NCBI GenBank assembly: GCA_028485475.2
Contig: CP144143.1
Span: 2,790,001-2,854,000, forward strand
From: Chitinophagaceae bacterium C216
Lineage (GTDB): Bacteria > Bacteroidota > Bacteroidia > Chitinophagales > Chitinophagaceae
DNA length: 64,000 nt
Direction of reading: 5' to 3'
Shown piece after piece: positions 1 to 64,000 of the stretch. Positions within the stretch are counted from its first letter, which is position 1. Each line of letters starts with the position of its first letter. The position numbers and the translations under genes were made by a program. The notes beneath the pieces are model-generated. The model searched no databases. It was not told the origin of the DNA and saw nothing but the letters and a program-made list of their open reading frames with translations.

Positions 1-474
1 CGATTCATAGAATACCATGGTACGTTCTTCGGTTTTCAGCTTTTCCAACAAGGTATGACGACCTTTCTTAAGTGGCAGAAATCCTTCAAAAGAAAACCTG
101 TTAGTAGGTAGTCCACTATTTACTAGGGCGGGCACGAATGCAGTAGGGCCGGGTAAACTTTCTACCTTTATTTCATTACGAACGCAGGCACGTACGAGCA
201 AGAATGCGGGGTCTGAAATGCCCGGTGTACCAGCGTCCGTAACCAATGCCATTTTTTTGCCCGCCGCCAATTGCTGTACCAGATGATCAACTATTTTGTG
301 CTCATTATGCTGGTGATAAGGCGTAAGTGGTTTAGATATCTGGTAATGATTTAAAAGATGTGAGGTGGTACGCGTATCTTCAGCCAATATCACATCCACC
401 TCCTTTAGTAACTCCAAGGCTCTTAAAGTAATGTCCTTCAGATTACCAATAGGAGTAGGAATAAGATATAACAT
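1..474 (-). CDS. rsmI: RsmI, 16S rRNA (cytidine-1402-2'-O)-methyltransferase, 3' end cut by window edge
   Basis: The reverse-strand reading frame starts at 474 with MLYLIPTPIGNLKDIT and runs open to the left edge (158 codons seen of roughly 220-280 usual). Visible family marks are the N-terminal PTPIGNLKDIT motif, AEDTRTT, VTDAGTPGISDPA and LPGPTAF, all typical of the tetrapyrrole-methylase-fold RsmI family. The enzyme uses S-adenosylmethionine to 2'-O-methylate C1402 of 16S rRNA in the decoding centre. It lies upstream of nothing else on this strand in view; purS follows 67 bases to the right on the same strand. The C-terminal part is outside the window, so integrity cannot be judged. Confidence 0.93.
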   Translation of the reverse strand, partial: MLYLIPTPIGNLKDITLRALELLKEVDVILAEDTRTTSHLLNHYQISKPLTPYHQHNEHKIVDHLVQQLAAGKKMALVTDAGTPGISDPAFLLVRACVRNEIKVESLPGPTAFVPALVNSGLPTNRFSFEGFLPLKKGRHTLLEKLKTEERTMVFYES

Positions 475-541
475 CAGCTAGTGAAATTGATGAACAACGA
501 TTAGTACTCACATTTATCGGCCCAGGCAAAAGCCACTTATA

Positions 542-790
542 CTATTTTAATACGTTTACTTCGTAGTATTCCATTACAGCATTGGCCAATAGTTTCTTGG
601 CAGCCTCCTCTCCAACGGTTTTGGCGGCTTCTTCACTTTCTGCATCTACCTGCAGAATAATATTCTTGCCAACTCGTACGTCTTCTACGTTCTTTAAACC
701 TAAATTTTCCAATCCGCCTTTTACAGCTTTACCCTGCGGATCTAATAACTCTTTTAGAGGCATGATAATCACTTGTACTGTATAACTCAT
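542..790 (-). CDS. purS: PurS, small subunit of phosphoribosylformylglycinamidine synthase
   Basis: An 82-residue protein of normal PurS length, with YTVQVIIMPLKELLDPQGKA at the start and LGLKNVEDVRVGK in the middle, matching the compact ferredoxin-like PurS fold. PurS bridges the amidotransferase PurQ and small PurL in the fourth step of purine synthesis (FGAR to FGAM). Neither purQ nor purL is visible here, so in this genome the complex is encoded at separate loci. It ends 67 bases before rsmI and starts 2 bases after the pssA stop, so pssA-purS are probably cotranscribed. The family assignment is firm. Confidence 0.9.
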   Translation of the reverse strand: MSYTVQVIIMPLKELLDPQGKAVKGGLENLGLKNVEDVRVGKNIILQVDAESEEAAKTVGEEAAKKLLANAVMEYYEVNVLK

Positions 791-792
791 AA

Positions 793-1542
793 CTAAATTT
801 TACCTGGCTTAAAAATCAAAGATACGAGAACGTAGCTCACAAAAATAACAGGCACCGCCGCCCATCTTAAAAAAATGATGGCTACAATACCTATTAGTAA
901 TAAAATGAATTTCTCAATATTGCTTTTAACACTGAAATTTTTAAACTTTAGGCTGATTAAAGGAAGATTCACTACCATCAGCAGCGATACCACCACAGTG
1001 ATACCATATAAAACATATGGATTCAAAACAACCCCCTCCCAGAATGAGTTATCACCCCCAACAATGAATGGCAAGGAAGCTATGGTAAGACCTGCAGCAG
1101 GCGAAGGTACCCCTTTGAAATAATAGGTTTGTTCCTTATCGAGATTAAATTTGGCTAGACGCCATACTGCACAACAAGGGATTAATAACGCCGGCAACAA
1201 ATAGCCTATATTATCAGGAGCCATTCCATTTCTGCTCAGTGCAAGTTCCAATAATCGATACATAATCATTCCGGGAGCTACACCAAAAGTTACCGCATCG
1301 CACAACGAATCTAACTGTGCGCCCATCTCGGAACTGGCATGCATTAGTCTCGCTATAAATCCGTCAAGGAAGTCCACCACTGCTGCTAAAAATATATACA
1401 CTCCTCCAATCATAAGGCCAAAAGAAAAATCGCCCGGTTTATTGCTAAAAAGCAAGCTATCACCGTCTTTAAAAATATAGATGATAGCCACACAGCCAAA
1501 AACCAGATTTAGTAACGTAAAGAAATTGGGGAGCTGTTTCAT
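793..1542 (-). CDS. pssA: CDP-alcohol phosphatidyltransferase, probable phosphatidylserine synthase
   Basis: A 249-residue integral membrane protein with about seven hydrophobic segments. The CDP-alcohol phosphotransferase signature is complete: D60-G61-x2-A64-R65-x8-G74-x3-D78-x3-D82. This motif binds CDP-diacylglycerol and a divalent cation. The pattern of a short N-terminal MKQLPNFFTLLNLVFG leader and the PSPAAG segment agrees with bacterial type II phosphatidylserine synthases, which make the precursor of phosphatidylethanolamine at the inner membrane. It sits directly upstream of purS (2-base gap) and downstream of pepP (24-base gap). Other CDP-alcohol transferases are possible, but the length and motifs favour PssA. 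Confidence 0.85.
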   Translation of the reverse strand: MKQLPNFFTLLNLVFGCVAIIYIFKDGDSLLFSNKPGDFSFGLMIGGVYIFLAAVVDFLDGFIARLMHASSEMGAQLDSLCDAVTFGVAPGMIMYRLLELALSRNGMAPDNIGYLLPALLIPCCAVWRLAKFNLDKEQTYYFKGVPSPAAGLTIASLPFIVGGDNSFWEGVVLNPYVLYGITVVVSLLMVVNLPLISLKFKNFSVKSNIEKFILLLIGIVAIIFLRWAAVPVIFVSYVLVSLIFKPGKI

Positions 1543-1566
1543 ATTGACTTTATTAACTAATGCCCT

Positions 1567-2856
1567 TTACCGCTTCATCAGTCTTTCGATATCATCAGCC
1601 TCAATGGGAATATTCTTCATCAAGTCTATATTACCGTTCTTAGTAAGCCAATAGTTATTCTCAATACGAATGCCCATTTGCTCTTCCTCAATATAGATAC
1701 CGGGTTCTATGGTAAGGAGCATGCCGGGTTTGAGCGGCGTCCGGAACGGCCCTAAGTCATGCACATCCACCCCTAGATGATGCGAAATACCATGATAAGT
1801 ATAGCGACGATAAGCACGGTTTTCGGGGTCTTCGTTTTTCACATCAGCCTTTGTCAGTAGTCCCAATTTCAGAAAGTGCTTGGTAAGCTCATCACCTACC
1901 TTCTCGTGATATTCGGCGATGGTGATACCCGGTTTCAGAATACTGGCACAGTAGCGATGGACAGCTAGGCAGGCATTGTACACTTCTTTTTGTCTTTTCG
2001 TAAACTTACCGTTAACAGGTACTGTGCGGGTTAAATCAGCATTATATCCACCGTATTCAGCACCAAAATCCATTAATATCAGCTCACCGTCTTTACACTG
2101 ATTATTGTTAAACACATAATGCAATACACGAGCATTATCACCACTGGCGATGATACTACCATATGCTTCTCCGGTAGCACGTTGGCTTAGGAAGGAGTGC
2201 ATAATTTCTGCTTCTATTTCGAACTCCCATACACCAGGCTTGATAAACTTCAATAATCGACGGAAAGTATTATCGGTAATATCGATAGCCTTTTGTACCA
2301 CTTCTATTTCGTGCTTAGTCTTTACGGCACGCAATTCTTGTACTATAGGAGCTGCACGCAAATAATGATGTAAGGGATATCGTTCTTTTAAATACTTAAT
2401 ATAACGGGTCTGTGCCGTATCGGTCCAGACACTTTTGCGATCATGCTCGTTAGAATCTAAATACACATGCTCTGCAGCATGCATCCAGCTTTGAAACAGT
2501 GCGGGCAATGCATCCAGCCATACAATGGTTTTAATACCGCTGATAGCCTGCGCTTCTTCCTTTCTCAACCTTTTCCCGTCCCATTTTTCCTTTAGTTCAT
2601 TAGGGCGTACCAGCACCAGCACTTCTTTATACTTGGGATCGGGGTTATCGGGATACAGGATCAGCATAGTCTCTTCCTGACGAACACCAGTGAGCCAATA
2701 AAGCGTACTATTAGGCTTGTATTTATATACGGCATCTGCATTTTGAGGCATTTCATCATTAGCCACAAAAATAGCGATAGCGTTTTTTTGCATCTTGCTC
2801 ACAAACCGCTTACGGTTCTGAATAAAAAGAGTAGGGTCTAACGGAAGATATTTCAT
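1567..2856 (-). CDS. pepP: Xaa-Pro aminopeptidase, M24B family
   Basis: Read from the ATG at 2856 the protein is 429 residues and begins MKYLPLDPTLFIQNRKRF, the usual N-terminus of aminopeptidase P. The frame is open 30 codons further upstream (to 2946), but that extension has no family likeness. The N-terminal creatinase-like domain is followed by the pita-bread catalytic domain. The two-metal ligands are visible: the Asp pair in LILMDFGAEYGGYNADLTRT, the His in YTYHGISHHLGVDVHD, and the Glu residues in LLTIEPGIYIEE and GIRIENNYWLT. It removes N-terminal residues before proline from cytosolic peptides. The gene leads a probable run pepP-pssA-purS. Confidence 0.92.
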   Translation of the reverse strand: MKYLPLDPTLFIQNRKRFVSKMQKNAIAIFVANDEMPQNADAVYKYKPNSTLYWLTGVRQEETMLILYPDNPDPKYKEVLVLVRPNELKEKWDGKRLRKEEAQAISGIKTIVWLDALPALFQSWMHAAEHVYLDSNEHDRKSVWTDTAQTRYIKYLKERYPLHHYLRAAPIVQELRAVKTKHEIEVVQKAIDITDNTFRRLLKFIKPGVWEFEIEAEIMHSFLSQRATGEAYGSIIASGDNARVLHYVFNNNQCKDGELILMDFGAEYGGYNADLTRTVPVNGKFTKRQKEVYNACLAVHRYCASILKPGITIAEYHEKVGDELTKHFLKLGLLTKADVKNEDPENRAYRRYTYHGISHHLGVDVHDLGPFRTPLKPGMLLTIEPGIYIEEEQMGIRIENNYWLTKNGNIDLMKNIPIEADDIERLMKR

Positions 2857-3014
2857 CGAACTATTTTTTGAGGCGCTAAAGATAGGCAAAAAAGCCGGAG
2901 CCTTAAATACACGTATGGCAATGTCGCTCTTTAAGATTGTTAGCAACTAAATCTATGCTATTCTGACTCAATAGGTTAAGCGATGTACTGGATTATCGGA
3001 TGTAGCTAGGCGGA

Positions 3015-3659
3015 TTAGAACAATCCATATAGGGTTGAATCCACCTTGGTAATGATTTCACCGAAGTGTTCTTCGTTTTCGGCAAACTTATTTTTGTCTA
3101 CGTCGATCACCAAAAGCGGACCTTCTTTATAGGAAGCTACCCATTTGTTGTAATACTCATTGAGTCTTTTCAGATAATCTAGACGAATGTTTTCCTCATA
3201 CTCCCGGCCGCGTTTCTGAATCTGTCCCACCAGTGTGGGCACAGAAGCACTCAGATAAATCATCAAATCGGGAGGTTTTACCATCGACTTTAATGTTTGG
3301 AAAAACTCAAAATAGTTATCATAATCGCGTTTACTCATCAATCCCATCTCGTGGAGGTTGGGAGCGAAGATATGTGCATCTTCATAGATAGTCCTATCCT
3401 GTATAACAGTTTCGGTGCCATTTTGGATTTCCAACAACTGTTTTAAACGGATATGCAAAAAGTAGATCTGCAGGTTAAAACTCCAGCGGGGCATATCCTC
3501 ATAGAAGTCCATCAGATAGGGATTGTGGTCCACATCTTCAAAATGAGGAATCCACCTATAATGTTTGGCCAGCATCTGGGTAAGCGTAGTTTTTCCTGCC
3601 CCAATATTTCCGGCAACAGCAATGTGCTTGGGTTTAGATTTTGATTTCGCCATTTTCAC
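3015..3659 (-). CDS. Deoxynucleoside kinase (deoxyadenosine/deoxycytidine/deoxyguanosine kinase family)
   Basis: A 214-residue protein of the dNK family. The Walker A loop GNIGAGKTT lies at residues 17-25, and the DRTIYEDAHIF segment carries the DRS-type motif that contacts the substrate and phosphate. KRGREYEENI resembles the lid region with catalytic arginines. It phosphorylates deoxynucleosides to monophosphates in the salvage pathway, in the cytosol. The base specificity cannot be read from sequence alone. A second in-frame ATG at residue 3 (MAKSK) is an equally good start. It stands alone between pepP and trpS, with gaps of 158 and 83 bases. Confidence 0.88.
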   Translation of the reverse strand: MKMAKSKSKPKHIAVAGNIGAGKTTLTQMLAKHYRWIPHFEDVDHNPYLMDFYEDMPRWSFNLQIYFLHIRLKQLLEIQNGTETVIQDRTIYEDAHIFAPNLHEMGLMSKRDYDNYFEFFQTLKSMVKPPDLMIYLSASVPTLVGQIQKRGREYEENIRLDYLKRLNEYYNKWVASYKEGPLLVIDVDKNKFAENEEHFGEIITKVDSTLYGLF

Positions 3660-3742
3660 AAGATGGTTAATGCTTTATTGTCCGAGCTTTAAATAACTTC
3701 ATTAAAGTTCGGCAATGATTATGCTTATTCGATCGCTATTTA

Positions 3743-4744
3743 TCAAAAATATAATAATCCCATGGCTTTTCGCACTTCTTTCATAGTGCGTTCAGCACTT
3801 TCTGCGGCCTTTTCTGCACCTGAGCTAAGAATTCTATTCAGCTCCGCCTCATTATCACGAATATCCTGAGCCTTCTGCCGAATCGGAGCAATATACTGTA
3901 CCATATCTTCCGCTAGTTGCTTCTTCATATCACCATAACGGATGGCACAGTTGTTATAGTCTTCTTCAAATTTATGAATTACTTCTTCTTTACTCACCAG
4001 TTTCATCAAGTCAAAGAGATTCTCAATGTAATCCGGCTTAGGGCTATTGGGTTCAGTAGGACCTGCGTCGGTTTTGGCCTTCATTATTTTTTTGCGGATC
4101 AGATCATCATCATCGGCAAGATAAATAGTAGCATATTGGTTCTCACTTTTACTCATTTTCCCCGAACCATCCAAGCTGGGTACTTTCAACAGAGCTTCAC
4201 CAAAATTAAATGCTTGCGGCTCTGGGAATACCTCACTATATCTGTGATTAAAACGGTTGGCAAAAGTGCGGGTCATTTCCAGATGCTGTTCCTGATCTTT
4301 TCCGACAGGCACCAGTTTAGCGCGATGAAGTAAAATATCAGCTGCCATCAATACCGGATAAGTAAGCAAACCGGCATTGACATTATGAGGCTGCAATCGT
4401 ACTTTATCTTTAAAAGTGGTTGTCTTTTCCAACTCACCTTTATATGCCAGCATATTTAAGTATAAATACAACTCGGTAGTTTGTGGCACATCGCTCTGAC
4501 AATAAAGAGTTACTTTCTGAGGATCTAGTCCACAGGCCAGATATTCAGACACTACTTTTAGTACATTTTCTCTTAGTTCCTTTGTGTCGGGATGGGTTGT
4601 TAAAGAGTGCAGATCGGCTATAAAGAAAAAGCATTCATACTCATTCTGCATCTTCACATAGTTGCGCAGAGCACCAAAATAATTTCCCAAGTGCAGATTT
4701 CCGGTTGGTCGAACACCACTTACTACTATTGCTTTGTTACTCAT
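3743..4744 (-). CDS. trpS: Tryptophanyl-tRNA synthetase
   Basis: A 333-residue class Ic aminoacyl-tRNA synthetase of normal bacterial length. The HIGH-like signature is HLGN at residues 18-21 in GVRPTGNLHLGNYFGALRN, and the KMSKS loop is present near residues 195-199 (GSGKMSKSENQ). It charges tRNA-Trp using ATP. A near-consensus -7 element (TATCTTCG on the minus strand, 4758-4751) lies just before the start codon. The gene is separated from dxs by 136 bases and may be transcribed on its own. Confidence 0.96.
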   Translation of the reverse strand: MSNKAIVVSGVRPTGNLHLGNYFGALRNYVKMQNEYECFFFIADLHSLTTHPDTKELRENVLKVVSEYLACGLDPQKVTLYCQSDVPQTTELYLYLNMLAYKGELEKTTTFKDKVRLQPHNVNAGLLTYPVLMAADILLHRAKLVPVGKDQEQHLEMTRTFANRFNHRYSEVFPEPQAFNFGEALLKVPSLDGSGKMSKSENQYATIYLADDDDLIRKKIMKAKTDAGPTEPNSPKPDYIENLFDLMKLVSKEEVIHKFEEDYNNCAIRYGDMKKQLAEDMVQYIAPIRQKAQDIRDNEAELNRILSSGAEKAAESAERTMKEVRKAMGLLYF

Positions 4745-4880
4745 AGGCTGCGAAGATAAATTTAAAATGCAGAACAGGAAATGGAAAAATCAATAAGTTT
4801 CTTCCACTACCCTTCTTTTGGGAACTTCGGCAGCTTCCTATAAGTAAATATTGCAATAAGAAATCGAGACTAGTGGCTAA

Positions 4881-6806
4881 TTAGGACATTAAGGATACTT
4901 TTACATCCATCATCTGTCTGATGGCATCCGCAATACCTGCAGCATCGTATCCGCACTCATGATGTAGTTCTTTTGGCGTACCGTGTTCTACGATTCTATC
5001 GGGAATTCCGAGGATGCGAATATCGTTCTTGTATCCGTGTGCGGCCATAAACTCCAGCACAGCACTACCAAATCCGCCCACTACAGTTCCATCTTCTACC
5101 GTAATGATTTTTTCGTATTTGCTCAATGCCTCATGAAGTAGTTCCTCATCGAGGGGTTTAGCAAAACGCATATCGTAATGAGCGGGATCTATCCCATCCT
5201 GCTTTACATCGCGAATGGCGGCAGCTGCAAAATTGCCGGGATGTCCCAAAGAAAGGATCGCTATATCTCTTCCATCTTTGAGTTTTCTACCTTTCCCTAT
5301 GGGAACTTCTTGCATGGGGGTTTGCCATTGGGGCATCACACCTTCACCACGGGGATATCTGATTACAAAAGGCATTTGAGTAGATTCCAGTTGTGCAGTA
5401 TACATCAGATTTCGCAGCTCACTTTCGTTCATGGGAGCACTGATGATCATATTAGGGATACAACGGAAATAGGCTATATCATAACATCCGTGATGGGTAG
5501 GGCCGTCATCCCCTACCAGTCCGGCGCGGTCTATACAAAGTACCACAGGCAGCTTCTGTATCGCTATATCATGCACCACCTGGTCGTATGCACGCTGCAT
5601 AAAGGTAGAATACATATGACAGAACACCCTTAACCCTTGAGTTGCTAGGCCGGCACTTAGCGTAGCAGCATGCTGCTCGCATATACCTACATCGAATGCT
5701 CGATCTGGCATCTCCTCCATCATGTACTTAAGAGAAGAACCCGAAGGCATGGCGGGCGTTACTGCAAAGATCTTATCGTTCTGTTTAGCTAGCTCAATGA
5801 TGGTTTTTCCAAACACATCCTGATACTTAGGTGGCTGAGGAGTGTCGAATTTCTTTTTATATATTTCTCCTGTTACCTTATCAAATGTACCTGGAGCATG
5901 CCATTTGGTTTGATCTTTTTCGGCCAGGGCATACCCTTTACCCTTTGTAGTAATTACGTGCAGAAGTTTAGGGCCTGGGATATCTTTCAGGTCGTTTAAA
6001 GTATCAATAAGTTTGGTAATATTATGCCCGTCGATCGGACCAAAATATCGAATCTTAAGCGCTTCAAAAAGATTGGAACTACTGTTCACAAGCCCCTTTA
6101 CGCTTTCGGCCAGTTTGTGCATCATGGAGCGGGTAAATTTATTACCCACGGGCAATTTGCCCAATGCATTCCATATATCGTCTTTCAGTTTATTGTAGGT
6201 ACGTGAAGTAGTAATATCTGTGAGATATTCTTTGAGCGCTCCCACGTTGGGATCAATGCCTATCCCATTATCGTTGAGAATTATTAGCAAATTGGTATTG
6301 GCGACACCTGCATGATTCATGGCCTCGAATGCCATACCGGCGGTCATGGAACCATCACCGATGATGGCAACCACTTTTCTATCCTCCTCCCCTTTATACT
6401 TGGCAGCGATTGCCATACCCAGCGCAGCGGAAATGGAGGTGGAAGAATGCCCTACACCAAAAGCATCGTACTCACTTTCAGAACGTTTGGGAAATCCGCT
6501 TAAACCATTGTATTTTCTGTTAGTAACAAACTGATCGCGGCGCCCAGTAATGATTTTATGACCATATGCTTGATGCCCTACATCCCAAACCAACTGATCG
6601 TAAGGAGCATTATATACATAATGCAATGCAGTGGTAAGCTCTACTACACCCAAGCTGGCGGCAAAATGTCCGCCGTGCACACTTACAACGTCAATAATAT
6701 ATTGCCTCAGCTGTTCACAAAACTCATGCAACTTCTCCCGTGGAATTTTTTTCAAATCCTCAGGACTATTCACAGATTGAAGTAAGGGTCCAGGTGTAAT
6801 AGTCAT
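4881..6806 (-). CDS. dxs: 1-deoxy-D-xylulose-5-phosphate synthase
   Basis: A 641-residue thiamine-diphosphate enzyme, full length for DXS. Visible marks include HGGHFAASLGVVELTTALH (catalytic His region near residue 47), WDVGHQAYGHK, GVGHSSTSISAALGMA, the thiamine-diphosphate motif GDGSMTAGMAFEAMNHAG from residue 150, and the central ALAEKDQTKWHAPGTFD region. It condenses pyruvate and glyceraldehyde 3-phosphate, the first step of the MEP isoprenoid pathway, which in this genome feeds the polyprenyl synthase at 50048. It is divergent from the histidine kinase at 7091 across a 284-base gap. Confidence 0.96.
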   Translation of the reverse strand: MTITPGPLLQSVNSPEDLKKIPREKLHEFCEQLRQYIIDVVSVHGGHFAASLGVVELTTALHYVYNAPYDQLVWDVGHQAYGHKIITGRRDQFVTNRKYNGLSGFPKRSESEYDAFGVGHSSTSISAALGMAIAAKYKGEEDRKVVAIIGDGSMTAGMAFEAMNHAGVANTNLLIILNDNGIGIDPNVGALKEYLTDITTSRTYNKLKDDIWNALGKLPVGNKFTRSMMHKLAESVKGLVNSSSNLFEALKIRYFGPIDGHNITKLIDTLNDLKDIPGPKLLHVITTKGKGYALAEKDQTKWHAPGTFDKVTGEIYKKKFDTPQPPKYQDVFGKTIIELAKQNDKIFAVTPAMPSGSSLKYMMEEMPDRAFDVGICEQHAATLSAGLATQGLRVFCHMYSTFMQRAYDQVVHDIAIQKLPVVLCIDRAGLVGDDGPTHHGCYDIAYFRCIPNMIISAPMNESELRNLMYTAQLESTQMPFVIRYPRGEGVMPQWQTPMQEVPIGKGRKLKDGRDIAILSLGHPGNFAAAAIRDVKQDGIDPAHYDMRFAKPLDEELLHEALSKYEKIITVEDGTVVGGFGSAVLEFMAAHGYKNDIRILGIPDRIVEHGTPKELHHECGYDAAGIADAIRQMMDVKVSLMS

Positions 6807-6810
6807 CCAA

Positions 6811-6830
6811 CAAAGATTTGGACAAAAATA
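6811..6830 (-). promoter_or_regulatory. Candidate dxs promoter (-7 elements)
   Basis: Two Bacteroidota-type -7 candidates on the minus strand: TATTTTTG (6830-6823), an exact TAnnTTTG match, and AATCTTTG (6818-6811), one mismatch. The second ends four bases before the dxs ATG, the same spacing seen at 7091, 16527, 48227, 51013 and 62305. No clear -33 TTTG was found, so which element is used is open. Confidence 0.4.
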
Positions 6831-7052
6831 AGTATTTTGATAGGTAAATTTCTCTTTCTAATTTATAAAACTAGAAGTCGCTTCACTGCGTAAGAATATA
6901 GGAATAGCTTGTTTCAACCCTTAAGGCAACACTCAAAATACAACCATTTTATTATCACAGCTTTATCATACAAAATGCATCCGTAAAAAGATTCTCAGCA
7001 AATTACATTCATCATTATCCGTTTATACATCATCCTTACCACTGATAATTTA

Positions 7053-7086
7053 TTTGAAGAAGCTTGCGGCTTCCTGCTTAGATTTG
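7053..7086 (+). promoter_or_regulatory. Promoter of the LytS-type kinase gene
   Basis: TTTG at 7053-7056 and TAGATTTG at 7079-7086, separated by 22 bases, match the -33/-7 pattern of the Bacteroidota primary sigma factor. The -7 box ends four bases before the ATG at 7091, so the transcript would start at or next to the start codon. The rest of the 6807-7052 gap shows nothing else I can name. Confidence 0.55.
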
Positions 7087-7090
7087 TTTT

Positions 7091-8158
7091 ATGATAATCG
7101 GCAAAAGATACTATTGGGTATTGCAGATTTTGGGATGGAGTGCCTTTTTTTTCTGGCATTTATTTCTAGCCTGGTCGCTCGATAAAATGAATGACCCTCA
7201 GGAACGCATCATCATGATACAGCGCATGGCAAGTTTCAGTATACTAGGATTGATACTGTCACACTTACTGCGCATTGCGATACTCAAAACAAAAGTGCTC
7301 TCGCTTAAAGTATCGAAACAGATTGCACTGCTACTTTTATATACACTAATCACCTCCTTTGTATGTGGCATTATCGAATGGGTCGTTTTAAAAAAATTGG
7401 AACTACTCCATAAGAGCGAATTAGGGATTTTGAACAAATCCCTATTGCTTCTCTTACTAAACAATGCCTTTTCTTGGTTTTTCTATTTCCTCATCTGGAG
7501 CTCCGTATATTTCGGTTACCACTATATTACCAAGGCACAGCAAGAACAGATAGACAATCTCATCTTAAAATCGCACATTAAAGAGTTGGAGCTAAAAACC
7601 ATTAAAACGCACATCAATCCTCATTTTATCTTTAATGCGTTAAATGGTATCAGAGCTATGGTGGATGAAGATCCTCAACGAGCCCGAAGAGCCATTACGG
7701 AGCTGAGTAATATTCTGCGAAGCAGTATCAATCTTGATAAATCTGAAACAATTGCCTTATCAGATGAACTGAATATTGTGAAAGATTATCTAGCTCTGGA
7801 ACAGATGCGTTTTGAAAGCAGACTACAAGTGTCTTTTAATATTGAGGAGGAAACGCTTTACCAACAGATACCTCCAATGATGCTGCAAATGTTGGTGGAG
7901 AATGCCATTAAACATGGTATTAGCCATGAAGTAAACGGGGGCATTGTCAAACTTACTTCTACCGTAAAAAACGGCCTTCTTGAACTCATTGTTGAAAATA
8001 CCGGACAATTGAAAGCAACACCCCCCGACAGCGGTTTCGGAATAAAAAGCATTCGAGAAAGATTATCCTTAGTCTACGGAGATAATGCAACTTTCGAAAT
8101 AAAGCAAGCCGCACCCCATATTGTAGAAGCTAAACTTCAATTGCCTCTCACATTATAA
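7091..8158 (+). CDS. LytS/YehU-type sensor histidine kinase
   Basis: A 355-residue membrane kinase. Roughly residues 1-150 hold four hydrophobic segments, followed by a short coiled-coil-like linker. The His_kinase domain then carries HINPHFIFNALNGIRAM (phosphoacceptor probably H178) and the HATPase region: PPMMLQMLVENAIKHG (N box) and SGFGIKSIRERL (G box). Kinases of this class lack a large periplasmic sensor and pair with LytTR response regulators. The partner starts 3 bases after the stop, so the two form an operon. The signal sensed cannot be told from sequence. Confidence 0.92.
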   Translation: MIIGKRYYWVLQILGWSAFFFWHLFLAWSLDKMNDPQERIIMIQRMASFSILGLILSHLLRIAILKTKVLSLKVSKQIALLLLYTLITSFVCGIIEWVVLKKLELLHKSELGILNKSLLLLLLNNAFSWFFYFLIWSSVYFGYHYITKAQQEQIDNLILKSHIKELELKTIKTHINPHFIFNALNGIRAMVDEDPQRARRAITELSNILRSSINLDKSETIALSDELNIVKDYLALEQMRFESRLQVSFNIEEETLYQQIPPMMLQMLVENAIKHGISHEVNGGIVKLTSTVKNGLLELIVENTGQLKATPPDSGFGIKSIRERLSLVYGDNATFEIKQAAPHIVEAKLQLPLTL

Positions 8159-8161
8159 CCG

Positions 8162-8893
8162 ATGCATATGAGAACAATTATTATAGATGATGAAAGGCTG
8201 GCACGTGCTGAACTTGCCAAACTATTACAACCTTATACCGATATCGAAATTATCGATGAAGCCTCCAATGCTAATGAGGCGATAGAAAAAATCAACGCAC
8301 TACAGCCTGATTTGATTTTTTTGGATATCCAAATGCCCGGCAAAACGGGATTTGAAATGCTTACAGAGCTTGATTTTGTGCCTACAGTAATTTTTACTAC
8401 AGCTTATGACGAATATGCCCTAAAAGCATTTGAGGTAAATGCGCTGGATTATTTATTAAAACCTATTGAATCCAAAAGATTGGAAGCTGCCATCAATAAA
8501 ATAAAATCTACCATTAAAAACACACCCAATGATGAACGCCCCAAGCACGAAGAAATACTGGGTGAAAACAGTCAGGTCTTTCTTAAGGATGGCGACAAAT
8601 GCTGGTTCATTCAACTATCCGAAGTACGGCTATTTGAAAGTGTAGGCAATTATGCCAAAGTATTTTTTAATGGACACAAGCCTTTAATCTTAAAATCACT
8701 TAACGCACTGGAAGAAAGACTAGACCCTAGAATTTTCTTCAGAGCCAACCGTAAACACATCATCAATCTGCGTATGGTGGAAAAAATCGAACCTTACTTT
8801 AATAACGGATTATTAGTAGAATTAAGGGGTGGTGAAAAGATAGAAATCAGCAGAAGACAGGCCGTTAAATTCAAAGAAAGAATGAGTTTCTAA
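8162..8893 (+). CDS. LytTR-family response regulator
   Basis: A 243-residue regulator. Residues 1-120 form a receiver domain with the acidic pair in IIIDDERLARAE, phosphoacceptor D55 in LIFLDIQMPG, the Thr in VIFTTAYDEYAL and the Lys in DYLLKPIES. The C-terminal part (about 140-243) is a LytTR DNA-binding domain, with SVGNYAKVFF, FFRANRKHIINL and EISRRQAVKFKE. It begins three bases after the LytS-type kinase and is its obvious partner. An alternative ATG lies two codons downstream at 8168. Target genes are not identifiable; the adjacent M28 peptidase gene is one candidate. Confidence 0.93.
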   Translation: MHMRTIIIDDERLARAELAKLLQPYTDIEIIDEASNANEAIEKINALQPDLIFLDIQMPGKTGFEMLTELDFVPTVIFTTAYDEYALKAFEVNALDYLLKPIESKRLEAAINKIKSTIKNTPNDERPKHEEILGENSQVFLKDGDKCWFIQLSEVRLFESVGNYAKVFFNGHKPLILKSLNALEERLDPRIFFRANRKHIINLRMVEKIEPYFNNGLLVELRGGEKIEISRRQAVKFKERMSF

Positions 8894-8948
8894 TGATAAA
8901 AAGGTATTACTTTAAAAAACGGATATTTGCTTAAACTTTTCTGGAAAC

Positions 8949-10220
8949 ATGAAAAAAGTCATTGGTTATACACTGCTACTTTGCAGTACTCACGTATACG
9001 CACAAAAACACATCAACATTCGTGTAGAAGATGTTTCTAAAACCATCAGCGTACTGGCTTCCGATTCGTTACAAGGCCGTAAAGTGTTTACTCCTGAAAT
9101 TGATAAAGCCGCACAATACATTGCTGAAGCCTTTCAACAAGCGGGGTTAAAACCTCTCAAAGGCAATAGCTTTCTCCAATCTTTTAGCATGGTCAGTGCC
9201 ACTCAGGAATCGCTTACAGCCAAAAGCAACGGAACTGAAGTAGATCCCCAAAAAATTGTGCTGATTACATCTAAGCCCCAAATCACGTTATCATCACACA
9301 ATCTTTCGATAGAAAAAATTACGGCTACTGATAATTTCTTCTCTAAAGCGATACAATTCGCTGCCAGTGACAAGGATTTGTTGGTTGTGGTAGATCCAGC
9401 CTTTGCAGACAGATTTCCACGTCTGAGCATGCTGAAACGTAGCTTTTTTCAATCTGCTGCTAGTGTAGCATTTGTATTAGGCGATGTCGATACCCAGAAC
9501 CTTACTATAACAGCCTCACATAACATAAAAGAACATCAACTTGCCAATGTGGTAGGCATTCTACCCGGAAAGAAAAAAGCTGATGAATATGTTATTTTCT
9601 CTGCGCATTACGATCATCTAGGTATTGGTAAGCCCGTAAACGGCGATAGCATTTATAACGGCGCCAATGATAATGCATCAGGCACCACCGCGGTAATTGA
9701 GCTAGCAAAATACTTTAAAGCCAAAGGCGATAATGAGAGAACATTAATATTTGCAGCGTTCACTGCTGAAGAGAGTGGAGGTTTTGGCTCACAGTATTTC
9801 AGCAAACAACTACCTCCGGAAAAAGTGGTTGCCATGTTGAACATTGAAATGATTGGTACCGATAGCAAATGGGGGAAAAATAGCGCTTACATAACCGGAT
9901 TTGAAAAAACAGATTTGGGTACCATTCTTCAGAAAAATCTAAAAGGCACGGATTTCAATTTTTATCCAGATCCTTATCCAGATCAGCAATTATTCTATCG
10001 CTCCGACAATGCTACTTTAGCCAGACTGGGGGTTGCGGCTCACACCATTTCCACTTCAAAAATGGACAACGAACCCAATTATCATAAACCCAGTGATGAA
10101 GTATCTACATTGGATCTTGAAAACATGACGGCTATTATCAAAGCCATTGCCTTGAGCGCCAAAAGTATTATTGCAGGAACTGATACTCCTTCCCGAGTAG
10201 ATACAAGTGATTTAAGATAG
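8949..10220 (+). CDS. Exported M28-family zinc aminopeptidase
   Basis: A 423-residue protein with a Sec signal peptide (MKKVIGYTLLLCSTHVYAQ) and no lipobox, so periplasmic or secreted. The M28 catalytic domain occupies about residues 200-410: SAHYDHLGIG near 220 (zinc His and Asp), YNGANDNASGTTAVIEL near 237 (bridging Asp), AAFTAEESGGFGS near 273 (catalytic Glu pair), and later NIEMIGTD and NYHKPSDEVSTLD (final His). The N-terminal part contains a PA-like insert region. It probably trims peptides outside the cytoplasm. It ends 5 bases before the convergent gene at 10226, with no clear terminator between them. Confidence 0.88.
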   Translation: MKKVIGYTLLLCSTHVYAQKHINIRVEDVSKTISVLASDSLQGRKVFTPEIDKAAQYIAEAFQQAGLKPLKGNSFLQSFSMVSATQESLTAKSNGTEVDPQKIVLITSKPQITLSSHNLSIEKITATDNFFSKAIQFAASDKDLLVVVDPAFADRFPRLSMLKRSFFQSAASVAFVLGDVDTQNLTITASHNIKEHQLANVVGILPGKKKADEYVIFSAHYDHLGIGKPVNGDSIYNGANDNASGTTAVIELAKYFKAKGDNERTLIFAAFTAEESGGFGSQYFSKQLPPEKVVAMLNIEMIGTDSKWGKNSAYITGFEKTDLGTILQKNLKGTDFNFYPDPYPDQQLFYRSDNATLARLGVAAHTISTSKMDNEPNYHKPSDEVSTLDLENMTAIIKAIALSAKSIIAGTDTPSRVDTSDLR

Positions 10221-10225
10221 GAGCA

Positions 10226-11257
10226 TCACTTACGAAGTGCCTCCCGTACTTTTGGAGCGATTTTAGTTCCAAAGATTTCGATAGACTTCATGATTCTGTC
10301 ATGAGAAGGGGCCCCTACGTCCATATGAGCAGAGAAGCGTGTTAGTCCGAAGAGCTCTTGCAATTCGAGAATTTTATCGACAGCTTCATCAGCATCACCG
10401 ATTATCAAATGTCCACCCTTACCACGTCCACGATCATATTGTACGCGCTGATAAGGAGGCCATCCGCGACTGCGCCCAATCCTATCCATTTGAGCGGAAT
10501 AAACTGGATAGTAATAATCAGCAATTTCCTTGCTGTCCTCACCAAAGAAAGCATGTACATGCACCCCCACTTCAAAAGCATTCATATCGTGCCCAGCCTG
10601 TTGATAAATCGCCTTATTATAGTCGAATAACGGCTTGAACTGTACGGGGCTACCCCCAATAATCGCAAACATTACAGGCAACCCTAGAGAGGCTGCACGC
10701 ACCACGGATTCGGGCGTACCACCCACAGCCACCCATATTTTTAAATGATTATTGAGTGCGCGAGGTAATACCATCTGTTCCTTAAGCTCTGCCCGAAATT
10801 TTCCTTTCCAGGAAATAATTTCCTGTTCATTTATTTGTAATAACAAGCGCAACTTCTCATCGAAAAGTGCATCATAATCATTCAAATCATAACCATAAAG
10901 AGGGAACGATTCGATAAAACTACCCCGCCCGGCCATGAGTTCCGCTCGGCCATCAGATATTAGATCCAACGTTGCGAAGCTTTGATACAATCGCACCGGA
11001 TCGGAAGAACTCAACACCGAAACAGCACTTCCCAGCTTAATTTTTTTAGTAACAGAAGCCAATGCGGCCAATAACACTTCCGGGACAGAAACAGCATAAT
11101 CAGGCCGATGATGCTCCCCTATTCCGTAAAAGTCAAGGCCCACTTCATCCATAAGCTTCACTTCCTCAATAATTTCCTGTAGGCGTTGCTGTGCAGACTG
11201 AGGTTTTCCATCGGGTCCTATACGCACATCGCCAAACATGCCTATACCTAATTCCAT
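10226..11257 (-). CDS. LLM-class flavin-dependent oxidoreductase
   Basis: A 343-residue protein of the bacterial luciferase-like monooxygenase superfamily. It has a TIM-barrel start MELGIGMFGDV, EVGLDFYGIGEHHRPDYAVS, KKIKLGSAVSVLSSSDPVRL and AELMAGRGSFIESFPLYG, which are characteristic of the reduced-FMN dependent group. The substrate is unknown; related proteins are usually annotated only as LLM oxidoreductases. It is a single-gene unit, with a 102-base gap to the GGGP synthase homologue on the same strand and a convergent M28 peptidase on the other side. Confidence 0.85.
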   Translation of the reverse strand: MELGIGMFGDVRIGPDGKPQSAQQRLQEIIEEVKLMDEVGLDFYGIGEHHRPDYAVSVPEVLLAALASVTKKIKLGSAVSVLSSSDPVRLYQSFATLDLISDGRAELMAGRGSFIESFPLYGYDLNDYDALFDEKLRLLLQINEQEIISWKGKFRAELKEQMVLPRALNNHLKIWVAVGGTPESVVRAASLGLPVMFAIIGGSPVQFKPLFDYNKAIYQQAGHDMNAFEVGVHVHAFFGEDSKEIADYYYPVYSAQMDRIGRSRGWPPYQRVQYDRGRGKGGHLIIGDADEAVDKILELQELFGLTRFSAHMDVGAPSHDRIMKSIEIFGTKIAPKVREALRK

Positions 11258-11359
11258 TGTTATAACTTTAATGTATATAGGATAACACGCATTCTATAGG
11301 AATTGTTTTGCAAGTGATGCATACAGACATGCAATAGCTATTGTTCTCTATGCGCTAAA

Positions 11360-12121
11360 CTACAAGCTTACACGGGAAGAAGAAGCGTGAATGGCCGTGC
11401 TCATTTCTGTAATCAACGAAGGGTCTTTTTCAATGGCGTTACCTACGACTACTACATCGGCGCCTGCCTTACAATTATTATAGGCCTTTTCGGGATCCTT
11501 AATACCTCCTCCTACAATTACCGGGGCTTCTACATTTTGCGCCACCGACTGAATCATACTTTCTGAGATAGGATTTTTGGCACCACTGCCTGCATCCATA
11601 TAAATCACGCGCATACCCAGCATTTCGCCTGCCAGAGCCGTGCACATAGCCACATCATTTTTATCGTGTGGAAGTGGAGCAGTATTACTAATATAGGATA
11701 CGGTGGTTGGAGCACCTCCGTCTACAACAATATATCCGGTTGGAATAATTTCCAACCCACTGTTTTTAACAAACGGAGCAGAAACAACATGCTGACCTAT
11801 CAATAATTCAGGATTGCGGCCGGAGATTAATGATAAATACAAAAGCGCATCTGCATGCTTACTTAGTTGCGAGGGATTGCCTGGAAATAGTACTACCGGA
11901 ATATCGCATGAAGATTTGATTTGTTTGATAATTTCATCCAAATGATCTGTAATTACCAAACTCCCCCCTACAAAAAAATAATCCACCTTCGCATCAACGG
12001 AAACCTGAATCAATTTGTGAATAGAGGAATTATCAACCCCGTCCGGATCAATTAATACTGCAAAGGATTTTTGCGCAGCATTTTTCTTTTCCCGCAGGGT
12101 TTTATAAATATTCTTTTTCAT
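11360..12121 (-). CDS. Geranylgeranylglyceryl phosphate synthase family protein (PcrB/GGGPS)
   Basis: A 253-residue TIM-barrel prenyltransferase. Family marks are FAVLIDPDGVD (metal/phosphate Asp), YFFVGGSLVITDHLDE, VVLFPGNPSQLSKHADALLYLSL (split here as a long conserved stretch), PTGYIVVDGG, MGMRV-like LGMRVIYMDAGSGA, and phosphate-binding VGGGIKDPEKA and VVVVGNAIEKD. In archaea the enzyme makes the first ether bond of membrane lipids; bacterial homologues join a polyprenyl diphosphate to glycerol-1-phosphate, and the product's role in Bacteroidota is not settled. It is divergent from ggt, with 127 bases between. Confidence 0.88.
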   Translation of the reverse strand: MKKNIYKTLREKKNAAQKSFAVLIDPDGVDNSSIHKLIQVSVDAKVDYFFVGGSLVITDHLDEIIKQIKSSCDIPVVLFPGNPSQLSKHADALLYLSLISGRNPELLIGQHVVSAPFVKNSGLEIIPTGYIVVDGGAPTTVSYISNTAPLPHDKNDVAMCTALAGEMLGMRVIYMDAGSGAKNPISESMIQSVAQNVEAPVIVGGGIKDPEKAYNNCKAGADVVVVGNAIEKDPSLITEMSTAIHASSSRVSL

Positions 12122-12199
12122 TCAACAGAAACAGGTTTCTGCAAAAATGCAAAAACTTTTTGAAATATCTTTATTTATTAAAGTATGGCAATCCACCAC

Positions 12200-12207
12200 T
12201 AACTTTG
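12200..12207 (+). promoter_or_regulatory. Candidate -7 element for ggt
   Basis: TAACTTTG is an exact TAnnTTTG match 41 bases before the ggt start. No convincing -33 TTTG at 19-23 bases upstream was found, so this is a weak call. Confidence 0.3.
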
Positions 12208-12248
12208 GCATTTAAAAGACACTGATTATTTAAATCATTCCATAAAAT

Positions 12249-13991
12249 ATGGCTGCATCAATACATCCGTACGCATACTTTTCGCCGACAAGAAATACGT
12301 GCTATTGGGTATTAAGCATATTCATACTGTTATTGCATTTTATAAGTAGCGCGCAGCTTAACAGAGTTTTTTACGAAAGCAATAAAATAGTAACAGCCAA
12401 AAATGGCGCTGTCGTTTCAGCTCATCCACTAGCAAGTAAAGCCGGACTGCTAGTATTGCAAAAGGGGGGCAATGCTGTAGATGCTGCTATTGCCACTCAA
12501 TGGGCACTAGCAGTGGTATATCCCGGCGCGGGCAATATTGGCGGCGGGGGTTTTATGGTGGCTTATTTAAAAAATAAAGAGGCCATTGCACTCGATTATC
12601 GCGAAATGGCTCCTGCTGCAGCTCACAGAGATATGTATTTGGACGAAAACGGTAATCATATTATTGAAAAAAGTCTTTATGGCCATCTGGCCAGTGGTGT
12701 TCCGGGTACGGTGGCGGGCCTCTTTGCTGCGCACAAATATGCGAAGCTCCCGATGAAAGTATTGATGGAGCCAGCCATTGAATTGGCCGAAAAGGGCTTT
12801 GCAATTACAGAAACCGAAGCCGAAACTTTAAACAGAGCCCAAAAAGATTTTATCAAATACAATACTATTCAGCCTGTATTTGTTAAACCTGAAGGATGGA
12901 AAAAAGGAGATCTATTGATACAAAAAGACCTTGCCAACACTCTCAAACGCATCAGCGATCACGGTGAAAAAGAGTTTTATGAAGGCAAGACAGCTCAGCT
13001 AATCGTTGAAGAAATGCAACGTGGCAAGGGCTTAATTACACTCGATGATCTAAAAAACTATAAAGCAAAATTTAGAACACCGCACATTTTTGATTATAGA
13101 GGATACACTATTATCGGCATGCCGATGCCTAGTAGTGGCGGAATATTGCTACATCAAATGCTAAAAATGATTGAGCCCTATGCTATCAATAAGATGGGAT
13201 TCCATACGCCTCAGTCTGTACAATTAATGATAGAAGTAGAACGTCGTGCTTATGCAGATCGCGCCAAATATATGGGTGATGCAGATTTCTACAATGTACC
13301 GGCAACCGAATTAACCAGCAAGGCATACCTAAAAAAGCGTATGAAAAACTACAAGCCCAATATAGCTGGGAACAGCAAGGATATTATAGAAGGCGTTATA
13401 CCGGGTTACGAAAGCGAAGAAACTACCCACCTCAGTGTTATCGACAAAGAAGGCAATGCTGTTGCCGTAACCACAACTTTGAACAATCATTACGGCAGTA
13501 GAACCGTAGTAGGCGGCGCAGGTTTTATACTCAATGACGAAATGGACGACTTCAGTGCTAAGCCCGGTACTCCTAATCTTTACGGAGCCGTGGGAGGTAA
13601 AGCCAATGCCATAGAGCCGGGAAAAAGAATGCTCAGTTCTATGACACCAACTATCGTACTTAAAAATAAAAAACCTTACCTCGTTGCAGGAACCCCTGGC
13701 GGAACTACGATACCCACTTCTGTATTTCAAACTATCTTAAACATCATCGATTTTAAAATGAGTACCGATGATGCCGTAAACAAACCCAAGTTCCATCACC
13801 AGTGGCTTCCGGACGAAGTATATATCGAACAGAACTTCCCTAAGGCTACCGCTGAAGCATTAACCAAAATGGGATACAAACTCAAGGAGCGAAAAAGTAT
13901 CGGACGCACAGAAGTTATCAAAGTTCTACCCGACGGTAGTTTTGAAGCAGTTGCCGACAGGCGTGGTGATGATAGTGCTGAAGGCTGGTAA
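12249..13991 (+). CDS. ggt: Gamma-glutamyltransferase, exported
   Basis: A 580-residue Ntn hydrolase of normal GGT size. A hydrophobic export segment lies at about residues 19-37 (YWVLSIFILLLHFISSAQ), so it is periplasmic or surface located. The precursor self-cleaves before the nucleophile threonine, here T392 in SEETTHLSVIDKEGNAVAV. Other conserved parts are GGNAVDAAIATQWALAVVYP, GNIGGGGFMV, the glutamate-binding LDYREMAP, and the small-subunit segments AGFILNDEMDDFS and KRMLSSMTPTIV. It hydrolyses or transfers gamma-glutamyl groups from glutathione. It starts a short plus-strand unit with the DUF486 gene 24 bases downstream. Confidence 0.94.
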   Translation: MAASIHPYAYFSPTRNTCYWVLSIFILLLHFISSAQLNRVFYESNKIVTAKNGAVVSAHPLASKAGLLVLQKGGNAVDAAIATQWALAVVYPGAGNIGGGGFMVAYLKNKEAIALDYREMAPAAAHRDMYLDENGNHIIEKSLYGHLASGVPGTVAGLFAAHKYAKLPMKVLMEPAIELAEKGFAITETEAETLNRAQKDFIKYNTIQPVFVKPEGWKKGDLLIQKDLANTLKRISDHGEKEFYEGKTAQLIVEEMQRGKGLITLDDLKNYKAKFRTPHIFDYRGYTIIGMPMPSSGGILLHQMLKMIEPYAINKMGFHTPQSVQLMIEVERRAYADRAKYMGDADFYNVPATELTSKAYLKKRMKNYKPNIAGNSKDIIEGVIPGYESEETTHLSVIDKEGNAVAVTTTLNNHYGSRTVVGGAGFILNDEMDDFSAKPGTPNLYGAVGGKANAIEPGKRMLSSMTPTIVLKNKKPYLVAGTPGGTTIPTSVFQTILNIIDFKMSTDDAVNKPKFHHQWLPDEVYIEQNFPKATAEALTKMGYKLKERKSIGRTEVIKVLPDGSFEAVADRRGDDSAEGW

Positions 13992-14015
13992 TATCTTCTC
14001 AAATTCCAATTATAT

Positions 14016-14387
14016 ATGAAAGCTTTTAATACCATTGCTTTACTGCTGCTTTCCAATTCTTTCATGACATTGGCTTGGTACGGACATCTGAAATTTTTTA
14101 GCAAAGACAGTAATCATGCAGCTACTCCTCTTTGGATGATTATACTGTTAAGCTGGGGAATAGCCTTTTTCGAATATTGCTTTCAAGTGCCGGCAAATAG
14201 AATCGGCTCTTCAGAAACAGGCGGCCCCTTTTCGCTGGTACAATTAAAGGTATTGCAGGAAGTGATTACGTTAGTAGTATTTGTAATTTTTTCAAAACTT
14301 GTTTTTCACAACCTTCAGTTTTCCCTGAATCATTTTATAGGGTTCGCACTGCTCGTAGGTGCTGTATACTTCATCTTTAAGGGGTAG
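14016..14387 (+). CDS. DMT-family membrane protein, DUF486
   Basis: A 123-residue protein with four hydrophobic segments and the DUF486 pattern (SNSFMTLAWYGHLKF, WGIAFFEYCFQVPANRIGS, FSLVQLKVLQEVITL). Members are small drug/metabolite-transporter-like proteins with no established substrate. It lies 24 bases after ggt and could be cotranscribed. Its last 11 bases overlap the end of the convergent nitronate monooxygenase gene (14377-14387), so no terminator separates the two. Confidence 0.88.
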   Translation: MKAFNTIALLLLSNSFMTLAWYGHLKFFSKDSNHAATPLWMIILLSWGIAFFEYCFQVPANRIGSSETGGPFSLVQLKVLQEVITLVVFVIFSKLVFHNLQFSLNHFIGFALLVGAVYFIFKG

Positions 14388-15324
14388 CCCTATAAGTGGC
14401 TAGTTCCTTACGGGCGACTTCAAACTCCTCCCATACACGCTGCACTATATCGGCGGCGGGGGGAAGGTCTTTAATTAGGGCACTCACCTGTCCTATTTCC
14501 AGTTCGCCCTCAGAAAGATTACCTTCAAACATTCCCATACGGGCACGTCCTTTCCCCAAAAGTTGCATCAATTCGTCCTTACCAGCGCCTCGCAATTCGG
14601 CAGCTTGCACCTGCTGATAAAACTCATTTTTTAATAAACGCACGGGAGTGAGTTGTTTTAATGCAAGCTGCGTATCGCCCTCCCCTGCCTGTAGCACCAA
14701 ATTTTTAAAATTGATATGAGAAGAAGCTTCCCGACTAGCAACAAACCGACTGCCCATCTGCACGCCTTCGGCACCCAACGCAAATGCCGCCAACATTTGC
14801 CTACCCGTAGCAATACCGCCTGCAGCAATCACCGGAATAGAAACAGCATTCACCACTAATGGCACCAGCACCATAGTGGTCGTTTCTTCCCGTCCGTTAT
14901 GACCACCTGCTTCGAAGCCTTCTGCCACCACTGCATCACAGCCGGCTTCCTCAGCCTTTACGGCAAACTTACTGCTGCTTACCACATGCACCACTTTAAT
15001 ACCCGCCTCTTTGAAATGCGGTGTCCAAGTTTTGGGATTACCGGCACTGGTAAATACTATGGGGACCTTCTCCTCAATAATGACAGCGACCTGTTGCTCG
15101 ATATGCTGATATAACAAAGGAAGATTGACAGCGAAAGGCTTTGCAGTAGCAGCTTTACATTTTTGAATGTGCTCCCGCAAAATCTCTGGAGACATAGAAC
15201 CGGCACCTATTATACCCAAGCCACCTGCATTACTAACAGCACTGGCCAATTTCCAACCACTAGCCCATACCATTCCTGCCTGAATAATGGGATATTGAAT
15301 ATTGAATAACTGCGTAATGCGCAT
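14377..15324 (-). CDS. Nitronate monooxygenase (2-nitropropane dioxygenase-like FMN enzyme)
   Basis: A 315-residue TIM-barrel FMN enzyme. It opens with MRITQLFNIQYPIIQAGMVW and has NAGGLGIIGAGSMSP, a conserved FTSAGNPKTW, the active-site region EGFEAGGHNGREETTTM, IAAGGIATGRQM (phosphate binding) and GAEGVQMGSRFVAS. Class I nitronate monooxygenases oxidise propionate 3-nitronate and similar compounds. Enoyl-ACP reductase FabK is related, so nitronate activity is a family inference. The 3' end overlaps the DUF486 gene by 11 bases on the other strand. Confidence 0.85.
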   Translation of the reverse strand: MRITQLFNIQYPIIQAGMVWASGWKLASAVSNAGGLGIIGAGSMSPEILREHIQKCKAATAKPFAVNLPLLYQHIEQQVAVIIEEKVPIVFTSAGNPKTWTPHFKEAGIKVVHVVSSSKFAVKAEEAGCDAVVAEGFEAGGHNGREETTTMVLVPLVVNAVSIPVIAAGGIATGRQMLAAFALGAEGVQMGSRFVASREASSHINFKNLVLQAGEGDTQLALKQLTPVRLLKNEFYQQVQAAELRGAGKDELMQLLGKGRARMGMFEGNLSEGELEIGQVSALIKDLPPAADIVQRVWEEFEVARKELATYRATP

Positions 15325-15398
15325 GATACGTTTATGATTAATCGTGAACCAGACTACAGCAATTTACGATTAATACTATAAACTTCAGAAAAGACCAA

Positions 15399-16388
15399 TT
15401 ATCCTAAATCGATACTGGTATTATCGCCGATATTTAGACTGCGGGTTTCTCCCTTTAAGCGAGTGTCGCTACCAATAAGCGAATCTTCCAGTACGATATC
15501 GTAGAGACTACAATAAGCGCCTACAATAGAGTTTTTAACGATAGATTGTTTGAGATGGGTAAACTCTCCCAGAGTCACATTAGGCCCCACAATGCTGTTT
15601 TCGATAATACAGCCTTCTCCAATACTTACCGGAGGAATAATAACTGTATTTAGATACTTAGAAGCCTTTACCTCTTTACCAAATTTCTTAAGCAGCGTTG
15701 CGTTAGATTTCAGTAGAGTATCTTTATTTCCTGCATCAAACCAATTATCCACCTTAAATGAACCGAACTGTACCCCCTTCCGAATCATACAATCGATAGC
15801 ATCCGTGATGGTGAACTCGCCGTGGGTAACTAGTCCTTTATTGATATTGTCATCCAGACATTCAAACAAGATGCTACTTTCTTTAATCTTGTAGATACCC
15901 ACCATAGCGAGATTGGACTTAGGAATACTGGGTTTTTCAATAACCGATTCGATAAAACCGTTTTTATCTATTTCCGCTACACCAAAATCTCCCGGATTAT
16001 CTACCTTACGTACCCCAATCATAGAATGAGGGCTTTTTAGCACGGTGCGAATATCATATTCGCAAATGGTATCTCCTAGCGTAATTAGCACTTCATCGCC
16101 CTTAACGGCATCCTTTGCCAAACTGATGGCATGCCCCACTCCTTTTCGATCTTCCTGACCTACAAAATGAGCGACGATATCACTGTGTCTGTCTTTTACG
16201 TAATGATATATTTTGTCTCCGAGGTATCCGATTATAAAAACAAACTCCTCTATACCGGCATCTTTAAGCTGGTCTATGATGATACTGAGAACAGTTTTAC
16301 CCGCTAATGGAATTAAGGCCTTGGGCTGTGAATAACTATGTGGCCTTAGTTTCGTTCCGGTACCTGCAACTGGAATGATTGCCTTCAT
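15399..16388 (-). CDS. Sugar-phosphate nucleotidyltransferase with left-handed beta-helix tail
   Basis: A 329-residue protein. The N-terminal Rossmann-like domain has the nucleotide-binding signature GTGTKLRPHSYSQPKALIPL with the catalytic Lys, plus ITLGDTICEYD (metal-binding Asp). From about residue 245 hexapeptide-like repeats appear (VSIGEGCIIENSIVGPNVTL and following), forming a beta-helix. This architecture matches glucose-1-phosphate thymidylyl- or uridylyltransferases used for cell-surface sugars. The exact nucleotide and sugar cannot be decided. It is a single gene divergent from glyA, with a 138-base gap. Confidence 0.8.
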   Translation of the reverse strand: MKAIIPVAGTGTKLRPHSYSQPKALIPLAGKTVLSIIIDQLKDAGIEEFVFIIGYLGDKIYHYVKDRHSDIVAHFVGQEDRKGVGHAISLAKDAVKGDEVLITLGDTICEYDIRTVLKSPHSMIGVRKVDNPGDFGVAEIDKNGFIESVIEKPSIPKSNLAMVGIYKIKESSILFECLDDNINKGLVTHGEFTITDAIDCMIRKGVQFGSFKVDNWFDAGNKDTLLKSNATLLKKFGKEVKASKYLNTVIIPPVSIGEGCIIENSIVGPNVTLGEFTHLKQSIVKNSIVGAYCSLYDIVLEDSLIGSDTRLKGETRSLNIGDNTSIDLG

Positions 16389-16487
16389 TATAAAATTAAT
16401 CTAAAGCACCTTCAAATAAAGCGGTGAAGGTAAGTAAAAATGGAAAAATGGCTACATATACCTTTAGGAATCTTTAAGACAATAATC

Positions 16488-16522
16488 TTTGTCAAGTTTT
16501 CAAATCGCTAGTCTTATCTTTG
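16488..16522 (+). promoter_or_regulatory. glyA promoter
   Basis: TTTG at 16488-16491 and TATCTTTG at 16515-16522 with a 23-base spacer fit the Bacteroidota -33/-7 consensus. The -7 box ends four bases before the glyA ATG, implying an almost absent 5' leader. Confidence 0.55.
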
Positions 16523-16526
16523 CGCC

Positions 16527-17807
16527 ATGCAACATGATACTATACTTTTCCAATTGCTGGAGAAAGAATTAGAACGCCAGCGCAACGATATTGAATTAAT
16601 CGCTTCAGAGAACTTCGTTTCCTATCAGGTATTAAAGGCTATGGGCAGTGTGCCTGCCAATAAATATGCAGAAGGCTATCCCGGTAAAAGATATTACGGA
16701 GGCTGCGAGGTAGTAGACGAAATCGAAAATCTAGCTATAGATCGCTTAAAAAAGATATTCAATCTTAGCTGGGCTAACGTACAACCTCATAGTGGTGCAC
16801 AAGCCAACGCTGCCGTATTTATGGCCGTGTTGAAGCCCGGCGATACCATTATGGGATTGGACCTAAGTATGGGCGGACACTTGACTCACGGTAGCCCAGC
16901 CAATTTCAGTGGTAAACATTACAATGTAATTTCATATGGTGTCAATAAAGACACCGGACTGGTAGAATATGACGATTTAGAGCAGAAAGCACTTGCTCAC
17001 AAACCTAAAATGATTATCTGCGGAGCCTCAGCATACAGTCGCGACTGGGATTATGCCCGAATTCGTGCGGTGGCTGATAAAATCGGAGCCATTGTAATGG
17101 CCGACATCGCTCACCCGGCAGGTTTGATTGCTAAAGGATTATTAAACGATCCTTTCGAACATTGTCATATCGTAACCAGCACTACTCATAAAACCTTGCG
17201 TGGACCGCGTGGTGGTGTTATCATGATACGTCATGATTTCGAAAACCCCTGGGGCATTAAAGACCCTAAAGGCAATATCCGCACGATGAGCCAGCTGTTA
17301 GATTTGGCAGTGTTCCCCGGCTTACAAGGAGGACCGCTGGAACATATCATCGCTGCAAAAGCGGTTGCTTTTGGTGAAATTCTTGATGACAGCTTTACTG
17401 AGTATGCTAAACAAATTATTCGCAATGCCCAAGCAATGGCTGACGCCTTTATGGAAAAAGGCTACAACCTTATTAGCGGCGGAACCGATAACCATCTTAT
17501 GTTGATTGACCTGCGCAACAAAAACATTACCGGTAAAAAAGCACAGGAAACTCTAGACAAAGCATTTATTACACTGAATAAAAATGCGGTTCCTTTCGAC
17601 GATAAATCGCCTTTTGTAACTTCAGGTATTCGGGTAGGTGTACCGGCCGTGACAACAAGAGGCCTGAAAGAAAAAGACGTAGTAGAAGTTGTAAATATGA
17701 TTGACAAAGTGTTGATGAATGCCGATAATGAGCAATTAATTGCTGGCGTGCGCGAAGATGTAAAAGAATTCATGAAGCAGTTTCCGCTTTATCCGGAACT
17801 GGGATAA
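16527..17807 (+). CDS. glyA: Serine hydroxymethyltransferase
   Basis: A 426-residue PLP enzyme of normal length. N-terminal [48 protein letters not shown] and the PLP-lysine motif [12 protein letters not shown] (K222) are all present. It interconverts serine and glycine while loading tetrahydrofolate with a one-carbon unit. It pairs functionally with the 5-formyl-THF cyclo-ligase at 54306. The start codon is fixed by the family N-terminus and the promoter immediately upstream. The DUF4293 gene follows after 47 bases. Confidence 0.97.
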
Positions 17808-17854
17808 TGGTAGCATCAACCAAGTTTTCAAAACATCATTGATAACTTTTTCGT

Positions 17855-18274
17855 ATGATTCAAAGAAAACAAACACTTTGGCTGTTACTATCGTCGATAT
17901 GTAGCGGTTTAACATTCAAATTCCCCTTTTATGTGGGTACGGTAGCTCCGGGTACCCAAGGCGTAGAGGGTCCCGAACTCACCGCTACGGACAATATCTA
18001 CCTTATATTACTCACAGTGGCAGTGCTGGGGCTGGCTGTAGTGTCAATTTTCCTTTTCAAAAATCGTAAAAAACAAGTCCTACTTTGTTATTTGGGTTTA
18101 CTTGGCGCTCTTGGCCTTCCAGTGGTTTATTATAATTACTCCCAATATTTTCAACAAGGTGCATTTGCCTTAACATCTTTACTCACAGTACTGATAATCA
18201 TAGGCTTTATATTCGCCATCCAAGGTATAAGGCGAGATGAAAAACTCATTAGGGACTTAAACAGATTAAGATAG
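17855..18274 (+). CDS. DUF4293 membrane protein
   Basis: A 139-residue protein with four hydrophobic segments and the Bacteroidota DUF4293 N-terminus MIQRKQTLWLLLSSIC. Other conserved features are the FPFYVG loop and a charged C-terminus (RRDEKLIRDLNRLR). Function is unknown. It may share the glyA transcript or use its own promoter: TAACTTTT at 17843-17850 ends four bases before its ATG, one base off the TAnnTTTG consensus. A strong terminator follows at 18306. Confidence 0.85.
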   Translation: MIQRKQTLWLLLSSICSGLTFKFPFYVGTVAPGTQGVEGPELTATDNIYLILLTVAVLGLAVVSIFLFKNRKKQVLLCYLGLLGALGLPVVYYNYSQYFQQGAFALTSLLTVLIIIGFIFAIQGIRRDEKLIRDLNRLR

Positions 18275-18305
18275 ATAACAGCTTTTACCGCATAAATTAA
18301 TTACA

Positions 18306-18337
18306 TACGGAACTTCTTTGAGGTTCCGTATTTTTTT
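18306..18337 (+). terminator. Rho-independent terminator after glyA-DUF4293
   Basis: TACGGAAC (18306-18313) pairs with GTTCCGTA (18323-18330), extendable by a T-G and a T-A pair, and is followed by seven T residues. It closes the glyA-DUF4293 unit before aguB. Confidence 0.9.
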
Positions 18338-18377
18338 ACTTTAACACACAGTATTTTACCCCCTCGATTTATTTAAA

Positions 18378-18385
18378 TACCTTTG
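18378..18385 (+). promoter_or_regulatory. Candidate -7 element for aguB
   Basis: TACCTTTG is an exact TAnnTTTG match, located just after the upstream terminator and 36 bases before the aguB ATG at 18422. No clear -33 box was seen. Confidence 0.35.
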
Positions 18386-18421
18386 CACGCAATTAAAACC
18401 CACCAAGGGAAAAATATTATT

Positions 18422-19297
18422 ATGGCAAAAGTAAAAGTCGGTCTGGTACAGATGAGCTGTACCGCAGATAAGCAGGCAAATCTGAATAAAGCTATTGAAA
18501 AAATAAAAGAAGCTGCTTCCAAAGGGGCGCAAATTGTATGCCTACAGGAGCTTTTTACTTCTTTATATTTCTGCGATGTAGAAGATTATGAGAATTTCAA
18601 ATTGGCCGAGCCTATTCCCGGCCCCTCTACTGAAACATTGCAGCAAGTAGCCAAAGAATTGGGTGTTGTAATCATTGCCTCTCTTTTCGAAAAAAGAACA
18701 GAAGGTATATACCACAACACCACGGCCGTGCTGGATGCAGATGGAAGCTACCTTGGAAAATACCGCAAAATGCACATCCCGGATGATCCGGCTTATTACG
18801 AAAAATTCTACTTTACCCCGGGCGACCTGGGTTATAAAGTTTTCAAAACCCAATTTGCTACCATCGGCGTATTAATATGCTGGGATCAGTGGTATCCAGA
18901 AGCAGCAAGAATCACAGCGCTCATGGGTGCCCAAATTCTGTTCTACCCGACTGCTATTGGTTGGGCTGCCGAACAGGATGAAGAAACCAACAAAGACCAG
19001 TACAATGCTTGGCAAACTATTCAGCGGGGTCATGCCGTAGCAAATGGTATTCCTGTGGTAAGTGTAAACCGCGTAGGCTATGAGCAGAACGGCGCCATGA
19101 AGTTCTGGGGTGGAAGCTTTGTAGCCAATGGGCAGGGTAAATTGCTTTATTTGGCATCTCACGACCAAGAAGAAACTGAAGTTGTAGAATTGGATCTGAG
19201 GGAAGCAGACAGCTTTAGAGTGCATTGGCCATTCCTCCGAGACAGAAGAATCGACTCTTATCATCCCATTACCAAGAGATTTCTTGATGAGGAATAA
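18422..19297 (+). CDS. aguB: N-carbamoylputrescine amidase
   Basis: A 291-residue nitrilase-superfamily amidohydrolase. The start is set at the ATG that gives MAKVKVGLVQMSC; an upstream TTG at 18383 would add 13 residues unlike the family. The catalytic triad is visible: E43 (CLQELFTSLYF), K116 (YRKMHIPDD) and C153 (LICWDQWYPEAAR). It hydrolyses N-carbamoylputrescine to putrescine, CO2 and ammonia. The aguA gene for the preceding step follows after 167 bases on the same strand, which supports this specificity over other nitrilase functions. Confidence 0.93.
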   Translation: MAKVKVGLVQMSCTADKQANLNKAIEKIKEAASKGAQIVCLQELFTSLYFCDVEDYENFKLAEPIPGPSTETLQQVAKELGVVIIASLFEKRTEGIYHNTTAVLDADGSYLGKYRKMHIPDDPAYYEKFYFTPGDLGYKVFKTQFATIGVLICWDQWYPEAARITALMGAQILFYPTAIGWAAEQDEETNKDQYNAWQTIQRGHAVANGIPVVSVNRVGYEQNGAMKFWGGSFVANGQGKLLYLASHDQEETEVVELDLREADSFRVHWPFLRDRRIDSYHPITKRFLDEE

Positions 19298-19464
19298 TCT
19301 TACCGGAAAATACTAATGCTATAAAGAATAGAATGTAAGCCACGCAGTGTGCAAGATTGGATACTGTTTTGATAATAGTATGCCCAATCCTAAAGCTCCT
19401 GCAAAACTGGCCTATAACTTTAAAGCGCTATTGAAAACATCAGACAATTAAACGTATTAAATAA

Positions 19465-20550
19465 ATGAATTCAAACAATTCCGAACTGCAGCCCTCCACG
19501 GAAGCAACATTTGTTCCCAAACAACTGGGATATTTCTTCCCTGCCGAATGGCATCCGCACGAAGCGACCTGGCTAAGCTGGCCTCATAAAGAAGCTTCTT
19601 GGCCCGGTAAGATTCATACTATTTATCCTTACTATGCGCATTTTGTAAAAGAACTGGCGAAAAGCGAAATCGTAAGGATCAATGTGGCCGATGAAGCAAT
19701 GAAGAATTTTGCCATTAGGCATTTGCAAAAGCAGGAAGTAGATTTGAACAAGGTTGAATTTTATTATCATCCTACCAATGATGCGTGGTGCAGGGATCAT
19801 GGTCCGGCTTTTCTTATTAATCCCGCTGCAGCAGGTTCTAAAAAAATTATTGTAGACTGGGGATATAACGCCTGGGGGGACAAATATCCTCCCTATGATT
19901 TGGACGATGATATTCCTACAAAGATTGCACGTCACTTCAAATTGCCGGTAGTATATCCCGGTATCGTAATGGAAGGTGGTTCCGTAGAATTTAACGGGAA
20001 AGGTACCGTTCTTACTTCTACCTGTTGCTTACTGAACGAAAATCGCAATCCGCATCTGAATCAGGAGCAGATTGAAAATTATCTGTATAACTATTATGGT
20101 GCTGAACAGGTATTATGGGTAGATGAAGGTATTGTGGGAGATGATACCGACGGACACATTGATGATACTATCCGATTCGTGAATGAGGATACCGTACTCA
20201 CTGTGGTGGAGGAAAACAAAAACGATGAAAACTATGAGCTGCTTCAAAACAATCTGAAAAAGCTAAAGCAAATGCGGCTGCTCAATGGGAAGCAACTCAA
20301 CATTATAGAACTTCCTATGCCTGATCCCGTGATTTATGAAGACCAACGATTACCGGCATCTTATGCCAATTTTTATATATGCAATAAATCGGTAATCGTG
20401 CCCACCTATCGTTGTAAAAACGACGAAAAGGCATTGAGAATTATACAGGAGCAGTTCAAGGATAGAACTGTTGTAGGCATTGACTCTACTGAAATTATAT
20501 GGGGTCTGGGAAGTTTCCACTGCCTTAGCCAACAGGAACCTGCTGTATAA
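19465..20550 (+). CDS. aguA: Agmatine deiminase
   Basis: A 361-residue member of the peptidyl-arginine-deiminase-like family. Conserved segments are the start GYFFPAEWHPHEATWLSWPH, DAWCRDHGPAFLIN, the glycine-rich VMEGGSVEFNGKGT, DDTDGHIDD (catalytic His) and the nucleophile C353 in GLGSFHCLSQQEP close to the C-terminus. It converts agmatine to N-carbamoylputrescine, the substrate of AguB. Together the two genes give an arginine-derived route to putrescine. It ends 36 bases before the convergent uvrA gene. Confidence 0.94.
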   Translation: MNSNNSELQPSTEATFVPKQLGYFFPAEWHPHEATWLSWPHKEASWPGKIHTIYPYYAHFVKELAKSEIVRINVADEAMKNFAIRHLQKQEVDLNKVEFYYHPTNDAWCRDHGPAFLINPAAAGSKKIIVDWGYNAWGDKYPPYDLDDDIPTKIARHFKLPVVYPGIVMEGGSVEFNGKGTVLTSTCCLLNENRNPHLNQEQIENYLYNYYGAEQVLWVDEGIVGDDTDGHIDDTIRFVNEDTVLTVVEENKNDENYELLQNNLKKLKQMRLLNGKQLNIIELPMPDPVIYEDQRLPASYANFYICNKSVIVPTYRCKNDEKALRIIQEQFKDRTVVGIDSTEIIWGLGSFHCLSQQEPAV

Positions 20551-20586
20551 AGATCTATATTATTTAAAGCGAATTCAAAGAGGGTC

Positions 20587-23418
20587 TTACAGATATTTTG
20601 CGGTATGACTCTCTTTTACTTTTTTAATATCTGCAGGTTTTCCGGCAAACACTACTGCTCCCCCACCGTCTCCGGCTTCAGGGCCCAGGTCAATTAACCA
20701 GTCTGCGCTCTTAATCACATCCGTATTATGCTCAATTACAATAATGGAATGCCCCTGTTCTATGAGTGCATCAAATGAAGCCAGCAGTTTTTTAATATCA
20801 TGAAAATGCAGGCCTGTAGTAGGCTCGTCGAAGATGAATAATATTTTGTTACTATTTCTACCCTTTCCTAAAAAAGAAGCCAGCTTCACACGTTGCGCTT
20901 CGCCACCTGAGAGCGTATCAGAGGATTGACCCAACTTAATATATCCTAAACCCACATCGCTTAAAGGCTGAATAGCTTTAGCAATTGCATCAGATATCGG
21001 TGCGAAAAATTCGATAGCCTCATCTACACTCATCTCCAAAACATCGTGAATATTCTTTCCGTTAACCTGTACTTCCAGTACTTCGTCCTTAAAACGTTTA
21101 CCCACGCAACTTTCGCATACCAGATGTACATCTGCCAAGAATTGCATTTCAATAACCTGCTCACCCTCGCCTTTACAAGTATCGCATCTACCTCCATCTA
21201 CATTAAATGAAAAATGCTTAGGCTGAAAACCCCGCATCTTACTTAATGGCTGTTTTGCAAAAAGATCGCGTATTTCATCATAGGCCTTGATGTAAGTAAC
21301 CGGATTACTACGTGAGGACTTACCGATAGGATTCTGATCTATCAGTTCTATTTGTTGTATACTATCTACATCTCCTTTAATAGCCTTGTGAAATCCTACT
21401 TTCTCTCCTGTAAACTCTCCTTTAATTTTTTGTAGCGCAGGATAGAGTATTTGTTTAACCAATGTCGTTTTACCACTGCCGCTTACTCCGCTCACTACAC
21501 ATAATACATTCAGCGGAAATTCGACGGTAATATCTTTCAAATTATTGTGGCGTGCACCTTCTACAATAATAGACCGCGTCCATTTTCTTACCGTTTTAGG
21601 CGGTACAATTGATAGTGCCCCGCTGAGATATTTACCTGTGAGACTTTGAGGATTTTTGATGAGGGTTTTATAATCGCCTTCCGCCACTACTTCTCCTCCT
21701 AAGTGCGAAGCCAAAGGCCCCATATCAATAATATGATCGGCTTGCCTCATCATCATTTCATCGTGTTCCACCACTACAACGGTATTGTTCAGATCCCGCA
21801 GTTCCTTTAAAACTTTTATCAGGTTATCCGTATCTCTCGAATGCAGGCCAATGGAAGGCTCATCCAAAATGTAAAGCGAGTCGGTAAGATTGCTTCCCAA
21901 ACTACGTGTTAATTGAATACGTTGACTTTCGCCGCCACTCAACGTGTTAGCCACACGATTCATTGTCAGATATCCCAATCCCACTTTAATGAGCGTATCG
22001 AGCCTACTATGTATTTCAATTAAAATACGCTTGGCGACTTCCTGCTTATGTGCCGACAATTTTAATTTATCGAACCACGCCTTCAAATCTTTTGCAGGCA
22101 TTTCGCAAAGCTCACCTATATGCTTACCTCCAACTTTTACATACAAAGCTTCCTTACGAAGGCGATAGCCATTACAATCGGGACAGGTAGTTCTTCCACG
22201 ATAACGACTCAGCAATACGCGGTACTGCACCTTGTAAAGATTTTGTTCTACTTCTTTGAAGAAATCATTAATACCGCCGGGCGTCTTCCATAAATAATTA
22301 TACTGCTCTTTAGTTAAGTCGGCAATGGGTTTATGAATCGGAAAACCATCCTTAGAAGCATGTCTAATGAAATAGTCTTTCCATTTACCCAGTTTCTCGC
22401 CTTTCCATGGTGCTACGGCTCCTTCAAACACACTTAGCCTTTTATCGGGAATAACCAAATCTTCATCAATGCCCAATACTAGACTGAACCCTTCGCAGGT
22501 AGGACATGCACCTAATGGATTATTGAAGGAAAATAAGTTCGGTTGCGGCTCTTCAAATACCATCCCGTCTAGCTCGAATCGATTATTAAAATGTAGCAGT
22601 TTTTTCTTTCCTTTTTGAGGAATTACTTCGGCATATACATCGCCTTCGCCCTCATAAAAAGCAGTACCAACAGAGTCACTCAGACGATGCAAATCATCTT
22701 CGTCAAAATCTTTTACTACTAGACGATCTATCAGTATATATACTCGATTACCCTGTTTTGATTTAGCAGCGGGCACTTCTTTCCTCAATGCAGCATCATC
22801 CAATTCCAACAACTCTTCAATTCGTTTCACCGCCATACCTTCTTCACCTTCCTCATCCACTGCAATGCGGCTGAAACCTTTCTGCATTAAAATATTTAAC
22901 TCTTCCCTTACTTCTCTGTTTTGATGTTGTTTAAATTTTACTAGGATAAATACTTTATCCCCCTGATTTAATTTTTTCAGTGCCTCTATTACATCGCCAA
23001 TATCATCCTTGCGAACTTCCTGTCCCGATATTGGAGAAATAGTGGAGCCCACCCGGGCAAACAACAACCGCAAATAATCGTAAATCTCCGTCATCGTCCC
23101 TACAGTACTACGCGGTGTACGGGTAATTACTTTTTGCTCGATAGCAATTGCCGGACACAAACCTTTGATGTAATCCACATCGGGCTTGTTCATTCTGTTT
23201 AAAAACTGACGAGCATAGGCACTTAAACTCTCTGCATACTTGCGCTGCCCTTCTGCATAGAGGGTGTCAATGGTTAGAGAGGACTTTCCGGAGCCGGATA
23301 CACCTGTTACTACTATTAATTTATTTCGCGGAAAACTTACAGTAACGTTTTTGAGGTTATGGACCCGTGCTCCTTTTACTATAATATCGCCTTCTTTTTT
23401 TACCTTGTTCAATTCCAT
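20587..23418 (-). CDS. uvrA: Excinuclease ABC subunit A
   Basis: A 943-residue DNA-repair ATPase of normal UvrA length. Two ABC modules are visible, each with Walker A ([12 protein letters not shown] near residue 40; [12 protein letters not shown] near 640) and the signatures [19 protein letters not shown] and [19 protein letters not shown]. Cys pairs of the zinc modules are CPTC/CPDC in the first half and CDTC/CESC in the second. It detects bulky lesions in nucleotide excision repair together with UvrB. It is divergent from the sigma-factor gene at 23704. Confidence 0.97.
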
Positions 23419-23448
23419 TAATTAATGCTGATATAATCGCCGAGGTCA

Positions 23449-23456
23449 CAAAAGTA
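23449..23456 (-). promoter_or_regulatory. Candidate -7 element for uvrA
   Basis: On the minus strand TACTTTTG matches TAnnTTTG, 30 bases before the uvrA start. No clear -33 partner and no obvious LexA-type box were seen. Confidence 0.35.
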
Positions 23457-23703
23457 GCTTCAAATTTGCTTGTTCTGAACGTTATTGTGCTGTAATTTTT
23501 CTATTTTCGCAGCATTCACCCCTGCGGTGGAACAGAGCTAAAATAGTATATGATAATCAATTATTTATAATTCATATCGGTTAATTTTAACAAAATTTTT
23601 AACAGTTTTGGGGATTTTTTTTAGTGTTTTGCAGAAGCTTAGAGTAAAATTTTCTTAACCGAAATTAAAGTAAAGAACATTTAACCTGGTATTCTCTTAA
23701 GTA

Positions 23704-24273
23704 ATGACAGCGTATATCAAAAAAAGCGATAACGAGCTAATACATCTATTCGCAAACGGTCATGAATCAGCCCTTGATTCATTGCTGGAGAGATATAAGG
23801 ACAAATTGTTCAATGCTATCCTGTACATCGTAAAAGACAAATACCACGCCGAAGACATTTCTCAGGATGTGTTTATAAAAATTATTGAAACCCTCAAAAA
23901 CGGAAAATATAAAGAGGAAGGAAAATTTTTACCTTGGGCTATGCGCATTGCCCACAATCTTTGCGTAGACTATTTTAGAAAATTGAAGCGTTTCCCCTTT
24001 GCCAAAAGCAGTACAGATAATGAAATTTTGGACACCCTGAACTGTCCTGATCAAAATGTAGAAGATAAAATTATCAAAGCTCAAAGTGTGGGGAAAGCCA
24101 AGGATTTATTGGAAAAATTACCCGAAGAACAACGAGAGGTGATCATTCTGAGACATTTTGCCAATCTAAGCTTTAAGGAAATAGCAGAAATTACCGGATG
24201 CAGCATCAATACCGCTTTAGGGAGAATGAGGTATGGACTCATCAATCTTCGAAAATTAATGATAGGTAAATAA
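23704..24273 (+). CDS. ECF-like RNA polymerase sigma factor
   Basis: A 189-residue sigma-70 family protein. Region 2 spans about residues 20-95 (LLERYKDKLFNAILYIVKDK, AEDISQDVFIKIIETL, FLPWAMRIAHNLCVDYFRK) and region 4 about 135-185 (LPEEQREVIILRHFANLSFK, EIAEITGCSINTALGRMRYG). Regions 1 and 3 are missing, as in ECF factors. No anti-sigma or FecR-like gene sits beside it, so its control is unknown. It is not next to a SusC gene that it might drive. It is divergent from uvrA; the next plus-strand signal is the terminator at 24452. Confidence 0.92.
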   Translation: MTAYIKKSDNELIHLFANGHESALDSLLERYKDKLFNAILYIVKDKYHAEDISQDVFIKIIETLKNGKYKEEGKFLPWAMRIAHNLCVDYFRKLKRFPFAKSSTDNEILDTLNCPDQNVEDKIIKAQSVGKAKDLLEKLPEEQREVIILRHFANLSFKEIAEITGCSINTALGRMRYGLINLRKLMIGK

Positions 24274-24451
24274 TTTCATCAACCTACCGGAATTAACAGA
24301 ACTTATACAATATCCCGACTAAGGAATCGTTATTATTGCGACAAAGATATTGTCATCTTGTATTTCCGTTGGGACTAAGATATTCGATTTACCTTTTCCG
24401 AATATTCTTGCCGAATACCAATCGGTTAATACAGGGTGACGACTAGATTAC

Positions 24452-24480
24452 ACCGCTTCTCATTAAGGAAGCGGTTTTTT
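24452..24480 (+). terminator. Rho-independent terminator 178 bases after the sigma-factor gene
   Basis: ACCGCTTC (24452-24459) pairs with GAAGCGGT (24468-24475), followed by a T run to 24480. The T run is on the plus strand, so it ends transcripts coming from the sigma gene rather than from lacI. The 24274-24451 stretch before it holds no reading frame I can support. Confidence 0.85.
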
Positions 24481-25495
24481 AATACATAATAAGTCTGCAT
24501 GGTATGCGCATGTGTTGTGCAGGTCTTTCCTCCTCAAGTTCTTTATCGTTGTGCTCAATATTTTCAAAAATCAATTCTGCAGCCTTTTCGCCCATTCTAA
24601 AAGAATTTTCATCAATAGCAGCAATGGGCTTGTAATCGAGATATTGTATTAGTGGAAGGTTTCCAAACCCAACAACCTCGGTTTTTTCCAGCTGCTGGGA
24701 AAACTCCTGTTTAAGAATTTTGATGACATCCAGGCTAATATAATTTTTAAAAGTAAAAAAAGCGGTAGGCGGATTGTCCAATTGCATCAATCTTCTCACA
24801 GCAGCATAAGTCTGTTCTGGCGAAAGATCTACTTCTTCTACTAAAGCAGGATCAAAAGACACTTTATATTTCATCAAAGCATCCACATAACCGTTGTATC
24901 GTTGTATGCTAGTCTTTAAAAATGAAGGCCCCATCAAATGAGCAATACGCTTATGCCCGCGCTTTAACAAATATTCCACAGCTTTTTTCGCACCTCCAAC
25001 ATTGTCGGTAGAAACATAATCATACTCTTGTTCCGAAAAATAACGAGCAAAAAATACAAAAGGGATCCCCGCATAAGTTAGTCGTTGGAACCGCTCTACA
25101 TTTTTTGTGTTTTTTGAAACGGTAATAATGGCCCCATCCACACGATTTTTAATCATGTTTTCTATCAGCTTTTCCTCAATGTCGGCATCCTCATGTGTCT
25201 GCGAAACGATTACATTATAGTTTTTTTTGCTGGCAACTTTCTCAATTCCATTTACCGCAAGCACATAAAACTGATCAAGTAGATCAGGTACAATAACTCC
25301 TAAGGTATACGACTTGCTCTGTTTAAAGTGCCTAGCTGCCTCATTAGGAATATAATTCCACTCCTTGGCAAGCTTTTTTACACGCTCTTTGGTTAAGGCA
25401 CTTATCAACGGATTATCATTAAGCGCCTTAGAAACCGTTGATACAGACATATTTAGCCGCTTGGCTATGTCTTTAATTGTAACTCCCTTTTTCAC
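24479..25495 (-). CDS. LacI-family transcriptional regulator of the carbohydrate locus
   Basis: A 338-residue repressor/activator. Residues 3-24 form the LacI helix-turn-helix (VTIKDIAKRLNMSVSTVSKA), with the hinge near residue 50, followed by a periplasmic-binding-protein-like sensor domain from YTLGVIVPDLLDQF. The start codon is GTG at 25495; the ATG overlapping it is out of frame and runs straight into TGA, while the first in-frame ATG lies inside the HTH. The gene is divergent from the decayed SusC gene across a region with one of four identical CG-centred palindromic operators (25653-25668). Those operators also lie before two SusC operons and the oxidoreductase operon, so this is very likely their common regulator. 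The ligand is unknown, probably a sugar derivative. Confidence 0.93.
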   Translation of the reverse strand: MKKGVTIKDIAKRLNMSVSTVSKALNDNPLISALTKERVKKLAKEWNYIPNEAARHFKQSKSYTLGVIVPDLLDQFYVLAVNGIEKVASKKNYNVIVSQTHEDADIEEKLIENMIKNRVDGAIITVSKNTKNVERFQRLTYAGIPFVFFARYFSEQEYDYVSTDNVGGAKKAVEYLLKRGHKRIAHLMGPSFLKTSIQRYNGYVDALMKYKVSFDPALVEEVDLSPEQTYAAVRRLMQLDNPPTAFFTFKNYISLDVIKILKQEFSQQLEKTEVVGFGNLPLIQYLDYKPIAAIDENSFRMGEKAAELIFENIEHNDKELEEERPAQHMRIPCRLIMY

Positions 25496-25887
25496 ATTTG
25501 AAATATAATCATTTTTTCGACACGATACTATATTCCGAATAAATAAAAAAGCACACTACTTACCACTACTCTACACCGCATACTTAGACGTTACCAACGC
25601 AAAAAGGTTGATGCACACTTGAAAAATGCCTTAAGAAGAAATTTTACAAACAATTTCAAACGTTGTAACAGACTTTTTTGCGCCAAGCATTTTTAATGAG
25701 TGATTGTATTCTCTACTTTTACAGTGAATGATTGCTTAGACGAAATTATTGCTGTGCTATAATGAAAAGTATTAACCTAAAAAGTTAATACCATGCCAGA
25801 GGGACTGAGAAGCTGCTTATTTGCATTATAAAAACTGCAATTCCATTTAGAAGTATTGTATTGCCATAGCTATAACTCATAACATCT
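25496..25887. other. Divergent regulatory region between lacI and the decayed susC
   Basis: This 392-base non-coding gap holds the operator at 25653-25668, a possible -7 element TACTTTTA at 25714-25721, the leader word GATTGCT at 25730-25736 (shared with the intact susC leader), and a small hairpin GTATTAAC/GTTAATAC at 25769-25776 and 25784-25791. No reading frame in it looks real. Confidence 0.6.
25653..25668. promoter_or_regulatory. LacI-type operator, copy 1 (lacI / decayed susC)
   Basis: ATTTCAAACGTTGTAA, an imperfect palindrome around a central AACGTT with the central CG typical of LacI-family operators. It is identical over 16 bases to the sites at 28807, 36755 and 42087, and over 20 bases (25649-25668) to the second copy. 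Lying between the divergent genes, it probably also serves autoregulation of lacI. Confidence 0.8.
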
Positions 25888-27240
25888 ATGACTAGTTATT
25901 CCTTTAAAACAAAACAAAAGTACCTTATACTACTTGCATTGTGCAATCTTGCAATATACATCGCTATTGCCCAAACCCCGCAAAACAAAAATGACGATGT
26001 AATAAATGCCACTTATCAAAGATTATTTAATGAAGACAGTATTGTGTTGCTGCATAAAGAAATGCCTAAAGAGCGCCTACTGCAGGCGACAGCAACTGTG
26101 TATACGCCTCAACTAATCACTACCCCATCCCCCTCTTTCCTTCAGGCATTACCGGGAAGGTTATCAGGACTATACACCAGACAACGTAGTGGATTTCAAG
26201 ATACAGACAATCCCACCGGTATCATTGATTTTAAAATTAGGGGACAAATACCGATAATATTGGTGGATGGTGTGCCTAGAGATTTTGCATCCATAGATCC
26301 CGAGTCGATCGAAGCTATCACCATTTTAAAAGATGCTCCCGCAACCGTAATGTATGGACAACGTTCTTCCAAAAACATTATTCTGGTTACAACCAAGCGC
26401 CCCACGACCCAGCCTTTCCAGATGTCCGTTACGGCCCAAAGGGGTATTCAGGATTTTCTAACCAGGTCCAAGCCCTTGTCTGCTGCGGATTACGCAATAC
26501 TCTACAATGAAGCCCGCAACAACGATGGACAGCTACCTGTATATTCTGCCAGTGATATTCTAGCTTACCAAAACGGCTCTGATCCACTTTTTCATCCAGA
26601 CAATGATTATAAAAAATATTTCCTCAATAAAAACGCCGCGCTGGACAGATACAATGTGAATATTCAAAGCGGCAACCAGATAGCAGCTTTTTACGTTGCA
26701 TTGGATTATCAGAGAGAGGGAGGCTTTTTCAATACTGCTGATATCAATTCCTACAATACTAACACAGGTACAGATCGATACATTGTACGTTCCAACGTGA
26801 AAGTACAATTAAATAAATCTTTGAATGTAGGATTAAATATTTTTGGTCGTATACAAAACGCCAATCAACCCGGCGCTACTACAACCAATGTCTTCAATGC
26901 CATTACATTTACCCCGGCCAATGCTTACAGCATTTTCAATCCAGATGGATCATTAGGGGGCAATGACAACTTCTCCAATAATATTTATGGAATGCTAAAT
27001 CATTCTGGCTATTACAAGTCCACACTCCGTGATTTATCCAGTGATATAGAAATCACTCAAAAGTTAGATGCTTGGCTGAAAGGGTTGTGGATTAAAGGAA
27101 ATTTATCTTACAATAATACTGTCGATCAAACTGTAAACCGCTCTAAGAACTTTGCTACATACAGATTAAGTATTGCATCTGGGGCACCGGTATATACCCA
27201 AATCGGTACTCATTTCTTCCCAAACATTAGCATCATCTAG
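25888..27240 (+). pseudogene. Truncated SusC-like TonB-dependent receptor (N-terminal 450 residues)
   Basis: The 450-codon frame has a signal-peptide-like start (YLILLALCNLAIYIAIAQ) and a SusC plug domain: FLQALPGRLSGLYTRQRSG, IILVDGVPRDFASIDPESIE, AITILKDAPATVMYGQRS and ILVTTKRP. It has the first barrel strands and then stops; intact SusC proteins here are about 1046 residues. The usual N-terminal carboxypeptidase-regulatory-like domain is also missing. Downstream the next frame encodes the tail of an unrelated DNRLRE-domain protein, so a deletion joined the two near 27205-27220. No SusD follows. It still carries an operator upstream. I regard it as a decayed receptor, although the truncated frame may be expressed. 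Confidence 0.85.
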
Positions 27241-27772
27241 TGCATATGTAATGAGCGGCATGTATCAAAAACATTCCTTTCATAATGAAAAAATATTAAA
27301 AGTACAATTGGATGCATCGCAGCCTAATAATAATGCAGTATCCTATGCTTATTTTGACTTCGATAAAACCGCTGCTCAAAAAGCTGATCTTATCTTACTA
27401 AAAGTAAAAGGACATACCAACAAAACCACCGCACCATACAGAATACATGTATATGGAATAAGAACCGACAAATGGAACAGTAAAACTCTTAACTGGAATA
27501 ATGCCCTTTTATTAGACGACACCGAAGCTTTAATAAATAGTGCCGCAGAAGAAGTTTTTGTTGCCGGAGAGATAGCATTTACAAATAAAGAAAAAACGCA
27601 CTATCTTGACATCACAAACCTTGCAAAAAAATATACTGCCCAAGGTTTTACGTTTGTGTTTATAAGAGAAACTCGACAGCTGGGTGACGATGAAGACAAA
27701 GGCTACTACGTTAATATAAGCAATCAATCAGATAATAAACCGGAATTGATTTATTGGATAAAAAAACAATAA
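27206..27772 (+). pseudogene. C-terminal fragment of a DNRLRE/CBM96-type secreted protein
   Basis: From about 27206 a frame shifted relative to the SusC fragment reads SSQTLASSSAYVMSGMYQKH, a typical DNRLRE-domain beginning, followed by AYFDFDKTAAQKADLILLKV, RIHVYGIRTDKWNSKTLNWN, YLDITNLAKKYTAQGFTFVF and a C-terminal KPELIYWIKKQ. Such domains sit at the C-terminus of secreted polysaccharide-active proteins and bind carbohydrate. The frame is open to 27173, but those codons overlap SusC in another frame and are meaningless. The catalytic part that should precede it is gone, so this is the far end of the same deletion. An ATG at 27251 could start a short product, but there is no signal peptide. 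Confidence 0.75.
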
Positions 27773-27885
27773 AGATTAAAAACAATAAATGGTATTATAC
27801 GTTATTTTAAATTAGCTGTTAAATAGCATGAAAGCCCAAGAAAACATAGCAAACAATATTAATTAACAATTAACATAGAGTATTT

Positions 27886-28701
27886 ATGGCCGATTTTAGT
27901 TTAAATGGTAAAGTAATTGTTGTTACAGGTGGCACCGGAATTTTGGGAAAATCATTTGTACAAGGAATAGCACAAGCTGGGGGGATCCCATGCATTCTAG
28001 GACGAAATGAAGCTGTAGCCAATGAGCGTGCCAGTGAAATCATTGCTGCAGGAGGAAAAGCCCTAGCCCTAAAGGCTGATGTAACAAATGAGAATGATTT
28101 AGTTAATGCAAAAGATGAAGTACTAAAACATTTCGGTAAAATTGATGGTCTGGTAAATGCCGCAGGTGGTAATATACCCGAAGCTATTGTGCAGCCCGAT
28201 GCAGACCTTTTTAATTTAAATATGGATGGCCTAAGAAAAGTTGTTGAACTGAACTTATTCGGCACTGTTCTTCCCACCCAAATCTTTGGAGCAGCTATAG
28301 CACAAAACAGTACTGGAGGTTCCATTGTGAATATATCATCAATGGCATCCCAACGAGCCATAACCCGTGTGCTAGGCTATAGCTTGGCCAAAAGTGCTAT
28401 AGACAGTTACACCAAATGGTTTGCTATGGAACTAGGCAATAGATACAAAGACCTCATACGAATGAACGCCATTGCACCTGGTTTCTTCCTTACCGAGCAA
28501 AACAGAACATTATTAACAAACAGCGATGGAAGCTATACTGAAAGAGGAAATCTCGTTGTTACACACACTCCATTCAAAAGACTGGGAGATGCAGACGAAC
28601 TCATCGGAGCTTTGGTATGGTTACTCAGTGATGCATCCAAGTTTGTTACCGGAACAGTCATTAACGTAGATGGTGGATTTTCAATATTTAGTGGCGTTTA
28701 A
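27886..28701 (+). CDS. SDR-family oxidoreductase, probable D-mannonate oxidoreductase
   Basis: A 271-residue short-chain dehydrogenase. The NAD(P) site is TGGTGILG at residues 14-21, the NAG motif is in GLVNAAGGN, and the catalytic triad is the Ser in IVNISSMAS, Y165 and K169 in GYSLAKSAI. The sequence resembles the Bacteroidota SDRs annotated as D-mannonate (fructuronate) oxidoreductases, including the long insertion DADLFNLNMDGLRKVVELN. Fructuronate reduction belongs to uronic-acid catabolism; no uxuA or uxaC is in view. It follows the decayed receptor by 113 bases and ends in its own terminator. Cytosolic. The SDR fold is certain, the substrate is inferred. Confidence 0.75.
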   Translation: MADFSLNGKVIVVTGGTGILGKSFVQGIAQAGGIPCILGRNEAVANERASEIIAAGGKALALKADVTNENDLVNAKDEVLKHFGKIDGLVNAAGGNIPEAIVQPDADLFNLNMDGLRKVVELNLFGTVLPTQIFGAAIAQNSTGGSIVNISSMASQRAITRVLGYSLAKSAIDSYTKWFAMELGNRYKDLIRMNAIAPGFFLTEQNRTLLTNSDGSYTERGNLVVTHTPFKRLGDADELIGALVWLLSDASKFVTGTVINVDGGFSIFSGV

Positions 28702-28716
28702 TGCCACTTTTTTTTT
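28690..28716 (+). terminator. Rho-independent terminator overlapping the SDR stop codon
   Basis: AGTGGC (28690-28695) and GCCACT (28703-28708) form the stem, with the TAA stop codon inside the loop, followed by nine T residues (28708-28716). Confidence 0.8.
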
Positions 28717-28806
28717 ACCCTCCTTATACTTAACTTCCTATCCTATCTATCAAGTCCTGTCTCCAATCCTGCGGCCATCCTGTATTAAACATTTAAGCCT
28801 TCAACA

Positions 28807-28822
28807 ATTTCAAACGTTGTAA
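28807..28822. promoter_or_regulatory. LacI-type operator, copy 2 (susCD operon 1)
   Basis: ATTTCAAACGTTGTAA, identical to the other three copies and sharing 20 bases with copy 1. It ends 35 bases before a possible -7 element TATTTTAG, so it lies upstream of the likely promoter rather than on top of it. Confidence 0.8.
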
Positions 28823-28863
28823 TAACAAGTATTGATACAATACTAAAGCTAATTGTGTATTTT

Positions 28864-28904
28864 AGCAATCGCCGTTGTTTTCAACAGGAACAACAGCGAT
28901 TGCT
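28864..28904 (+). repeat. 16-bp hairpin in the susC leader
   Basis: Arms 28864-28879 and 28889-28904 pair at 15 of 16 positions (one C-A mismatch), beginning with AGCAATCGC and ending with GCGATTGCT. The loop is nine bases. No T run follows, so it is not a plain terminator. It sits right after the candidate -7 box, at the 5' end of the transcript. Confidence 0.75.
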
Positions 28905-28971
28905 TGACTTGGAGACTGTTTATAACGTAAAAAACTTTTATTTAAAATCAAAATGCTTATTAATCACAGTA

Positions 28972-28996
28972 GGATTGCTAGTCACATAAGCAATCC
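28972..28996 (+). repeat. Second leader hairpin with the same stem word
   Basis: GGATTGCT (28972-28979) pairs perfectly with AGCAATCC (28989-28996) around a nine-base loop. The words GATTGCT/AGCAATC are the same as in the hairpin at 28864-28904, so the four arms could pair in alternative combinations. Confidence 0.65.
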
Positions 28997-29113
28997 ATAT
29001 GCTTGCATTGTAATCTGTTAAATATTTCAGCAAAAGAACATTTTATCATTAATAAATAAAACTCGGGATACGGATTTATTAAGGATTCGTACGCCCATTA
29101 TTTTAAAAAGCAT

Positions 29114-32100
29114 ATGAGAGTACTGAAACAAACTTTGCTTAGCACAATGCTAACTGCCTTCTATTTAATCCATCTGGATGCGGGGGCACAGGAGACGCTG
29201 GTAACAGGTACTGTAAAAAACTTAAACGATGAGTTTCTTGAAGCTGTATCAGTAGTTGTAAAACGCACTTCGCAAACTACGCTCACCAATCATCTTGGAG
29301 AATATTCCATTTCGGTCCAACCAAACGACTCACTCATTTTTTCTTACGCCGGCATGGAACCTCAAACCATTGGCGTATCGGGAAGGAAGGTTATAAATAT
29401 TATCATGAGACCCGCTGCGGACAGAGAACAATTAGAAGACGTAGTGGTGGTTGCCTTCGGTACACAGAAAAAATCGGAAATAGTAGGTTCTGTGACTCAG
29501 GTCAAACCTGAGGAACTAAAAATCCCTTCCAGTAATCTTACTACAGCACTAGCTGGACGCGTTCCGGGCATGATTGCGTTTCAAAGAACAGGGGAACCCG
29601 GTGCAGATAATGCAGAGTTTTATATACGAGGTCTTACAACTTTTGGATATGGACGCGGTCCTTTGATTCTAATAGATGGTATTGAATCCACCACAAATGA
29701 CCTTGCTCGAATTAATGTAGATGATATCCAAAGCTTCAATGTATATAAAGACGCAACAGCTACAGCATTATACGGAAGTAGGGCTGCCAATGGAGTGATT
29801 GCTATTAACACTAAAGAAGGGAAAAAGGGCAAAACCAATGTTACCCTACGCGTTGAAACGAGCCTTTCTAAGAACACAAAAGATGTGGAGCTGGCTGACC
29901 CTATTACTTATATGAAGCTTAATAACGAAGCCATCCTCACGCGCGATCCTCTGGCTCCTCTTTTATATTCTGAAGAGAAAATAGACAATACGGTTCCTGG
30001 TTCCGGTTCTTATATCTTCCCGGCAACGGACTGGCGCAAAGAATTATTCAAAGACCATACTATTAATGAACGAATAAATCTGAGTTTGAGCGGCGGAGGT
30101 GACGTTGCTAAATATTACGTAGCCGGTACCTTCACTCAGGATAATGGCCTATTGAAAGTAGACAAAAGAAATAACTTCAACAATAACATTGACTTTAAAA
30201 CATACTCCTTACGCTCCAACGTAAACATGTACATATTCCCAACAACAGAGATGATTGTGAGGCTATATGGAGTTTTCGAGGATTATAATGGCCCTATTTA
30301 TTCCGGAGGAGATATGTATACACGTGTGATGCGGGCTAACCCGGTACTTTTCCCTCCCTACTATCCTATAGATGAAAAGCATAAATATGTAACCCATATT
30401 ATGTTTGGAAACTATGACGGCTCCTATCTCAATCCATATGCGGATATGGTAAAAGGCTACCAAGACAGAGGTCGCTCAAAAATAGGAGCGCAACTGGAGT
30501 TAAAACAAGACCTTAAAGCCATTACTCCCGGACTGAAAGCCAGAGGCCGTTTAAGCACAGACAGACACTCCTACTTTACTATTACAAGGCAATATATCCC
30601 CTTTTACTATGGGCTTTCTAACTATAACATAAGAGACAATACTTATAATATCTATCTTATCAATGAGGCACAAGGTAGAGAAACCCTTAGTTACGACGAA
30701 GGTCTTAAACAAATCAACTCAACCATATATGGTGAGGCGGCTATTGATTATTATAGAACATTGGGGGCTCATACCATCAGTGGTATGGTGATCGGATATT
30801 TTCAAGAAAGATTAAATCCTAACGCTGGCAACATTCAGGAATCGCTCCCCTTTAGAAATATCGGATTATCGGGAAGAGCTACATATGGATATAAAAATCG
30901 TTACCATGCAGAGATCAACTTTGGCTACAATGGTTCAGAACGTTTTCATCAATCACATCGGTGGGGCTTCTTCCCTTCTGCAGGTATTGCTTGGACAGTA
31001 TCTAACGAGCCTTTCTTTGAAAACCTGAAAGACAAAATCAATAATCTCAAACTAAGAGCCACATATGGATACGCCGGTAAAGATGATATAGGAAGTGCCA
31101 GCGATCGCTTCTTCTACTTATCCGAAGTAAACCTCAACAATAGCAGTTATGGTGCAGTTTTCGGACGCGACAACGGATACTCTCGTCCGGGTATTTCCAT
31201 TTCGCGCTACTCAGATCCGAATATTACTTGGGAAACTTCAAGAGATGCCAACTTTGCTATAGAGTTAAGTTTTCTTAGAAAATTAAATCTTATAGCCGAA
31301 TACTATATACGCAATAGATACAACATTCTTCAACAACGTTCTTCAACACCGGCTTCTATGGGATTGTGGGCACAACCGCAAACCAATATAGGTGAGGCAG
31401 AAGGCAAAGGGGTTGATATAGATTTAAATTTCAATCACACCTTTAAAAACAATTACTTCATACAACTCATGGGTAATTTCACCTATGCTACCTCAAGATA
31501 TAAAGTGTATGAGGATTATAATTATCCCGGAGCTCCGTGGCGCGATAGAACCGGTTATCCCATTAATCAACGCTGGGGTTATATAGCATTGGGATTATTT
31601 GCTGATGAAGCAGAGGTAGCAAACTCTCCTACTCAAGGATTCGGTGAATACATGGCCGGTGATATAAAATATAAAGACGTAAATGGCGACGGAAGGATTA
31701 CCGAACTCGATATGGTTCCCATCGGCTATCCCACCACACCTGAAATAGTTTACGGGTTTGGTATCTCGGGTGGTAATGACAGATTTGACATTTCTGTTTT
31801 CTTTCAGGGTTCGGGCAGATCTTCTTTCTGGATAGATCCTGAAGCTACAGCTCCGTTCACACCTTATTACTATAACAGCGATGAACGCAATTCCGGAATC
31901 AAATATGTAAATCAGTTATTAAAAGCTTACGCTGATAGCTACTGGTCAGAGGACAACCGGGATTTGTATGCTATGTGGCCACGTCTAAGCACATATCCTA
32001 TCACTAATAATATTCAGTCCAGCACATGGTTTATGCGCAACGGAGCTTTCCTGAGGCTAAAACACATAGAGATTGGATACAAGTTTACACCGCAATTATT

Positions 32101-32257
32101 AAAAAGAATCGGGCTCTCCTCTGCAAGACTGTATTTAAGTGGCGTAAACCTTTATACATGGAGCAAATTCAAAACATGGGATATTGAGATGGCAGGAAAC
32201 GGGCTCAGATATCCGAATCAGAAGGTATACAACTTAGGCCTGTTAGTTAATTTTTAA
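29114..32257 (+). CDS. SusC-like TonB-dependent outer-membrane receptor 1
   Basis: A 1047-residue outer-membrane transporter of full SusC length. A signal peptide (residues 1-25) is followed by a carboxypeptidase-D regulatory-like domain (VTGTVKNLNDEFLEAVSVVV and DSLIFSYAGMEPQTIGVSG). The TonB-box/plug region begins LEDVVVVAFGTQKKSEIVGS and contains LAGRVPGMIAFQRTGEPG, PLILIDGIES and YGSRAANGVIAINTKEG. The rest is a 22-strand barrel ending in the aromatic YNLGLLVNF. With SusD (22 bases downstream) it forms a lidded complex that imports oligosaccharides using TonB energy. It heads a four-gene operon under operator copy 2. The glycan is unknown. Confidence 0.96.
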   Translation: MRVLKQTLLSTMLTAFYLIHLDAGAQETLVTGTVKNLNDEFLEAVSVVVKRTSQTTLTNHLGEYSISVQPNDSLIFSYAGMEPQTIGVSGRKVINIIMRPAADREQLEDVVVVAFGTQKKSEIVGSVTQVKPEELKIPSSNLTTALAGRVPGMIAFQRTGEPGADNAEFYIRGLTTFGYGRGPLILIDGIESTTNDLARINVDDIQSFNVYKDATATALYGSRAANGVIAINTKEGKKGKTNVTLRVETSLSKNTKDVELADPITYMKLNNEAILTRDPLAPLLYSEEKIDNTVPGSGSYIFPATDWRKELFKDHTINERINLSLSGGGDVAKYYVAGTFTQDNGLLKVDKRNNFNNNIDFKTYSLRSNVNMYIFPTTEMIVRLYGVFEDYNGPIYSGGDMYTRVMRANPVLFPPYYPIDEKHKYVTHIMFGNYDGSYLNPYADMVKGYQDRGRSKIGAQLELKQDLKAITPGLKARGRLSTDRHSYFTITRQYIPFYYGLSNYNIRDNTYNIYLINEAQGRETLSYDEGLKQINSTIYGEAAIDYYRTLGAHTISGMVIGYFQERLNPNAGNIQESLPFRNIGLSGRATYGYKNRYHAEINFGYNGSERFHQSHRWGFFPSAGIAWTVSNEPFFENLKDKINNLKLRATYGYAGKDDIGSASDRFFYLSEVNLNNSSYGAVFGRDNGYSRPGISISRYSDPNITWETSRDANFAIELSFLRKLNLIAEYYIRNRYNILQQRSSTPASMGLWAQPQTNIGEAEGKGVDIDLNFNHTFKNNYFIQLMGNFTYATSRYKVYEDYNYPGAPWRDRTGYPINQRWGYIALGLFADEAEVANSPTQGFGEYMAGDIKYKDVNGDGRITELDMVPIGYPTTPEIVYGFGISGGNDRFDISVFFQGSGRSSFWIDPEATAPFTPYYYNSDERNSGIKYVNQLLKAYADSYWSEDNRDLYAMWPRLSTYPITNNIQSSTWFMRNGAFLRLKHIEIGYKFTPQLLKRIGLSSARLYLSGVNLYTWSKFKTWDIEMAGNGLRYPNQKVYNLGLLVNF

Positions 32258-32278
32258 AACTGTTAATCTGAGAGAACT

Positions 32279-34183
32279 ATGCAACGCAAATTATTCATAA
32301 TTGTTATGTTAATTACATTATCCCTTACTGCATGTAAAAAATATTTGGATGTAGTTCCGGATAATATAGCCACCATCGATCATGCATTCAACATGAGACA
32401 GCAGGCAGAGAAGTTTTTATTCACCTGCTACAGCTATCTTCCCCGACACAGTGTCTTATCGGGTTCAGCCAATGAGAATCCTGCATTAGGAGCAGGTGAC
32501 GAACTTTGGTTTCACAATTTCTATCAACCTTATAGCTGGAACATAGCCCGTGGATTTCAAAACGTGGTTAATCCTTACAACAATTTCTGGCAGGGCACAC
32601 AAGGCGGTAAAGACTTATATCAGGGCATTAGCGATTGCAATATCTTTCTTGAAAATATAGGTAGAACACCCGATATAGATCAGAGTGAAAGACTCCGGTG
32701 GATTGCCGAAGTAAAGTTCCTGAAAGCTTATTATCATTATTATCTCACAAGAATGTATGGCCCCATTCCTATTAAAAGAGTAAACTTACCCATCAATGCC
32801 GATCCGGAAACGGTGCGTGTCTTCAGAGATCCGGTTGACTCTTGTTTTAATTATGTAGTACAGTTATTAGATGAAGCCATTGCTGACTTACCGGATCTCA
32901 TCACGAATGAAGCAGATGAATTAGGACGTGTTACTAAGCCCATTGCACTAGCTATTAAAGCCGAGGTACTAGTTACGGCTGCCAGTCCTCTTTTCAATGG
33001 CAATCCGGATTATGCCAACTTCAAAGACAGTAGAGGTGTACAATTATTCAATCCTGTGTACGATCCTGAAAAATGGGTAAAGGCTAAAGAAGCCTGTAAA
33101 GAAGCTATTGATGCTTGTCATGCTGCAGGACATAAGCTGTATTATTACAGCCAAAGTGTGAGACAATATAATGTACCGGAAGTGATTCGCACGCAGATGA
33201 ACATTCGAAATGCATTCAATGAAAAGTGGAATGCCGAAATTGTTTGGGGTAATACCAACAGTATGGTGGACAACCTTCAGATTCAATCTACACCAAGAGG
33301 CCTAGATCCCGCACTCAGAGCTTCACGCAGTACCTTAGGGAATTGTGCAGTGCCATTAAAAATTGCAGCGCTTTATTATTCCAAAAATGGGGTTCCCATC
33401 GAAGAAGATAATAGCTGGAATTACGGCGCACGTTTTAATCTTACCCAAGGTACCCCCGAAAACAAATATTATATCGTTAATGAATATACAACTGTCCGTT
33501 TTAATGTGGATCGAGAGCCTCGGTATTATGCTAACCTAGGATTCGATGGTGGCGTTTGGTACGGACAGGGTAAATTTGACGCAGATGATACATGGTATGT
33601 TTCCTCAAAGAAAGGTGAACCTGCGGCTAATATTGCTAACGACAGTTATAACAGTACAGGCATCTGGCCGAAGAAATACGTCAACTATGTAAATGTTATC
33701 CAAAGTAATACTTACTCCAGAGAAAATTATCCTTGGCCGATAATTAGATTAGCAAACCTGTATCTCCTATACGCTGAAGCATTGAATGAAGTAAACGGTC
33801 CCTCCAATGAAGTATACTACTATTTGGACTTAATCAGACAGAGAGCCGGATTGCCCGGCGTAGTAGATGCTTGGACGGCATACTCTACTAATCCTACCAA
33901 ACCATCAACTAAAGAAGGACTCAGAGAGATTATACACAGAGAGCGTGCTATCGAACTCATGTTTGAAGGACAACGATTCTGGGACTTAAGAAGATGGAAA
34001 AAAGCAATTGACGAGTTAAATCAACCCATTACTGGGTGGGATATCGATCAGGTAACTCCGGCAGGTTATTATCGTGAGAAAGTACTATATCAACAAACAT
34101 TCGGACTCAAGGATTATTTATGGCCGATACGTGAAGTAGAAATATTTGCCAATAATAATACGGTACAAAACCCTGGTTGGTAA
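32279..34183 (+). CDS. SusD-like surface glycan-binding lipoprotein 1 (RagB/SusD family)
   Basis: A 634-residue lipoprotein. The signal peptide ends in the lipobox SLTAC, followed by KKYLDVVPDN, typical of SusD. Tetratricopeptide-like helices carry the conserved AEVKFLKAYYHYYLTRMYGP and IRLANLYLLYAEALNEVNG. The C-terminal SusD signature is REIIHRERAIELMFEGQRF followed by WDLRRWKKA. It acts as the lid of the receptor encoded just upstream. The next gene begins within about 30 bases of its stop codon. The bound sugar cannot be inferred. Confidence 0.95.
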   Translation: MQRKLFIIVMLITLSLTACKKYLDVVPDNIATIDHAFNMRQQAEKFLFTCYSYLPRHSVLSGSANENPALGAGDELWFHNFYQPYSWNIARGFQNVVNPYNNFWQGTQGGKDLYQGISDCNIFLENIGRTPDIDQSERLRWIAEVKFLKAYYHYYLTRMYGPIPIKRVNLPINADPETVRVFRDPVDSCFNYVVQLLDEAIADLPDLITNEADELGRVTKPIALAIKAEVLVTAASPLFNGNPDYANFKDSRGVQLFNPVYDPEKWVKAKEACKEAIDACHAAGHKLYYYSQSVRQYNVPEVIRTQMNIRNAFNEKWNAEIVWGNTNSMVDNLQIQSTPRGLDPALRASRSTLGNCAVPLKIAALYYSKNGVPIEEDNSWNYGARFNLTQGTPENKYYIVNEYTTVRFNVDREPRYYANLGFDGGVWYGQGKFDADDTWYVSSKKGEPAANIANDSYNSTGIWPKKYVNYVNVIQSNTYSRENYPWPIIRLANLYLLYAEALNEVNGPSNEVYYYLDLIRQRAGLPGVVDAWTAYSTNPTKPSTKEGLREIIHRERAIELMFEGQRFWDLRRWKKAIDELNQPITGWDIDQVTPAGYYREKVLYQQTFGLKDYLWPIREVEIFANNNTVQNPGW

Positions 34184-34209
34184 TAAATTTTCAAGTAATA
34201 AACAAGATT

Positions 34210-35409
34210 ATGATGAACAGATTGCACATAACATATATTTCAATGTTTTGCTGCCTGACGTTAATATGGGCATGCTCCAGAGAAAAATATATTGGACCTT
34301 TAGAAGATGGACCGGCACCGGGTTCCGTATCTGTAGTCTCTGTAAGAGCATTACCCGGAGCCGCAGTTGTAAAATACAAGCTTCCTACAGACGCTAATCT
34401 ACGTTATGTAAAAGCAGTATATGAAATAAGACCCGGAGTAAAAAGAGAAAGTATTGCTTCTCAATACGTAGATAGTATTTTGGTGGATGGTTTTCCTGCA
34501 GTAAAGGAGTATGAGATACAGCTATATGCAGTAAGCGAAGGTGAAAAACCATCTCAACCCGTTAGTGTAAAGTTCACGCCACTTACACCCCCCTTGCTGG
34601 AAGCTTTTAATACATTTGAGTTCAGCGAAACATTCGGCGGCACTACAATTTCTTTTAGTAATAGTGGAGAAGCTAGTCTGGCAGTAACCTTATTAACTAC
34701 AGACTCTTCGGGGAAGCTGACTGAGGTAGAAACTTACTATACCAAATCTGCACAGGGAAGATATTCTTTACGCGGATTTCCTAGCGTGCCTCGACTATTT
34801 GGAGCTGTAATCAGAGATCGTTGGGGTAATTATTCTGATACTATTACCGAAACGATTACACCTATCTTCGAAGAAATGATTCCTAAGGATCAGTTTCGCA
34901 TTGTGGCATTACCTACCGATGTTGCCGGAGGTCATGCCAACGCTAGCTGGACACTAGATAAGTTATGGGATGGCAACTATGGATCGGGGTCAGCTCCGTT
35001 CCATACGCGCCCTGGCTCAGGAATCCCTCAGTGGTTTACAATTGATATGGGTAGATTATGTTACCTAAGCCGGTATAAATTCTATCACCGATACGGCACG
35101 CAATATGTTTATCAGTTAGGCGCGCCTCGTAAATGGGAAGTATGGGGCTCTGCTACAGCGCCTGATCCTTCGGGTAGTTGGAACGGCTGGATTAAACTCA
35201 TGGATTGCGAATCCTACAAACCCTCGGGCGAGGGACCGATTACAGCAGAAGATGCAACATTTGCATCAGAACAAGGAGAAGACTTTGTATTTCCGGAACA
35301 GATTCCCGTAAGATATCTGAGATTCAAGATAAATGAAACCTGGGGTTACCTTGACTATATTTATATAGCAGAACTAACCTTCTGGGGAGATGCAGATATA
35401 ACACCATAA
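34210..35409 (+). CDS. Surface lipoprotein with DUF4959/DUF5126/DUF5000-type discoidin architecture
   Basis: About 400 residues from the ATG at 34210 (a second ATG at 34213 is equal). The frame is open from 34177 inside susD, but only the later start puts the signal peptide and lipobox LIWAC at the right distance. After CSREKYIGPLEDGPAPG come two fibronectin-like modules (about 30-220), then an F5/8 type C-like jelly-roll with ASWTLDKLWDGNYG, PQWFTIDMGRLCYLSRYKFY and PVRYLRFKINETWGY. Proteins of this layout accompany SusC/SusD and are believed to be accessory glycan-binding proteins on the cell surface. It is the third gene of the operon and resembles its neighbour in layout. Confidence 0.85.
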   Translation: MMNRLHITYISMFCCLTLIWACSREKYIGPLEDGPAPGSVSVVSVRALPGAAVVKYKLPTDANLRYVKAVYEIRPGVKRESIASQYVDSILVDGFPAVKEYEIQLYAVSEGEKPSQPVSVKFTPLTPPLLEAFNTFEFSETFGGTTISFSNSGEASLAVTLLTTDSSGKLTEVETYYTKSAQGRYSLRGFPSVPRLFGAVIRDRWGNYSDTITETITPIFEEMIPKDQFRIVALPTDVAGGHANASWTLDKLWDGNYGSGSAPFHTRPGSGIPQWFTIDMGRLCYLSRYKFYHRYGTQYVYQLGAPRKWEVWGSATAPDPSGSWNGWIKLMDCESYKPSGEGPITAEDATFASEQGEDFVFPEQIPVRYLRFKINETWGYLDYIYIAELTFWGDADITP

Positions 35410-35436
35410 ACACTTACCTATCCCAATGAATAAAAT

Positions 35437-36549
35437 ATGAAAAAGTATAGTTTTCTTACAATATTAGCATTGATGATCCTACTTTTGAGCACCTGCTCTA
35501 AGATGGATGATACCTATAAAGAGTATCTTAACTATGGCCAATCAAAATATCCCGGAAAACCGGTGCAGGTAAAAGTACTTCCGGGTTATAATCGACTTAT
35601 ACTAACATGGACCAATTCAGCCGATCCTAAGGTTACTCACGCCAAGGTGTATTGGAACAATCGTGCAGACTCGGTTCAAGTGCCAATTGATCCCTCGATC
35701 GAATCAGTATATATCCCTTTCAATAATATGCCTGAAGGGCCATATGTATTTGAAATATACACATTCGATAAAGAAGGGAACAGTTCAATTAAGGTTGAGG
35801 CTATTGGCCGGGTTTATGGAGATGTATACAAGTCCAGACTCTTGTCGCGACCTATTAATGATGCCACCGTTGTTAACGACAGCTTAAACATCCTATGGGG
35901 TAGTCTGTCGGATACAACAATTATCGGAACAGAAGTGAAATACATAGACAATAATGATGAACCAAGGCTGTTCTTTATCGACAAAAGCGTCTTACTTTCT
36001 ATGACTCCCGACTTCTCGCGGGGAGATATTGAGTACCGAACCGTATATCTGCCTGTTAATGCCATCGACACTTTCTATACAGATTGGGTGGGAATGTATG
36101 TAAAAGGGCAGAGATACCCCTTACCTAAAGATGGTTGGGTAGCTACAGCATCCAGCTTTGATACTCGCCCGGGTAGTAGCTACAGACCTCCATCTAATCT
36201 TATTGACAATAACCCCAGTACTTTATGGGTAAATCAAATATCGCCGCAAACTTATTATCCGCACTGGGCAGCCATTGATATGGGAGATGTAAAATCTATT
36301 GAAGGATTCATCGTACGACAAAGACCAGAAAACGTAAATCCTGTAAAAGATATCGAATTGTATACCAGTATGGATGGTGTTAACTGGACGTTCCATATGA
36401 AATACACACTCGAAAACCGTGCAGGTGCGGAGCATTATATTGATTTACCGGAGACTACACAAGCTCGCCATATTAAATTGATTGCATTGAATGATTACGG
36501 AAATTCAAACAATGTAGCCTTAGCTGAATTTGGAGCTTATGCACGCTAA
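35437..36549 (+). CDS. Surface lipoprotein with DUF4998 and F5/8 type C (discoidin) domain
   Basis: A 370-residue lipoprotein with signal peptide and lipobox LLSTC at residues 16-20. An N-terminal DUF4998-like part (GKPVQVKVLPGYNRLILTWT, HAKVYWNNRADSVQV, EGPYVFEIYTFDKEGNSS) leads to a C-terminal discoidin jelly-roll (PSNLIDNNPSTLWVNQISPQ, HWAAIDMGDVKSIEGFIVRQ, ELYTSMDGVNWTF, ARHIKLIALNDYGNSNNVAL). A role in binding sugar at the cell surface is inferred from the domains and from its place in the susCD operon, of which it is the last gene. It is 27 bases after its relative, and a perfect 11-bp terminator follows at 36642. Confidence 0.85.
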   Translation: MKKYSFLTILALMILLLSTCSKMDDTYKEYLNYGQSKYPGKPVQVKVLPGYNRLILTWTNSADPKVTHAKVYWNNRADSVQVPIDPSIESVYIPFNNMPEGPYVFEIYTFDKEGNSSIKVEAIGRVYGDVYKSRLLSRPINDATVVNDSLNILWGSLSDTTIIGTEVKYIDNNDEPRLFFIDKSVLLSMTPDFSRGDIEYRTVYLPVNAIDTFYTDWVGMYVKGQRYPLPKDGWVATASSFDTRPGSSYRPPSNLIDNNPSTLWVNQISPQTYYPHWAAIDMGDVKSIEGFIVRQRPENVNPVKDIELYTSMDGVNWTFHMKYTLENRAGAEHYIDLPETTQARHIKLIALNDYGNSNNVALAEFGAYAR

Positions 36550-36641
36550 AGTGCACACATAGAGCCACTTAAATAAATTAAATAAGTTAAGTTAAATATT
36601 CAAACACCTTCGTCATAACCATCTACTCGTGCTCACATCAC

Positions 36642-36668
36642 AAAAGTTCCCCAAAGGGGAACTTTTTT
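36642..36668 (+). terminator. Rho-independent terminator of susCD operon 1
   Basis: AAAAGTTCCCC (36642-36652) pairs perfectly with GGGGAACTTTT (36656-36666) around an AAA loop, followed by TT. The stem end doubles as the T run. It separates the first susCD operon from the second. Confidence 0.92.
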
Positions 36669-36918
36669 CATTTCTAGAAGCCTTCCATCACCCTTCACAA
36701 AATCGTTTTTTCACTAAAGCTGCTACCAGCAACGACTTCGGAATAAAATTTTCTATTTCAAACGTTGTAAATAGGGATTACAGGTGATCAAAAGTGCAAA
36801 GTCTCAAGTTGTAATAGATATTATTTATTATTGTTTCACTCAATTGCCTATACTCTTTTGAGCTTGCCAGTTTTTCATTTGAAAAATCATTTACAGTTTA
36901 AACGTTAAAGCCATTCGT
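36669..36918 (+). other. Leader and control region of susCD operon 2
   Basis: This stretch holds operator copy 3 at 36755 and is otherwise AT-rich. It lacks the GATTGCT/AGCAATC hairpins of the first operon. A degenerate operator-like sequence (36801-36814) lacks the central AC and is probably not functional. I see no clear -33/-7 pair. Confidence 0.5.
36755..36770. promoter_or_regulatory. LacI-type operator, copy 3 (susCD operon 2)
   Basis: ATTTCAAACGTTGTAA, identical to copies 1, 2 and 4, about 150 bases before the second susC start. The flanks differ from the other copies, so conservation is limited to the operator itself. Confidence 0.8.
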
Positions 36919-39900
36919 ATGAAAAAGTATTTATCAAAAAAACGGCCCAGAAAAACTTTGCTTGCATTTACTTTTCTAAGCTCTCTATTCATTATTCCTC
37001 ACTTCACAAAGGCACAAAATCAGGAAGTCAGGGGTAGGGTTATTGACGAACAACAAAAACCCATGAAGGGAGTAAGTGTTATTGTTAATAATACAACCCT
37101 AGGTACAGCAACGAACGATAGTGGCTACTATCATATTTCGGGAGTGCCAGCAAATGGTACACTCGTATTTAGCCATACCGGCTATAACAATCAGGAAGTT
37201 CAGGTGGGTGGTCGCGCAGTAGTAGATGTAACAATGACGCCCATCGCCTCTAGCATGGACGAAGTAGTGGCCATCGGTTATGCTACGGCACGCAGAAGAG
37301 ATGTTACAGGAGCTGTAGCATCGGTCAAAGCCACCAATCTCGAAAAAGAATCGCCCCGATCGGTTCAGGATCTTTTAAGAGGTAATGCTGCCGGTATTAT
37401 TGTGGGTATGACTAACGATGCAAAATCTACTGCCAGCTTTCTGGTGAGAGGTAGTGGAACACTGAAAGCAAGTAACAGTCCACTGAATGTCGTGGACGGA
37501 GTGATATTTGACGGTGCTTTTACAGACATCAACCCCAACGATATTGAGTCTATCGACATTCTTAAAGATGCGAGTGCTACTGCTGTATTTGGAGCCAGAG
37601 CCGCCAACGGAGTTATTTTGATTACTACCAAAAAAGGTGCAAGAGGTAAGCCCCGTATCACTTTTAATAGTAATATAGGCTTCGTAAAAGAAGTAGGAAC
37701 GCCCCGTGTAATGAATGCTGAAGAATTTCTTAAATGGCGCTATGATTATGAAATGGGGAAAAACAACGATGCTTACCACCAACAATATCCAGAGAAGTTT
37801 GTAGATCCGCGAAAACTTCAAAACGTAGATCCCTTGACATGGTACAACTACGACATGCAGACTCCCGTTACCTCTGTTACCGAGGAAGAATTAATACGCA
37901 TGTGGTTATCCCGCCTAGAGTTAAAAGCGCCCGAAATTGAAAACTATTTAAATAATAAAATTACAAACTGGCAAAAACTAGTTTTCCAGAAAGGGTTCCA
38001 GCAGGATTATTCAGTAAGTGTATCTAATAGAAATGATCAATCCAATTATTATTTCTCCTTAAACTATGTGGATCGTAAAGGAGTGATTGTTGGGGATCGT
38101 TATAAAAATTTTCGTACTAGGTTAAATCTGGAATCGAAAATCACGTCCTTCTTAAAAGTAGGCGCTAATACAAACTTCGCCGTACGTGATGAAGGTTTTC
38201 TCCAAGCTGACTGGGGACAAATGACCAACATCTCTCCTTTTGGCTCCAATAATCTGGATGATCCCAATAGCCCGTTCAGACGACTGCCCACCGGAGACCC
38301 CACTCCTGTCAATCCATTCCACGACAATCTTTATCGGGATAGAAAGGACATGTATAATACCTTAAACTCAAGTATCTATGGTATTATCAATCTACCTTTG
38401 GGTATAGAATTCCAGTCCACCTACACGCCTTCCTTCGTATGGAGAGAATTCTATAACCACGAATCCTCCAAAAACCCGCAATGGACGGCAACCGGGGGCT
38501 CCAGCGAGCGTACATTCGAAAAAACCTTCAACTGGCAAATAGATAATATCATCAGATGGAAACGTCGCTTTAACGAACATAATGTTGAAGTAACTTTATT
38601 ACAGAATGCTGAAAAGGGTCAGAGGTGGCGCACTACCGCCAAATCTTCACAATATAGTCCCAGCGACATTCTGGGTTATCACCGCTTGCAGGCAGGGGCT
38701 GTTCCTTTAGCCGAAAGTGATGATACTTATAGAACTGGTGATGCATTAATGGGAAGAGTGTTCTATTCTTTCAAAGATCGCTATATGATTACAGCATCTG
38801 TGCGTCGCGATGGGTATTCCGCTTTCGGTTCTCAAAATCCCCGTGCTACATTCCCCGCATTGGCATTTGCCTGGGATTTCTCAGAAGAAAAATTCATGAG
38901 CAATATCCAATGGCTCGATTATTCCAAATTAAGACTTTCATGGGGTAGAAACGGAAACAGAGAAATTGGTATTTATGACGCATTGTCTGATATGACCTCC
39001 GGCCTACACCCGTATATAGATCAAAACGGCAACATTTATCTGTACTCTCAGCTATATGTTAACCGTATGGCCAATCTGGCTCTGAAATGGGAAGCTAAAG
39101 AGTCCTACAACCTAGGGCTTGACTTCGGATTGTTCAATAACAGATTAAGTGGTAGCATTGATGCTTATATCGCTACAACCAAAGACTTATTGGTGGATCG
39201 CGTGCTTCCGGAAATTATCGGATTCAATAGCGTAGCTGCCAATCTAGGTAAAATGGAAAATAAAGGCTTCGAATTTACCCTCACAGGAGATATTATCCGT
39301 AAGAGTGATATCAAATGGACCTCTTCCGTAATCTTCATGCTGAATCGCAGGAAAATCAAGAGTCTTTATGGCGATATGATCGACATTTTGGATGAGAACG
39401 GCAATGTAATCGGTCAAAAAGAAGCAGATGATATTAAGAATGGCTGGTTCATAGGTCAGGATCCAGATAGATACTGGCATTATGAACGCATTGGCGTATG
39501 GCAAATCGGCGAAGAAGCCGAAGCAGCCAAATATGGTAATCAGCCGGGCGATTTCAAATATAAGGATCAAAACGGAGACGGTATTCTTTCCAATGAAGAT
39601 CGCATCTTCCAAGGATACTCTACACCGCGCTTCCGCTGGTCATGGAGAAATGATATTGATTACAAAAACTTCAATCTCTCTTTCTTCCTTTACTCCAATT
39701 GGGGACAAATGGGAACATTCAACCGTGCGGCTAATAATGCCAGCTTTACAGACAGGACTACTGATTATGCAATGCCCAGATGGACTCCAGACAATCCGAT
39801 CAATGATTATGCACGCATAGGTTCTAAAAACCTAGGCAATAATTATGTGGAGCGCTCATTCATTCGACTCGAAAGCGTTGCGCTTTCTTATGCTGTCCCC

Positions 39901-40059
39901 AAACACATACTTAACAAAATAAATGTAATGGGACTGAGAATATCAGCATCAATAAGAAATGCTGCTGTATGGGCCCCTAAATGGAAATTCGGAGATCCAG
40001 AATCAGGCGCCAACCCTACACCCCGCACCTACAACTTAAGCTTTAACTTAACCCTTTAA
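36919..40059 (+). CDS. SusC-like TonB-dependent outer-membrane receptor 2
   Basis: A 1046-residue receptor of full length. The signal peptide ends near KAQ (residue 33). The regulatory-like domain has VRGRVIDEQQKPMKGVSVIV and NGTLVFSHTGYNNQEVQVGG. The plug includes MDEVVAIGYATARRRDVTGA, SVQDLLRGNAAGIIVG, LNVVDGVIFDG, SIDILKDASATAVFGARAAN and GVILITTKKGARGKPRI. The barrel ends in NLSFNLTL. It is clearly divergent from the first SusC, so it probably takes a different substrate or chain length. It is cotranscribed with the SusD gene 11 bases downstream and controlled by operator copy 3. Confidence 0.96.
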   Translation: MKKYLSKKRPRKTLLAFTFLSSLFIIPHFTKAQNQEVRGRVIDEQQKPMKGVSVIVNNTTLGTATNDSGYYHISGVPANGTLVFSHTGYNNQEVQVGGRAVVDVTMTPIASSMDEVVAIGYATARRRDVTGAVASVKATNLEKESPRSVQDLLRGNAAGIIVGMTNDAKSTASFLVRGSGTLKASNSPLNVVDGVIFDGAFTDINPNDIESIDILKDASATAVFGARAANGVILITTKKGARGKPRITFNSNIGFVKEVGTPRVMNAEEFLKWRYDYEMGKNNDAYHQQYPEKFVDPRKLQNVDPLTWYNYDMQTPVTSVTEEELIRMWLSRLELKAPEIENYLNNKITNWQKLVFQKGFQQDYSVSVSNRNDQSNYYFSLNYVDRKGVIVGDRYKNFRTRLNLESKITSFLKVGANTNFAVRDEGFLQADWGQMTNISPFGSNNLDDPNSPFRRLPTGDPTPVNPFHDNLYRDRKDMYNTLNSSIYGIINLPLGIEFQSTYTPSFVWREFYNHESSKNPQWTATGGSSERTFEKTFNWQIDNIIRWKRRFNEHNVEVTLLQNAEKGQRWRTTAKSSQYSPSDILGYHRLQAGAVPLAESDDTYRTGDALMGRVFYSFKDRYMITASVRRDGYSAFGSQNPRATFPALAFAWDFSEEKFMSNIQWLDYSKLRLSWGRNGNREIGIYDALSDMTSGLHPYIDQNGNIYLYSQLYVNRMANLALKWEAKESYNLGLDFGLFNNRLSGSIDAYIATTKDLLVDRVLPEIIGFNSVAANLGKMENKGFEFTLTGDIIRKSDIKWTSSVIFMLNRRKIKSLYGDMIDILDENGNVIGQKEADDIKNGWFIGQDPDRYWHYERIGVWQIGEEAEAAKYGNQPGDFKYKDQNGDGILSNEDRIFQGYSTPRFRWSWRNDIDYKNFNLSFFLYSNWGQMGTFNRAANNASFTDRTTDYAMPRWTPDNPINDYARIGSKNLGNNYVERSFIRLESVALSYAVPKHILNKINVMGLRISASIRNAAVWAPKWKFGDPESGANPTPRTYNLSFNLTL

Positions 40060-40070
40060 TCATTGATACT

Positions 40071-41954
40071 ATGAAACAGAAACATATATATAAAAGTGCA
40101 TTGCTTGTATCAGCGCTTGCTCTTTCACTTGCAGCATGTAAAAAAGATTGGCTCAAACCAAAGCCCCTATCATTTTACGAGCCTGGTGTAGCACTATCAG
40201 ATGTGCAGGGCATGTATTCTGCGCTTACTTCCTGCGAAAGAAACATGCGCCATGAGTTTTTTGGAGACGGCTCTCCTATTCTTACCGAAATCATCCAATC
40301 CGATGTTGCCGTGGAAGGAACTACAGACAAGGCAGGTCCTCAAATGGATATGGATATATCCTTGTTGCCTGATGCAGACCTAAATAATGTGAATACAACT
40401 CGCGTCGGATGGTATTGGTACGAGGGATACAAAGGCATTAAATACGCCAACTCCGTTATTGCCAGAATAGATAATGCGCAATTTACAAGCGAAGAAGAAA
40501 GAAACGCTGTACTAGGTGCCGCATATTTTCAGAGGGCTTATCGCTATTTCAAATTAACCCACCAATTTGGAGATGTACCTTACATCGGTGATGAAATCAG
40601 CGAACCCAAATATGACTTCTATTCATACGATCGTTGGACTATTTTGGAGCAGATGAAAAAAGACCTAGAGTTTGCATACCAATGGGTGCCGGATAATGTA
40701 GACCGTGGCCGCACTTCCAAATCTGCATGTGGAGTATTGTTGATGAAAATCTGCATGGTGCTTGGAGATTTTGATCGCGCCATCACCATCGGCAAAGAGA
40801 TCGTTGCAGCTCACCCTTTGATGAAACAACGTTTTACTTCTAACAGGAATAAACCTAATACCAATCTGATGTTTGACCTCCACAGTGTAGAAGCTAAGTT
40901 GGACATGTCAAATACCGAGGGATTGATGTATGTGGTAGCTTATCCGGAAGTAACTGGTTCCGATCGTATACAAAGCATGCGCAACGCCGTTCCCTTCTGG
41001 AATAGTGGTAGTGTAATTACACCTGATGGCAGAACCGGTACCAATGTCACACCGGCTGCCGATGAAACAGACCCTACCATGGATTTGAACAAAACTTATG
41101 GCCGCGGAATCGGGCGATTAAGGTCGACATGGTACTTTACCAATGATATCTGGCGCGCCGATAAGGAAGCGAATGACATGCGTGGTATTCACAACCGTGA
41201 TAGCTGGAAACGAATGGAAGATTTGAGATATAATCACCCTAATCTGAAAACAGGGTCCAGTCCCAGTCCATGGTATGGCAAGAACTTAGTAAAACCGGCT
41301 TCTATGAGTGTGGAAGACACTATCCGGTGTTGGTATCCATGGCCTCATTATAAGGTGTTTGTCCCCGATCCACTACAAACACAATGGGCAGGTGGAGAAA
41401 CTCCTTGGTATATCTATCGTTCTGCCGAAGTATATCTGCTACTAGCCGAATGCTATTACTGGAAAGGGCAACCAGCAGAAGCCGCAGTGGCACTGAATGA
41501 AGTTCGTACTAGAGCCGGCGCAGAACCCCTTACTGCCGCTGATATAAACATTGGAGAAATTCTTGATGAAAGAGCCCGTGAATTATATTATGAAGAAAAC
41601 AGACATATTGAACTCGTTCGTATATCTTATATCTACGCAAGAACGGGTAAGTCTTGCGAAGTTTTCGGTGGGCGTGTGTATAAATTAGAAAATCTAAGCG
41701 GACCAGGAGGTACTAATGCCAACGTCAAACAAATGGGCATCAACTTTTGGTACGATTGGGTTGTGACTAAGAACAACTTCTACAACAAAGGTGTAAAACA
41801 CAAATGGGCAGAATACAAAATCAGTGTACACCATATATTATGGCCGGTACCTTCCACAGTAATCACTACCAATATTAAAGGTGTAATCAATCAGAACATC
41901 GGATATCCCGGTGCCGAAAACAATGTACCACCATTAAGAGTAGAGGTGCAATAA
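40071..41954 (+). CDS. SusD-like surface glycan-binding lipoprotein 2
   Basis: A 627-residue RagB/SusD-family lipoprotein. Signal peptide with lipobox SLAAC, then KKDWLKPKPLSFYEPG. Conserved parts are AVLGAAYFQRAYRYFKLTHQ, FGDVPYIGDEIS, YRSAEVYLLLAECYYWKGQ, and a C-terminal ILDERARELYYEENRHIELV that replaces the usual RxxEL/WDLRRW form. It pairs with the receptor directly upstream. No discoidin-like accessory lipoprotein follows, unlike operon 1; a 14-bp terminator stem ends the unit. Confidence 0.93.
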   Translation: MKQKHIYKSALLVSALALSLAACKKDWLKPKPLSFYEPGVALSDVQGMYSALTSCERNMRHEFFGDGSPILTEIIQSDVAVEGTTDKAGPQMDMDISLLPDADLNNVNTTRVGWYWYEGYKGIKYANSVIARIDNAQFTSEEERNAVLGAAYFQRAYRYFKLTHQFGDVPYIGDEISEPKYDFYSYDRWTILEQMKKDLEFAYQWVPDNVDRGRTSKSACGVLLMKICMVLGDFDRAITIGKEIVAAHPLMKQRFTSNRNKPNTNLMFDLHSVEAKLDMSNTEGLMYVVAYPEVTGSDRIQSMRNAVPFWNSGSVITPDGRTGTNVTPAADETDPTMDLNKTYGRGIGRLRSTWYFTNDIWRADKEANDMRGIHNRDSWKRMEDLRYNHPNLKTGSSPSPWYGKNLVKPASMSVEDTIRCWYPWPHYKVFVPDPLQTQWAGGETPWYIYRSAEVYLLLAECYYWKGQPAEAAVALNEVRTRAGAEPLTAADINIGEILDERARELYYEENRHIELVRISYIYARTGKSCEVFGGRVYKLENLSGPGGTNANVKQMGINFWYDWVVTKNNFYNKGVKHKWAEYKISVHHILWPVPSTVITTNIKGVINQNIGYPGAENNVPPLRVEVQ

Positions 41955-41980
41955 TGCAATATATAAGCAGTTTTTCTCAG

Positions 41981-42018
41981 GAATACCATTCTGAATAATC
42001 AGAATGGTATTCATTTTT
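41981..42018 (+). terminator. Rho-independent terminator of susCD operon 2
   Basis: GAATACCATTCTGA (41981-41994) pairs perfectly over 14 bases with TCAGAATGGTATTC (41999-42012), with an ATAA loop, followed by A and five T residues. Confidence 0.92.
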
Positions 42019-42086
42019 AAACTCAAAATAGATTAGCAAAACAGGCTGAATATCGACTCTTTAAACATCATTTTTTCAGCTTAAAT

Positions 42087-42102
42087 ATTTCAAACGTTGT
42101 AA
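42087..42102. promoter_or_regulatory. LacI-type operator, copy 4 (oxidoreductase operon)
   Basis: ATTTCAAACGTTGTAA, identical to the three other copies. It ends 45 bases before a possible -7 element TACCTTAG (42148-42155), the same spacing as between copy 1 and TACTTTTA at 25714. It links the oxidoreductase operon to the susCD operons. Confidence 0.8.
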
Positions 42103-42200
42103 TACAAATTACTCTTCCAAAAATCATCAGAACAAAGATTTATGACGTACCTTAGAAATCACTTTTAACGTTATTCTCCTACTACTTTAAAACGATTGTG

Positions 42201-43631
42201 ATGGCTAAATCCGATTTCAACAAAAGCAGAAGAAAATTTATTAAGAACACATTAAGTGTGTCTGCCGGCGCTCTTGTTTTTGGCGCTCCAACTATTGTAC
42301 CGTCTACAGTATTTGGCAAAAACGCACCTAGTAATAAGATCAACATCGGACAGATCGGATGTGGTCGTATTGCTCGCACACATGATTTACCCGAAACATT
42401 TAAAAATGATGTGGCGCGCATCGTAGCTATAGCAGATGTAGATCGATATCGTAGAGAAAAAGGTAAAGAACTGATTGAAGGTTGGTATACAAAAAAAACA
42501 GGCAATAGCAAATATATCGATGTCAAACTTTACAATGATTATCACGATATGCTTGCCAATAAAGATATCGACGCAGTGATCATTAGTACTCCCGATCATT
42601 GGCATGCACAACCGGCCATGGAAGCTGCTCTGGCGGGCAAACATATTTATCTGCAAAAACCAACCTCTCTTACCATTGAAGAAGGCCGCACCATGAGCAA
42701 TGTGATCCAAAAAACAGGAGTAGTCTTTCAATTGGGTAGCCAACAACGCTCCGTCTCTCCTTGGCCTCAGTTCAAAAGAGCTTGCGAGCTAGTCCGTAAC
42801 GGACGCATAGGCAAACTAATAGAAGTTCACGTCGGACTCCCCTCGGATCCTCCCGGAGGAAATACCACCGAAATGCCTATTCCAGACGGCTTGGATTACG
42901 ATATGTGGTTGGGCTCCACTCCTTACGTTTATTACACTCAAGACAGAGTGCACCATCCTACCGATATTGATTCAAGACCCGGCTGGCTAAGAGTGGAACA
43001 ATTCGGAGCCGGAATGATAACAGGATGGGGCGTGCATCATATCGATATCGCCCACTGGGGCATGAATACGGAACTAACCGGACCTATTGAAGTTACCGGA
43101 AGAGCCGATTTCCCTAAAACTGGGCTGTGGAATGTTCATGGCGACTACGAAGTTGTAGCCAAATATGCTAATGGCGTTACCATGTACATTAATAGCAAAA
43201 ATCCCAACGGTGTTAAATTTGTGGGAACCGATGGATGGATATTTGTTTCTCGCGGTAATGTAGGCGTAACAGCTACCGATCCTACTAGTGGTAATAGCAA
43301 GGAGAATAAAGCATTCAATGCAAGCAACCCCGAGATCCTTAAATCTGTTATCGGGCCCAGAGAAATTCATTTGTATGAAAGCCCTGAGCAACATAAAAAC
43401 TGGTTGGATTGTATTCAATCCAAAAAACAAACCATAAGCCCGGCAGAAGTAGCACACCGTTCATGCAGTGCCTGTCTGATTGCACACGCTGCCATGAAAC
43501 TCAACACTACTCTATATTGGGATCCTGTGAAAGAAGTTTTCAAAAACAATATAGAAGCGAACAAACTGCTTAGCAGACCGCAACGTTATCCTTATGGTAC
43601 CAATTATGTTCAGCATAAAATCAAAAAATAA
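42201..43631 (+). CDS. Tat-exported Gfo/Idh/MocA-family oxidoreductase
   Basis: A 476-residue protein read from the ATG at 42201; a GTG one codon earlier is also in frame. The N-terminus has a twin-arginine signal, SRRKFIK at residues 9-15, then a hydrophobic stretch. The Rossmann domain starts INIGQIGCGRIART with GxGxxA at 53-58, and the family KP motif is present in YLQKPTSLTIEEG. The C-terminal sheet domain has GAGMITGWGVHHIDIAHWGM. Tat export suggests it folds with a bound nicotinamide cofactor in the cytosol, as in glucose-fructose oxidoreductase, and works in the periplasm on a sugar hydroxyl. It heads a four-gene exported-protein operon. The substrate is unknown; oxidation at C3 of a glycoside is one possibility. 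Confidence 0.9.
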   Translation: MAKSDFNKSRRKFIKNTLSVSAGALVFGAPTIVPSTVFGKNAPSNKINIGQIGCGRIARTHDLPETFKNDVARIVAIADVDRYRREKGKELIEGWYTKKTGNSKYIDVKLYNDYHDMLANKDIDAVIISTPDHWHAQPAMEAALAGKHIYLQKPTSLTIEEGRTMSNVIQKTGVVFQLGSQQRSVSPWPQFKRACELVRNGRIGKLIEVHVGLPSDPPGGNTTEMPIPDGLDYDMWLGSTPYVYYTQDRVHHPTDIDSRPGWLRVEQFGAGMITGWGVHHIDIAHWGMNTELTGPIEVTGRADFPKTGLWNVHGDYEVVAKYANGVTMYINSKNPNGVKFVGTDGWIFVSRGNVGVTATDPTSGNSKENKAFNASNPEILKSVIGPREIHLYESPEQHKNWLDCIQSKKQTISPAEVAHRSCSACLIAHAAMKLNTTLYWDPVKEVFKNNIEANKLLSRPQRYPYGTNYVQHKIKK

Positions 43632-43633
43632 TT

Positions 43634-45013
43634 ATGATCAGAAAAATATTTACACCTTTAGTTCTGGCTTCGATTATAGCTTGTACAAATACCGATAAAA
43701 ATAGCAGTGACCCTTCTAAGATGACACTAGTTACATTAGACCCGGGTCACTTCCATGCAGCCTTGGTACAGAAAAGCATGTACCCTAATGTAGACAGTAA
43801 CGTATATGTATATGCTCCCGAGGGACCAGACCTCCAGCTACATATGGATAGGATTAATGCCTATAACACTAGAGCTGAAGACCCTACCCGTTGGGCAGAG
43901 CATGTATATACCGGCGCCGACTTCTTTCAGAAAATGATTGAAGAGAAGAAAGGCAATATTGTTGTAATGGCAGGTAACAACCAAAAGAAAACAGAGTACA
44001 TCTACAATACTATTGACGCAGGAATGAATGTATTGGCCGATAAACCTATGGCCATTAACTCAGAAGGCTTTGAACTGTTAAAAAAAGCTTTTGAAAAAGC
44101 TGCAGAAAAAAATGTGCTCTTGTACGATATCATGACCGAGCGATTTGAAATCACTACCATTCTTCAGAGAGAATTTTCGCAGCTCAAAGATGTGTTCGGC
44201 GAACTGGAAAAAGGTACTCCCGAAAACCCTGCTGTCACTAAGGAAAGCGTTCACCATTTCTATAAATTCGTATCGGGCAATGTATTACAGCGCCCGGCTT
44301 GGTTTATGGATGTTACACAACAGGGAGAAGGTATTGTGGACGTAACTACACACTTGGTAGACCTCATCCAATGGGCATGTTTCCCCGAACAAGCATTGGA
44401 CTACACCAAAGATGTAGAATTGATTACTGCTAAACGCTGGCCTACTACAATGACTTTAAGCCAGTTTCATGCTATAACTAAGCAAAACAGTTTTCCCGAC
44501 TACCTACAAAAAGATTTGAGCAACGACACCACACTGAATGTGTTCTGCAATGGAGAAATTAACTACAAACTGCGTGGCGTTCATGCTAAAGTACTGGTAA
44601 AATGGGACTATAAAGCCCCCGAAGGAACTGGTGATACGCACTTCTCTATAATGCGCGGCACCAGAGCCAACTTGATCATCAAACAGGGAAAGGAAGAAAA
44701 CTTCAAACCTGTATTGTACATAGAGCCTGTTAAAAAAGATGACGCTACTTTCGAGGAAGACCTGACAAAAGCCTTGGCCACCATTCAAGCTAAATACCCT
44801 GGTGTAGCACTAAAAAAATTGGCCAATAAGTGGCAAGTTGTAGTGCCTGCTGAGTATGATACAGGTCATGAAGCACACTTTGCTCAGGTTACTGAAAACT
44901 ACCTAAAATACCTGAGCGAAGGCAAACTTCCTCATTGGGAAGTTCCTAACATGATCACTAAATATTATATCACCACTAAAGCTTTGGATCTGGCAAAAGA
45001 ATCAGGTAAATAA
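43634..45013 (+). CDS. Lipoprotein Gfo/Idh-like protein with putative oxidoreductase C-terminal domain
   Basis: A 459-residue protein with a lipoprotein signal (MIRKIFTPLVLASIIACTNT, Cys at 17). It follows the Tat oxidoreductase by 2 bases. The fold resembles Gfo/Idh proteins: NIVVMAGNNQKKTEYIYNTI, MNVLADKPMAINSEGFELL with the family KP pair, and later VDVTTHLVDLIQW. The dinucleotide loop is atypical: MTLVTLDPGHFHAALVQ stands where GxGxxG is expected. That raises the question whether it binds NAD(P) in the ordinary way. Its length and C-terminal half fit the Bacteroidota family annotated as putative oxidoreductase C-terminal domain proteins. Membrane-anchored, facing the periplasm or surface. 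The activity is unknown. Confidence 0.82.
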   Translation: MIRKIFTPLVLASIIACTNTDKNSSDPSKMTLVTLDPGHFHAALVQKSMYPNVDSNVYVYAPEGPDLQLHMDRINAYNTRAEDPTRWAEHVYTGADFFQKMIEEKKGNIVVMAGNNQKKTEYIYNTIDAGMNVLADKPMAINSEGFELLKKAFEKAAEKNVLLYDIMTERFEITTILQREFSQLKDVFGELEKGTPENPAVTKESVHHFYKFVSGNVLQRPAWFMDVTQQGEGIVDVTTHLVDLIQWACFPEQALDYTKDVELITAKRWPTTMTLSQFHAITKQNSFPDYLQKDLSNDTTLNVFCNGEINYKLRGVHAKVLVKWDYKAPEGTGDTHFSIMRGTRANLIIKQGKEENFKPVLYIEPVKKDDATFEEDLTKALATIQAKYPGVALKKLANKWQVVVPAEYDTGHEAHFAQVTENYLKYLSEGKLPHWEVPNMITKYYITTKALDLAKESGK

Positions 45014-46263
45014 TGAAACAATATATATACACAGTATGCGCTGCGCTTACACTTGCGCTACTAAGCACAACCTTACAGGCGCAGCGTATTGCAACTTTAC
45101 AGGTAAATACTTCAGGAAAAGAAAAACTAAATATTCCTGTCGAGGTAGATCTGGACGCTATCACTACTCTGGCCGACAGTAGTCTGCAGTTGTTCGAAAT
45201 TATCAGCGGTAAAAAAGAGCCGGTAGCTTTTCAGATTGCCATTACGGGTAATAAACGTACATTACATTGGGTTGTCACTTCTTCTAAGAGGTCGCAAAGA
45301 ACATTCGAGTTGGCACAGTCTCGACCATCCAATATAGTTTCAAAAACATTGAATGTTCTTGAAAAAGATGGAGCCTTAGTGATTGCTAGCAACAATAAGG
45401 AGCTTTTACAATATAATTACAAAACTGTTTATCCACCCAAGGGAGTAGATACTGCTTACAAAAGAAGCGGGTTCATACACCCGCTTAATACTCCATCGGG
45501 TCATGCACTCACACGCATTAATGCACCCGACCATTATCACCACTGGGGGATGTGGAACCCATGGACACATGTATTGTTTGAAAATGATACGCTCGATTTT
45601 TGGAATCTGAAAGACAGAAAAGGCACTGTACGCTTTGCCGGCTTTAATGCTATAGAAGAAGGAAGCGTTTTCGCAGGCTTAAATGTCCTTCATGAACATG
45701 TAGCATTTAAAAAAAATGGCACTCAGAAAGTCGCTATCAATGAAATTCAAAACATACGGATTTACAGACAACAACCCAACGATCCTTATTATATTCTGGA
45801 TATAACCTCTCAGCTCAGTTGCGCTTCTTCGAGTCCTGTATTGCTACTGGAATACCGCTATGGGGGGTTAGGTATCAGAGCTACAGAACTTTGGAACAAA
45901 GACAATAGTACGACCCTCACTTCCGAAGGCAAAAACCGCAGAGAAGCCGACGGCAGTACAGCTAGATGGTGTATGGTTCAGGGTCAGTTGGAAAACGACT
46001 ATGGAGGATTGGTAATGATGAGTTATCCCACCAACTATAATCATCCGGAACCATTGAGAGTATGGCCTGAAAACTCCAACAGACGCGGAGATGTATTTAT
46101 CAACTTCTCCCCTACTAAAAATAAAGACTGGCTACTGGAGCCTGGCAAAACATATCTGCTTAAATACAGGCTGCTGGTGTTCGACAATCAATTATCCCAA
46201 GAACAAGCAGAGGAGGCTTGGCGAGCATTTGCGCAGCCGCCGGCAGTAAAAATTATCAAATAA
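45013..46263 (+). CDS. Exported PmoA-like protein (DUF6807)
   Basis: A 416-residue protein whose ATG overlaps the preceding TAA stop by one base, so translation is coupled. It has a Sec signal peptide (MKQYIYTVCAALTLALLSTT, cleavage near AQ). The conserved core is GFIHPLNTPSGHALTR, DHYHHWGMWNPWTHVLFEND, TLDFWNLKDRKGTVRF and, later, TARWCMVQGQLENDYGGLVM. The His-rich DHYHHWG motif looks like a metal or catalytic site. The family is called PmoA-like only by old annotation and has no accepted function; it repeatedly occurs beside Gfo/Idh oxidoreductases. Periplasmic by signal peptide. Its place here suggests it acts on the product of the oxidoreductases. Confidence 0.85.
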   Translation: MKQYIYTVCAALTLALLSTTLQAQRIATLQVNTSGKEKLNIPVEVDLDAITTLADSSLQLFEIISGKKEPVAFQIAITGNKRTLHWVVTSSKRSQRTFELAQSRPSNIVSKTLNVLEKDGALVIASNNKELLQYNYKTVYPPKGVDTAYKRSGFIHPLNTPSGHALTRINAPDHYHHWGMWNPWTHVLFENDTLDFWNLKDRKGTVRFAGFNAIEEGSVFAGLNVLHEHVAFKKNGTQKVAINEIQNIRIYRQQPNDPYYILDITSQLSCASSSPVLLLEYRYGGLGIRATELWNKDNSTTLTSEGKNRREADGSTARWCMVQGQLENDYGGLVMMSYPTNYNHPEPLRVWPENSNRRGDVFINFSPTKNKDWLLEPGKTYLLKYRLLVFDNQLSQEQAEEAWRAFAQPPAVKIIK

Positions 46264-46328
46264 GGCTATCGCAATTACAAAGCCACCATTAATACATTAA
46301 CACTGCTATTGCCATAAGAAATCTTAGA

Positions 46329-47174
46329 ATGAAAAAAAGTATCACTATAGTTATAACAATTGCGTTTTTATTAAGCGCTGCTAGCTCTTCATTTGCTCAA
46401 ACTAAAGTAAACTGGAAGAATGTGCGGGTGCTCGTGTACACGAAAAACGGTAAGGGATATGTTCATGAAAACATTCCTTATGCAGTACAGGCAATTCTAA
46501 ATTTCAGTAAGCAGTATGGATTTAAAGCGGATACATCTTCCAACCCCGCGGTAATGAATGAAAATAATTTAAAGAAATATCAATTGATCATTTTCCCAAG
46601 TACTAATAATGATGTATTCGATACCGATGCACAAAGACTAGCCTTTAGAAGATATATTGAAGCAGGTGGCGGTTTTGTAGGCATCCATTCCGTTACTGGT
46701 ACCGAACGTAATTGGGAATGGTTTAAAATGATGCTGGGAGGTACTTTCTCTTGGCATGCCAAATTTCAGACATTCACCGTAAGAGTGATTGACACTAAGC
46801 ATCCTTCCATGAAAGGCACTCCTACAGTATGGGAAAAAGCAGATGAATGTTATTTTGCCAAAGAACTTTACCCCGGCCCCAGAGTGCTGATGGTAAACGA
46901 TTTTTCTACAATCGACACTACAGATGCTAAACAAAAAGACTTGTTGAAGAAAAACGCGGGGACCTTTGCCAAATACTTTCCAAGTGCGTGGACACATGAT
47001 TTTGACGGCGGTATTACTTGGTGTACTACTCTAGGACATGATAAAAAAGATTATACAGACCCCACATATTTGAAACATATTTGGGGCGGCATTGAATACG
47101 TAGCTAGTACTGTAAAGCCGCTGAACTTTGCAAAGGCATATGCACAAAGACACGACGAACCTGTTCGATATTAA
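46329..47174 (+). CDS. Exported ThuA-domain protein
   Basis: A 281-residue protein with a Sec signal peptide (MKKSITIVITIAFLLSAASS, ending SFAQ). The ThuA domain, related to class I glutamine-amidotransferase folds, is seen in VRVLVYTKNGKGYVHENIPY, YQLIIFPSTNNDVFD, AGGGFVGIHSVTGTERNWEW, LGGTFSWHAKFQTFTVRVID, ITWCTTLGHDKKDY and HIWGGIEYV. In rhizobia thuA lies with the oxidoreductase gene thuB in trehalose/3-keto-sugar catabolism. It is the last gene of the operon, 65 bases after the PmoA-like gene, and converges on the Smr gene with no terminator visible between them. The catalytic role is unproven. Confidence 0.85.
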   Translation: MKKSITIVITIAFLLSAASSSFAQTKVNWKNVRVLVYTKNGKGYVHENIPYAVQAILNFSKQYGFKADTSSNPAVMNENNLKKYQLIIFPSTNNDVFDTDAQRLAFRRYIEAGGGFVGIHSVTGTERNWEWFKMMLGGTFSWHAKFQTFTVRVIDTKHPSMKGTPTVWEKADECYFAKELYPGPRVLMVNDFSTIDTTDAKQKDLLKKNAGTFAKYFPSAWTHDFDGGITWCTTLGHDKKDYTDPTYLKHIWGGIEYVASTVKPLNFAKAYAQRHDEPVRY

Positions 47175-47204
47175 CAGATAGAACCTTTATTGAGAAGAAG
47201 TAAG

Positions 47205-48227
47205 CTAGTATTTGAAGAAGATCTCCGTGGCACCATAGCCGTAACGGGGATCATACTGATTCACAAAATAGCTTACTTCTTTTTTTAGTTTTAACGCATC
47301 ATGTATTTCATCGCGTAATTTACCCGTACCCACTCCGTGAATAATCACTAGATTAGGAAGCATATGCGCAACTGCTAAGTCATAATACTTTTCAAAAGTT
47401 TTCAATTGCAGCGCCAGAATTTCTAAATTACTCATACGCGAATGATCATCCGTAAGTTTTTCTATATGCAAATCCACAACACTCCGCGGAGGTTCTAAGT
47501 GATTGCGCGCATCCTTGGCATTATATATTTTAAACCCTCTATTGGCCAGTTTATCTAGAGGCAACCTTTCTTCTTCCGGCTCTTTATCAGGATATTCTTC
47601 AAACAATAAATAAGAAAAGGATGCTTCATTTTTTTGTCGAAGCTCTTCAATCCGGCTAAATAACTGCTTAGGGCGCAGTTTTACTGTTGCTTCATAATGA
47701 TCTGCCTTTTGTTTGGAAGGTGTTGCCAATGTAAAATCAAACTCAAAAGCCGGGCTATCACTCATATCACCAAAGTCAACATCATGGATATAAAAGTTAT
47801 CAAAAGGCTGAATAGTGCTTTTAAGATTAAATTCAGGTGTTCCGAAAAAAGTGAGATAATACTCAAAATTGTATGTAATACGGGTATTATTTACCAGATA
47901 TACTTTCAACTTTTCGACATACTCATCGCCAAACTCATCAACATCCATTACTGGTAAAAAATTCAACCAAACCCCATCTTCCCTACGTTGCTCTTTTGAC
48001 TTTTTCTCCTTTTTGATATCGTCAATATATTTTTTTCGAGGGGTAGTAGGCTGATTTTTCTTTTCTGTAAAACGTTTGTAGTAAGGAAAATCGATCTGGT
48101 CTAGATAAACAGGGAATCGTACACCCCTTACCTCAACCATAGCCATCTTATCATTAATAAAATCTACGATTTCACCCTCTTCGTTAGAGTGCAGTACCAA
48201 TACCTTATCACCAACCTGAAATTTCAT
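47205..48227 (-). CDS. DUF2027 and Smr-domain protein
   Basis: A 340-residue protein. The N-terminal DUF2027-type part begins MKFQVGDKVLVLHSNEEGEI. The C-terminal Smr domain, shared with MutS2, contains VVDLHIEKLTDDHSRMSN, LVIIHGVGTGKLRDEIHDAL and DPRYGYGATEIFFKY. Smr domains nick or bind branched nucleic acid or act in ribosome rescue in some bacteria; the role of this Bacteroidota architecture is unknown. It is cytosolic and probably a single-gene unit. TAAATTTG (48239-48232) ends four bases before the ATG. Confidence 0.85.
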   Translation of the reverse strand: MKFQVGDKVLVLHSNEEGEIVDFINDKMAMVEVRGVRFPVYLDQIDFPYYKRFTEKKNQPTTPRKKYIDDIKKEKKSKEQRREDGVWLNFLPVMDVDEFGDEYVEKLKVYLVNNTRITYNFEYYLTFFGTPEFNLKSTIQPFDNFYIHDVDFGDMSDSPAFEFDFTLATPSKQKADHYEATVKLRPKQLFSRIEELRQKNEASFSYLLFEEYPDKEPEEERLPLDKLANRGFKIYNAKDARNHLEPPRSVVDLHIEKLTDDHSRMSNLEILALQLKTFEKYYDLAVAHMLPNLVIIHGVGTGKLRDEIHDALKLKKEVSYFVNQYDPRYGYGATEIFFKY

Positions 48228-48231
48228 CCGG

Positions 48232-48239
48232 CAAATTTA
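48232..48239 (-). promoter_or_regulatory. -7 element of the Smr gene
   Basis: On the minus strand TAAATTTG, an exact TAnnTTTG match, then CCGG and the ATG at 48227. This is the TAnnTTTG-N4-ATG layout also found at four other genes. No -33 box was clear. Confidence 0.45.
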
Positions 48240-48315
48240 ATCAGCTTCTTTCAGATAAATAAAAAGTGATGATTAAGACCATAAACAAGGTTGAGAGTAA
48301 ACACAGATTCGTCTA

Positions 48316-50013
48316 CTAATCCGCCGATCTTGCCAACGTGCTATTTCGGTAGCCGTAAAGAAAATAGATAGCAAGCCCTGTCAGCATCCATACAAAAAAC
48401 CAAAACCAACTTACAGCCGGAATTTCAATCAGCAGATACAAACAAGATAATACTCCCATTACAGGGATAAAGGAATATTTGTGAACGATGGTCTTCATGG
48501 CAATAATTAATGCCACTACCAGAAATATCAAAAATAGGATTTCTTGATACGCTTCGTGGCCAATATTCTGAAAAGCCTCCACAATTCTTTCTCTAAAGAA
48601 GTAAACAAACAGCACATACAACACCGGTATAATATAGCGTCCGTTAATGTAAGGAAGTTTAAACTTGCCTTCCTCCTTAGGAATTGGAGGCAGCAAAAGC
48701 ACACCTCCGCACACCAATATAAACGCAAACAGGGTTCCGATGCTGGTAAGATCCGTTACTAGGTCGCTTTGCAAAAAAAGCGCACCTATCCCTACAATTA
48801 CACCTGTTACGATAGTAGAGAAAGAAGGAGTTTTATATTTAGGATGTATTTTCTGAAACACTTTAGGTAATAGCCCGTCGCGGCTCATACTCATCCATAT
48901 TCTGGGCTGTCCAAGCTGAAATACTAGGATAACAGAAGTAGTAGCCACCACGGCACTTACCGAAATAATTTTTTCGATCCAGGGTGCGCGTTTTTCAAAA
49001 ACAAAAGCCAGCGGATCATCTACCCCCTGAAAGCGAGTGTAGTGCTCCATTCCTGTAAGCACCAGTGCAATTGCAATGTACAAAACAGTACAGATGAGCA
49101 GCGAATAAATCATACTGCGCGGTAGATCGCGTTGTGGACTCTTACACTCCTCTGCTGTAGTAGAAATAGCATCAAAGCCGATATAAGCATAAAACACCGC
49201 CGATACACCTTTTAATACACCAGTAAACCCTTCCGGCATAAAAGGCTTCCAATTATTAGTATCAACAAAGAACGCTCCGGCCACAATTACAAATATGATA
49301 ACGGCAACCTTAAAGATTACCATAAAATTTGCAGACTGTTTACTTTCCTTAATACCAATGTAAGCTAGCCATGTTACTAGAGCTATAATAATAAAGGCTG
49401 GAAGGTTAAAAAAGATAGGAGTATTACCGATTCGTGGGGCTTCATTATAAGCATTTATGGCAAACCGATAACTGGCTAACTCCTCCGGTGAAAGTGTAGC
49501 ACCACTTGCCAATGCTGCAGAAGCTTTATTATAAGCTGCCACTGCCGTTTGCGGATCTACCAGCATCCAGTCGGGCAAGTGAATATTAAAGACATGCTCT
49601 AGCAAATTATTGAAATAACCACTCCACGAAATTGCTACAACAATATTTCCAATAGCATATTCTAGAATCAAAGCCCACCCGATAATCCAAGCCACGATCT
49701 CCCCGAAACTCACATAAGAATATGTATAAGCACTACCAGACACCGGTACCCGACTTGCAAACTCGGCATAACATAAAGCAGAAAAACCACAGGTTATAGC
49801 AGTAATGATAAATAATACCGATACACCTGGACCTCCATGATAGGCAGCGCCGCCAATGGTTGAAAAAATTCCAGCACCCACCACAGCCGCAATCCCCAGA
49901 AAAGTCAAGTCTTTTACACCTAAAACTTTTTTTAATCCCTGCTTATCCTGACCGACGTGCGCTTCAGCCTCTTGCAGAATGTTTTCAATTTTCTTTTTCC
50001 GCAGTACAGACAT
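48316..50013 (-). CDS. APC-superfamily amino acid permease
   Basis: A 565-residue membrane protein with about 13-14 hydrophobic segments. The first helix has the APC substrate motif GIAAVVGAGIFSTIGGAA, followed by TAITCGFSALCYAEFASRVP and GSAYTYSYVSFGEIVAW. GFDAISTTAEECKSPQRDLPRS is the conserved helix 6-loop of cationic amino-acid-type permeases. Compared with bacterial homologues there is an extra loop around residues 145-190 rich in Ala. The transported amino acid cannot be fixed. It starts 35 bases after the polyprenyl synthase stop on the same strand. Confidence 0.9.
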   Translation of the reverse strand: MSVLRKKKIENILQEAEAHVGQDKQGLKKVLGVKDLTFLGIAAVVGAGIFSTIGGAAYHGGPGVSVLFIITAITCGFSALCYAEFASRVPVSGSAYTYSYVSFGEIVAWIIGWALILEYAIGNIVVAISWSGYFNNLLEHVFNIHLPDWMLVDPQTAVAAYNKASAALASGATLSPEELASYRFAINAYNEAPRIGNTPIFFNLPAFIIIALVTWLAYIGIKESKQSANFMVIFKVAVIIFVIVAGAFFVDTNNWKPFMPEGFTGVLKGVSAVFYAYIGFDAISTTAEECKSPQRDLPRSMIYSLLICTVLYIAIALVLTGMEHYTRFQGVDDPLAFVFEKRAPWIEKIISVSAVVATTSVILVFQLGQPRIWMSMSRDGLLPKVFQKIHPKYKTPSFSTIVTGVIVGIGALFLQSDLVTDLTSIGTLFAFILVCGGVLLLPPIPKEEGKFKLPYINGRYIIPVLYVLFVYFFRERIVEAFQNIGHEAYQEILFLIFLVVALIIAMKTIVHKYSFIPVMGVLSCLYLLIEIPAVSWFWFFVWMLTGLAIYFLYGYRNSTLARSAD

Positions 50014-50047
50014 TGGCCTAAATATTTTATAGTGATAAATACATGAT

Positions 50048-51013
50048 TTAATAATCTCGTTTTACCAATAGTCCCGCCAGATCCTTTAGAGGCTGTTTTC
50101 TCTCAGGCGCTATAGGGATTTCATCAATATGAGTCAGCGCTTGGGTGAGATACACTTCTTTTTGCTCCTTTGCCCACTCGCCTATTTTACAATCATTGTA
50201 TAACTGTAATACCCGTTGCACTTTATCCGCTTCGTTGGTTGCTAGTAAATGTTGTAGTTCGCTACGCTGTGTATCATTAACAATCTCTAGGGTTTTTATA
50301 AGCAAAAATGTTTTCTTATTAGCGAGAATATCTCCACCGGGTTGTTTACCAAATTTCTTCGGATCCCCAAATGCATCCAGATAATCATCTTGCATCTGAA
50401 ATGCCAATCCTATCTTTAGCCCAAATTGATACAACAACTCTAGATTTTGCTCATCGGCACCTCCCAGTATACCCCCCATCTGTAAGCTTGCGGCTAGCAG
50501 CACGGAAGTTTTCAGGGTAATCATATGCAGGTATTCATCAAAGGACACATCATTACGCGTTTCAAAATCCATATCCAATTGTTGTCCTTCGCAAACCTCC
50601 CTGGCAGTTTTATTAAATATATGAAGAATACGTGAAATATAAACTGGGGATAATTGATTGATATAATCATACGCCTTTACCAGCATAACATCACCGGCTA
50701 ATATGGCTGTACTCTCCCCATACTGATGATGTACAGTAGGCTTTCCTCGACGCAGCGGCGCCTTATCCATAATATCATCATGTATTAGTGTAAAATTATG
50801 GAACAGCTCGATGGCTGTAGCTACATTCCATGCATCGGCTTTTATCTCTCCGAACAATTCATTACCCATCAGGCATAAAACCGGCCTTAATCGCTTTCCT
50901 CCTAATGACAAGAAATAATTATTGGGTTCGTATAACGTAGCCGGTTGTGCCGGAAAATGCGAGCGGCTGAAATAATCGGCAAACTTCTTGGATAATTCGT
51001 CAAATGATTGCAT
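50048..51013 (-). CDS. Polyprenyl (isoprenyl) diphosphate synthase
   Basis: A 321-residue trans-prenyltransferase. The first Asp-rich motif is DDIMD at residues 79-83 (LIHDDIMDKAPLRRGKPT), GGKRLRPVL precedes it, and the second motif is DDYLD in QMQDDYLDAFGDPKKFGKQ. It elongates allylic diphosphates with isopentenyl diphosphate made by the pathway that Dxs starts. Chain length cannot be read with confidence; bulky residues before the first motif suggest a short to medium product such as geranylgeranyl or farnesyl diphosphate. A -7 box (51025-51018) lies four bases before the start. Confidence 0.9.
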   Translation of the reverse strand: MQSFDELSKKFADYFSRSHFPAQPATLYEPNNYFLSLGGKRLRPVLCLMGNELFGEIKADAWNVATAIELFHNFTLIHDDIMDKAPLRRGKPTVHHQYGESTAILAGDVMLVKAYDYINQLSPVYISRILHIFNKTAREVCEGQQLDMDFETRNDVSFDEYLHMITLKTSVLLAASLQMGGILGGADEQNLELLYQFGLKIGLAFQMQDDYLDAFGDPKKFGKQPGGDILANKKTFLLIKTLEIVNDTQRSELQHLLATNEADKVQRVLQLYNDCKIGEWAKEQKEVYLTQALTHIDEIPIAPERKQPLKDLAGLLVKRDY

Positions 51014-51017
51014 TGAC

Positions 51018-51025
51018 CAAAAATA
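51018..51025 (-). promoter_or_regulatory. -7 element of the polyprenyl synthase gene
   Basis: Minus-strand TATTTTTG, exact TAnnTTTG, then GTCA and the ATG at 51013. This is one of the five genes with four bases between -7 box and start codon. Confidence 0.45.
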
Positions 51026-51136
51026 GAGAAATCGATATTATTCTGCGAATGAATTCCTATTTAGAAGACAACAATGATACCGAATATTGATTTACAGCAT
51101 CAATCCTCGCAATTCAACCTATAAAATATGCGGTAT

Positions 51137-53116
51137 TTATTTTTCCCTTACCCACTCGTAATCCAGCTGTCTTTTCTCCAGATTGGCCGCAACCACCCGA
51201 ATACGCACTTTGTCGCCCATAGTAAAACGAATTCCCGTACGCATACCAATGAGCGCATAATCATTTTCTGAATGTTTGAAACTGTCATAGGAAGCAAGAC
51301 TGGTAATAGGTACCATACCCTCACACAAATGCTCCACGGTTTCGGCCCAGAATCCAACCTTGGATACCCCACTCACAATGGCATCAAACTCTTCGCCTAT
51401 GAAGTTGCTCATGTACTGCACTTGCTTGTACTTATTGGCAGATCGTTCACACTCCATAGCAGCTCTTTCACGCTCACTACAATGGGTACATTTCTCCTCC
51501 ATTTTTTTATCTACTTTTACGCGATCTTCCAGTACATCCTGCAAGATACGATGCGCCATAATATCGGGATAACGGCGAATAGGAGAAGTAAAATGACAAT
51601 AGTGCTCAAATCCCAAACCATAATGCCCCACATTGCTAGGCGTGTATTTTGCTTTCGCCATGGTGCGAATTCCCAGTTGATGCAACACGGCTTCTTCAGG
51701 TCGGCCCTTTACATCCTTAATCAACTTATTAAATGACTCCGCAATAGCTTCGGCACTGGAAATATCGAATTTGTAACCAAACTTGTTGGCAAATGCAATA
51801 AAGGGAAGCAACTTTTCCTCATCCGGGGTATCATGAATACGATAAGGGAAAGGGATAGCTTTGTTATTAACCTTTATTTTGGATATATGTTTAGCCACAT
51901 ACCGGTTGGCTAATAGCATTAACTCCTCAATCAACTGATGCGCTTCCTTGCTTTCCTTGAGCAGGATACCCACAGGAAAGCCTTTCTCATCCAGTTTGAA
52001 ACGCACTTCTGTAGAATTGAAATTGATGGCTCCTTCGTCGAAGCGGTATTGTCTTAAGGTTTGACACAGTTTATTTAGGGTTAAAATCACATCCGCATGA
52101 TCACCCTTTCCGGTTTCAATAATTTCCTGTACTTCTTCGTAAGTAAACCTACGTCGGGAATGAATAACGGTTTTGCCTAACCAGTACTGTTTTACTTCTG
52201 CCTTATCATTAATTTGAAAGATTGCGGAAAAAGCCAGTTTATCTTCATTAGGTCTCAACGAGCATAACACGTTAGATATCTGCTCGGGGAGCATGGGATT
52301 TACACGGTCGGGCAGATATACTGATGTAGCCCGCTGGTAAGCTTCCTCATCGAGTACAGTACCTGGCGTAATATAATGACTTACATCCGCAATGTGTACA
52401 CCAATTTCATGATTACCGTTTTTCAGTTTTCTGTAAGAAATGGCATCATCGAAATCTTTGGCATCGGCCGGATCAATCGTAAATGTCAGGATTTTTCGAA
52501 CATCCTTTCTCTTACTAAGCTCTTCCTTAGAGATTGTTTCTGGCAGGCGGGAAGCCATTTCCAACGCTTCGTCGGAGAAGCTTAGCGGGAAGCCATGATC
52601 CAGGAGAATATTTCGCATGGCCGCATCGGCCGCATCTTCCTCTTTAAGTATGGAAACCACTGTTGCCGATGGGCTCTTTCCCTTACCTCCCCAGTCCAAT
52701 ACACGGGCTACGACGGTATCACCATTCTGTGCACCATTAATATTACCTTCAGCAATATAAAAATCAGGAACATTTTTCTCGCCGTCGCCTAAAACAAAAG
52801 CATACCCTCGATTCATCTGAAGTTTTCCGATAAACTCGGTGCGCTTGCGTTGTACGACTTCGGTAATTTTTCCTTTAAGCCGTGTAGCAAAACCACTAAT
52901 CAGCTTTACCCGAACAATATCGCCGTCTATGGCATCTTTGAGGGCATTCGGCGCTATCATAACATCTTCTTCCAGTCCGTCCACAATTACAAACCCTCTC
53001 CTTGATTTCGTAACTTCTAGTCTACCCTTAAGTGTAGTTTCGGCTTCGCGCTTTGTGCGCCGGGCTTTTTTTTGTGCTTTGGTTTTCTTCTTTGGTTTAT
53101 TACTGCTTTTACTCAT
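51137..53116 (-). CDS. rnr: Ribonuclease R (RNB-family 3'-5' exoribonuclease)
   Basis: A 659-residue protein, somewhat shorter than many RNase R proteins. A very basic N-terminus (residues 1-30) is followed by cold-shock-like domains (GRLEVTKSRRGFVIVDGLEE, IGKLQMNRGYAFVLGDG). The RNB catalytic domain has the acidic site TIDPADAKDFDDAISYRKL and later PMLPEQISNVLCSLRPNED and HFTSPIRRYPDIMAHRIL. A C-terminal S1 domain begins near IGEEFDAIVSGVSKVGFW. It degrades structured RNA. RNase II is the alternative, but the domain order and basic N-terminus favour RNase R. It appears to be transcribed alone. Confidence 0.92.
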   Translation of the reverse strand: MSKSSNKPKKKTKAQKKARRTKREAETTLKGRLEVTKSRRGFVIVDGLEEDVMIAPNALKDAIDGDIVRVKLISGFATRLKGKITEVVQRKRTEFIGKLQMNRGYAFVLGDGEKNVPDFYIAEGNINGAQNGDTVVARVLDWGGKGKSPSATVVSILKEEDAADAAMRNILLDHGFPLSFSDEALEMASRLPETISKEELSKRKDVRKILTFTIDPADAKDFDDAISYRKLKNGNHEIGVHIADVSHYITPGTVLDEEAYQRATSVYLPDRVNPMLPEQISNVLCSLRPNEDKLAFSAIFQINDKAEVKQYWLGKTVIHSRRRFTYEEVQEIIETGKGDHADVILTLNKLCQTLRQYRFDEGAINFNSTEVRFKLDEKGFPVGILLKESKEAHQLIEELMLLANRYVAKHISKIKVNNKAIPFPYRIHDTPDEEKLLPFIAFANKFGYKFDISSAEAIAESFNKLIKDVKGRPEEAVLHQLGIRTMAKAKYTPSNVGHYGLGFEHYCHFTSPIRRYPDIMAHRILQDVLEDRVKVDKKMEEKCTHCSERERAAMECERSANKYKQVQYMSNFIGEEFDAIVSGVSKVGFWAETVEHLCEGMVPITSLASYDSFKHSENDYALIGMRTGIRFTMGDKVRIRVVAANLEKRQLDYEWVREK

Positions 53117-53242
53117 TGTTTTTCTTTACTCAATTTTTAATCAGTGCATCAGACACATCTAGCATAGTTTAATAACGTTGCTAGCTCTGATGCACATTAC
53201 ATTTCTCAGATGAATGCTTTTATTTTCATTCTCAGCGGTGGC

Positions 53243-54316
53243 TTACCTACCGACATATCTTAGAACCCATTCGTCGAATATTCCTCCTTCATCAAACAAG
53301 AAACGATGCCGAATAGGTAATGCATAAACCGGAAAATCTCTCAACTCGCTAAAGTCTGCCAATCGCACGGCGTCTTTCTCAGTTGTTAAGATAATTTTAT
53401 TTTCGGTATTTAATGCCTGATATGTTCCCAAAATATCCCCAATGTCATTAGTGGAAAAGTGATGATGATCGGCAAATTGGAGATGCTCCACCGTACATTC
53501 ATATTGACCTAAATAGTCTATAATCGGTTGCGGATTGGCAATTCCCGTTATTAGCACTACCCCCTTCACATTGCTAAGAGAGATAGTTTGTTTATCAAAA
53601 ATCTGATAAGCTATTCCGTAATCGAAAGTGGTAAAAAATACTTTCTGATAAGGTTGGGGTTGAATACTTTCAATAATACGTTGTTTTTCCGCTTCGGTAA
53701 GAGCAATATCGCATTTGGTCACCACTATAATGTTGGCCCGCTTGTAATTGGATTTCAAATCGCGCAGGGTTCCGGCAGGTAAATACCAGTCTTCTGTGAA
53801 AATGTTCTGATACTCGGTAAGTAAAATATTAAATTCAGCAGTTACTGCACGATGCTGAAAAGCATCATCTAGTATAATAACGTTTATCTCTGGAAATTGT
53901 TTAAAAATAATTTCAATCCCTTTTGCACGCTGCTCATGCACCACAATTTTCACTTGTGGAAATTTCTGATGAAACTGCATAGGCTCATCGCCTATATCTG
54001 ACGTAGTACTTTGAGCATCAGCCACTACAAGGCCTTTGCTTTTTCTTTTATATCCTCTACTTACCACAGCTACTTGCGGGGAGAACGTCTCCTGCCCTGC
54101 ATTTACCAATAAATGCAATAAATACTCCACCATGGGTGATTTTCCGGTTCCACCTACAGATAAATTACCTACGCAAATAGTTTTTACAGGAGGTTGATAT
54201 GATGGAACGATCTTAAAATCATAGAGTTTATGATAAACCCATACTCCCGTCTTATACAACCAGGAAAAAGGAAGCAGTAAAATATTTTTCTTGCGTATTA
54301 AATTATCAAAATTCAT
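53243..54316 (-). CDS. lpxK: Tetraacyldisaccharide 4'-kinase
   Basis: A 357-residue lipid A enzyme. The N-terminal membrane-associated helix is followed by a P-loop in VGNLSVGGTGKSPMVEYL (residues 49-66), SRGYKRKSKG, IGDEPMQFHQKFP and NVIILDDAFQHRAV, all LpxK hallmarks. It phosphorylates the 4' position of the lipid A disaccharide at the inner membrane, showing that this organism makes lipopolysaccharide. Its start overlaps the end of the 5-FTHF cyclo-ligase gene by 11 bases, so the two are translated from one message with rsmD and DUF3822 probably upstream. Confidence 0.94.
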   Translation of the reverse strand: MNFDNLIRKKNILLLPFSWLYKTGVWVYHKLYDFKIVPSYQPPVKTICVGNLSVGGTGKSPMVEYLLHLLVNAGQETFSPQVAVVSRGYKRKSKGLVVADAQSTTSDIGDEPMQFHQKFPQVKIVVHEQRAKGIEIIFKQFPEINVIILDDAFQHRAVTAEFNILLTEYQNIFTEDWYLPAGTLRDLKSNYKRANIIVVTKCDIALTEAEKQRIIESIQPQPYQKVFFTTFDYGIAYQIFDKQTISLSNVKGVVLITGIANPQPIIDYLGQYECTVEHLQFADHHHFSTNDIGDILGTYQALNTENKIILTTEKDAVRLADFSELRDFPVYALPIRHRFLFDEGGIFDEWVLRYVGR

Positions 54317-54875
54317 ACATCCTTTCGGGTGTGATACAATAATTTAAAGGTACGTCAAATTCGTTGCGATCCTCTACTTTATCTATAGGATCAAAATAAC
54401 TCAGCCCTACTTTTATAACATCCGGACGAGCATGAGCCAAATAACGATCATAAAAACCTTTACCGTAACCAACACGATACCCATCCTTGTCAAAACATAG
54501 AAGAGGAACAATGACCATATCAATACTCTCCGGAGGTATGGCTACTGCTGTAGCCGGGTCAGGCTCAAGAATACCGCGCCGGCTCTTTATAAAGGAGGTA
54601 CTTTGAGATACCACCACGGCCTGCATGGTACCGTTGGAAAAATCACTGATAGGATACGCTATCTGCAACATCGGATTGCGAAACAACATATAATCCACCA
54701 GAGGGTCTGTATTTACTTCTACATCCATCGCTGCATAAGTAAGCACAGTACGAATGTCTAGTAGAGGTAGCTTTTGAAAATGAATCAGAATCAGATCATC
54801 CCATTTCAACCGTTGCTGATAGGGTATTTCTTTCCGCTTCTTACTAAACAATTTTCGGGCCTCTGATTTTAGCAT
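54306..54875 (-). CDS. 5-formyltetrahydrofolate cyclo-ligase
   Basis: A 189-residue protein of normal length. The ATP and substrate marks are KSEARKLFSKKRKEIPYQQR at the start, ILEPDPATAVAIPPESIDMV, and VGYGKGFYDRYLAHARPD. It converts 5-formyl-THF to 5,10-methenyl-THF with ATP, returning a one-carbon form stored during serine hydroxymethyltransferase activity. It sits between rsmD (34-base gap) and lpxK (11-base overlap) in a minus-strand operon. Confidence 0.93.
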   Translation of the reverse strand: MLKSEARKLFSKKRKEIPYQQRLKWDDLILIHFQKLPLLDIRTVLTYAAMDVEVNTDPLVDYMLFRNPMLQIAYPISDFSNGTMQAVVVSQSTSFIKSRRGILEPDPATAVAIPPESIDMVIVPLLCFDKDGYRVGYGKGFYDRYLAHARPDVIKVGLSYFDPIDKVEDRNEFDVPLNYCITPERMYEF

Positions 54876-54909
54876 ATGAACTCATTCGTTAAAGACGCTG
54901 CTGAGAAAC

Positions 54910-55446
54910 TTAGTTCTCAAATACTGAAAAGATGGTAGTTCCGTATTTTTTCTCGAAGCTATACTTTTCGAAATTCTTATAATCGTTGCGCGGAGTATGT
55001 TCCAATACAAATATTCCACCGGGAGCTAACAGATCTTGCCCTACAATAATTTTTGGCAATTCGTCTATTTCTACAAGGGCGTAAGGAGGGCCTGCAAAGA
55101 TAAAATCATATTGCTCGGTATGATTTTGCAAAAATTTAAACACATCCATCTTCACAAAACGGATATTTTGAATTTTCAACTCGCCGGCAGTTTTCTTGAT
55201 AAAATTGAACATCTGATTATCCTTTTCCACGATGGTGAGATCTCCTGCACCACGACTCGCCAGTTCGTAACTGATACTTCCTGTACCACCAAATAAATCA
55301 AGCGTTTTAATACCGTCAAAATCGATACGATGCTGTAAGGTATTAAACAGTCCTTCTTTTGCCACATCAGTAGTAGGACGAGTATAAGGCATTTTTGCCG
55401 GCGGATTAATTTTTCTTCCTCCTAGGCTTCCTGCAATGATCCGCAT
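54910..55446 (-). CDS. rsmD: RsmD-like 16S rRNA (guanine-966-N2)-methyltransferase
   Basis: A 178-residue Rossmann methyltransferase. It begins MRIIAGSLGGRKINPP, followed by RPTTDVAKEGLFNTL, the SAM-binding LDLFGGTGSISYELASRGA and the acidic VEKD. The catalytic loop reads FIFAGPPYALVEI: a glycine stands where the N2-guanine methyltransferase motif usually has Asp or Asn before PPY. The rest of the protein is intact, so it may still be active. Its first 25 bases overlap the end of the DUF3822 gene, showing translational coupling. Confidence 0.9.
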   Translation of the reverse strand: MRIIAGSLGGRKINPPAKMPYTRPTTDVAKEGLFNTLQHRIDFDGIKTLDLFGGTGSISYELASRGAGDLTIVEKDNQMFNFIKKTAGELKIQNIRFVKMDVFKFLQNHTEQYDFIFAGPPYALVEIDELPKIIVGQDLLAPGGIFVLEHTPRNDYKNFEKYSFEKKYGTTIFSVFEN

Positions 55447-56243
55447 AATATGAGTTCGTTAAGCGATGTAAAATAATGTGCCGGCAGACCAGAGATCACA
55501 TCATTCCATGTTGCCTGCTTCAGCGAAATGAGAAGAAAATAATCGTAGATGGTCTTATACAAAGCTGAATCCTCATCTATAAGCCCTGATATTTGTAATT
55601 CGGCTTTCTCCTGAGAAAGCCCATAAATTTCACATATTTTCAGCAGATAAAAAACAACATCCTCCGGAACTGTGTATGTATATTTTTTTGCCAACAACAA
55701 TGAGGCTCCTTTAAATACAACCACATCAAAACTCTTCTCCGATATATACAATCTTAACAATCCCTCTTCCGGAGTATTATTCACAGTGCCAATGGCTACT
55801 GATAAAGCATGTAGATAATCAGATGATGGAAAGTTATGCACCATCCAAGTAAGAATGGAAGGAGGTGTGGTGTACACATTGGTAATACCCCTACCCTCGA
55901 TAAGCTCTGTGATGACATGATCTTGCTGGTCGGCATGCTCCAGATACATTAAAAATGTAAGATCCCCCTTACTCATTGCCTCCGGCAATAGCGCATTAAA
56001 GCCAAAATCTAAACTGGTAATAATTTTGTGAAAGGGCTTTTCCAGTATGGCATTTTGCGCTAATATAGTATCAAGAGTATCTGTTGTAAGATTATCAAAC
56101 CGATACCGCTTTAATTGTAACAATCGGTTTTCTTCCGGTTCATAAATACAAAATGAAAAACTCCCGTTGTTGAGTTGAATAGCCAAACAACAAGATTCCG
56201 TGTAAATTTCCTCCGTACCTAAAATATTAAACTGTTCCTGCAA
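55422..56243 (-). CDS. DUF3822 family protein
   Basis: A 273-residue protein of the Bacteroidota DUF3822 family, commonly found next to rsmD as here. Recognisable parts are NGSFSFCIYEPEENRLLQLK, KIITSLDFGFNALLPEAM and LSQEKAELQISGLIDEDSAL. The likely start is TTG at 56243: the codon three positions upstream is a stop and no in-frame ATG occurs near the N-terminus. Domain shape suggests an ASKHA-like fold, but function is unknown. It overlaps rsmD by 25 bases. Confidence 0.8.
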   Translation of the reverse strand: MQEQFNILGTEEIYTESCCLAIQLNNGSFSFCIYEPEENRLLQLKRYRFDNLTTDTLDTILAQNAILEKPFHKIITSLDFGFNALLPEAMSKGDLTFLMYLEHADQQDHVITELIEGRGITNVYTTPPSILTWMVHNFPSSDYLHALSVAIGTVNNTPEEGLLRLYISEKSFDVVVFKGASLLLAKKYTYTVPEDVVFYLLKICEIYGLSQEKAELQISGLIDEDSALYKTIYDYFLLISLKQATWNDVISGLPAHYFTSLNELILCGSLQEA

Positions 56244-56263
56244 AATAATTCAATTTGTATGCG

Positions 56264-56271
56264 CAAATATA
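56264..56271 (-). promoter_or_regulatory. Candidate -7 element for the DUF3822-rsmD-ligase-lpxK operon
   Basis: Minus-strand TATATTTG matches TAnnTTTG, 20 bases before the TTG start. No clear -33 box is seen. Confidence 0.35.
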
Positions 56272-56403
56272 TTATATAATCGTATAGGGGAAGGTATAAT
56301 ATTGCTTCAGCGCAAATATGTAGTAAACTGATTATTGAATAATAAGAATTATAAAAAAATATTAATGCATAAATTGAGGAGGAGTATGGAGCTTATCCCC
56401 ACA

Positions 56404-57726
56404 TCACACAAATAAATCCAATACCAATACGCCTACCAATCCCATCATACCAATCAATGATTCCACTACCGTCCAGGTTTTGAAGGTATCTTTCAAACTG
56501 AGCCCTATATACTCTTTAAACATCCAGAATCCGGTATCATTCACATGGGAGCACATCAAACTTCCTGCTCCAATAGCAAGCACCATTAATTCAGGCTTTA
56601 CATGCATGGAGGCTACCAAAGGCTGCACAATTCCCGAAGCGGTTAACCCTGCCACAGTGGCCGATCCGATAGCAATTCTAAGGGCCGTAGCTACTAGCCA
56701 TCCCAATACCAACGGTGGCAACGAGCTATTCTTAAAATATTGAGTAATGTATTCAGCAGTACCGGTATCAACAAGGATCTGCTTCAATGCACCGCCTGCA
56801 GCAATGATGAGAATAATGGAAGCGATGGCATTAACTGCGCCACCCGCTTTATCCATCAATACCGCAGTACTTTTCCCCTCCTTCACACCTAACAGCAGTA
56901 TGCCTAATAGCACCGCAATCAGCAATGACATTCCGGGATCTCCAACAAATATCAATGCATCACTTAACAACCCTTGTTCGATTTTTAGAATATGAATACC
57001 TACAGTTGAAATGGTCAGTAACAAAACAGGCAACAACGCTATAAACAAGCTAGCGTAGAATGGCGGCAAATCATCTGTCTGCAAAGCCTCCTCGTTAAAG
57101 ATCCCTTTGGGTGGTTGCGATTTTACCTTTTTTATCCATTCGGGAAAAAAGTGTGCTGCCACCCACAATACAGGGATGGATATCATCAATCCATACAATA
57201 AAGTTTTACCCACATCTGCATGAAAAACGCCTGCAATGACTACCGGTCCGGGATGGGGTGGCAAAAAGCCATGGGTTACGGAAAGCGGAACCGCCATGGC
57301 AATGGCCAGATATACTAATGGCAATCCGCTCTGGTAGGCCACCGTAAATACCAGCGGTATCAACACTATAAAACCAGCGTTATAAAACAAGGCTAAACCT
57401 ACACAGAAACTGGTGATTGCCAGAGCTAACTTTGCGTATTTAATACCAAACACACGCAATAACCTATTGCTAATCTGCTTGGTAGCACCTGTTTCTGTCA
57501 AAATACTACCCAGTACCACTCCCAATCCCAAGACCATAATTACTGAACCCAGCATGTCTCCAGCCCCCTTGCTAATTGTGGATAACAACTGGGCAGCGCT
57601 CAATCCATTTGTAATGCCAATGAATAAAGTGGCAATAAGTATGGATATAAAAGCGTTCAGTTTGGCTATACTGATAAGGCATAATAACAATACAATACCA
57701 CTAAGCAAAATCAATACAGGCGACAT
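56404..57726 (-). CDS. GntP-family gluconate:H+ symporter
   Basis: A 440-residue permease with about 12-14 hydrophobic segments. Family marks are GAGDMLGSVIMVLGLGVVLG, SILTETGATKQISNRLL, VTHGFLPPHPGPVVIAG, a central LAIGAGSLMCSHVNDTGFW, and MFKEYIGLSLKDTFKTWTVV. GntP members carry gluconate, idonate or, in the DsdX branch, D-serine. The gluconokinase gene 12 bases upstream on the same strand supports gluconate. It is the last gene of a four-gene unit. No terminator is obvious after it. Confidence 0.92.
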   Translation of the reverse strand: MSPVLILLSGIVLLLCLISIAKLNAFISILIATLFIGITNGLSAAQLLSTISKGAGDMLGSVIMVLGLGVVLGSILTETGATKQISNRLLRVFGIKYAKLALAITSFCVGLALFYNAGFIVLIPLVFTVAYQSGLPLVYLAIAMAVPLSVTHGFLPPHPGPVVIAGVFHADVGKTLLYGLMISIPVLWVAAHFFPEWIKKVKSQPPKGIFNEEALQTDDLPPFYASLFIALLPVLLLTISTVGIHILKIEQGLLSDALIFVGDPGMSLLIAVLLGILLLGVKEGKSTAVLMDKAGGAVNAIASIILIIAAGGALKQILVDTGTAEYITQYFKNSSLPPLVLGWLVATALRIAIGSATVAGLTASGIVQPLVASMHVKPELMVLAIGAGSLMCSHVNDTGFWMFKEYIGLSLKDTFKTWTVVESLIGMMGLVGVLVLDLFV

Positions 57727-57738
57727 GCAAGCTACTTT

Positions 57739-58248
57739 TTATAAGGATGAAAGCCGATCAAGTACCATCGCAGCATTCTCATCCAGTGTTTTCGTAAGTA
57801 TAACAGTTTCTATATTCTCCTCGTCCGGTAGCGGTTCTTCTAATGTCTCAAATTGGCTTTTCAGCAAAGCCACGGGCATATAATGCTCCTTTCGTAAAAG
57901 CATTTGCCTATACGCTTGCTCATATGTAACCTTAAGATACACAAACGTCAATTGTTTTATTCCGGCTCTTAATGTATCTCTATATTGTTTCTTTAAGGCA
58001 GAACAAGCAATCACACATTCTTGATGGCCGGCACTCAATGTATTCGCCTCTTTAATAATCCGGTCGAACCACCCTTCGCGGTCTGCATCCTCGAGCGGGA
58101 TACCCTGCTGCATCTTAGCTACATTTTCTTTCGGGTGTAAATCATCGCCATCGATAAAGACGGCATGGCGATTAGCAGCAATAATTTTCCCCAATGTAGT
58201 TTTACCACAACCGGAAACCCCCATTACGATAATTACCCGTGCGGCCAT
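57739..58248 (-). CDS. gntK: Gluconokinase
   Basis: A 169-residue P-loop kinase of normal GntK size. The Walker A motif is GVSGCGKT at residues 10-17, followed by FIDGDDLHPKENVAKMQQGI and PLEDADREGWFDRI, which are highly conserved in gluconokinases, and CSALKKQYRDTLR. It phosphorylates D-gluconate to 6-phosphogluconate. It lies between the class IV aminotransferase (10-base gap) and the GntP permease (12-base gap). Confidence 0.95.
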   Translation of the reverse strand: MAARVIIVMGVSGCGKTTLGKIIAANRHAVFIDGDDLHPKENVAKMQQGIPLEDADREGWFDRIIKEANTLSAGHQECVIACSALKKQYRDTLRAGIKQLTFVYLKVTYEQAYRQMLLRKEHYMPVALLKSQFETLEEPLPDEENIETVILTKTLDENAAMVLDRLSSL

Positions 58249-58258
58249 ATTTATTGTT

Positions 58259-59095
58259 TTAATGAGAGCGTAAGTATTCCTCCTCCACCTCTAGAAATTT
58301 CTGGTTTAATAAGATACTTACTGAACCCACTTTTCCAGCTCCCACTGGCTTGCCGTCAATCTCTACAATCGGAAGAATACGTTTGGTAGTACTCGTCATA
58401 AACACTTCTGCGGCATCTCTTAATTCATCTATATGAATATCGCGCATAACTGTGGGCACTAATTTATGGCCAAACTCCAAAATTCTTTTTCTTGTAATAC
58501 CCTCTAATACATTTTGTGCAGGCGTTACCAGCTCTCCCTCCTTGGTAACAATAAATACATTCGCTCGGGGAAACTCCGTAACAATGCCGTTATGATAATA
58601 GAGCACATCATCCAACTGCTTTGCACGAAGTTGTTGTTGCAACCAGATACCCATCAGATAATTGATAGATTTCACGCCGGGCAAATCGCGCATATATTCA
58701 TGCGTCATAATTTTCACCCCCGCAAAAAACTTATCTTCCGATATGAGGGTAATAGGCTCTTGATTGATAATCAAATTTCCTGCTACTGGAGTATAACTAT
58801 CAGGAGAATAGCCACCCGTTGCTACAAGACGGATGCCGCTTTCAGGCATACCATTCCTTTCTATCAGTTGTAAAATCACTTCCTTTACCGCTTCTTTAGA
58901 TAACGGGATATTAATGAACATTTCCCTTGCGGAATTAAAGAAGCGTGTCAGGTAATCATCCAGGAACAAAGGTTTATGATCTCTTGTTCTCAAATAATCA
59001 AATGCTGCATACCCTCTTTGTATTGCTAAATCATTGGTAAGGATGAAAGCTTTTTCTTTTTCAACAAACTGATTGTTTACAAAAACCCATTTCAT
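58259..59095 (-). CDS. Class IV aminotransferase, D-amino-acid transaminase-like
   Basis: A 278-residue fold-type IV PLP enzyme. The PLP lysine is K142 in LPGVKSINYLMG, the conserved Glu is in IVTEFPRANVFIV, and EGITRKRILEF follows. Length and the short KWVFVNNQFVEKEKAFI start suit D-alanine transaminase; branched-chain aminotransferase or aminodeoxychorismate lyase are alternatives. Its ATG overlaps the TGA of the P1 peptidase gene (ATGA), so the two are coupled. A DmpA-type peptidase next to it supports a role in D-amino-acid turnover. Confidence 0.82.
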   Translation of the reverse strand: MKWVFVNNQFVEKEKAFILTNDLAIQRGYAAFDYLRTRDHKPLFLDDYLTRFFNSAREMFINIPLSKEAVKEVILQLIERNGMPESGIRLVATGGYSPDSYTPVAGNLIINQEPITLISEDKFFAGVKIMTHEYMRDLPGVKSINYLMGIWLQQQLRAKQLDDVLYYHNGIVTEFPRANVFIVTKEGELVTPAQNVLEGITRKRILEFGHKLVPTVMRDIHIDELRDAAEVFMTSTTKRILPIVEIDGKPVGAGKVGSVSILLNQKFLEVEEEYLRSH

Positions 59096-60237
59096 GGTTG
59101 ATACCTGTTATATTTTTTTAAAATAGAGATCACCTCATTTTTAGGAAGCGAAGATACCTTATTCCCATCACGCCCCGTCATGGAGCTAGCGGTAAATAAA
59201 GAATTAATAATAGCTTCTTCAGTTGCCTCAATTGCCGCCAAAAACAAAGCAGACATATCGTCGTTATGAACCGTAGCTGTTTGATAGAGTTCTTGCTCTT
59301 TCTTATGAGGCATGCGTACCGACTTATTGGCCGAAAAGGCAATCACATAATCGCCACTACCATTACTGGCAATACCTCCGGTTTTTACCAACCCCATAAA
59401 AGCTCTCTTGGCCATACGTTCTAAATTACGGGCATCCAGCGGTGCATCTGTTGCTATAACAATCATACAGCTCCCATCAGCCTGCTGATTCAATTGATCA
59501 CTTAAAAAATATTTGCCCAGTTCTTTTCCCACAGGCACTCCGGCAATTTCCAGTACACCACCAAAGTTGGTTTGCACCAGTACTCCCACCGTATACCCTC
59601 CTGAAGCAACCGGCAGCACACGCGATGCCGTACCAATTCCGCCTTTAAATCCAAAACACACCGTTCCCGTTCCGGCGCCTACGTTACCCTGCTCTACATA
59701 TCTCGACTTAGCATTTTGAATGGCACTTAATACATCCTGCTCCGTTACATGTCTGCCACGTATATCATTCAGATAACCGTCATTCGTCTCACCCACCACT
59801 ACATTTACACTACGTACCTGCTCATTTCCCGGTTGAGCTAAGGTATATGTAATGCCCGCATTTATGGCGGTAGCTACACTTAATGTATTGGTAAGAATGA
59901 TAGGGCTTTCCAGATTACCGAGTTCCTTCACCTGTGTAATGCCTGCAAGCTTCCCAAAACCATTCCCTACATAAATGGCCGCCGGCACTTTCTCCTGAAA
60001 CAAATTGCCTTCGTGCGGAATGATCGTCGTAACACCTGTTCTAATGTCATCACCTTTTATCAATGTGGTGTGCCCTACTTTAACTCCTTTCACATCCGTA
60101 ATGGCATTATATTTTCCTTTAGGCAACACACCTATTTTTACTGGTGGATGAAAAGCCTGCTGGGCATTTAGGGTTGTTACGGAAAATAAAAGCAGGAGAG
60201 CCGAAGAAAATTGTACTAAGATTTCGGATAGTTTCAT
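59092..60237 (-). CDS. Exported P1-family peptidase (DmpA-like aminopeptidase)
   Basis: A 381-residue protein with a Sec signal peptide (hydrophobic SSALLLLFSVTTLNAQ, cleavage near residue 26). The P1/DmpA fold is seen in YNAITDVKGVKVGHTTL, RTGVTTIIPHEGN, VYVGNG-like AIYVGNGFGKLAG, VGAGTGTVCFGFKGGIG and the self-cleavage site SNGSGDY near residue 290, where the serine becomes the new N-terminal nucleophile. Family members cleave N-terminal residues, sometimes D-amino acids. It is probably periplasmic. First gene of an operon with the aminotransferase (4-base overlap), gntK and the GntP permease. Confidence 0.88.
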   Translation of the reverse strand: MKLSEILVQFSSALLLLFSVTTLNAQQAFHPPVKIGVLPKGKYNAITDVKGVKVGHTTLIKGDDIRTGVTTIIPHEGNLFQEKVPAAIYVGNGFGKLAGITQVKELGNLESPIILTNTLSVATAINAGITYTLAQPGNEQVRSVNVVVGETNDGYLNDIRGRHVTEQDVLSAIQNAKSRYVEQGNVGAGTGTVCFGFKGGIGTASRVLPVASGGYTVGVLVQTNFGGVLEIAGVPVGKELGKYFLSDQLNQQADGSCMIVIATDAPLDARNLERMAKRAFMGLVKTGGIASNGSGDYVIAFSANKSVRMPHKKEQELYQTATVHNDDMSALFLAAIEATEEAIINSLFTASSMTGRDGNKVSSLPKNEVISILKKYNRYQP

Positions 60238-60542
60238 ACTACCCTAAAAATAATGAATCCCTAAGAGTTTTAAGGCTTTTTTTAAACTCCATCAATTTAG
60301 AACATCAAACCTCTACGTCTTTCTGCAGTTTGTTATAGAATGAACACAAAGTATACAACACCTCTTAACCCTGATTCATGCTTCTGGGATAAATACTGTA
60401 CTTTGCTTTAAGAAGTGTACTCAAAGCCCCTAATTTTAAACCCATAGTGCCCTATCATTGTTATAAGCTTAATTATTGATCTCTTTATTGAAAGATGAAG
60501 AGAGCGTTCTCAATCAAGACAACAATTTAAAATATTATTAAG
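60238..60542. other. Divergent intergenic region between the P1 peptidase and SnoaL-like genes
   Basis: A 305-base AT-rich gap. I see no reading frame, no operator copy and no exact TAnnTTTG box placed usefully for either gene. A short imperfect inverted repeat near 60480-60510 (CTCTT/AAGAG) is not enough to name. Confidence 0.4.
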
Positions 60543-60968
60543 ATGGAACCCAGGGAAACACACTCTTCCTCAATTCAAGCTCCCAGAGAACCACATTTAA
60601 TGAATGAAATATTTGTGAAAGCATATAACTCTGGAGATGTAAGCAATATTAATCTACTTTTCGAAAAGGATGCTGTTGTTGTTCGTCCTAATGGGTCTGT
60701 GATCCAAGGTGTGGATGCTTACACACAGGAACATCAAAACCTAGTCAAAATAGGAGGTGTAATGACCTCCATAAATAAATCGTGCATTATACATAACGAT
60801 ATTGCATTGCTTAATGCCGAATGGGAAATTAAAACTAAGAATGAACAAGGAGAACCCATCACCATAAGCAGTGTTAGCACCGAAATAGTACGAAAGCAAA
60901 GCGATGGAAGTTGGCTATACATCGTAGATAACCCGTTTAGTGCGCGGGTAGCTCCGTCTCAAAAATAG
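60543..60968 (+). CDS. SnoaL/DUF4440-type NTF2-like protein
   Basis: A 141-residue cytosolic protein of the NTF2-like superfamily. The core is LMNEIFVKAYNSGDVSNINL, FEKDAVVVRPNGSVIQGVDA, DIALLNAEWEIKTKNEQGEP and SSVSTEIVRKQSDGSWLYIV. These cone-shaped domains bind small molecules or act as isomerases; no function can be inferred here. No export signal. The next gene, OsmC, is 176 bases away, with no terminator seen between. Confidence 0.78.
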   Translation: MEPRETHSSSIQAPREPHLMNEIFVKAYNSGDVSNINLLFEKDAVVVRPNGSVIQGVDAYTQEHQNLVKIGGVMTSINKSCIIHNDIALLNAEWEIKTKNEQGEPITISSVSTEIVRKQSDGSWLYIVDNPFSARVAPSQK

Positions 60969-61144
60969 ATATGACACTATCAGTTGACTCAGGATTCTAA
61001 TTATAGAAAAGCTACACATCTACAAAAAATCGTTTTTAAAAACTCCTTCCCCTACGCTATTCCGGTGTTTAATAAGCTTTATTTTGTCCCATACACTTCT
61101 TCATTTTGGTCTCACAGTATCCTATCTTTACAAAAAAGCTTATT

Positions 61145-61558
61145 ATGACTTCAGAAGTAGTTTATAACGGTGATTTACGCACTACCTGCACCCACTTGAA
61201 AAGTAACTCGACATTTGAAACCGATGCCCCTACCGATAATAACGGAAAAGGCGAACGATTCTCTCCTACCGATTTACTGGCTACTAGCCTAGCAGCCTGC
61301 ATGGTTACGGTAATGGGTATCAAAGCACGCAGCATGAATTTTGATTTAAACGGAATAAAAGTAGAAGTGCTGAAAAAAATGGCTGCCGATCCACGCAGAG
61401 TAAATGGCATTGATCTCAAATTTCATATTCCGGATAATCTTGGCGCATTGGAACCTAAAACCATCACCATTTTAAAAAACACGGGCATCACCTGTCCTGT
61501 AGCAAAAAGTATTCACCCGGATATTGAAGTAAATATCAACTGGGGAGCTTGGTCATAA
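61145..61558 (+). CDS. OsmC-family peroxiredoxin-like protein
   Basis: A 137-residue protein read from the ATG at 61145; the frame is open to 61106, but the extra residues are unlike the family. The two redox cysteines are C52 (TSLAACMVTVMG) and C117 (GITCPVAKSIHPD). Such proteins reduce organic hydroperoxides in the cytosol with thiol electron donors. TATCTTTA at 61123-61130 may be its -7 element. A clear terminator follows 14 bases after the stop. Confidence 0.92.
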   Translation: MTSEVVYNGDLRTTCTHLKSNSTFETDAPTDNNGKGERFSPTDLLATSLAACMVTVMGIKARSMNFDLNGIKVEVLKKMAADPRRVNGIDLKFHIPDNLGALEPKTITILKNTGITCPVAKSIHPDIEVNINWGAWS

Positions 61559-61571
61559 TATAAATGATTTC

Positions 61572-61599
61572 TCAAAGGGCTTTATGCCCTTTGATTTTT
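61572..61599 (+). terminator. Rho-independent terminator after osmC
   Basis: TCAAAGGGC (61572-61580) pairs perfectly with GCCCTTTGA (61586-61594) around TTTAT, followed by five T residues. Its mirror on the minus strand lacks a comparable T run for yggS. Confidence 0.9.
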
Positions 61600-61633
61600 A
61601 CTATCTATCTACTATGATACCAACACAGCTGTA

Positions 61634-62305
61634 TTATGAATTATACTGCCGCGCACCAAACAATAAACTACCAATCCGAACCATAGTGCTTCCCTCCTCT
61701 ACTGCGATTTTATAATCGCCACTCATACCCATTGATAAAATTGAAAACTGAATATTGGGAGCTTGCTGTTGTGTATGCAAATCAAACAGGCGTTTCAATA
61801 CAGCAAATTCGTTACGCACTTTATTGACGTCCTCTGTAAAGCTGGCCATGCCCATTAGCCCTTTGATGCAGATATTCTGAAAATCTCCCACATTATTCAA
61901 AATAGCCTCCAGTTCATCTGAATCTAAACCAAACTTAGTTTCTTCCTGTGCAATGTGCACCTGTAGAAGACAATTGATAATGCGATTATGTTTTGCTGCT
62001 TGTTTATTGATTTCCTTCAATAGATTTAGACTATCCACACCGTGTATCAGATGTACAAACGGCGCTATATATTTCACCTTATTACTTTGCAAATGACCTA
62101 TGAAATGCCAACGAATATCAGTGGGCAACTGAGGCTGTTTAGACAACAGCTCCTGCACGTAATTTTCACCAAAATCCCTATGTCCCAAATCATACAATTT
62201 CTGAATATCCGACACGGGCTTGGTTTTAGATACCGCCACCAGAACTACCTGTTTTGTGCTTAACTCCTGAATCAGCTCCTTGTATACCTGCTCATTAACT
62301 GCCAT
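61634..62305 (-). CDS. YggS/PROSC-family PLP-binding homeostasis protein
   Basis: A 223-residue TIM-barrel protein binding pyridoxal phosphate. The PLP lysine is K27 in LVAVSKTKPVSDIQKL. Conserved segments are HRDFGENYVQELLSK, DIRWHFIGHLQSNKVKYI, IKGLMGMASFTED and LSMGMSGDYKIAVEEGSTMV followed by RIGSLLFGAR. It controls the free PLP pool and so affects amino-acid metabolism. It is a single gene; the -7 box TATTTTTG lies four bases before its ATG. Confidence 0.94.
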   Translation of the reverse strand: MAVNEQVYKELIQELSTKQVVLVAVSKTKPVSDIQKLYDLGHRDFGENYVQELLSKQPQLPTDIRWHFIGHLQSNKVKYIAPFVHLIHGVDSLNLLKEINKQAAKHNRIINCLLQVHIAQEETKFGLDSDELEAILNNVGDFQNICIKGLMGMASFTEDVNKVRNEFAVLKRLFDLHTQQQAPNIQFSILSMGMSGDYKIAVEEGSTMVRIGSLLFGARQYNS

Positions 62306-62309
62306 GAAA

Positions 62310-62317
62310 CAAAAATA
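62310..62317 (-). promoter_or_regulatory. -7 element of yggS
   Basis: Minus-strand TATTTTTG, then TTTC and the ATG at 62305. A TTG at 62336-62334 is 16 bases upstream, closer than the usual spacer. Confidence 0.45.
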
Positions 62318-62392
62318 ACAATGTTCTTGAACTCAAGCTAAGTACACGGAGGATTTCTGAGCAAAATGCCTTACATCCAACTGATTAAAAAT

Positions 62393-63364
62393 TCACGAAG
62401 TTTTCTTGGCGGATTTATCCGATGGCTGTTGCTCCTTTTTCTTTTTAGGATAAGTACCATTGAAGGTACAGTCCAGCGCCCCCATACGCGACCCACATCC
62501 CCTTACTTCATTTAGTGTAACACTGTTTTTCTGAAATTTCAGCTCCAGTACGCAGGGATCGCCCGCCTGTCGGTATTCAACCGTGTTATCCGAAGTAATA
62601 ATTCCTTCTCCCATTAGCTCTCCTTTACAATCAGAATTTTTCTCTTCCAAGTGAATAAACAACTGCACGCGGCCGGGGCGGATATCATCCCTTACCGAAA
62701 TAATATTCCTAGCACCTACGCCATAATCCCCTGCATATTTAAAGGTGGTACCTAGGGTATCGATAGGATTAATGAGCTCTGCCTCATCCCCTAGCAAATC
62801 AGTCATCACCAGTATAAACTTTCGAGCAGCACCACTAAGCACATATACATCGTCACCTGTAATTTCTATACCGTTAGGCAAAACCTTTTTACTCTTTTTG
62901 TAAATATTAAATAGCTTATTGATGGTAACAGTTACCGCAACTTCCTTATTAGCCTTGCTTTTCATTACCGGCAATGCCGCCACAAATGCATTTTTATTAT
63001 CATAAGCTGTGATATACATTACCTTAAGCTTTTCGGTAGCAGCCTTTGACATCAAATAAGTATACCCATCTTTATCCTTGAATTTACCAATAGCATACAG
63101 TTTAGGTTGATCGGCACCGTAATTTTCAGCTAGTACAGAATCGGGCGTAAACTCGTTGAAAATTTCAGGACTGATGAGCAGGCTGTCATGTGTAGGAGCA
63201 TATAACGCACTATCGGAATAAGAGAAAGGTAGGGTGACCTCGGGGAAAAATTCGATATACTCCTGTATGTTTACGTCATCCTCCCCGGCCATAGTTTTCT
63301 TTTTCTTTCCGCATGACATCAATAAAACGATCACAAGAGCCAAAGTACAGAATCTGTATAACAT
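62393..63364 (-). CDS. Predicted lipoprotein of unknown function
   Basis: A 323-residue protein from the ATG at 63364, which gives a signal peptide MLYRFCTLALVIVLLMSC with the lipobox ending at Cys 18. The frame runs open to 63400, but that start would misplace the signal. The mature part starts with GKKKKTMAGEDDV and is rich in charged residues, with a Lys-rich tail (KKKKEQQPSDKSAKKTS). One domain-like stretch includes KLYAIGKFKDKDGYTYLMSK, and DCKG/DPC/GCG/DCT supply cysteines near the C-terminus. I do not recognise the family. Divergent from the Nramp transporter. Confidence 0.75.
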   Translation of the reverse strand: MLYRFCTLALVIVLLMSCGKKKKTMAGEDDVNIQEYIEFFPEVTLPFSYSDSALYAPTHDSLLISPEIFNEFTPDSVLAENYGADQPKLYAIGKFKDKDGYTYLMSKAATEKLKVMYITAYDNKNAFVAALPVMKSKANKEVAVTVTINKLFNIYKKSKKVLPNGIEITGDDVYVLSGAARKFILVMTDLLGDEAELINPIDTLGTTFKYAGDYGVGARNIISVRDDIRPGRVQLFIHLEEKNSDCKGELMGEGIITSDNTVEYRQAGDPCVLELKFQKNSVTLNEVRGCGSRMGALDCTFNGTYPKKKKEQQPSDKSAKKTS

Positions 63365-63367
63365 ACT

Positions 63368-63387
63368 TATTGAATTATTATTCAATA
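63368..63387. repeat. Inverted repeat before the lipoprotein gene
   Basis: TATTGAAT (63368-63375) and ATTCAATA (63380-63387) are perfect 8-base arms with a 4-base centre, directly upstream of the lipoprotein ATG. It could be an operator or mRNA hairpin. A partial copy of one arm recurs at about 63406-63413. Confidence 0.4.
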
Positions 63388-63490
63388 TACAAATAAACAA
63401 TAGTTGTTCAATAATTTGATATCGTCTTTTTTAAAGAGACAAATACGAGAGATGATTTCCGAAAGATATTTTGAAAAAATAAATAAATAA

Positions 63491-63506
63491 TTTAGGTTTG
63501 TCTAAG
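63491..63506. promoter_or_regulatory. DtxR/MntR-like operator before the Nramp gene
   Basis: TTTAGGTTTGTCTAAG has the TTAGG-n4-TCTAA layout of DtxR/IdeR/MntR-type metal-repressor boxes. A second half-like site TTAGGCAAA lies at 63514-63522, so TTTGTCTAA and TTAGGCAAA face each other. The position just upstream of a possible -7 element TAGATTTC (63525-63532) suits repression of manganese uptake. The repressor gene is not in view. Confidence 0.45.
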
Positions 63507-63590
63507 TTTTTTATTAGGCAAATATAGATTTCATATAACAAATTATCATTGATACATAACTAAGCTGCTAAATGGGCTATTTAGAATAGG

Positions 63591-64000
63591 ATGAAAAGGC
63601 ATCATTCGGAAATATCGCTAAGCGAAGTTCATCAGTCTGTTGACACTACCCGGATACAGAAATCAAGGTGGAGGAGGATTCTAGCATTTTTTGGACCTGC
63701 CTATCTGGTAAGTGTAGGGTATATGGATCCGGGAAACTGGGCTACCGATCTGGCAGGGGGTAGTCAGTTTGGATACTCCCTACTCTGGGTCCTACTCATG
63801 AGCAATATTATGGCCCTATTACTACAAAGCCTTTCGGCACGATTGGGCATCGTACGCAATCGCGACCTAGCTCAGGCCAATCGAGAAACTTATCCTAAAT
63901 ACATCAACTTTGCGCTATACATTCTTGCCGAAATAGCCATAGCGGCTACCGACCTAGCCGAAATACTAGGAATGGCAATAGGCTTACAGCTGCTTACAGG
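63591..64000 (+). CDS. mntH: Nramp-family divalent metal transporter, cut by right window edge
   Basis: 136 codons are seen; the rest is outside the window. The start [18 protein letters not shown] leads into helix 1 with the metal-binding DPGN at residues 46-49 ([20 protein letters not shown]), followed by [37 protein letters not shown] and [20 protein letters not shown]. These are Nramp hallmarks. It takes up Mn(II), and possibly Fe(II), with protons. A metal-repressor-like box lies about 85 bases upstream. Integrity cannot be judged. Confidence 0.93.

Follow-up and report, generated by a model that had tools for sequence, protein, structure and literature searches.

The carbohydrate locus and its repeated site

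In the window, i.e. the whole stretch of 64,000 nucleotides that was analysed, the gene for a LacI-family regulator of 338 amino acids with a GTG start (24479..25495, minus strand; here lacI) is followed by a run of genes on the plus strand. The regulator has an N-terminal LacI helix-turn-helix and a periplasmic-binding-type ligand domain of the sugar-binding kind (PF00356, 1.2e-14; PF00532, 7.7e-28; and PF13377; all over cut-off), and its best solved relatives by sequence are LacI family 7ff4 and CcpA 3oqo. The plus-strand run starts with a decayed susC (25888..27240) of 450 amino acids with the Plug domain only, as compared to 1047 and 1046 amino acids for the intact ones, which is overlapped in another frame by a CBM96-type fragment (27173..27772; PF24517, 1.8e-13). 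A UxuB-like SDR, a D-mannonate oxidoreductase, is encoded behind it (27886..28701; NF006132, 331.5 bits with a cut-off of 281). Domain searches identified the next genes as susC1, encoding a TonB-dependent receptor (29114..32257), susD1 (32279..34183; PF07980, 4.1e-63), genes for a DUF4959-DUF5126-DUF5000 protein (34177..35409) and a DUF4998 plus F5/8 type C protein (35437..36549), and a second pair, susC2 (36919..40059) and susD2 (40071..41954). Lastly, a four-gene operon encodes a Gfo/Idh/MocA oxidoreductase (Gfo1; 42198..43631) with a Tat-like leader, SRRKFIKN, an oxidoreductase with an Oxidoreduct_C domain (43634..45013; PF16490, 4.4e-143) and a lipoprotein-like leader, both leaders being recognised by eye, a DUF6807 protein (45013..46263; PF14100, 2.1e-67) and a ThuA-family protein (46329..47174; PF06283, 2.7e-58).

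As stated in a preliminary description of this DNA, the 16-bp sequence ATTTCAAACGTTGTAA is present in four exact copies, all of them on the plus strand. These predicted operators are located between lacI and the run of the decayed susC and uxuB (operator 1, 25653..25668, with a 15-bp core at 25654-25668), before susCD operon 1 (operator 2, 28807..28822), before susCD operon 2 (operator 3, 36755..36770) and before the oxidoreductase operon (operator 4, 42087..42102). No copy would be expected in the window and none was found in 100 shuffles; this, together with the small number of copies in the genome, led us to reject a chance occurrence. The statement that further copies are absent is true of the window, even when up to three mismatches are allowed, but not of the genome of 3.34 Mb, where a scan revealed 4 exact, 1 one-mismatch and 3 two-mismatch matches (8 in total). 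The reversed pattern gave 9 matches with up to two mismatches, and the two-mismatch matches are therefore regarded as noise. The one-mismatch copy (G000:C1:3127604, minus strand) is an exact copy of the 15-bp core TTTCAAACGTTGTAA; a glucuronoyl-esterase-like gene follows it at a distance of about 100 bp, roughly 300 kb from the sites in the window. The preliminary description had named many unrelated copies in the genome as a refutation of the regulon; the sites are not scattered over the genome, and the idea of one regulon passed this check. The genome also contains genes for UxuA and a GH115 alpha-glucuronidase; these loci were not among the 8 matches with up to two mismatches, the nearest sequences having 4 and 3 mismatches, respectively.

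Distribution of the site and of lacI in the genus Niabella

For comparison, 17 genomes of the genus Niabella were inspected. An ortholog of lacI (50-74% identity) is present in 13 of them, and in all 13 the site was found before orthologs of the target genes or beside lacI. In contrast, none of the four genomes that lack the ortholog has a site within two mismatches in such a place (Fisher 0.0004, before allowing for the relatedness of the genomes). The site adjoins lacI in 10 of the 13 genomes, in several unlike arrangements (in G197 with two mismatches), and such co-occurrence with, and proximity to, the regulator gene is what is looked for in a local regulon. In G198, G202 and G022, lacI is located behind the ThuA gene without a site there. 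Of the 12 other LacI-bearing genomes, 11 have the site before the Gfo1 ortholog, and in five other genomes of the genus (G022, G198, G202, G200 and G207) it stands immediately ahead of the susC2 ortholog. In G022 and L119, the susC2, susD2 and Gfo1 products share 70-88% identity with the proteins of the window, and the letters STVSKAL of the helix-turn-helix are identical in all 15 aligned ortholog rows. The proposal of one regulon under this LacI is supported by these data, as the site tracks the lacI ortholog and the same targets through different gene orders, and the window's LacI is very probably the cognate regulator of the motif. The gene orders lacI-site-uxuB-susC1-susD1 (G196) and lacI-site-uxuB-susC2-susD2-Gfo1 (L164) also bear on operator 1. 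The preliminary description had placed all four sites in promoter regions, and this holds, but the first site had been assigned to lacI and the decayed susC; since relatives have the order lacI-site-uxuB, it probably serves the uxuB-like gene behind the decayed susC, which is the likely live target.

A set of 30 sites was assembled from 28 of the 53 matches in the genus, the two-mismatch site of G197 and one site of a Flavisolibacter MAG. The remaining 25 matches in the genus comprise 3 possible extra members, 3 matches in open reading frames (an exact copy in G119, L207 and L208) and 19 stray one-mismatch copies, of which 15 are located inside open reading frames of at least 120 amino acids and 4 between open reading frames (L320, L322, L328 and L334). 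The single matches in G098 and G119 were set aside, because they are inside open reading frames. Stray L328, in the LacI-less genome G189, is directed away from the nearby SusC-like gene (32%), at a distance of about 200 bp. Within the set, which was collected by similarity (up to two mismatches) and includes orthologous promoters that are not independent, 12 of the 15 motif positions (2-6 and 8-14) are invariant, in contrast to the 70-88% identity of the target proteins mentioned above, CG is present in 30/30 sites, and every one of the 30 sites reads towards its target gene. The site had been described as a near-palindrome with a central CG, which is half right: by hand count, 5 of 7 pairs match around CG (even centre), and 5 of 7 pairs also match in an odd palindrome around C8, TTnCAAnnnTTGnAA.

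Helical phasing of the site and a promoter box

Bacteroidota and E. coli differ in their promoters. A box of the form TAnnTTnG was present within 110 bp after the site in 27 of the 30 cases, at spacings of 34/35 bp (10 sites), 44/45 bp (9 sites) or 55/56 bp (8 sites), which represent steps of one helical turn. For 12 representatives, the phasing at 10.5 bp amounted to R = 0.96, with p-values of 1e-6 on 9 conservative values and 0.0019 on four within-promoter changes alone; these p-values are post hoc, as the form of the box was picked after viewing the promoters. When the seventh place was restricted to T, A or G, the box was found at 21 instead of 27 sites. In the window, the -7-like boxes TATTTTAG (28858..28865) and TACCTTAG (42148..42155) follow operators 2 and 4 at 35 and 45 bp, respectively. 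Operators 1 and 3 are followed in phase, at 45 and 55 bp, by TACTTTTA (25714..25721) and TATTATTG (36826..36833), which each have one mismatch and are weak when taken alone. The full box is present at 2 of the 5 sites of the own genome and a one-mismatch in-phase box at two, while no in-phase box was found at the glucuronoyl-esterase site. In several target promoters, especially the one before Gfo1, a clear -33 TTTG element is not evident by eye (uncounted).

Of the 19 stray copies, 1 has the box (L322, at 97 bp), and none has it at 34-56 bp. No 10.5-bp phasing was seen among 76 canonical GCAAACGTTTGC sites in the family (R = 0.09; 19 boxes at 30-100). When box and tract length were matched to those used for the regulon, the box was present in 29 of 152 canonical tracts, unphased (R 0.06-0.08). 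Phasing as a general LacI feature was rejected; the first 30 canonical loci had looked suggestive but did not hold up. CG-centred palindromes were scanned beside 42 LacI genes: 8 of these genes had candidates, and in 1 case a box was in range. A palindrome beside the LacI gene of L023, whose distance to a box was the same as in the regulon, looked suggestive but did not hold up.

In F. psychrophilum the promoter box starts at -12 (PMC9723704). Taking this start for the present boxes, the candidate operators are placed near -53.5, -64.5 and -75. An upstream operator with spacings that differ by whole helical turns is the arrangement expected of activation by contact, and it was found at the 27 sites with respect to predicted promoters. 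This phasing, which is new here, suggests a regulator that contacts RNA polymerase from an upstream position, either as an activator or as a GalR-like contact repressor.

Mode of action and relation to known systems

In the mechanism that we propose, the LacI-family protein would bind the 15-bp core and thereby control the uxuB-like gene, both SusC/SusD operons, the Gfo/Idh/MocA-ThuA operon with its four genes and, far away in the genome, the glucuronoyl-esterase-like gene. As a dimer on the DNA, it would occupy a constant side of the helix, upstream of the -33 region, from where it would touch RNA polymerase. Its most likely effect would be to turn transcription on in response to a uronate-like sugar derived from the imported glycan. 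Judged from the sequences, face-dependent contact by the regulator is likely, and the combination of one regulon with phased contact of either sign is reasonably probable; the odds that the sign is activation are about even. The most far-reaching reading, with a probability of roughly 0.45, is that of a CRP-like LacI-family activator that would recruit RNA polymerase from an oriented operator to promoters with weak -33 elements, and so switch the whole target set on together, including a Tat-exported Gfo/Idh/MocA-ThuA pathway. For activators such as CRP, variable upstream positions in whole helical turns are the classical pattern. Under the CRP-like reading, the allowed operator positions would be one turn apart, at about -53, -64 and -75, and perhaps -43.

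LacI-family regulators mostly repress, and the same LacI might control the same regulon as a contact repressor that acts from the phased upstream site, in the manner of GalR at gal P1, and is released by a sugar ligand. GalR at -60.5 represses P1 through a same-face contact with RNA polymerase, and activates another promoter by contact, as described in PMC4693257, and phasing therefore leaves the sign unfixed. The operator positions predicted here are in line with such repression, but their variation in whole turns follows the activator pattern, and promoters without a clear -33 TTTG are expected if an activator is needed. Contact repression is rather unlikely, though it deserves consideration. 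Steric repression is the standard mode for LacI-type regulators, and the boxes could be incidental if the true promoters overlap the operator, as might be imagined from the few full boxes in the own genome. However, the whole-turn spacing between site and promoter box speaks against simple blocking, as do the 27/30 in-phase boxes when set against any box in 29/152 canonical tracts and 1/19 strays, and we consider this mode quite improbable. It is similarly doubtful that the motif is read by a different regulator, with the window's LacI as a bystander. Three of the four genomes without the lacI ortholog have retained diverged versions of the site (ACTCAAACGTTATAG in two genomes and TCGCAAACGTTTTAG in the third), and boxes follow at 33 and 44 bp, because of which another regulator may share this architecture, and a further LacI paralog (34-37% identity) is listed in 13 of the 17 genomes. 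Against this stand the co-occurrence of site and lacI, their adjacency in several unlike arrangements, and the CG-centred AACGTT core, which fits LacI-type sites as described in PMC4052901. Finally, the four sites are most improbable as functionless copies from a local promoter duplication, despite being identical 16-mers inside 16.5 kb, since their flanks are unlike beyond the core (by eye) and relatives keep the core unchanged while the flanks differ.

Altogether, the regulon as first described is extended here by uxuB as a target, by the glucuronoyl-esterase-like gene at a distance, by the single orientation of the sites and by their phasing. The uncharacterised set of a Gfo/Idh/MocA pair, DUF6807 and ThuA can hereby be assigned to a predicted regulon and to a probable class of substrate: as the predicted regulon holds a mannonate oxidoreductase and a glucuronoyl esterase, this is likely a uronic-acid-bearing plant glycan. 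In addition, some 30 natural promoters with whole-turn spacing changes offer a ready test of LacI-family action on Bacteroidota RNA polymerase.

The regulon is new, but of a known kind; no LacI regulator of this locus was found in the portions of the literature considered, including those of PMC12125979 and PMC10766802. The predicted uronate regulators UxuR (BT1434), UxaR (BT0824), KdgR (BT0487) and UxmR (BT3613) of Bacteroides, as outlined in PMC3878776, share with the window's LacI the LacI family, the Bacteroidota and a relation to uronate catabolism, here through the D-mannonate oxidoreductase gene. They belong to another order, and the present regulon has two SusCD systems and the Gfo/ThuA operon; the comparison is based on family, phylum and predicted function. 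Like LacI local regulons generally, as portrayed in PMC4052901, the present one has a CG-containing quasi-palindrome, a site beside the regulator gene and sugar catabolic targets. Unlike most LacI motifs in that account, of which 1251 of 1303 are even palindromes, its motif is asymmetric, is equally compatible with an odd centre and has a single orientation. Compared with GalR at OE, the gal operator of E. coli at -60.5 (PMC4693257), a LacI/GalR-family protein would likewise be located upstream of the promoter, with an effect tied to the helical face and to RNA polymerase contact, which is predicted here. Unlike at OE, there are three spacing classes over several promoters and a Bacteroidota-type -7 box, and the target operons of the window are without a second copy of the site (up to three mismatches).

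The proposed regulon and the distribution of its operator

The four identical 16-bp sites reported at 25653, 28807, 36755 and 42087 are present there, all on the plus strand, where shuffled sequences predict none, and the window indeed contains no further copy even when three mismatches are allowed. The proposed genome-wide scan (3.34 Mb, one contig) likewise found exact copies of the 16-mer in the window only, but the last 15 bases recur exactly about 300 kb away (TTTCAAACGTTGTAA), as the next-best genomic match. This copy is located about 100 bp upstream of the ATG of a gene (positions 6178-8505 of the fetched locus L072) for a 775-residue glucuronoyl-esterase-like protein (PF22244, 3.1e-41), which we presume to belong to family CE15. 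Among the 17 genomes of the genus Niabella (G-numbers below), relatives of this protein at E≤1e-100 were found in G204 alone (two, 43%). The genus holds 15 exact 15-mers; with the esterase copy counted as regulon, all adjoin regulon genes except one within an ORF of G119. Judged from these sequences, the esterase-side site is therefore unlikely to be a chance copy.

In the window, lacI (24479-25495, minus strand) is followed by a decayed susC of 450 residues with a Plug domain only, which runs into a CBM96 fragment in a different frame (25888-27772), perhaps the remnant of a third susCD-type system. Next is uxuB (27886-28701), whose product scores above the NCBIfam threshold for D-mannonate oxidoreductase, then susCD operon 1, which also encodes two accessory proteins, susCD operon 2 and, lastly, the genes for a Gfo/Idh/MocA protein (Gfo1, 42198-43631; nearest named relatives in Niabella), an Oxidoreduct_C protein (GfoC), a DUF6807 protein and ThuA, all four with export-type leaders as judged by eye. 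The mannonate oxidoreductase and the esterase-like gene suggest a uronic-acid-bearing plant glycan as substrate, a view drawn from gene content. UxuA and GH115 genes are present elsewhere in the genome, yet absent from the sites found.

Co-occurrence of the operator with LacI orthologs

Orthologs of Gfo1 (E≤1e-120) occur in 16 of the 17 genomes, and LacI orthologs (50-74% identity) in 13. The view that this LacI governs a single regulon is supported by the finding that each of the 13 has a site, with at most two mismatches, either next to lacI or at genes of the regulon. In 12 of them a site stands before Gfo1; in the exception, G204, Gfo1 directly follows susD2. No site within two mismatches was found at these places in the four LacI-less genomes (G119, which also lacks Gfo1, G189, G201 and G206). 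The seven stray copies listed for them (≤1 mismatch) comprise five in ORFs, including the exact G119 copy, and two intergenic ones distant from regulon genes. The co-occurrence has a Fisher p-value of 0.0004 if relatedness is ignored, and LacI-less genomes fall among LacI-bearing ones in the Gfo1 tree, G201 with weakly supported placement. However, G189 and G206 retain ACTCAAACGTTATAG before Gfo1 (L209:7424, L211:7894; boxes, as described below, at 33 bp), and in G201 susC2 is preceded by TCGCAAACGTTTTAG (L210:3127; box at 44 bp). These diverged sites count against a clean co-occurrence: they are either remnants decaying since the regulator was lost or operators of a related or swapped regulator.

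Gene orders vary around the conserved site. G022 has the exact 16-mer at susC2 and Gfo1, whose proteins are just 70% and 81% identical to those of the window, with lacI convergent behind ThuA. Locus L119 (taken to be G207) has a site in the lacI-susC2 interval and another, with one mismatch, ahead of Gfo1. The order lacI-site-uxuB is found in G195, G197 (two mismatches), G199, G203 and G205; it continues with susC2-susD2-Gfo1 in L164 (taken to be G204), and with susC1-susD1 in G196, where a second site elsewhere precedes Gfo1. The first window site, at 25653, had been assigned to the lacI/decayed-susC promoter region; given these arrangements, its live target is instead likely to be uxuB, beyond the decayed susC. 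Outside the genus, a Flavisolibacter MAG (L134) encodes a 55% identical LacI and has a two-mismatch site before susC2, and the single run susC1-susD1-DUF4959-DUF4998-DUF6807-ThuA-Gfo1-GfoC of Pedobacter psychroterrae (L133) independently links the two halves of the regulon. G204 further carries a LacI of 50% identity by a gene resembling susC2 and another LacI-like ORF (L226); this second LacI could have an operator of its own. In the contigs of Niabella defluvii and N. hibiscisoli (L120, L121) many ORFs of the locus are broken, probably through sequencing indels.

Operator sequence and helical phasing

Positions 2-6 and 8-14 never vary across the 30 sites, conservation that is partly due to the selection of sites by similarity (≤2 mismatches); position 1 is variable, position 7 is T in two sites and position 15 is G in nine. 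All 30 read 5'-3' toward the target gene. The near-palindrome with a central CG that had been noted pairs at five of seven positions, but an odd centre at C8 does equally well; most LacI-type motifs are even palindromes (PMC4052901). The LacI helix-turn-helix stretch is conserved across the orthologs. The hinge residue at the place of LacI Leu56 is Phe, which is not special because paralogs have it too.

The Bacteroidota sigma-A -7 consensus, TAnnTTTG, spans -12 to -5 in Flavobacterium psychrophilum (PMC9723704). A TAnnTTnG box occurs once within 110 bp downstream of the 15-mer in 27 of the 30 sites, at 34/35 bp (10), 44/45 bp (9) or 55/56 bp (8). The spacing class shifts between orthologous promoters: Gfo1 45 or 34/35, susC2 34/35 or 44, uxuB 34 or 56, and susC1 35 or 55. 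For 12 representatives the phasing strength R was 0.96 at 10.5 bp, the maximum among the periods scanned, with p-values of 1e-6 (nine conservative values) and 0.0019 (the four within-promoter changes alone). All three sites without a full box belong to the window's genome: two carry in-phase but incomplete boxes (TACTTTTA at 45, TATTATTG at 55), which are weak evidence. At the esterase site there are just TAAATTTA at 49 and TAAGTTTT at 86, both out of phase. As controls, 19 stray one-mismatch copies from the same genomes had one box, at 97 bp, and 152 tracts flanking 76 canonical LacI-type sites had a box in 29 and no phasing. ATTCAAACGTTGTAA may mark extra regulon members; it precedes an aldose 1-epimerase gene (G022, G202) and a gene for a Tat-leader protein (G198), and the accompanying boxes, some of them weak, lie at 24, 24 and 34 bp (L204:5027, L200:5049 and L199:4997, respectively).

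Sign of regulation and relation to known systems

With the box starting at -12, the CG centres would fall near -53.5, -64.5 and -75. A protein bound there would leave the -33 and -7 elements uncovered but would contact RNA polymerase from a constant side of the helix. Spacing that varies by whole turns is typical of activators, and inspection by eye shows no clear TTTG at -33 in several promoters. Activation is therefore the favoured sign, with a probability of about one half; contact repression, from the same positions, ranks next and appears rather doubtful. GalR, a member of the LacI family, would resemble the proposed regulator in contacting RNA polymerase from upstream: it makes this kind of contact at -60.5, from where it represses P1 and activates P2 (PMC4693257).

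The operator core, as sequence letters, was not found in the literature searched, and the papers there that combine Niabella and regulon appear to concern other matters; we therefore consider the regulon new. It is of the LacI-type kind already known, such as the uronate regulons predicted in Bacteroides (PMC3878776), and its spacing pattern is unusually clear.
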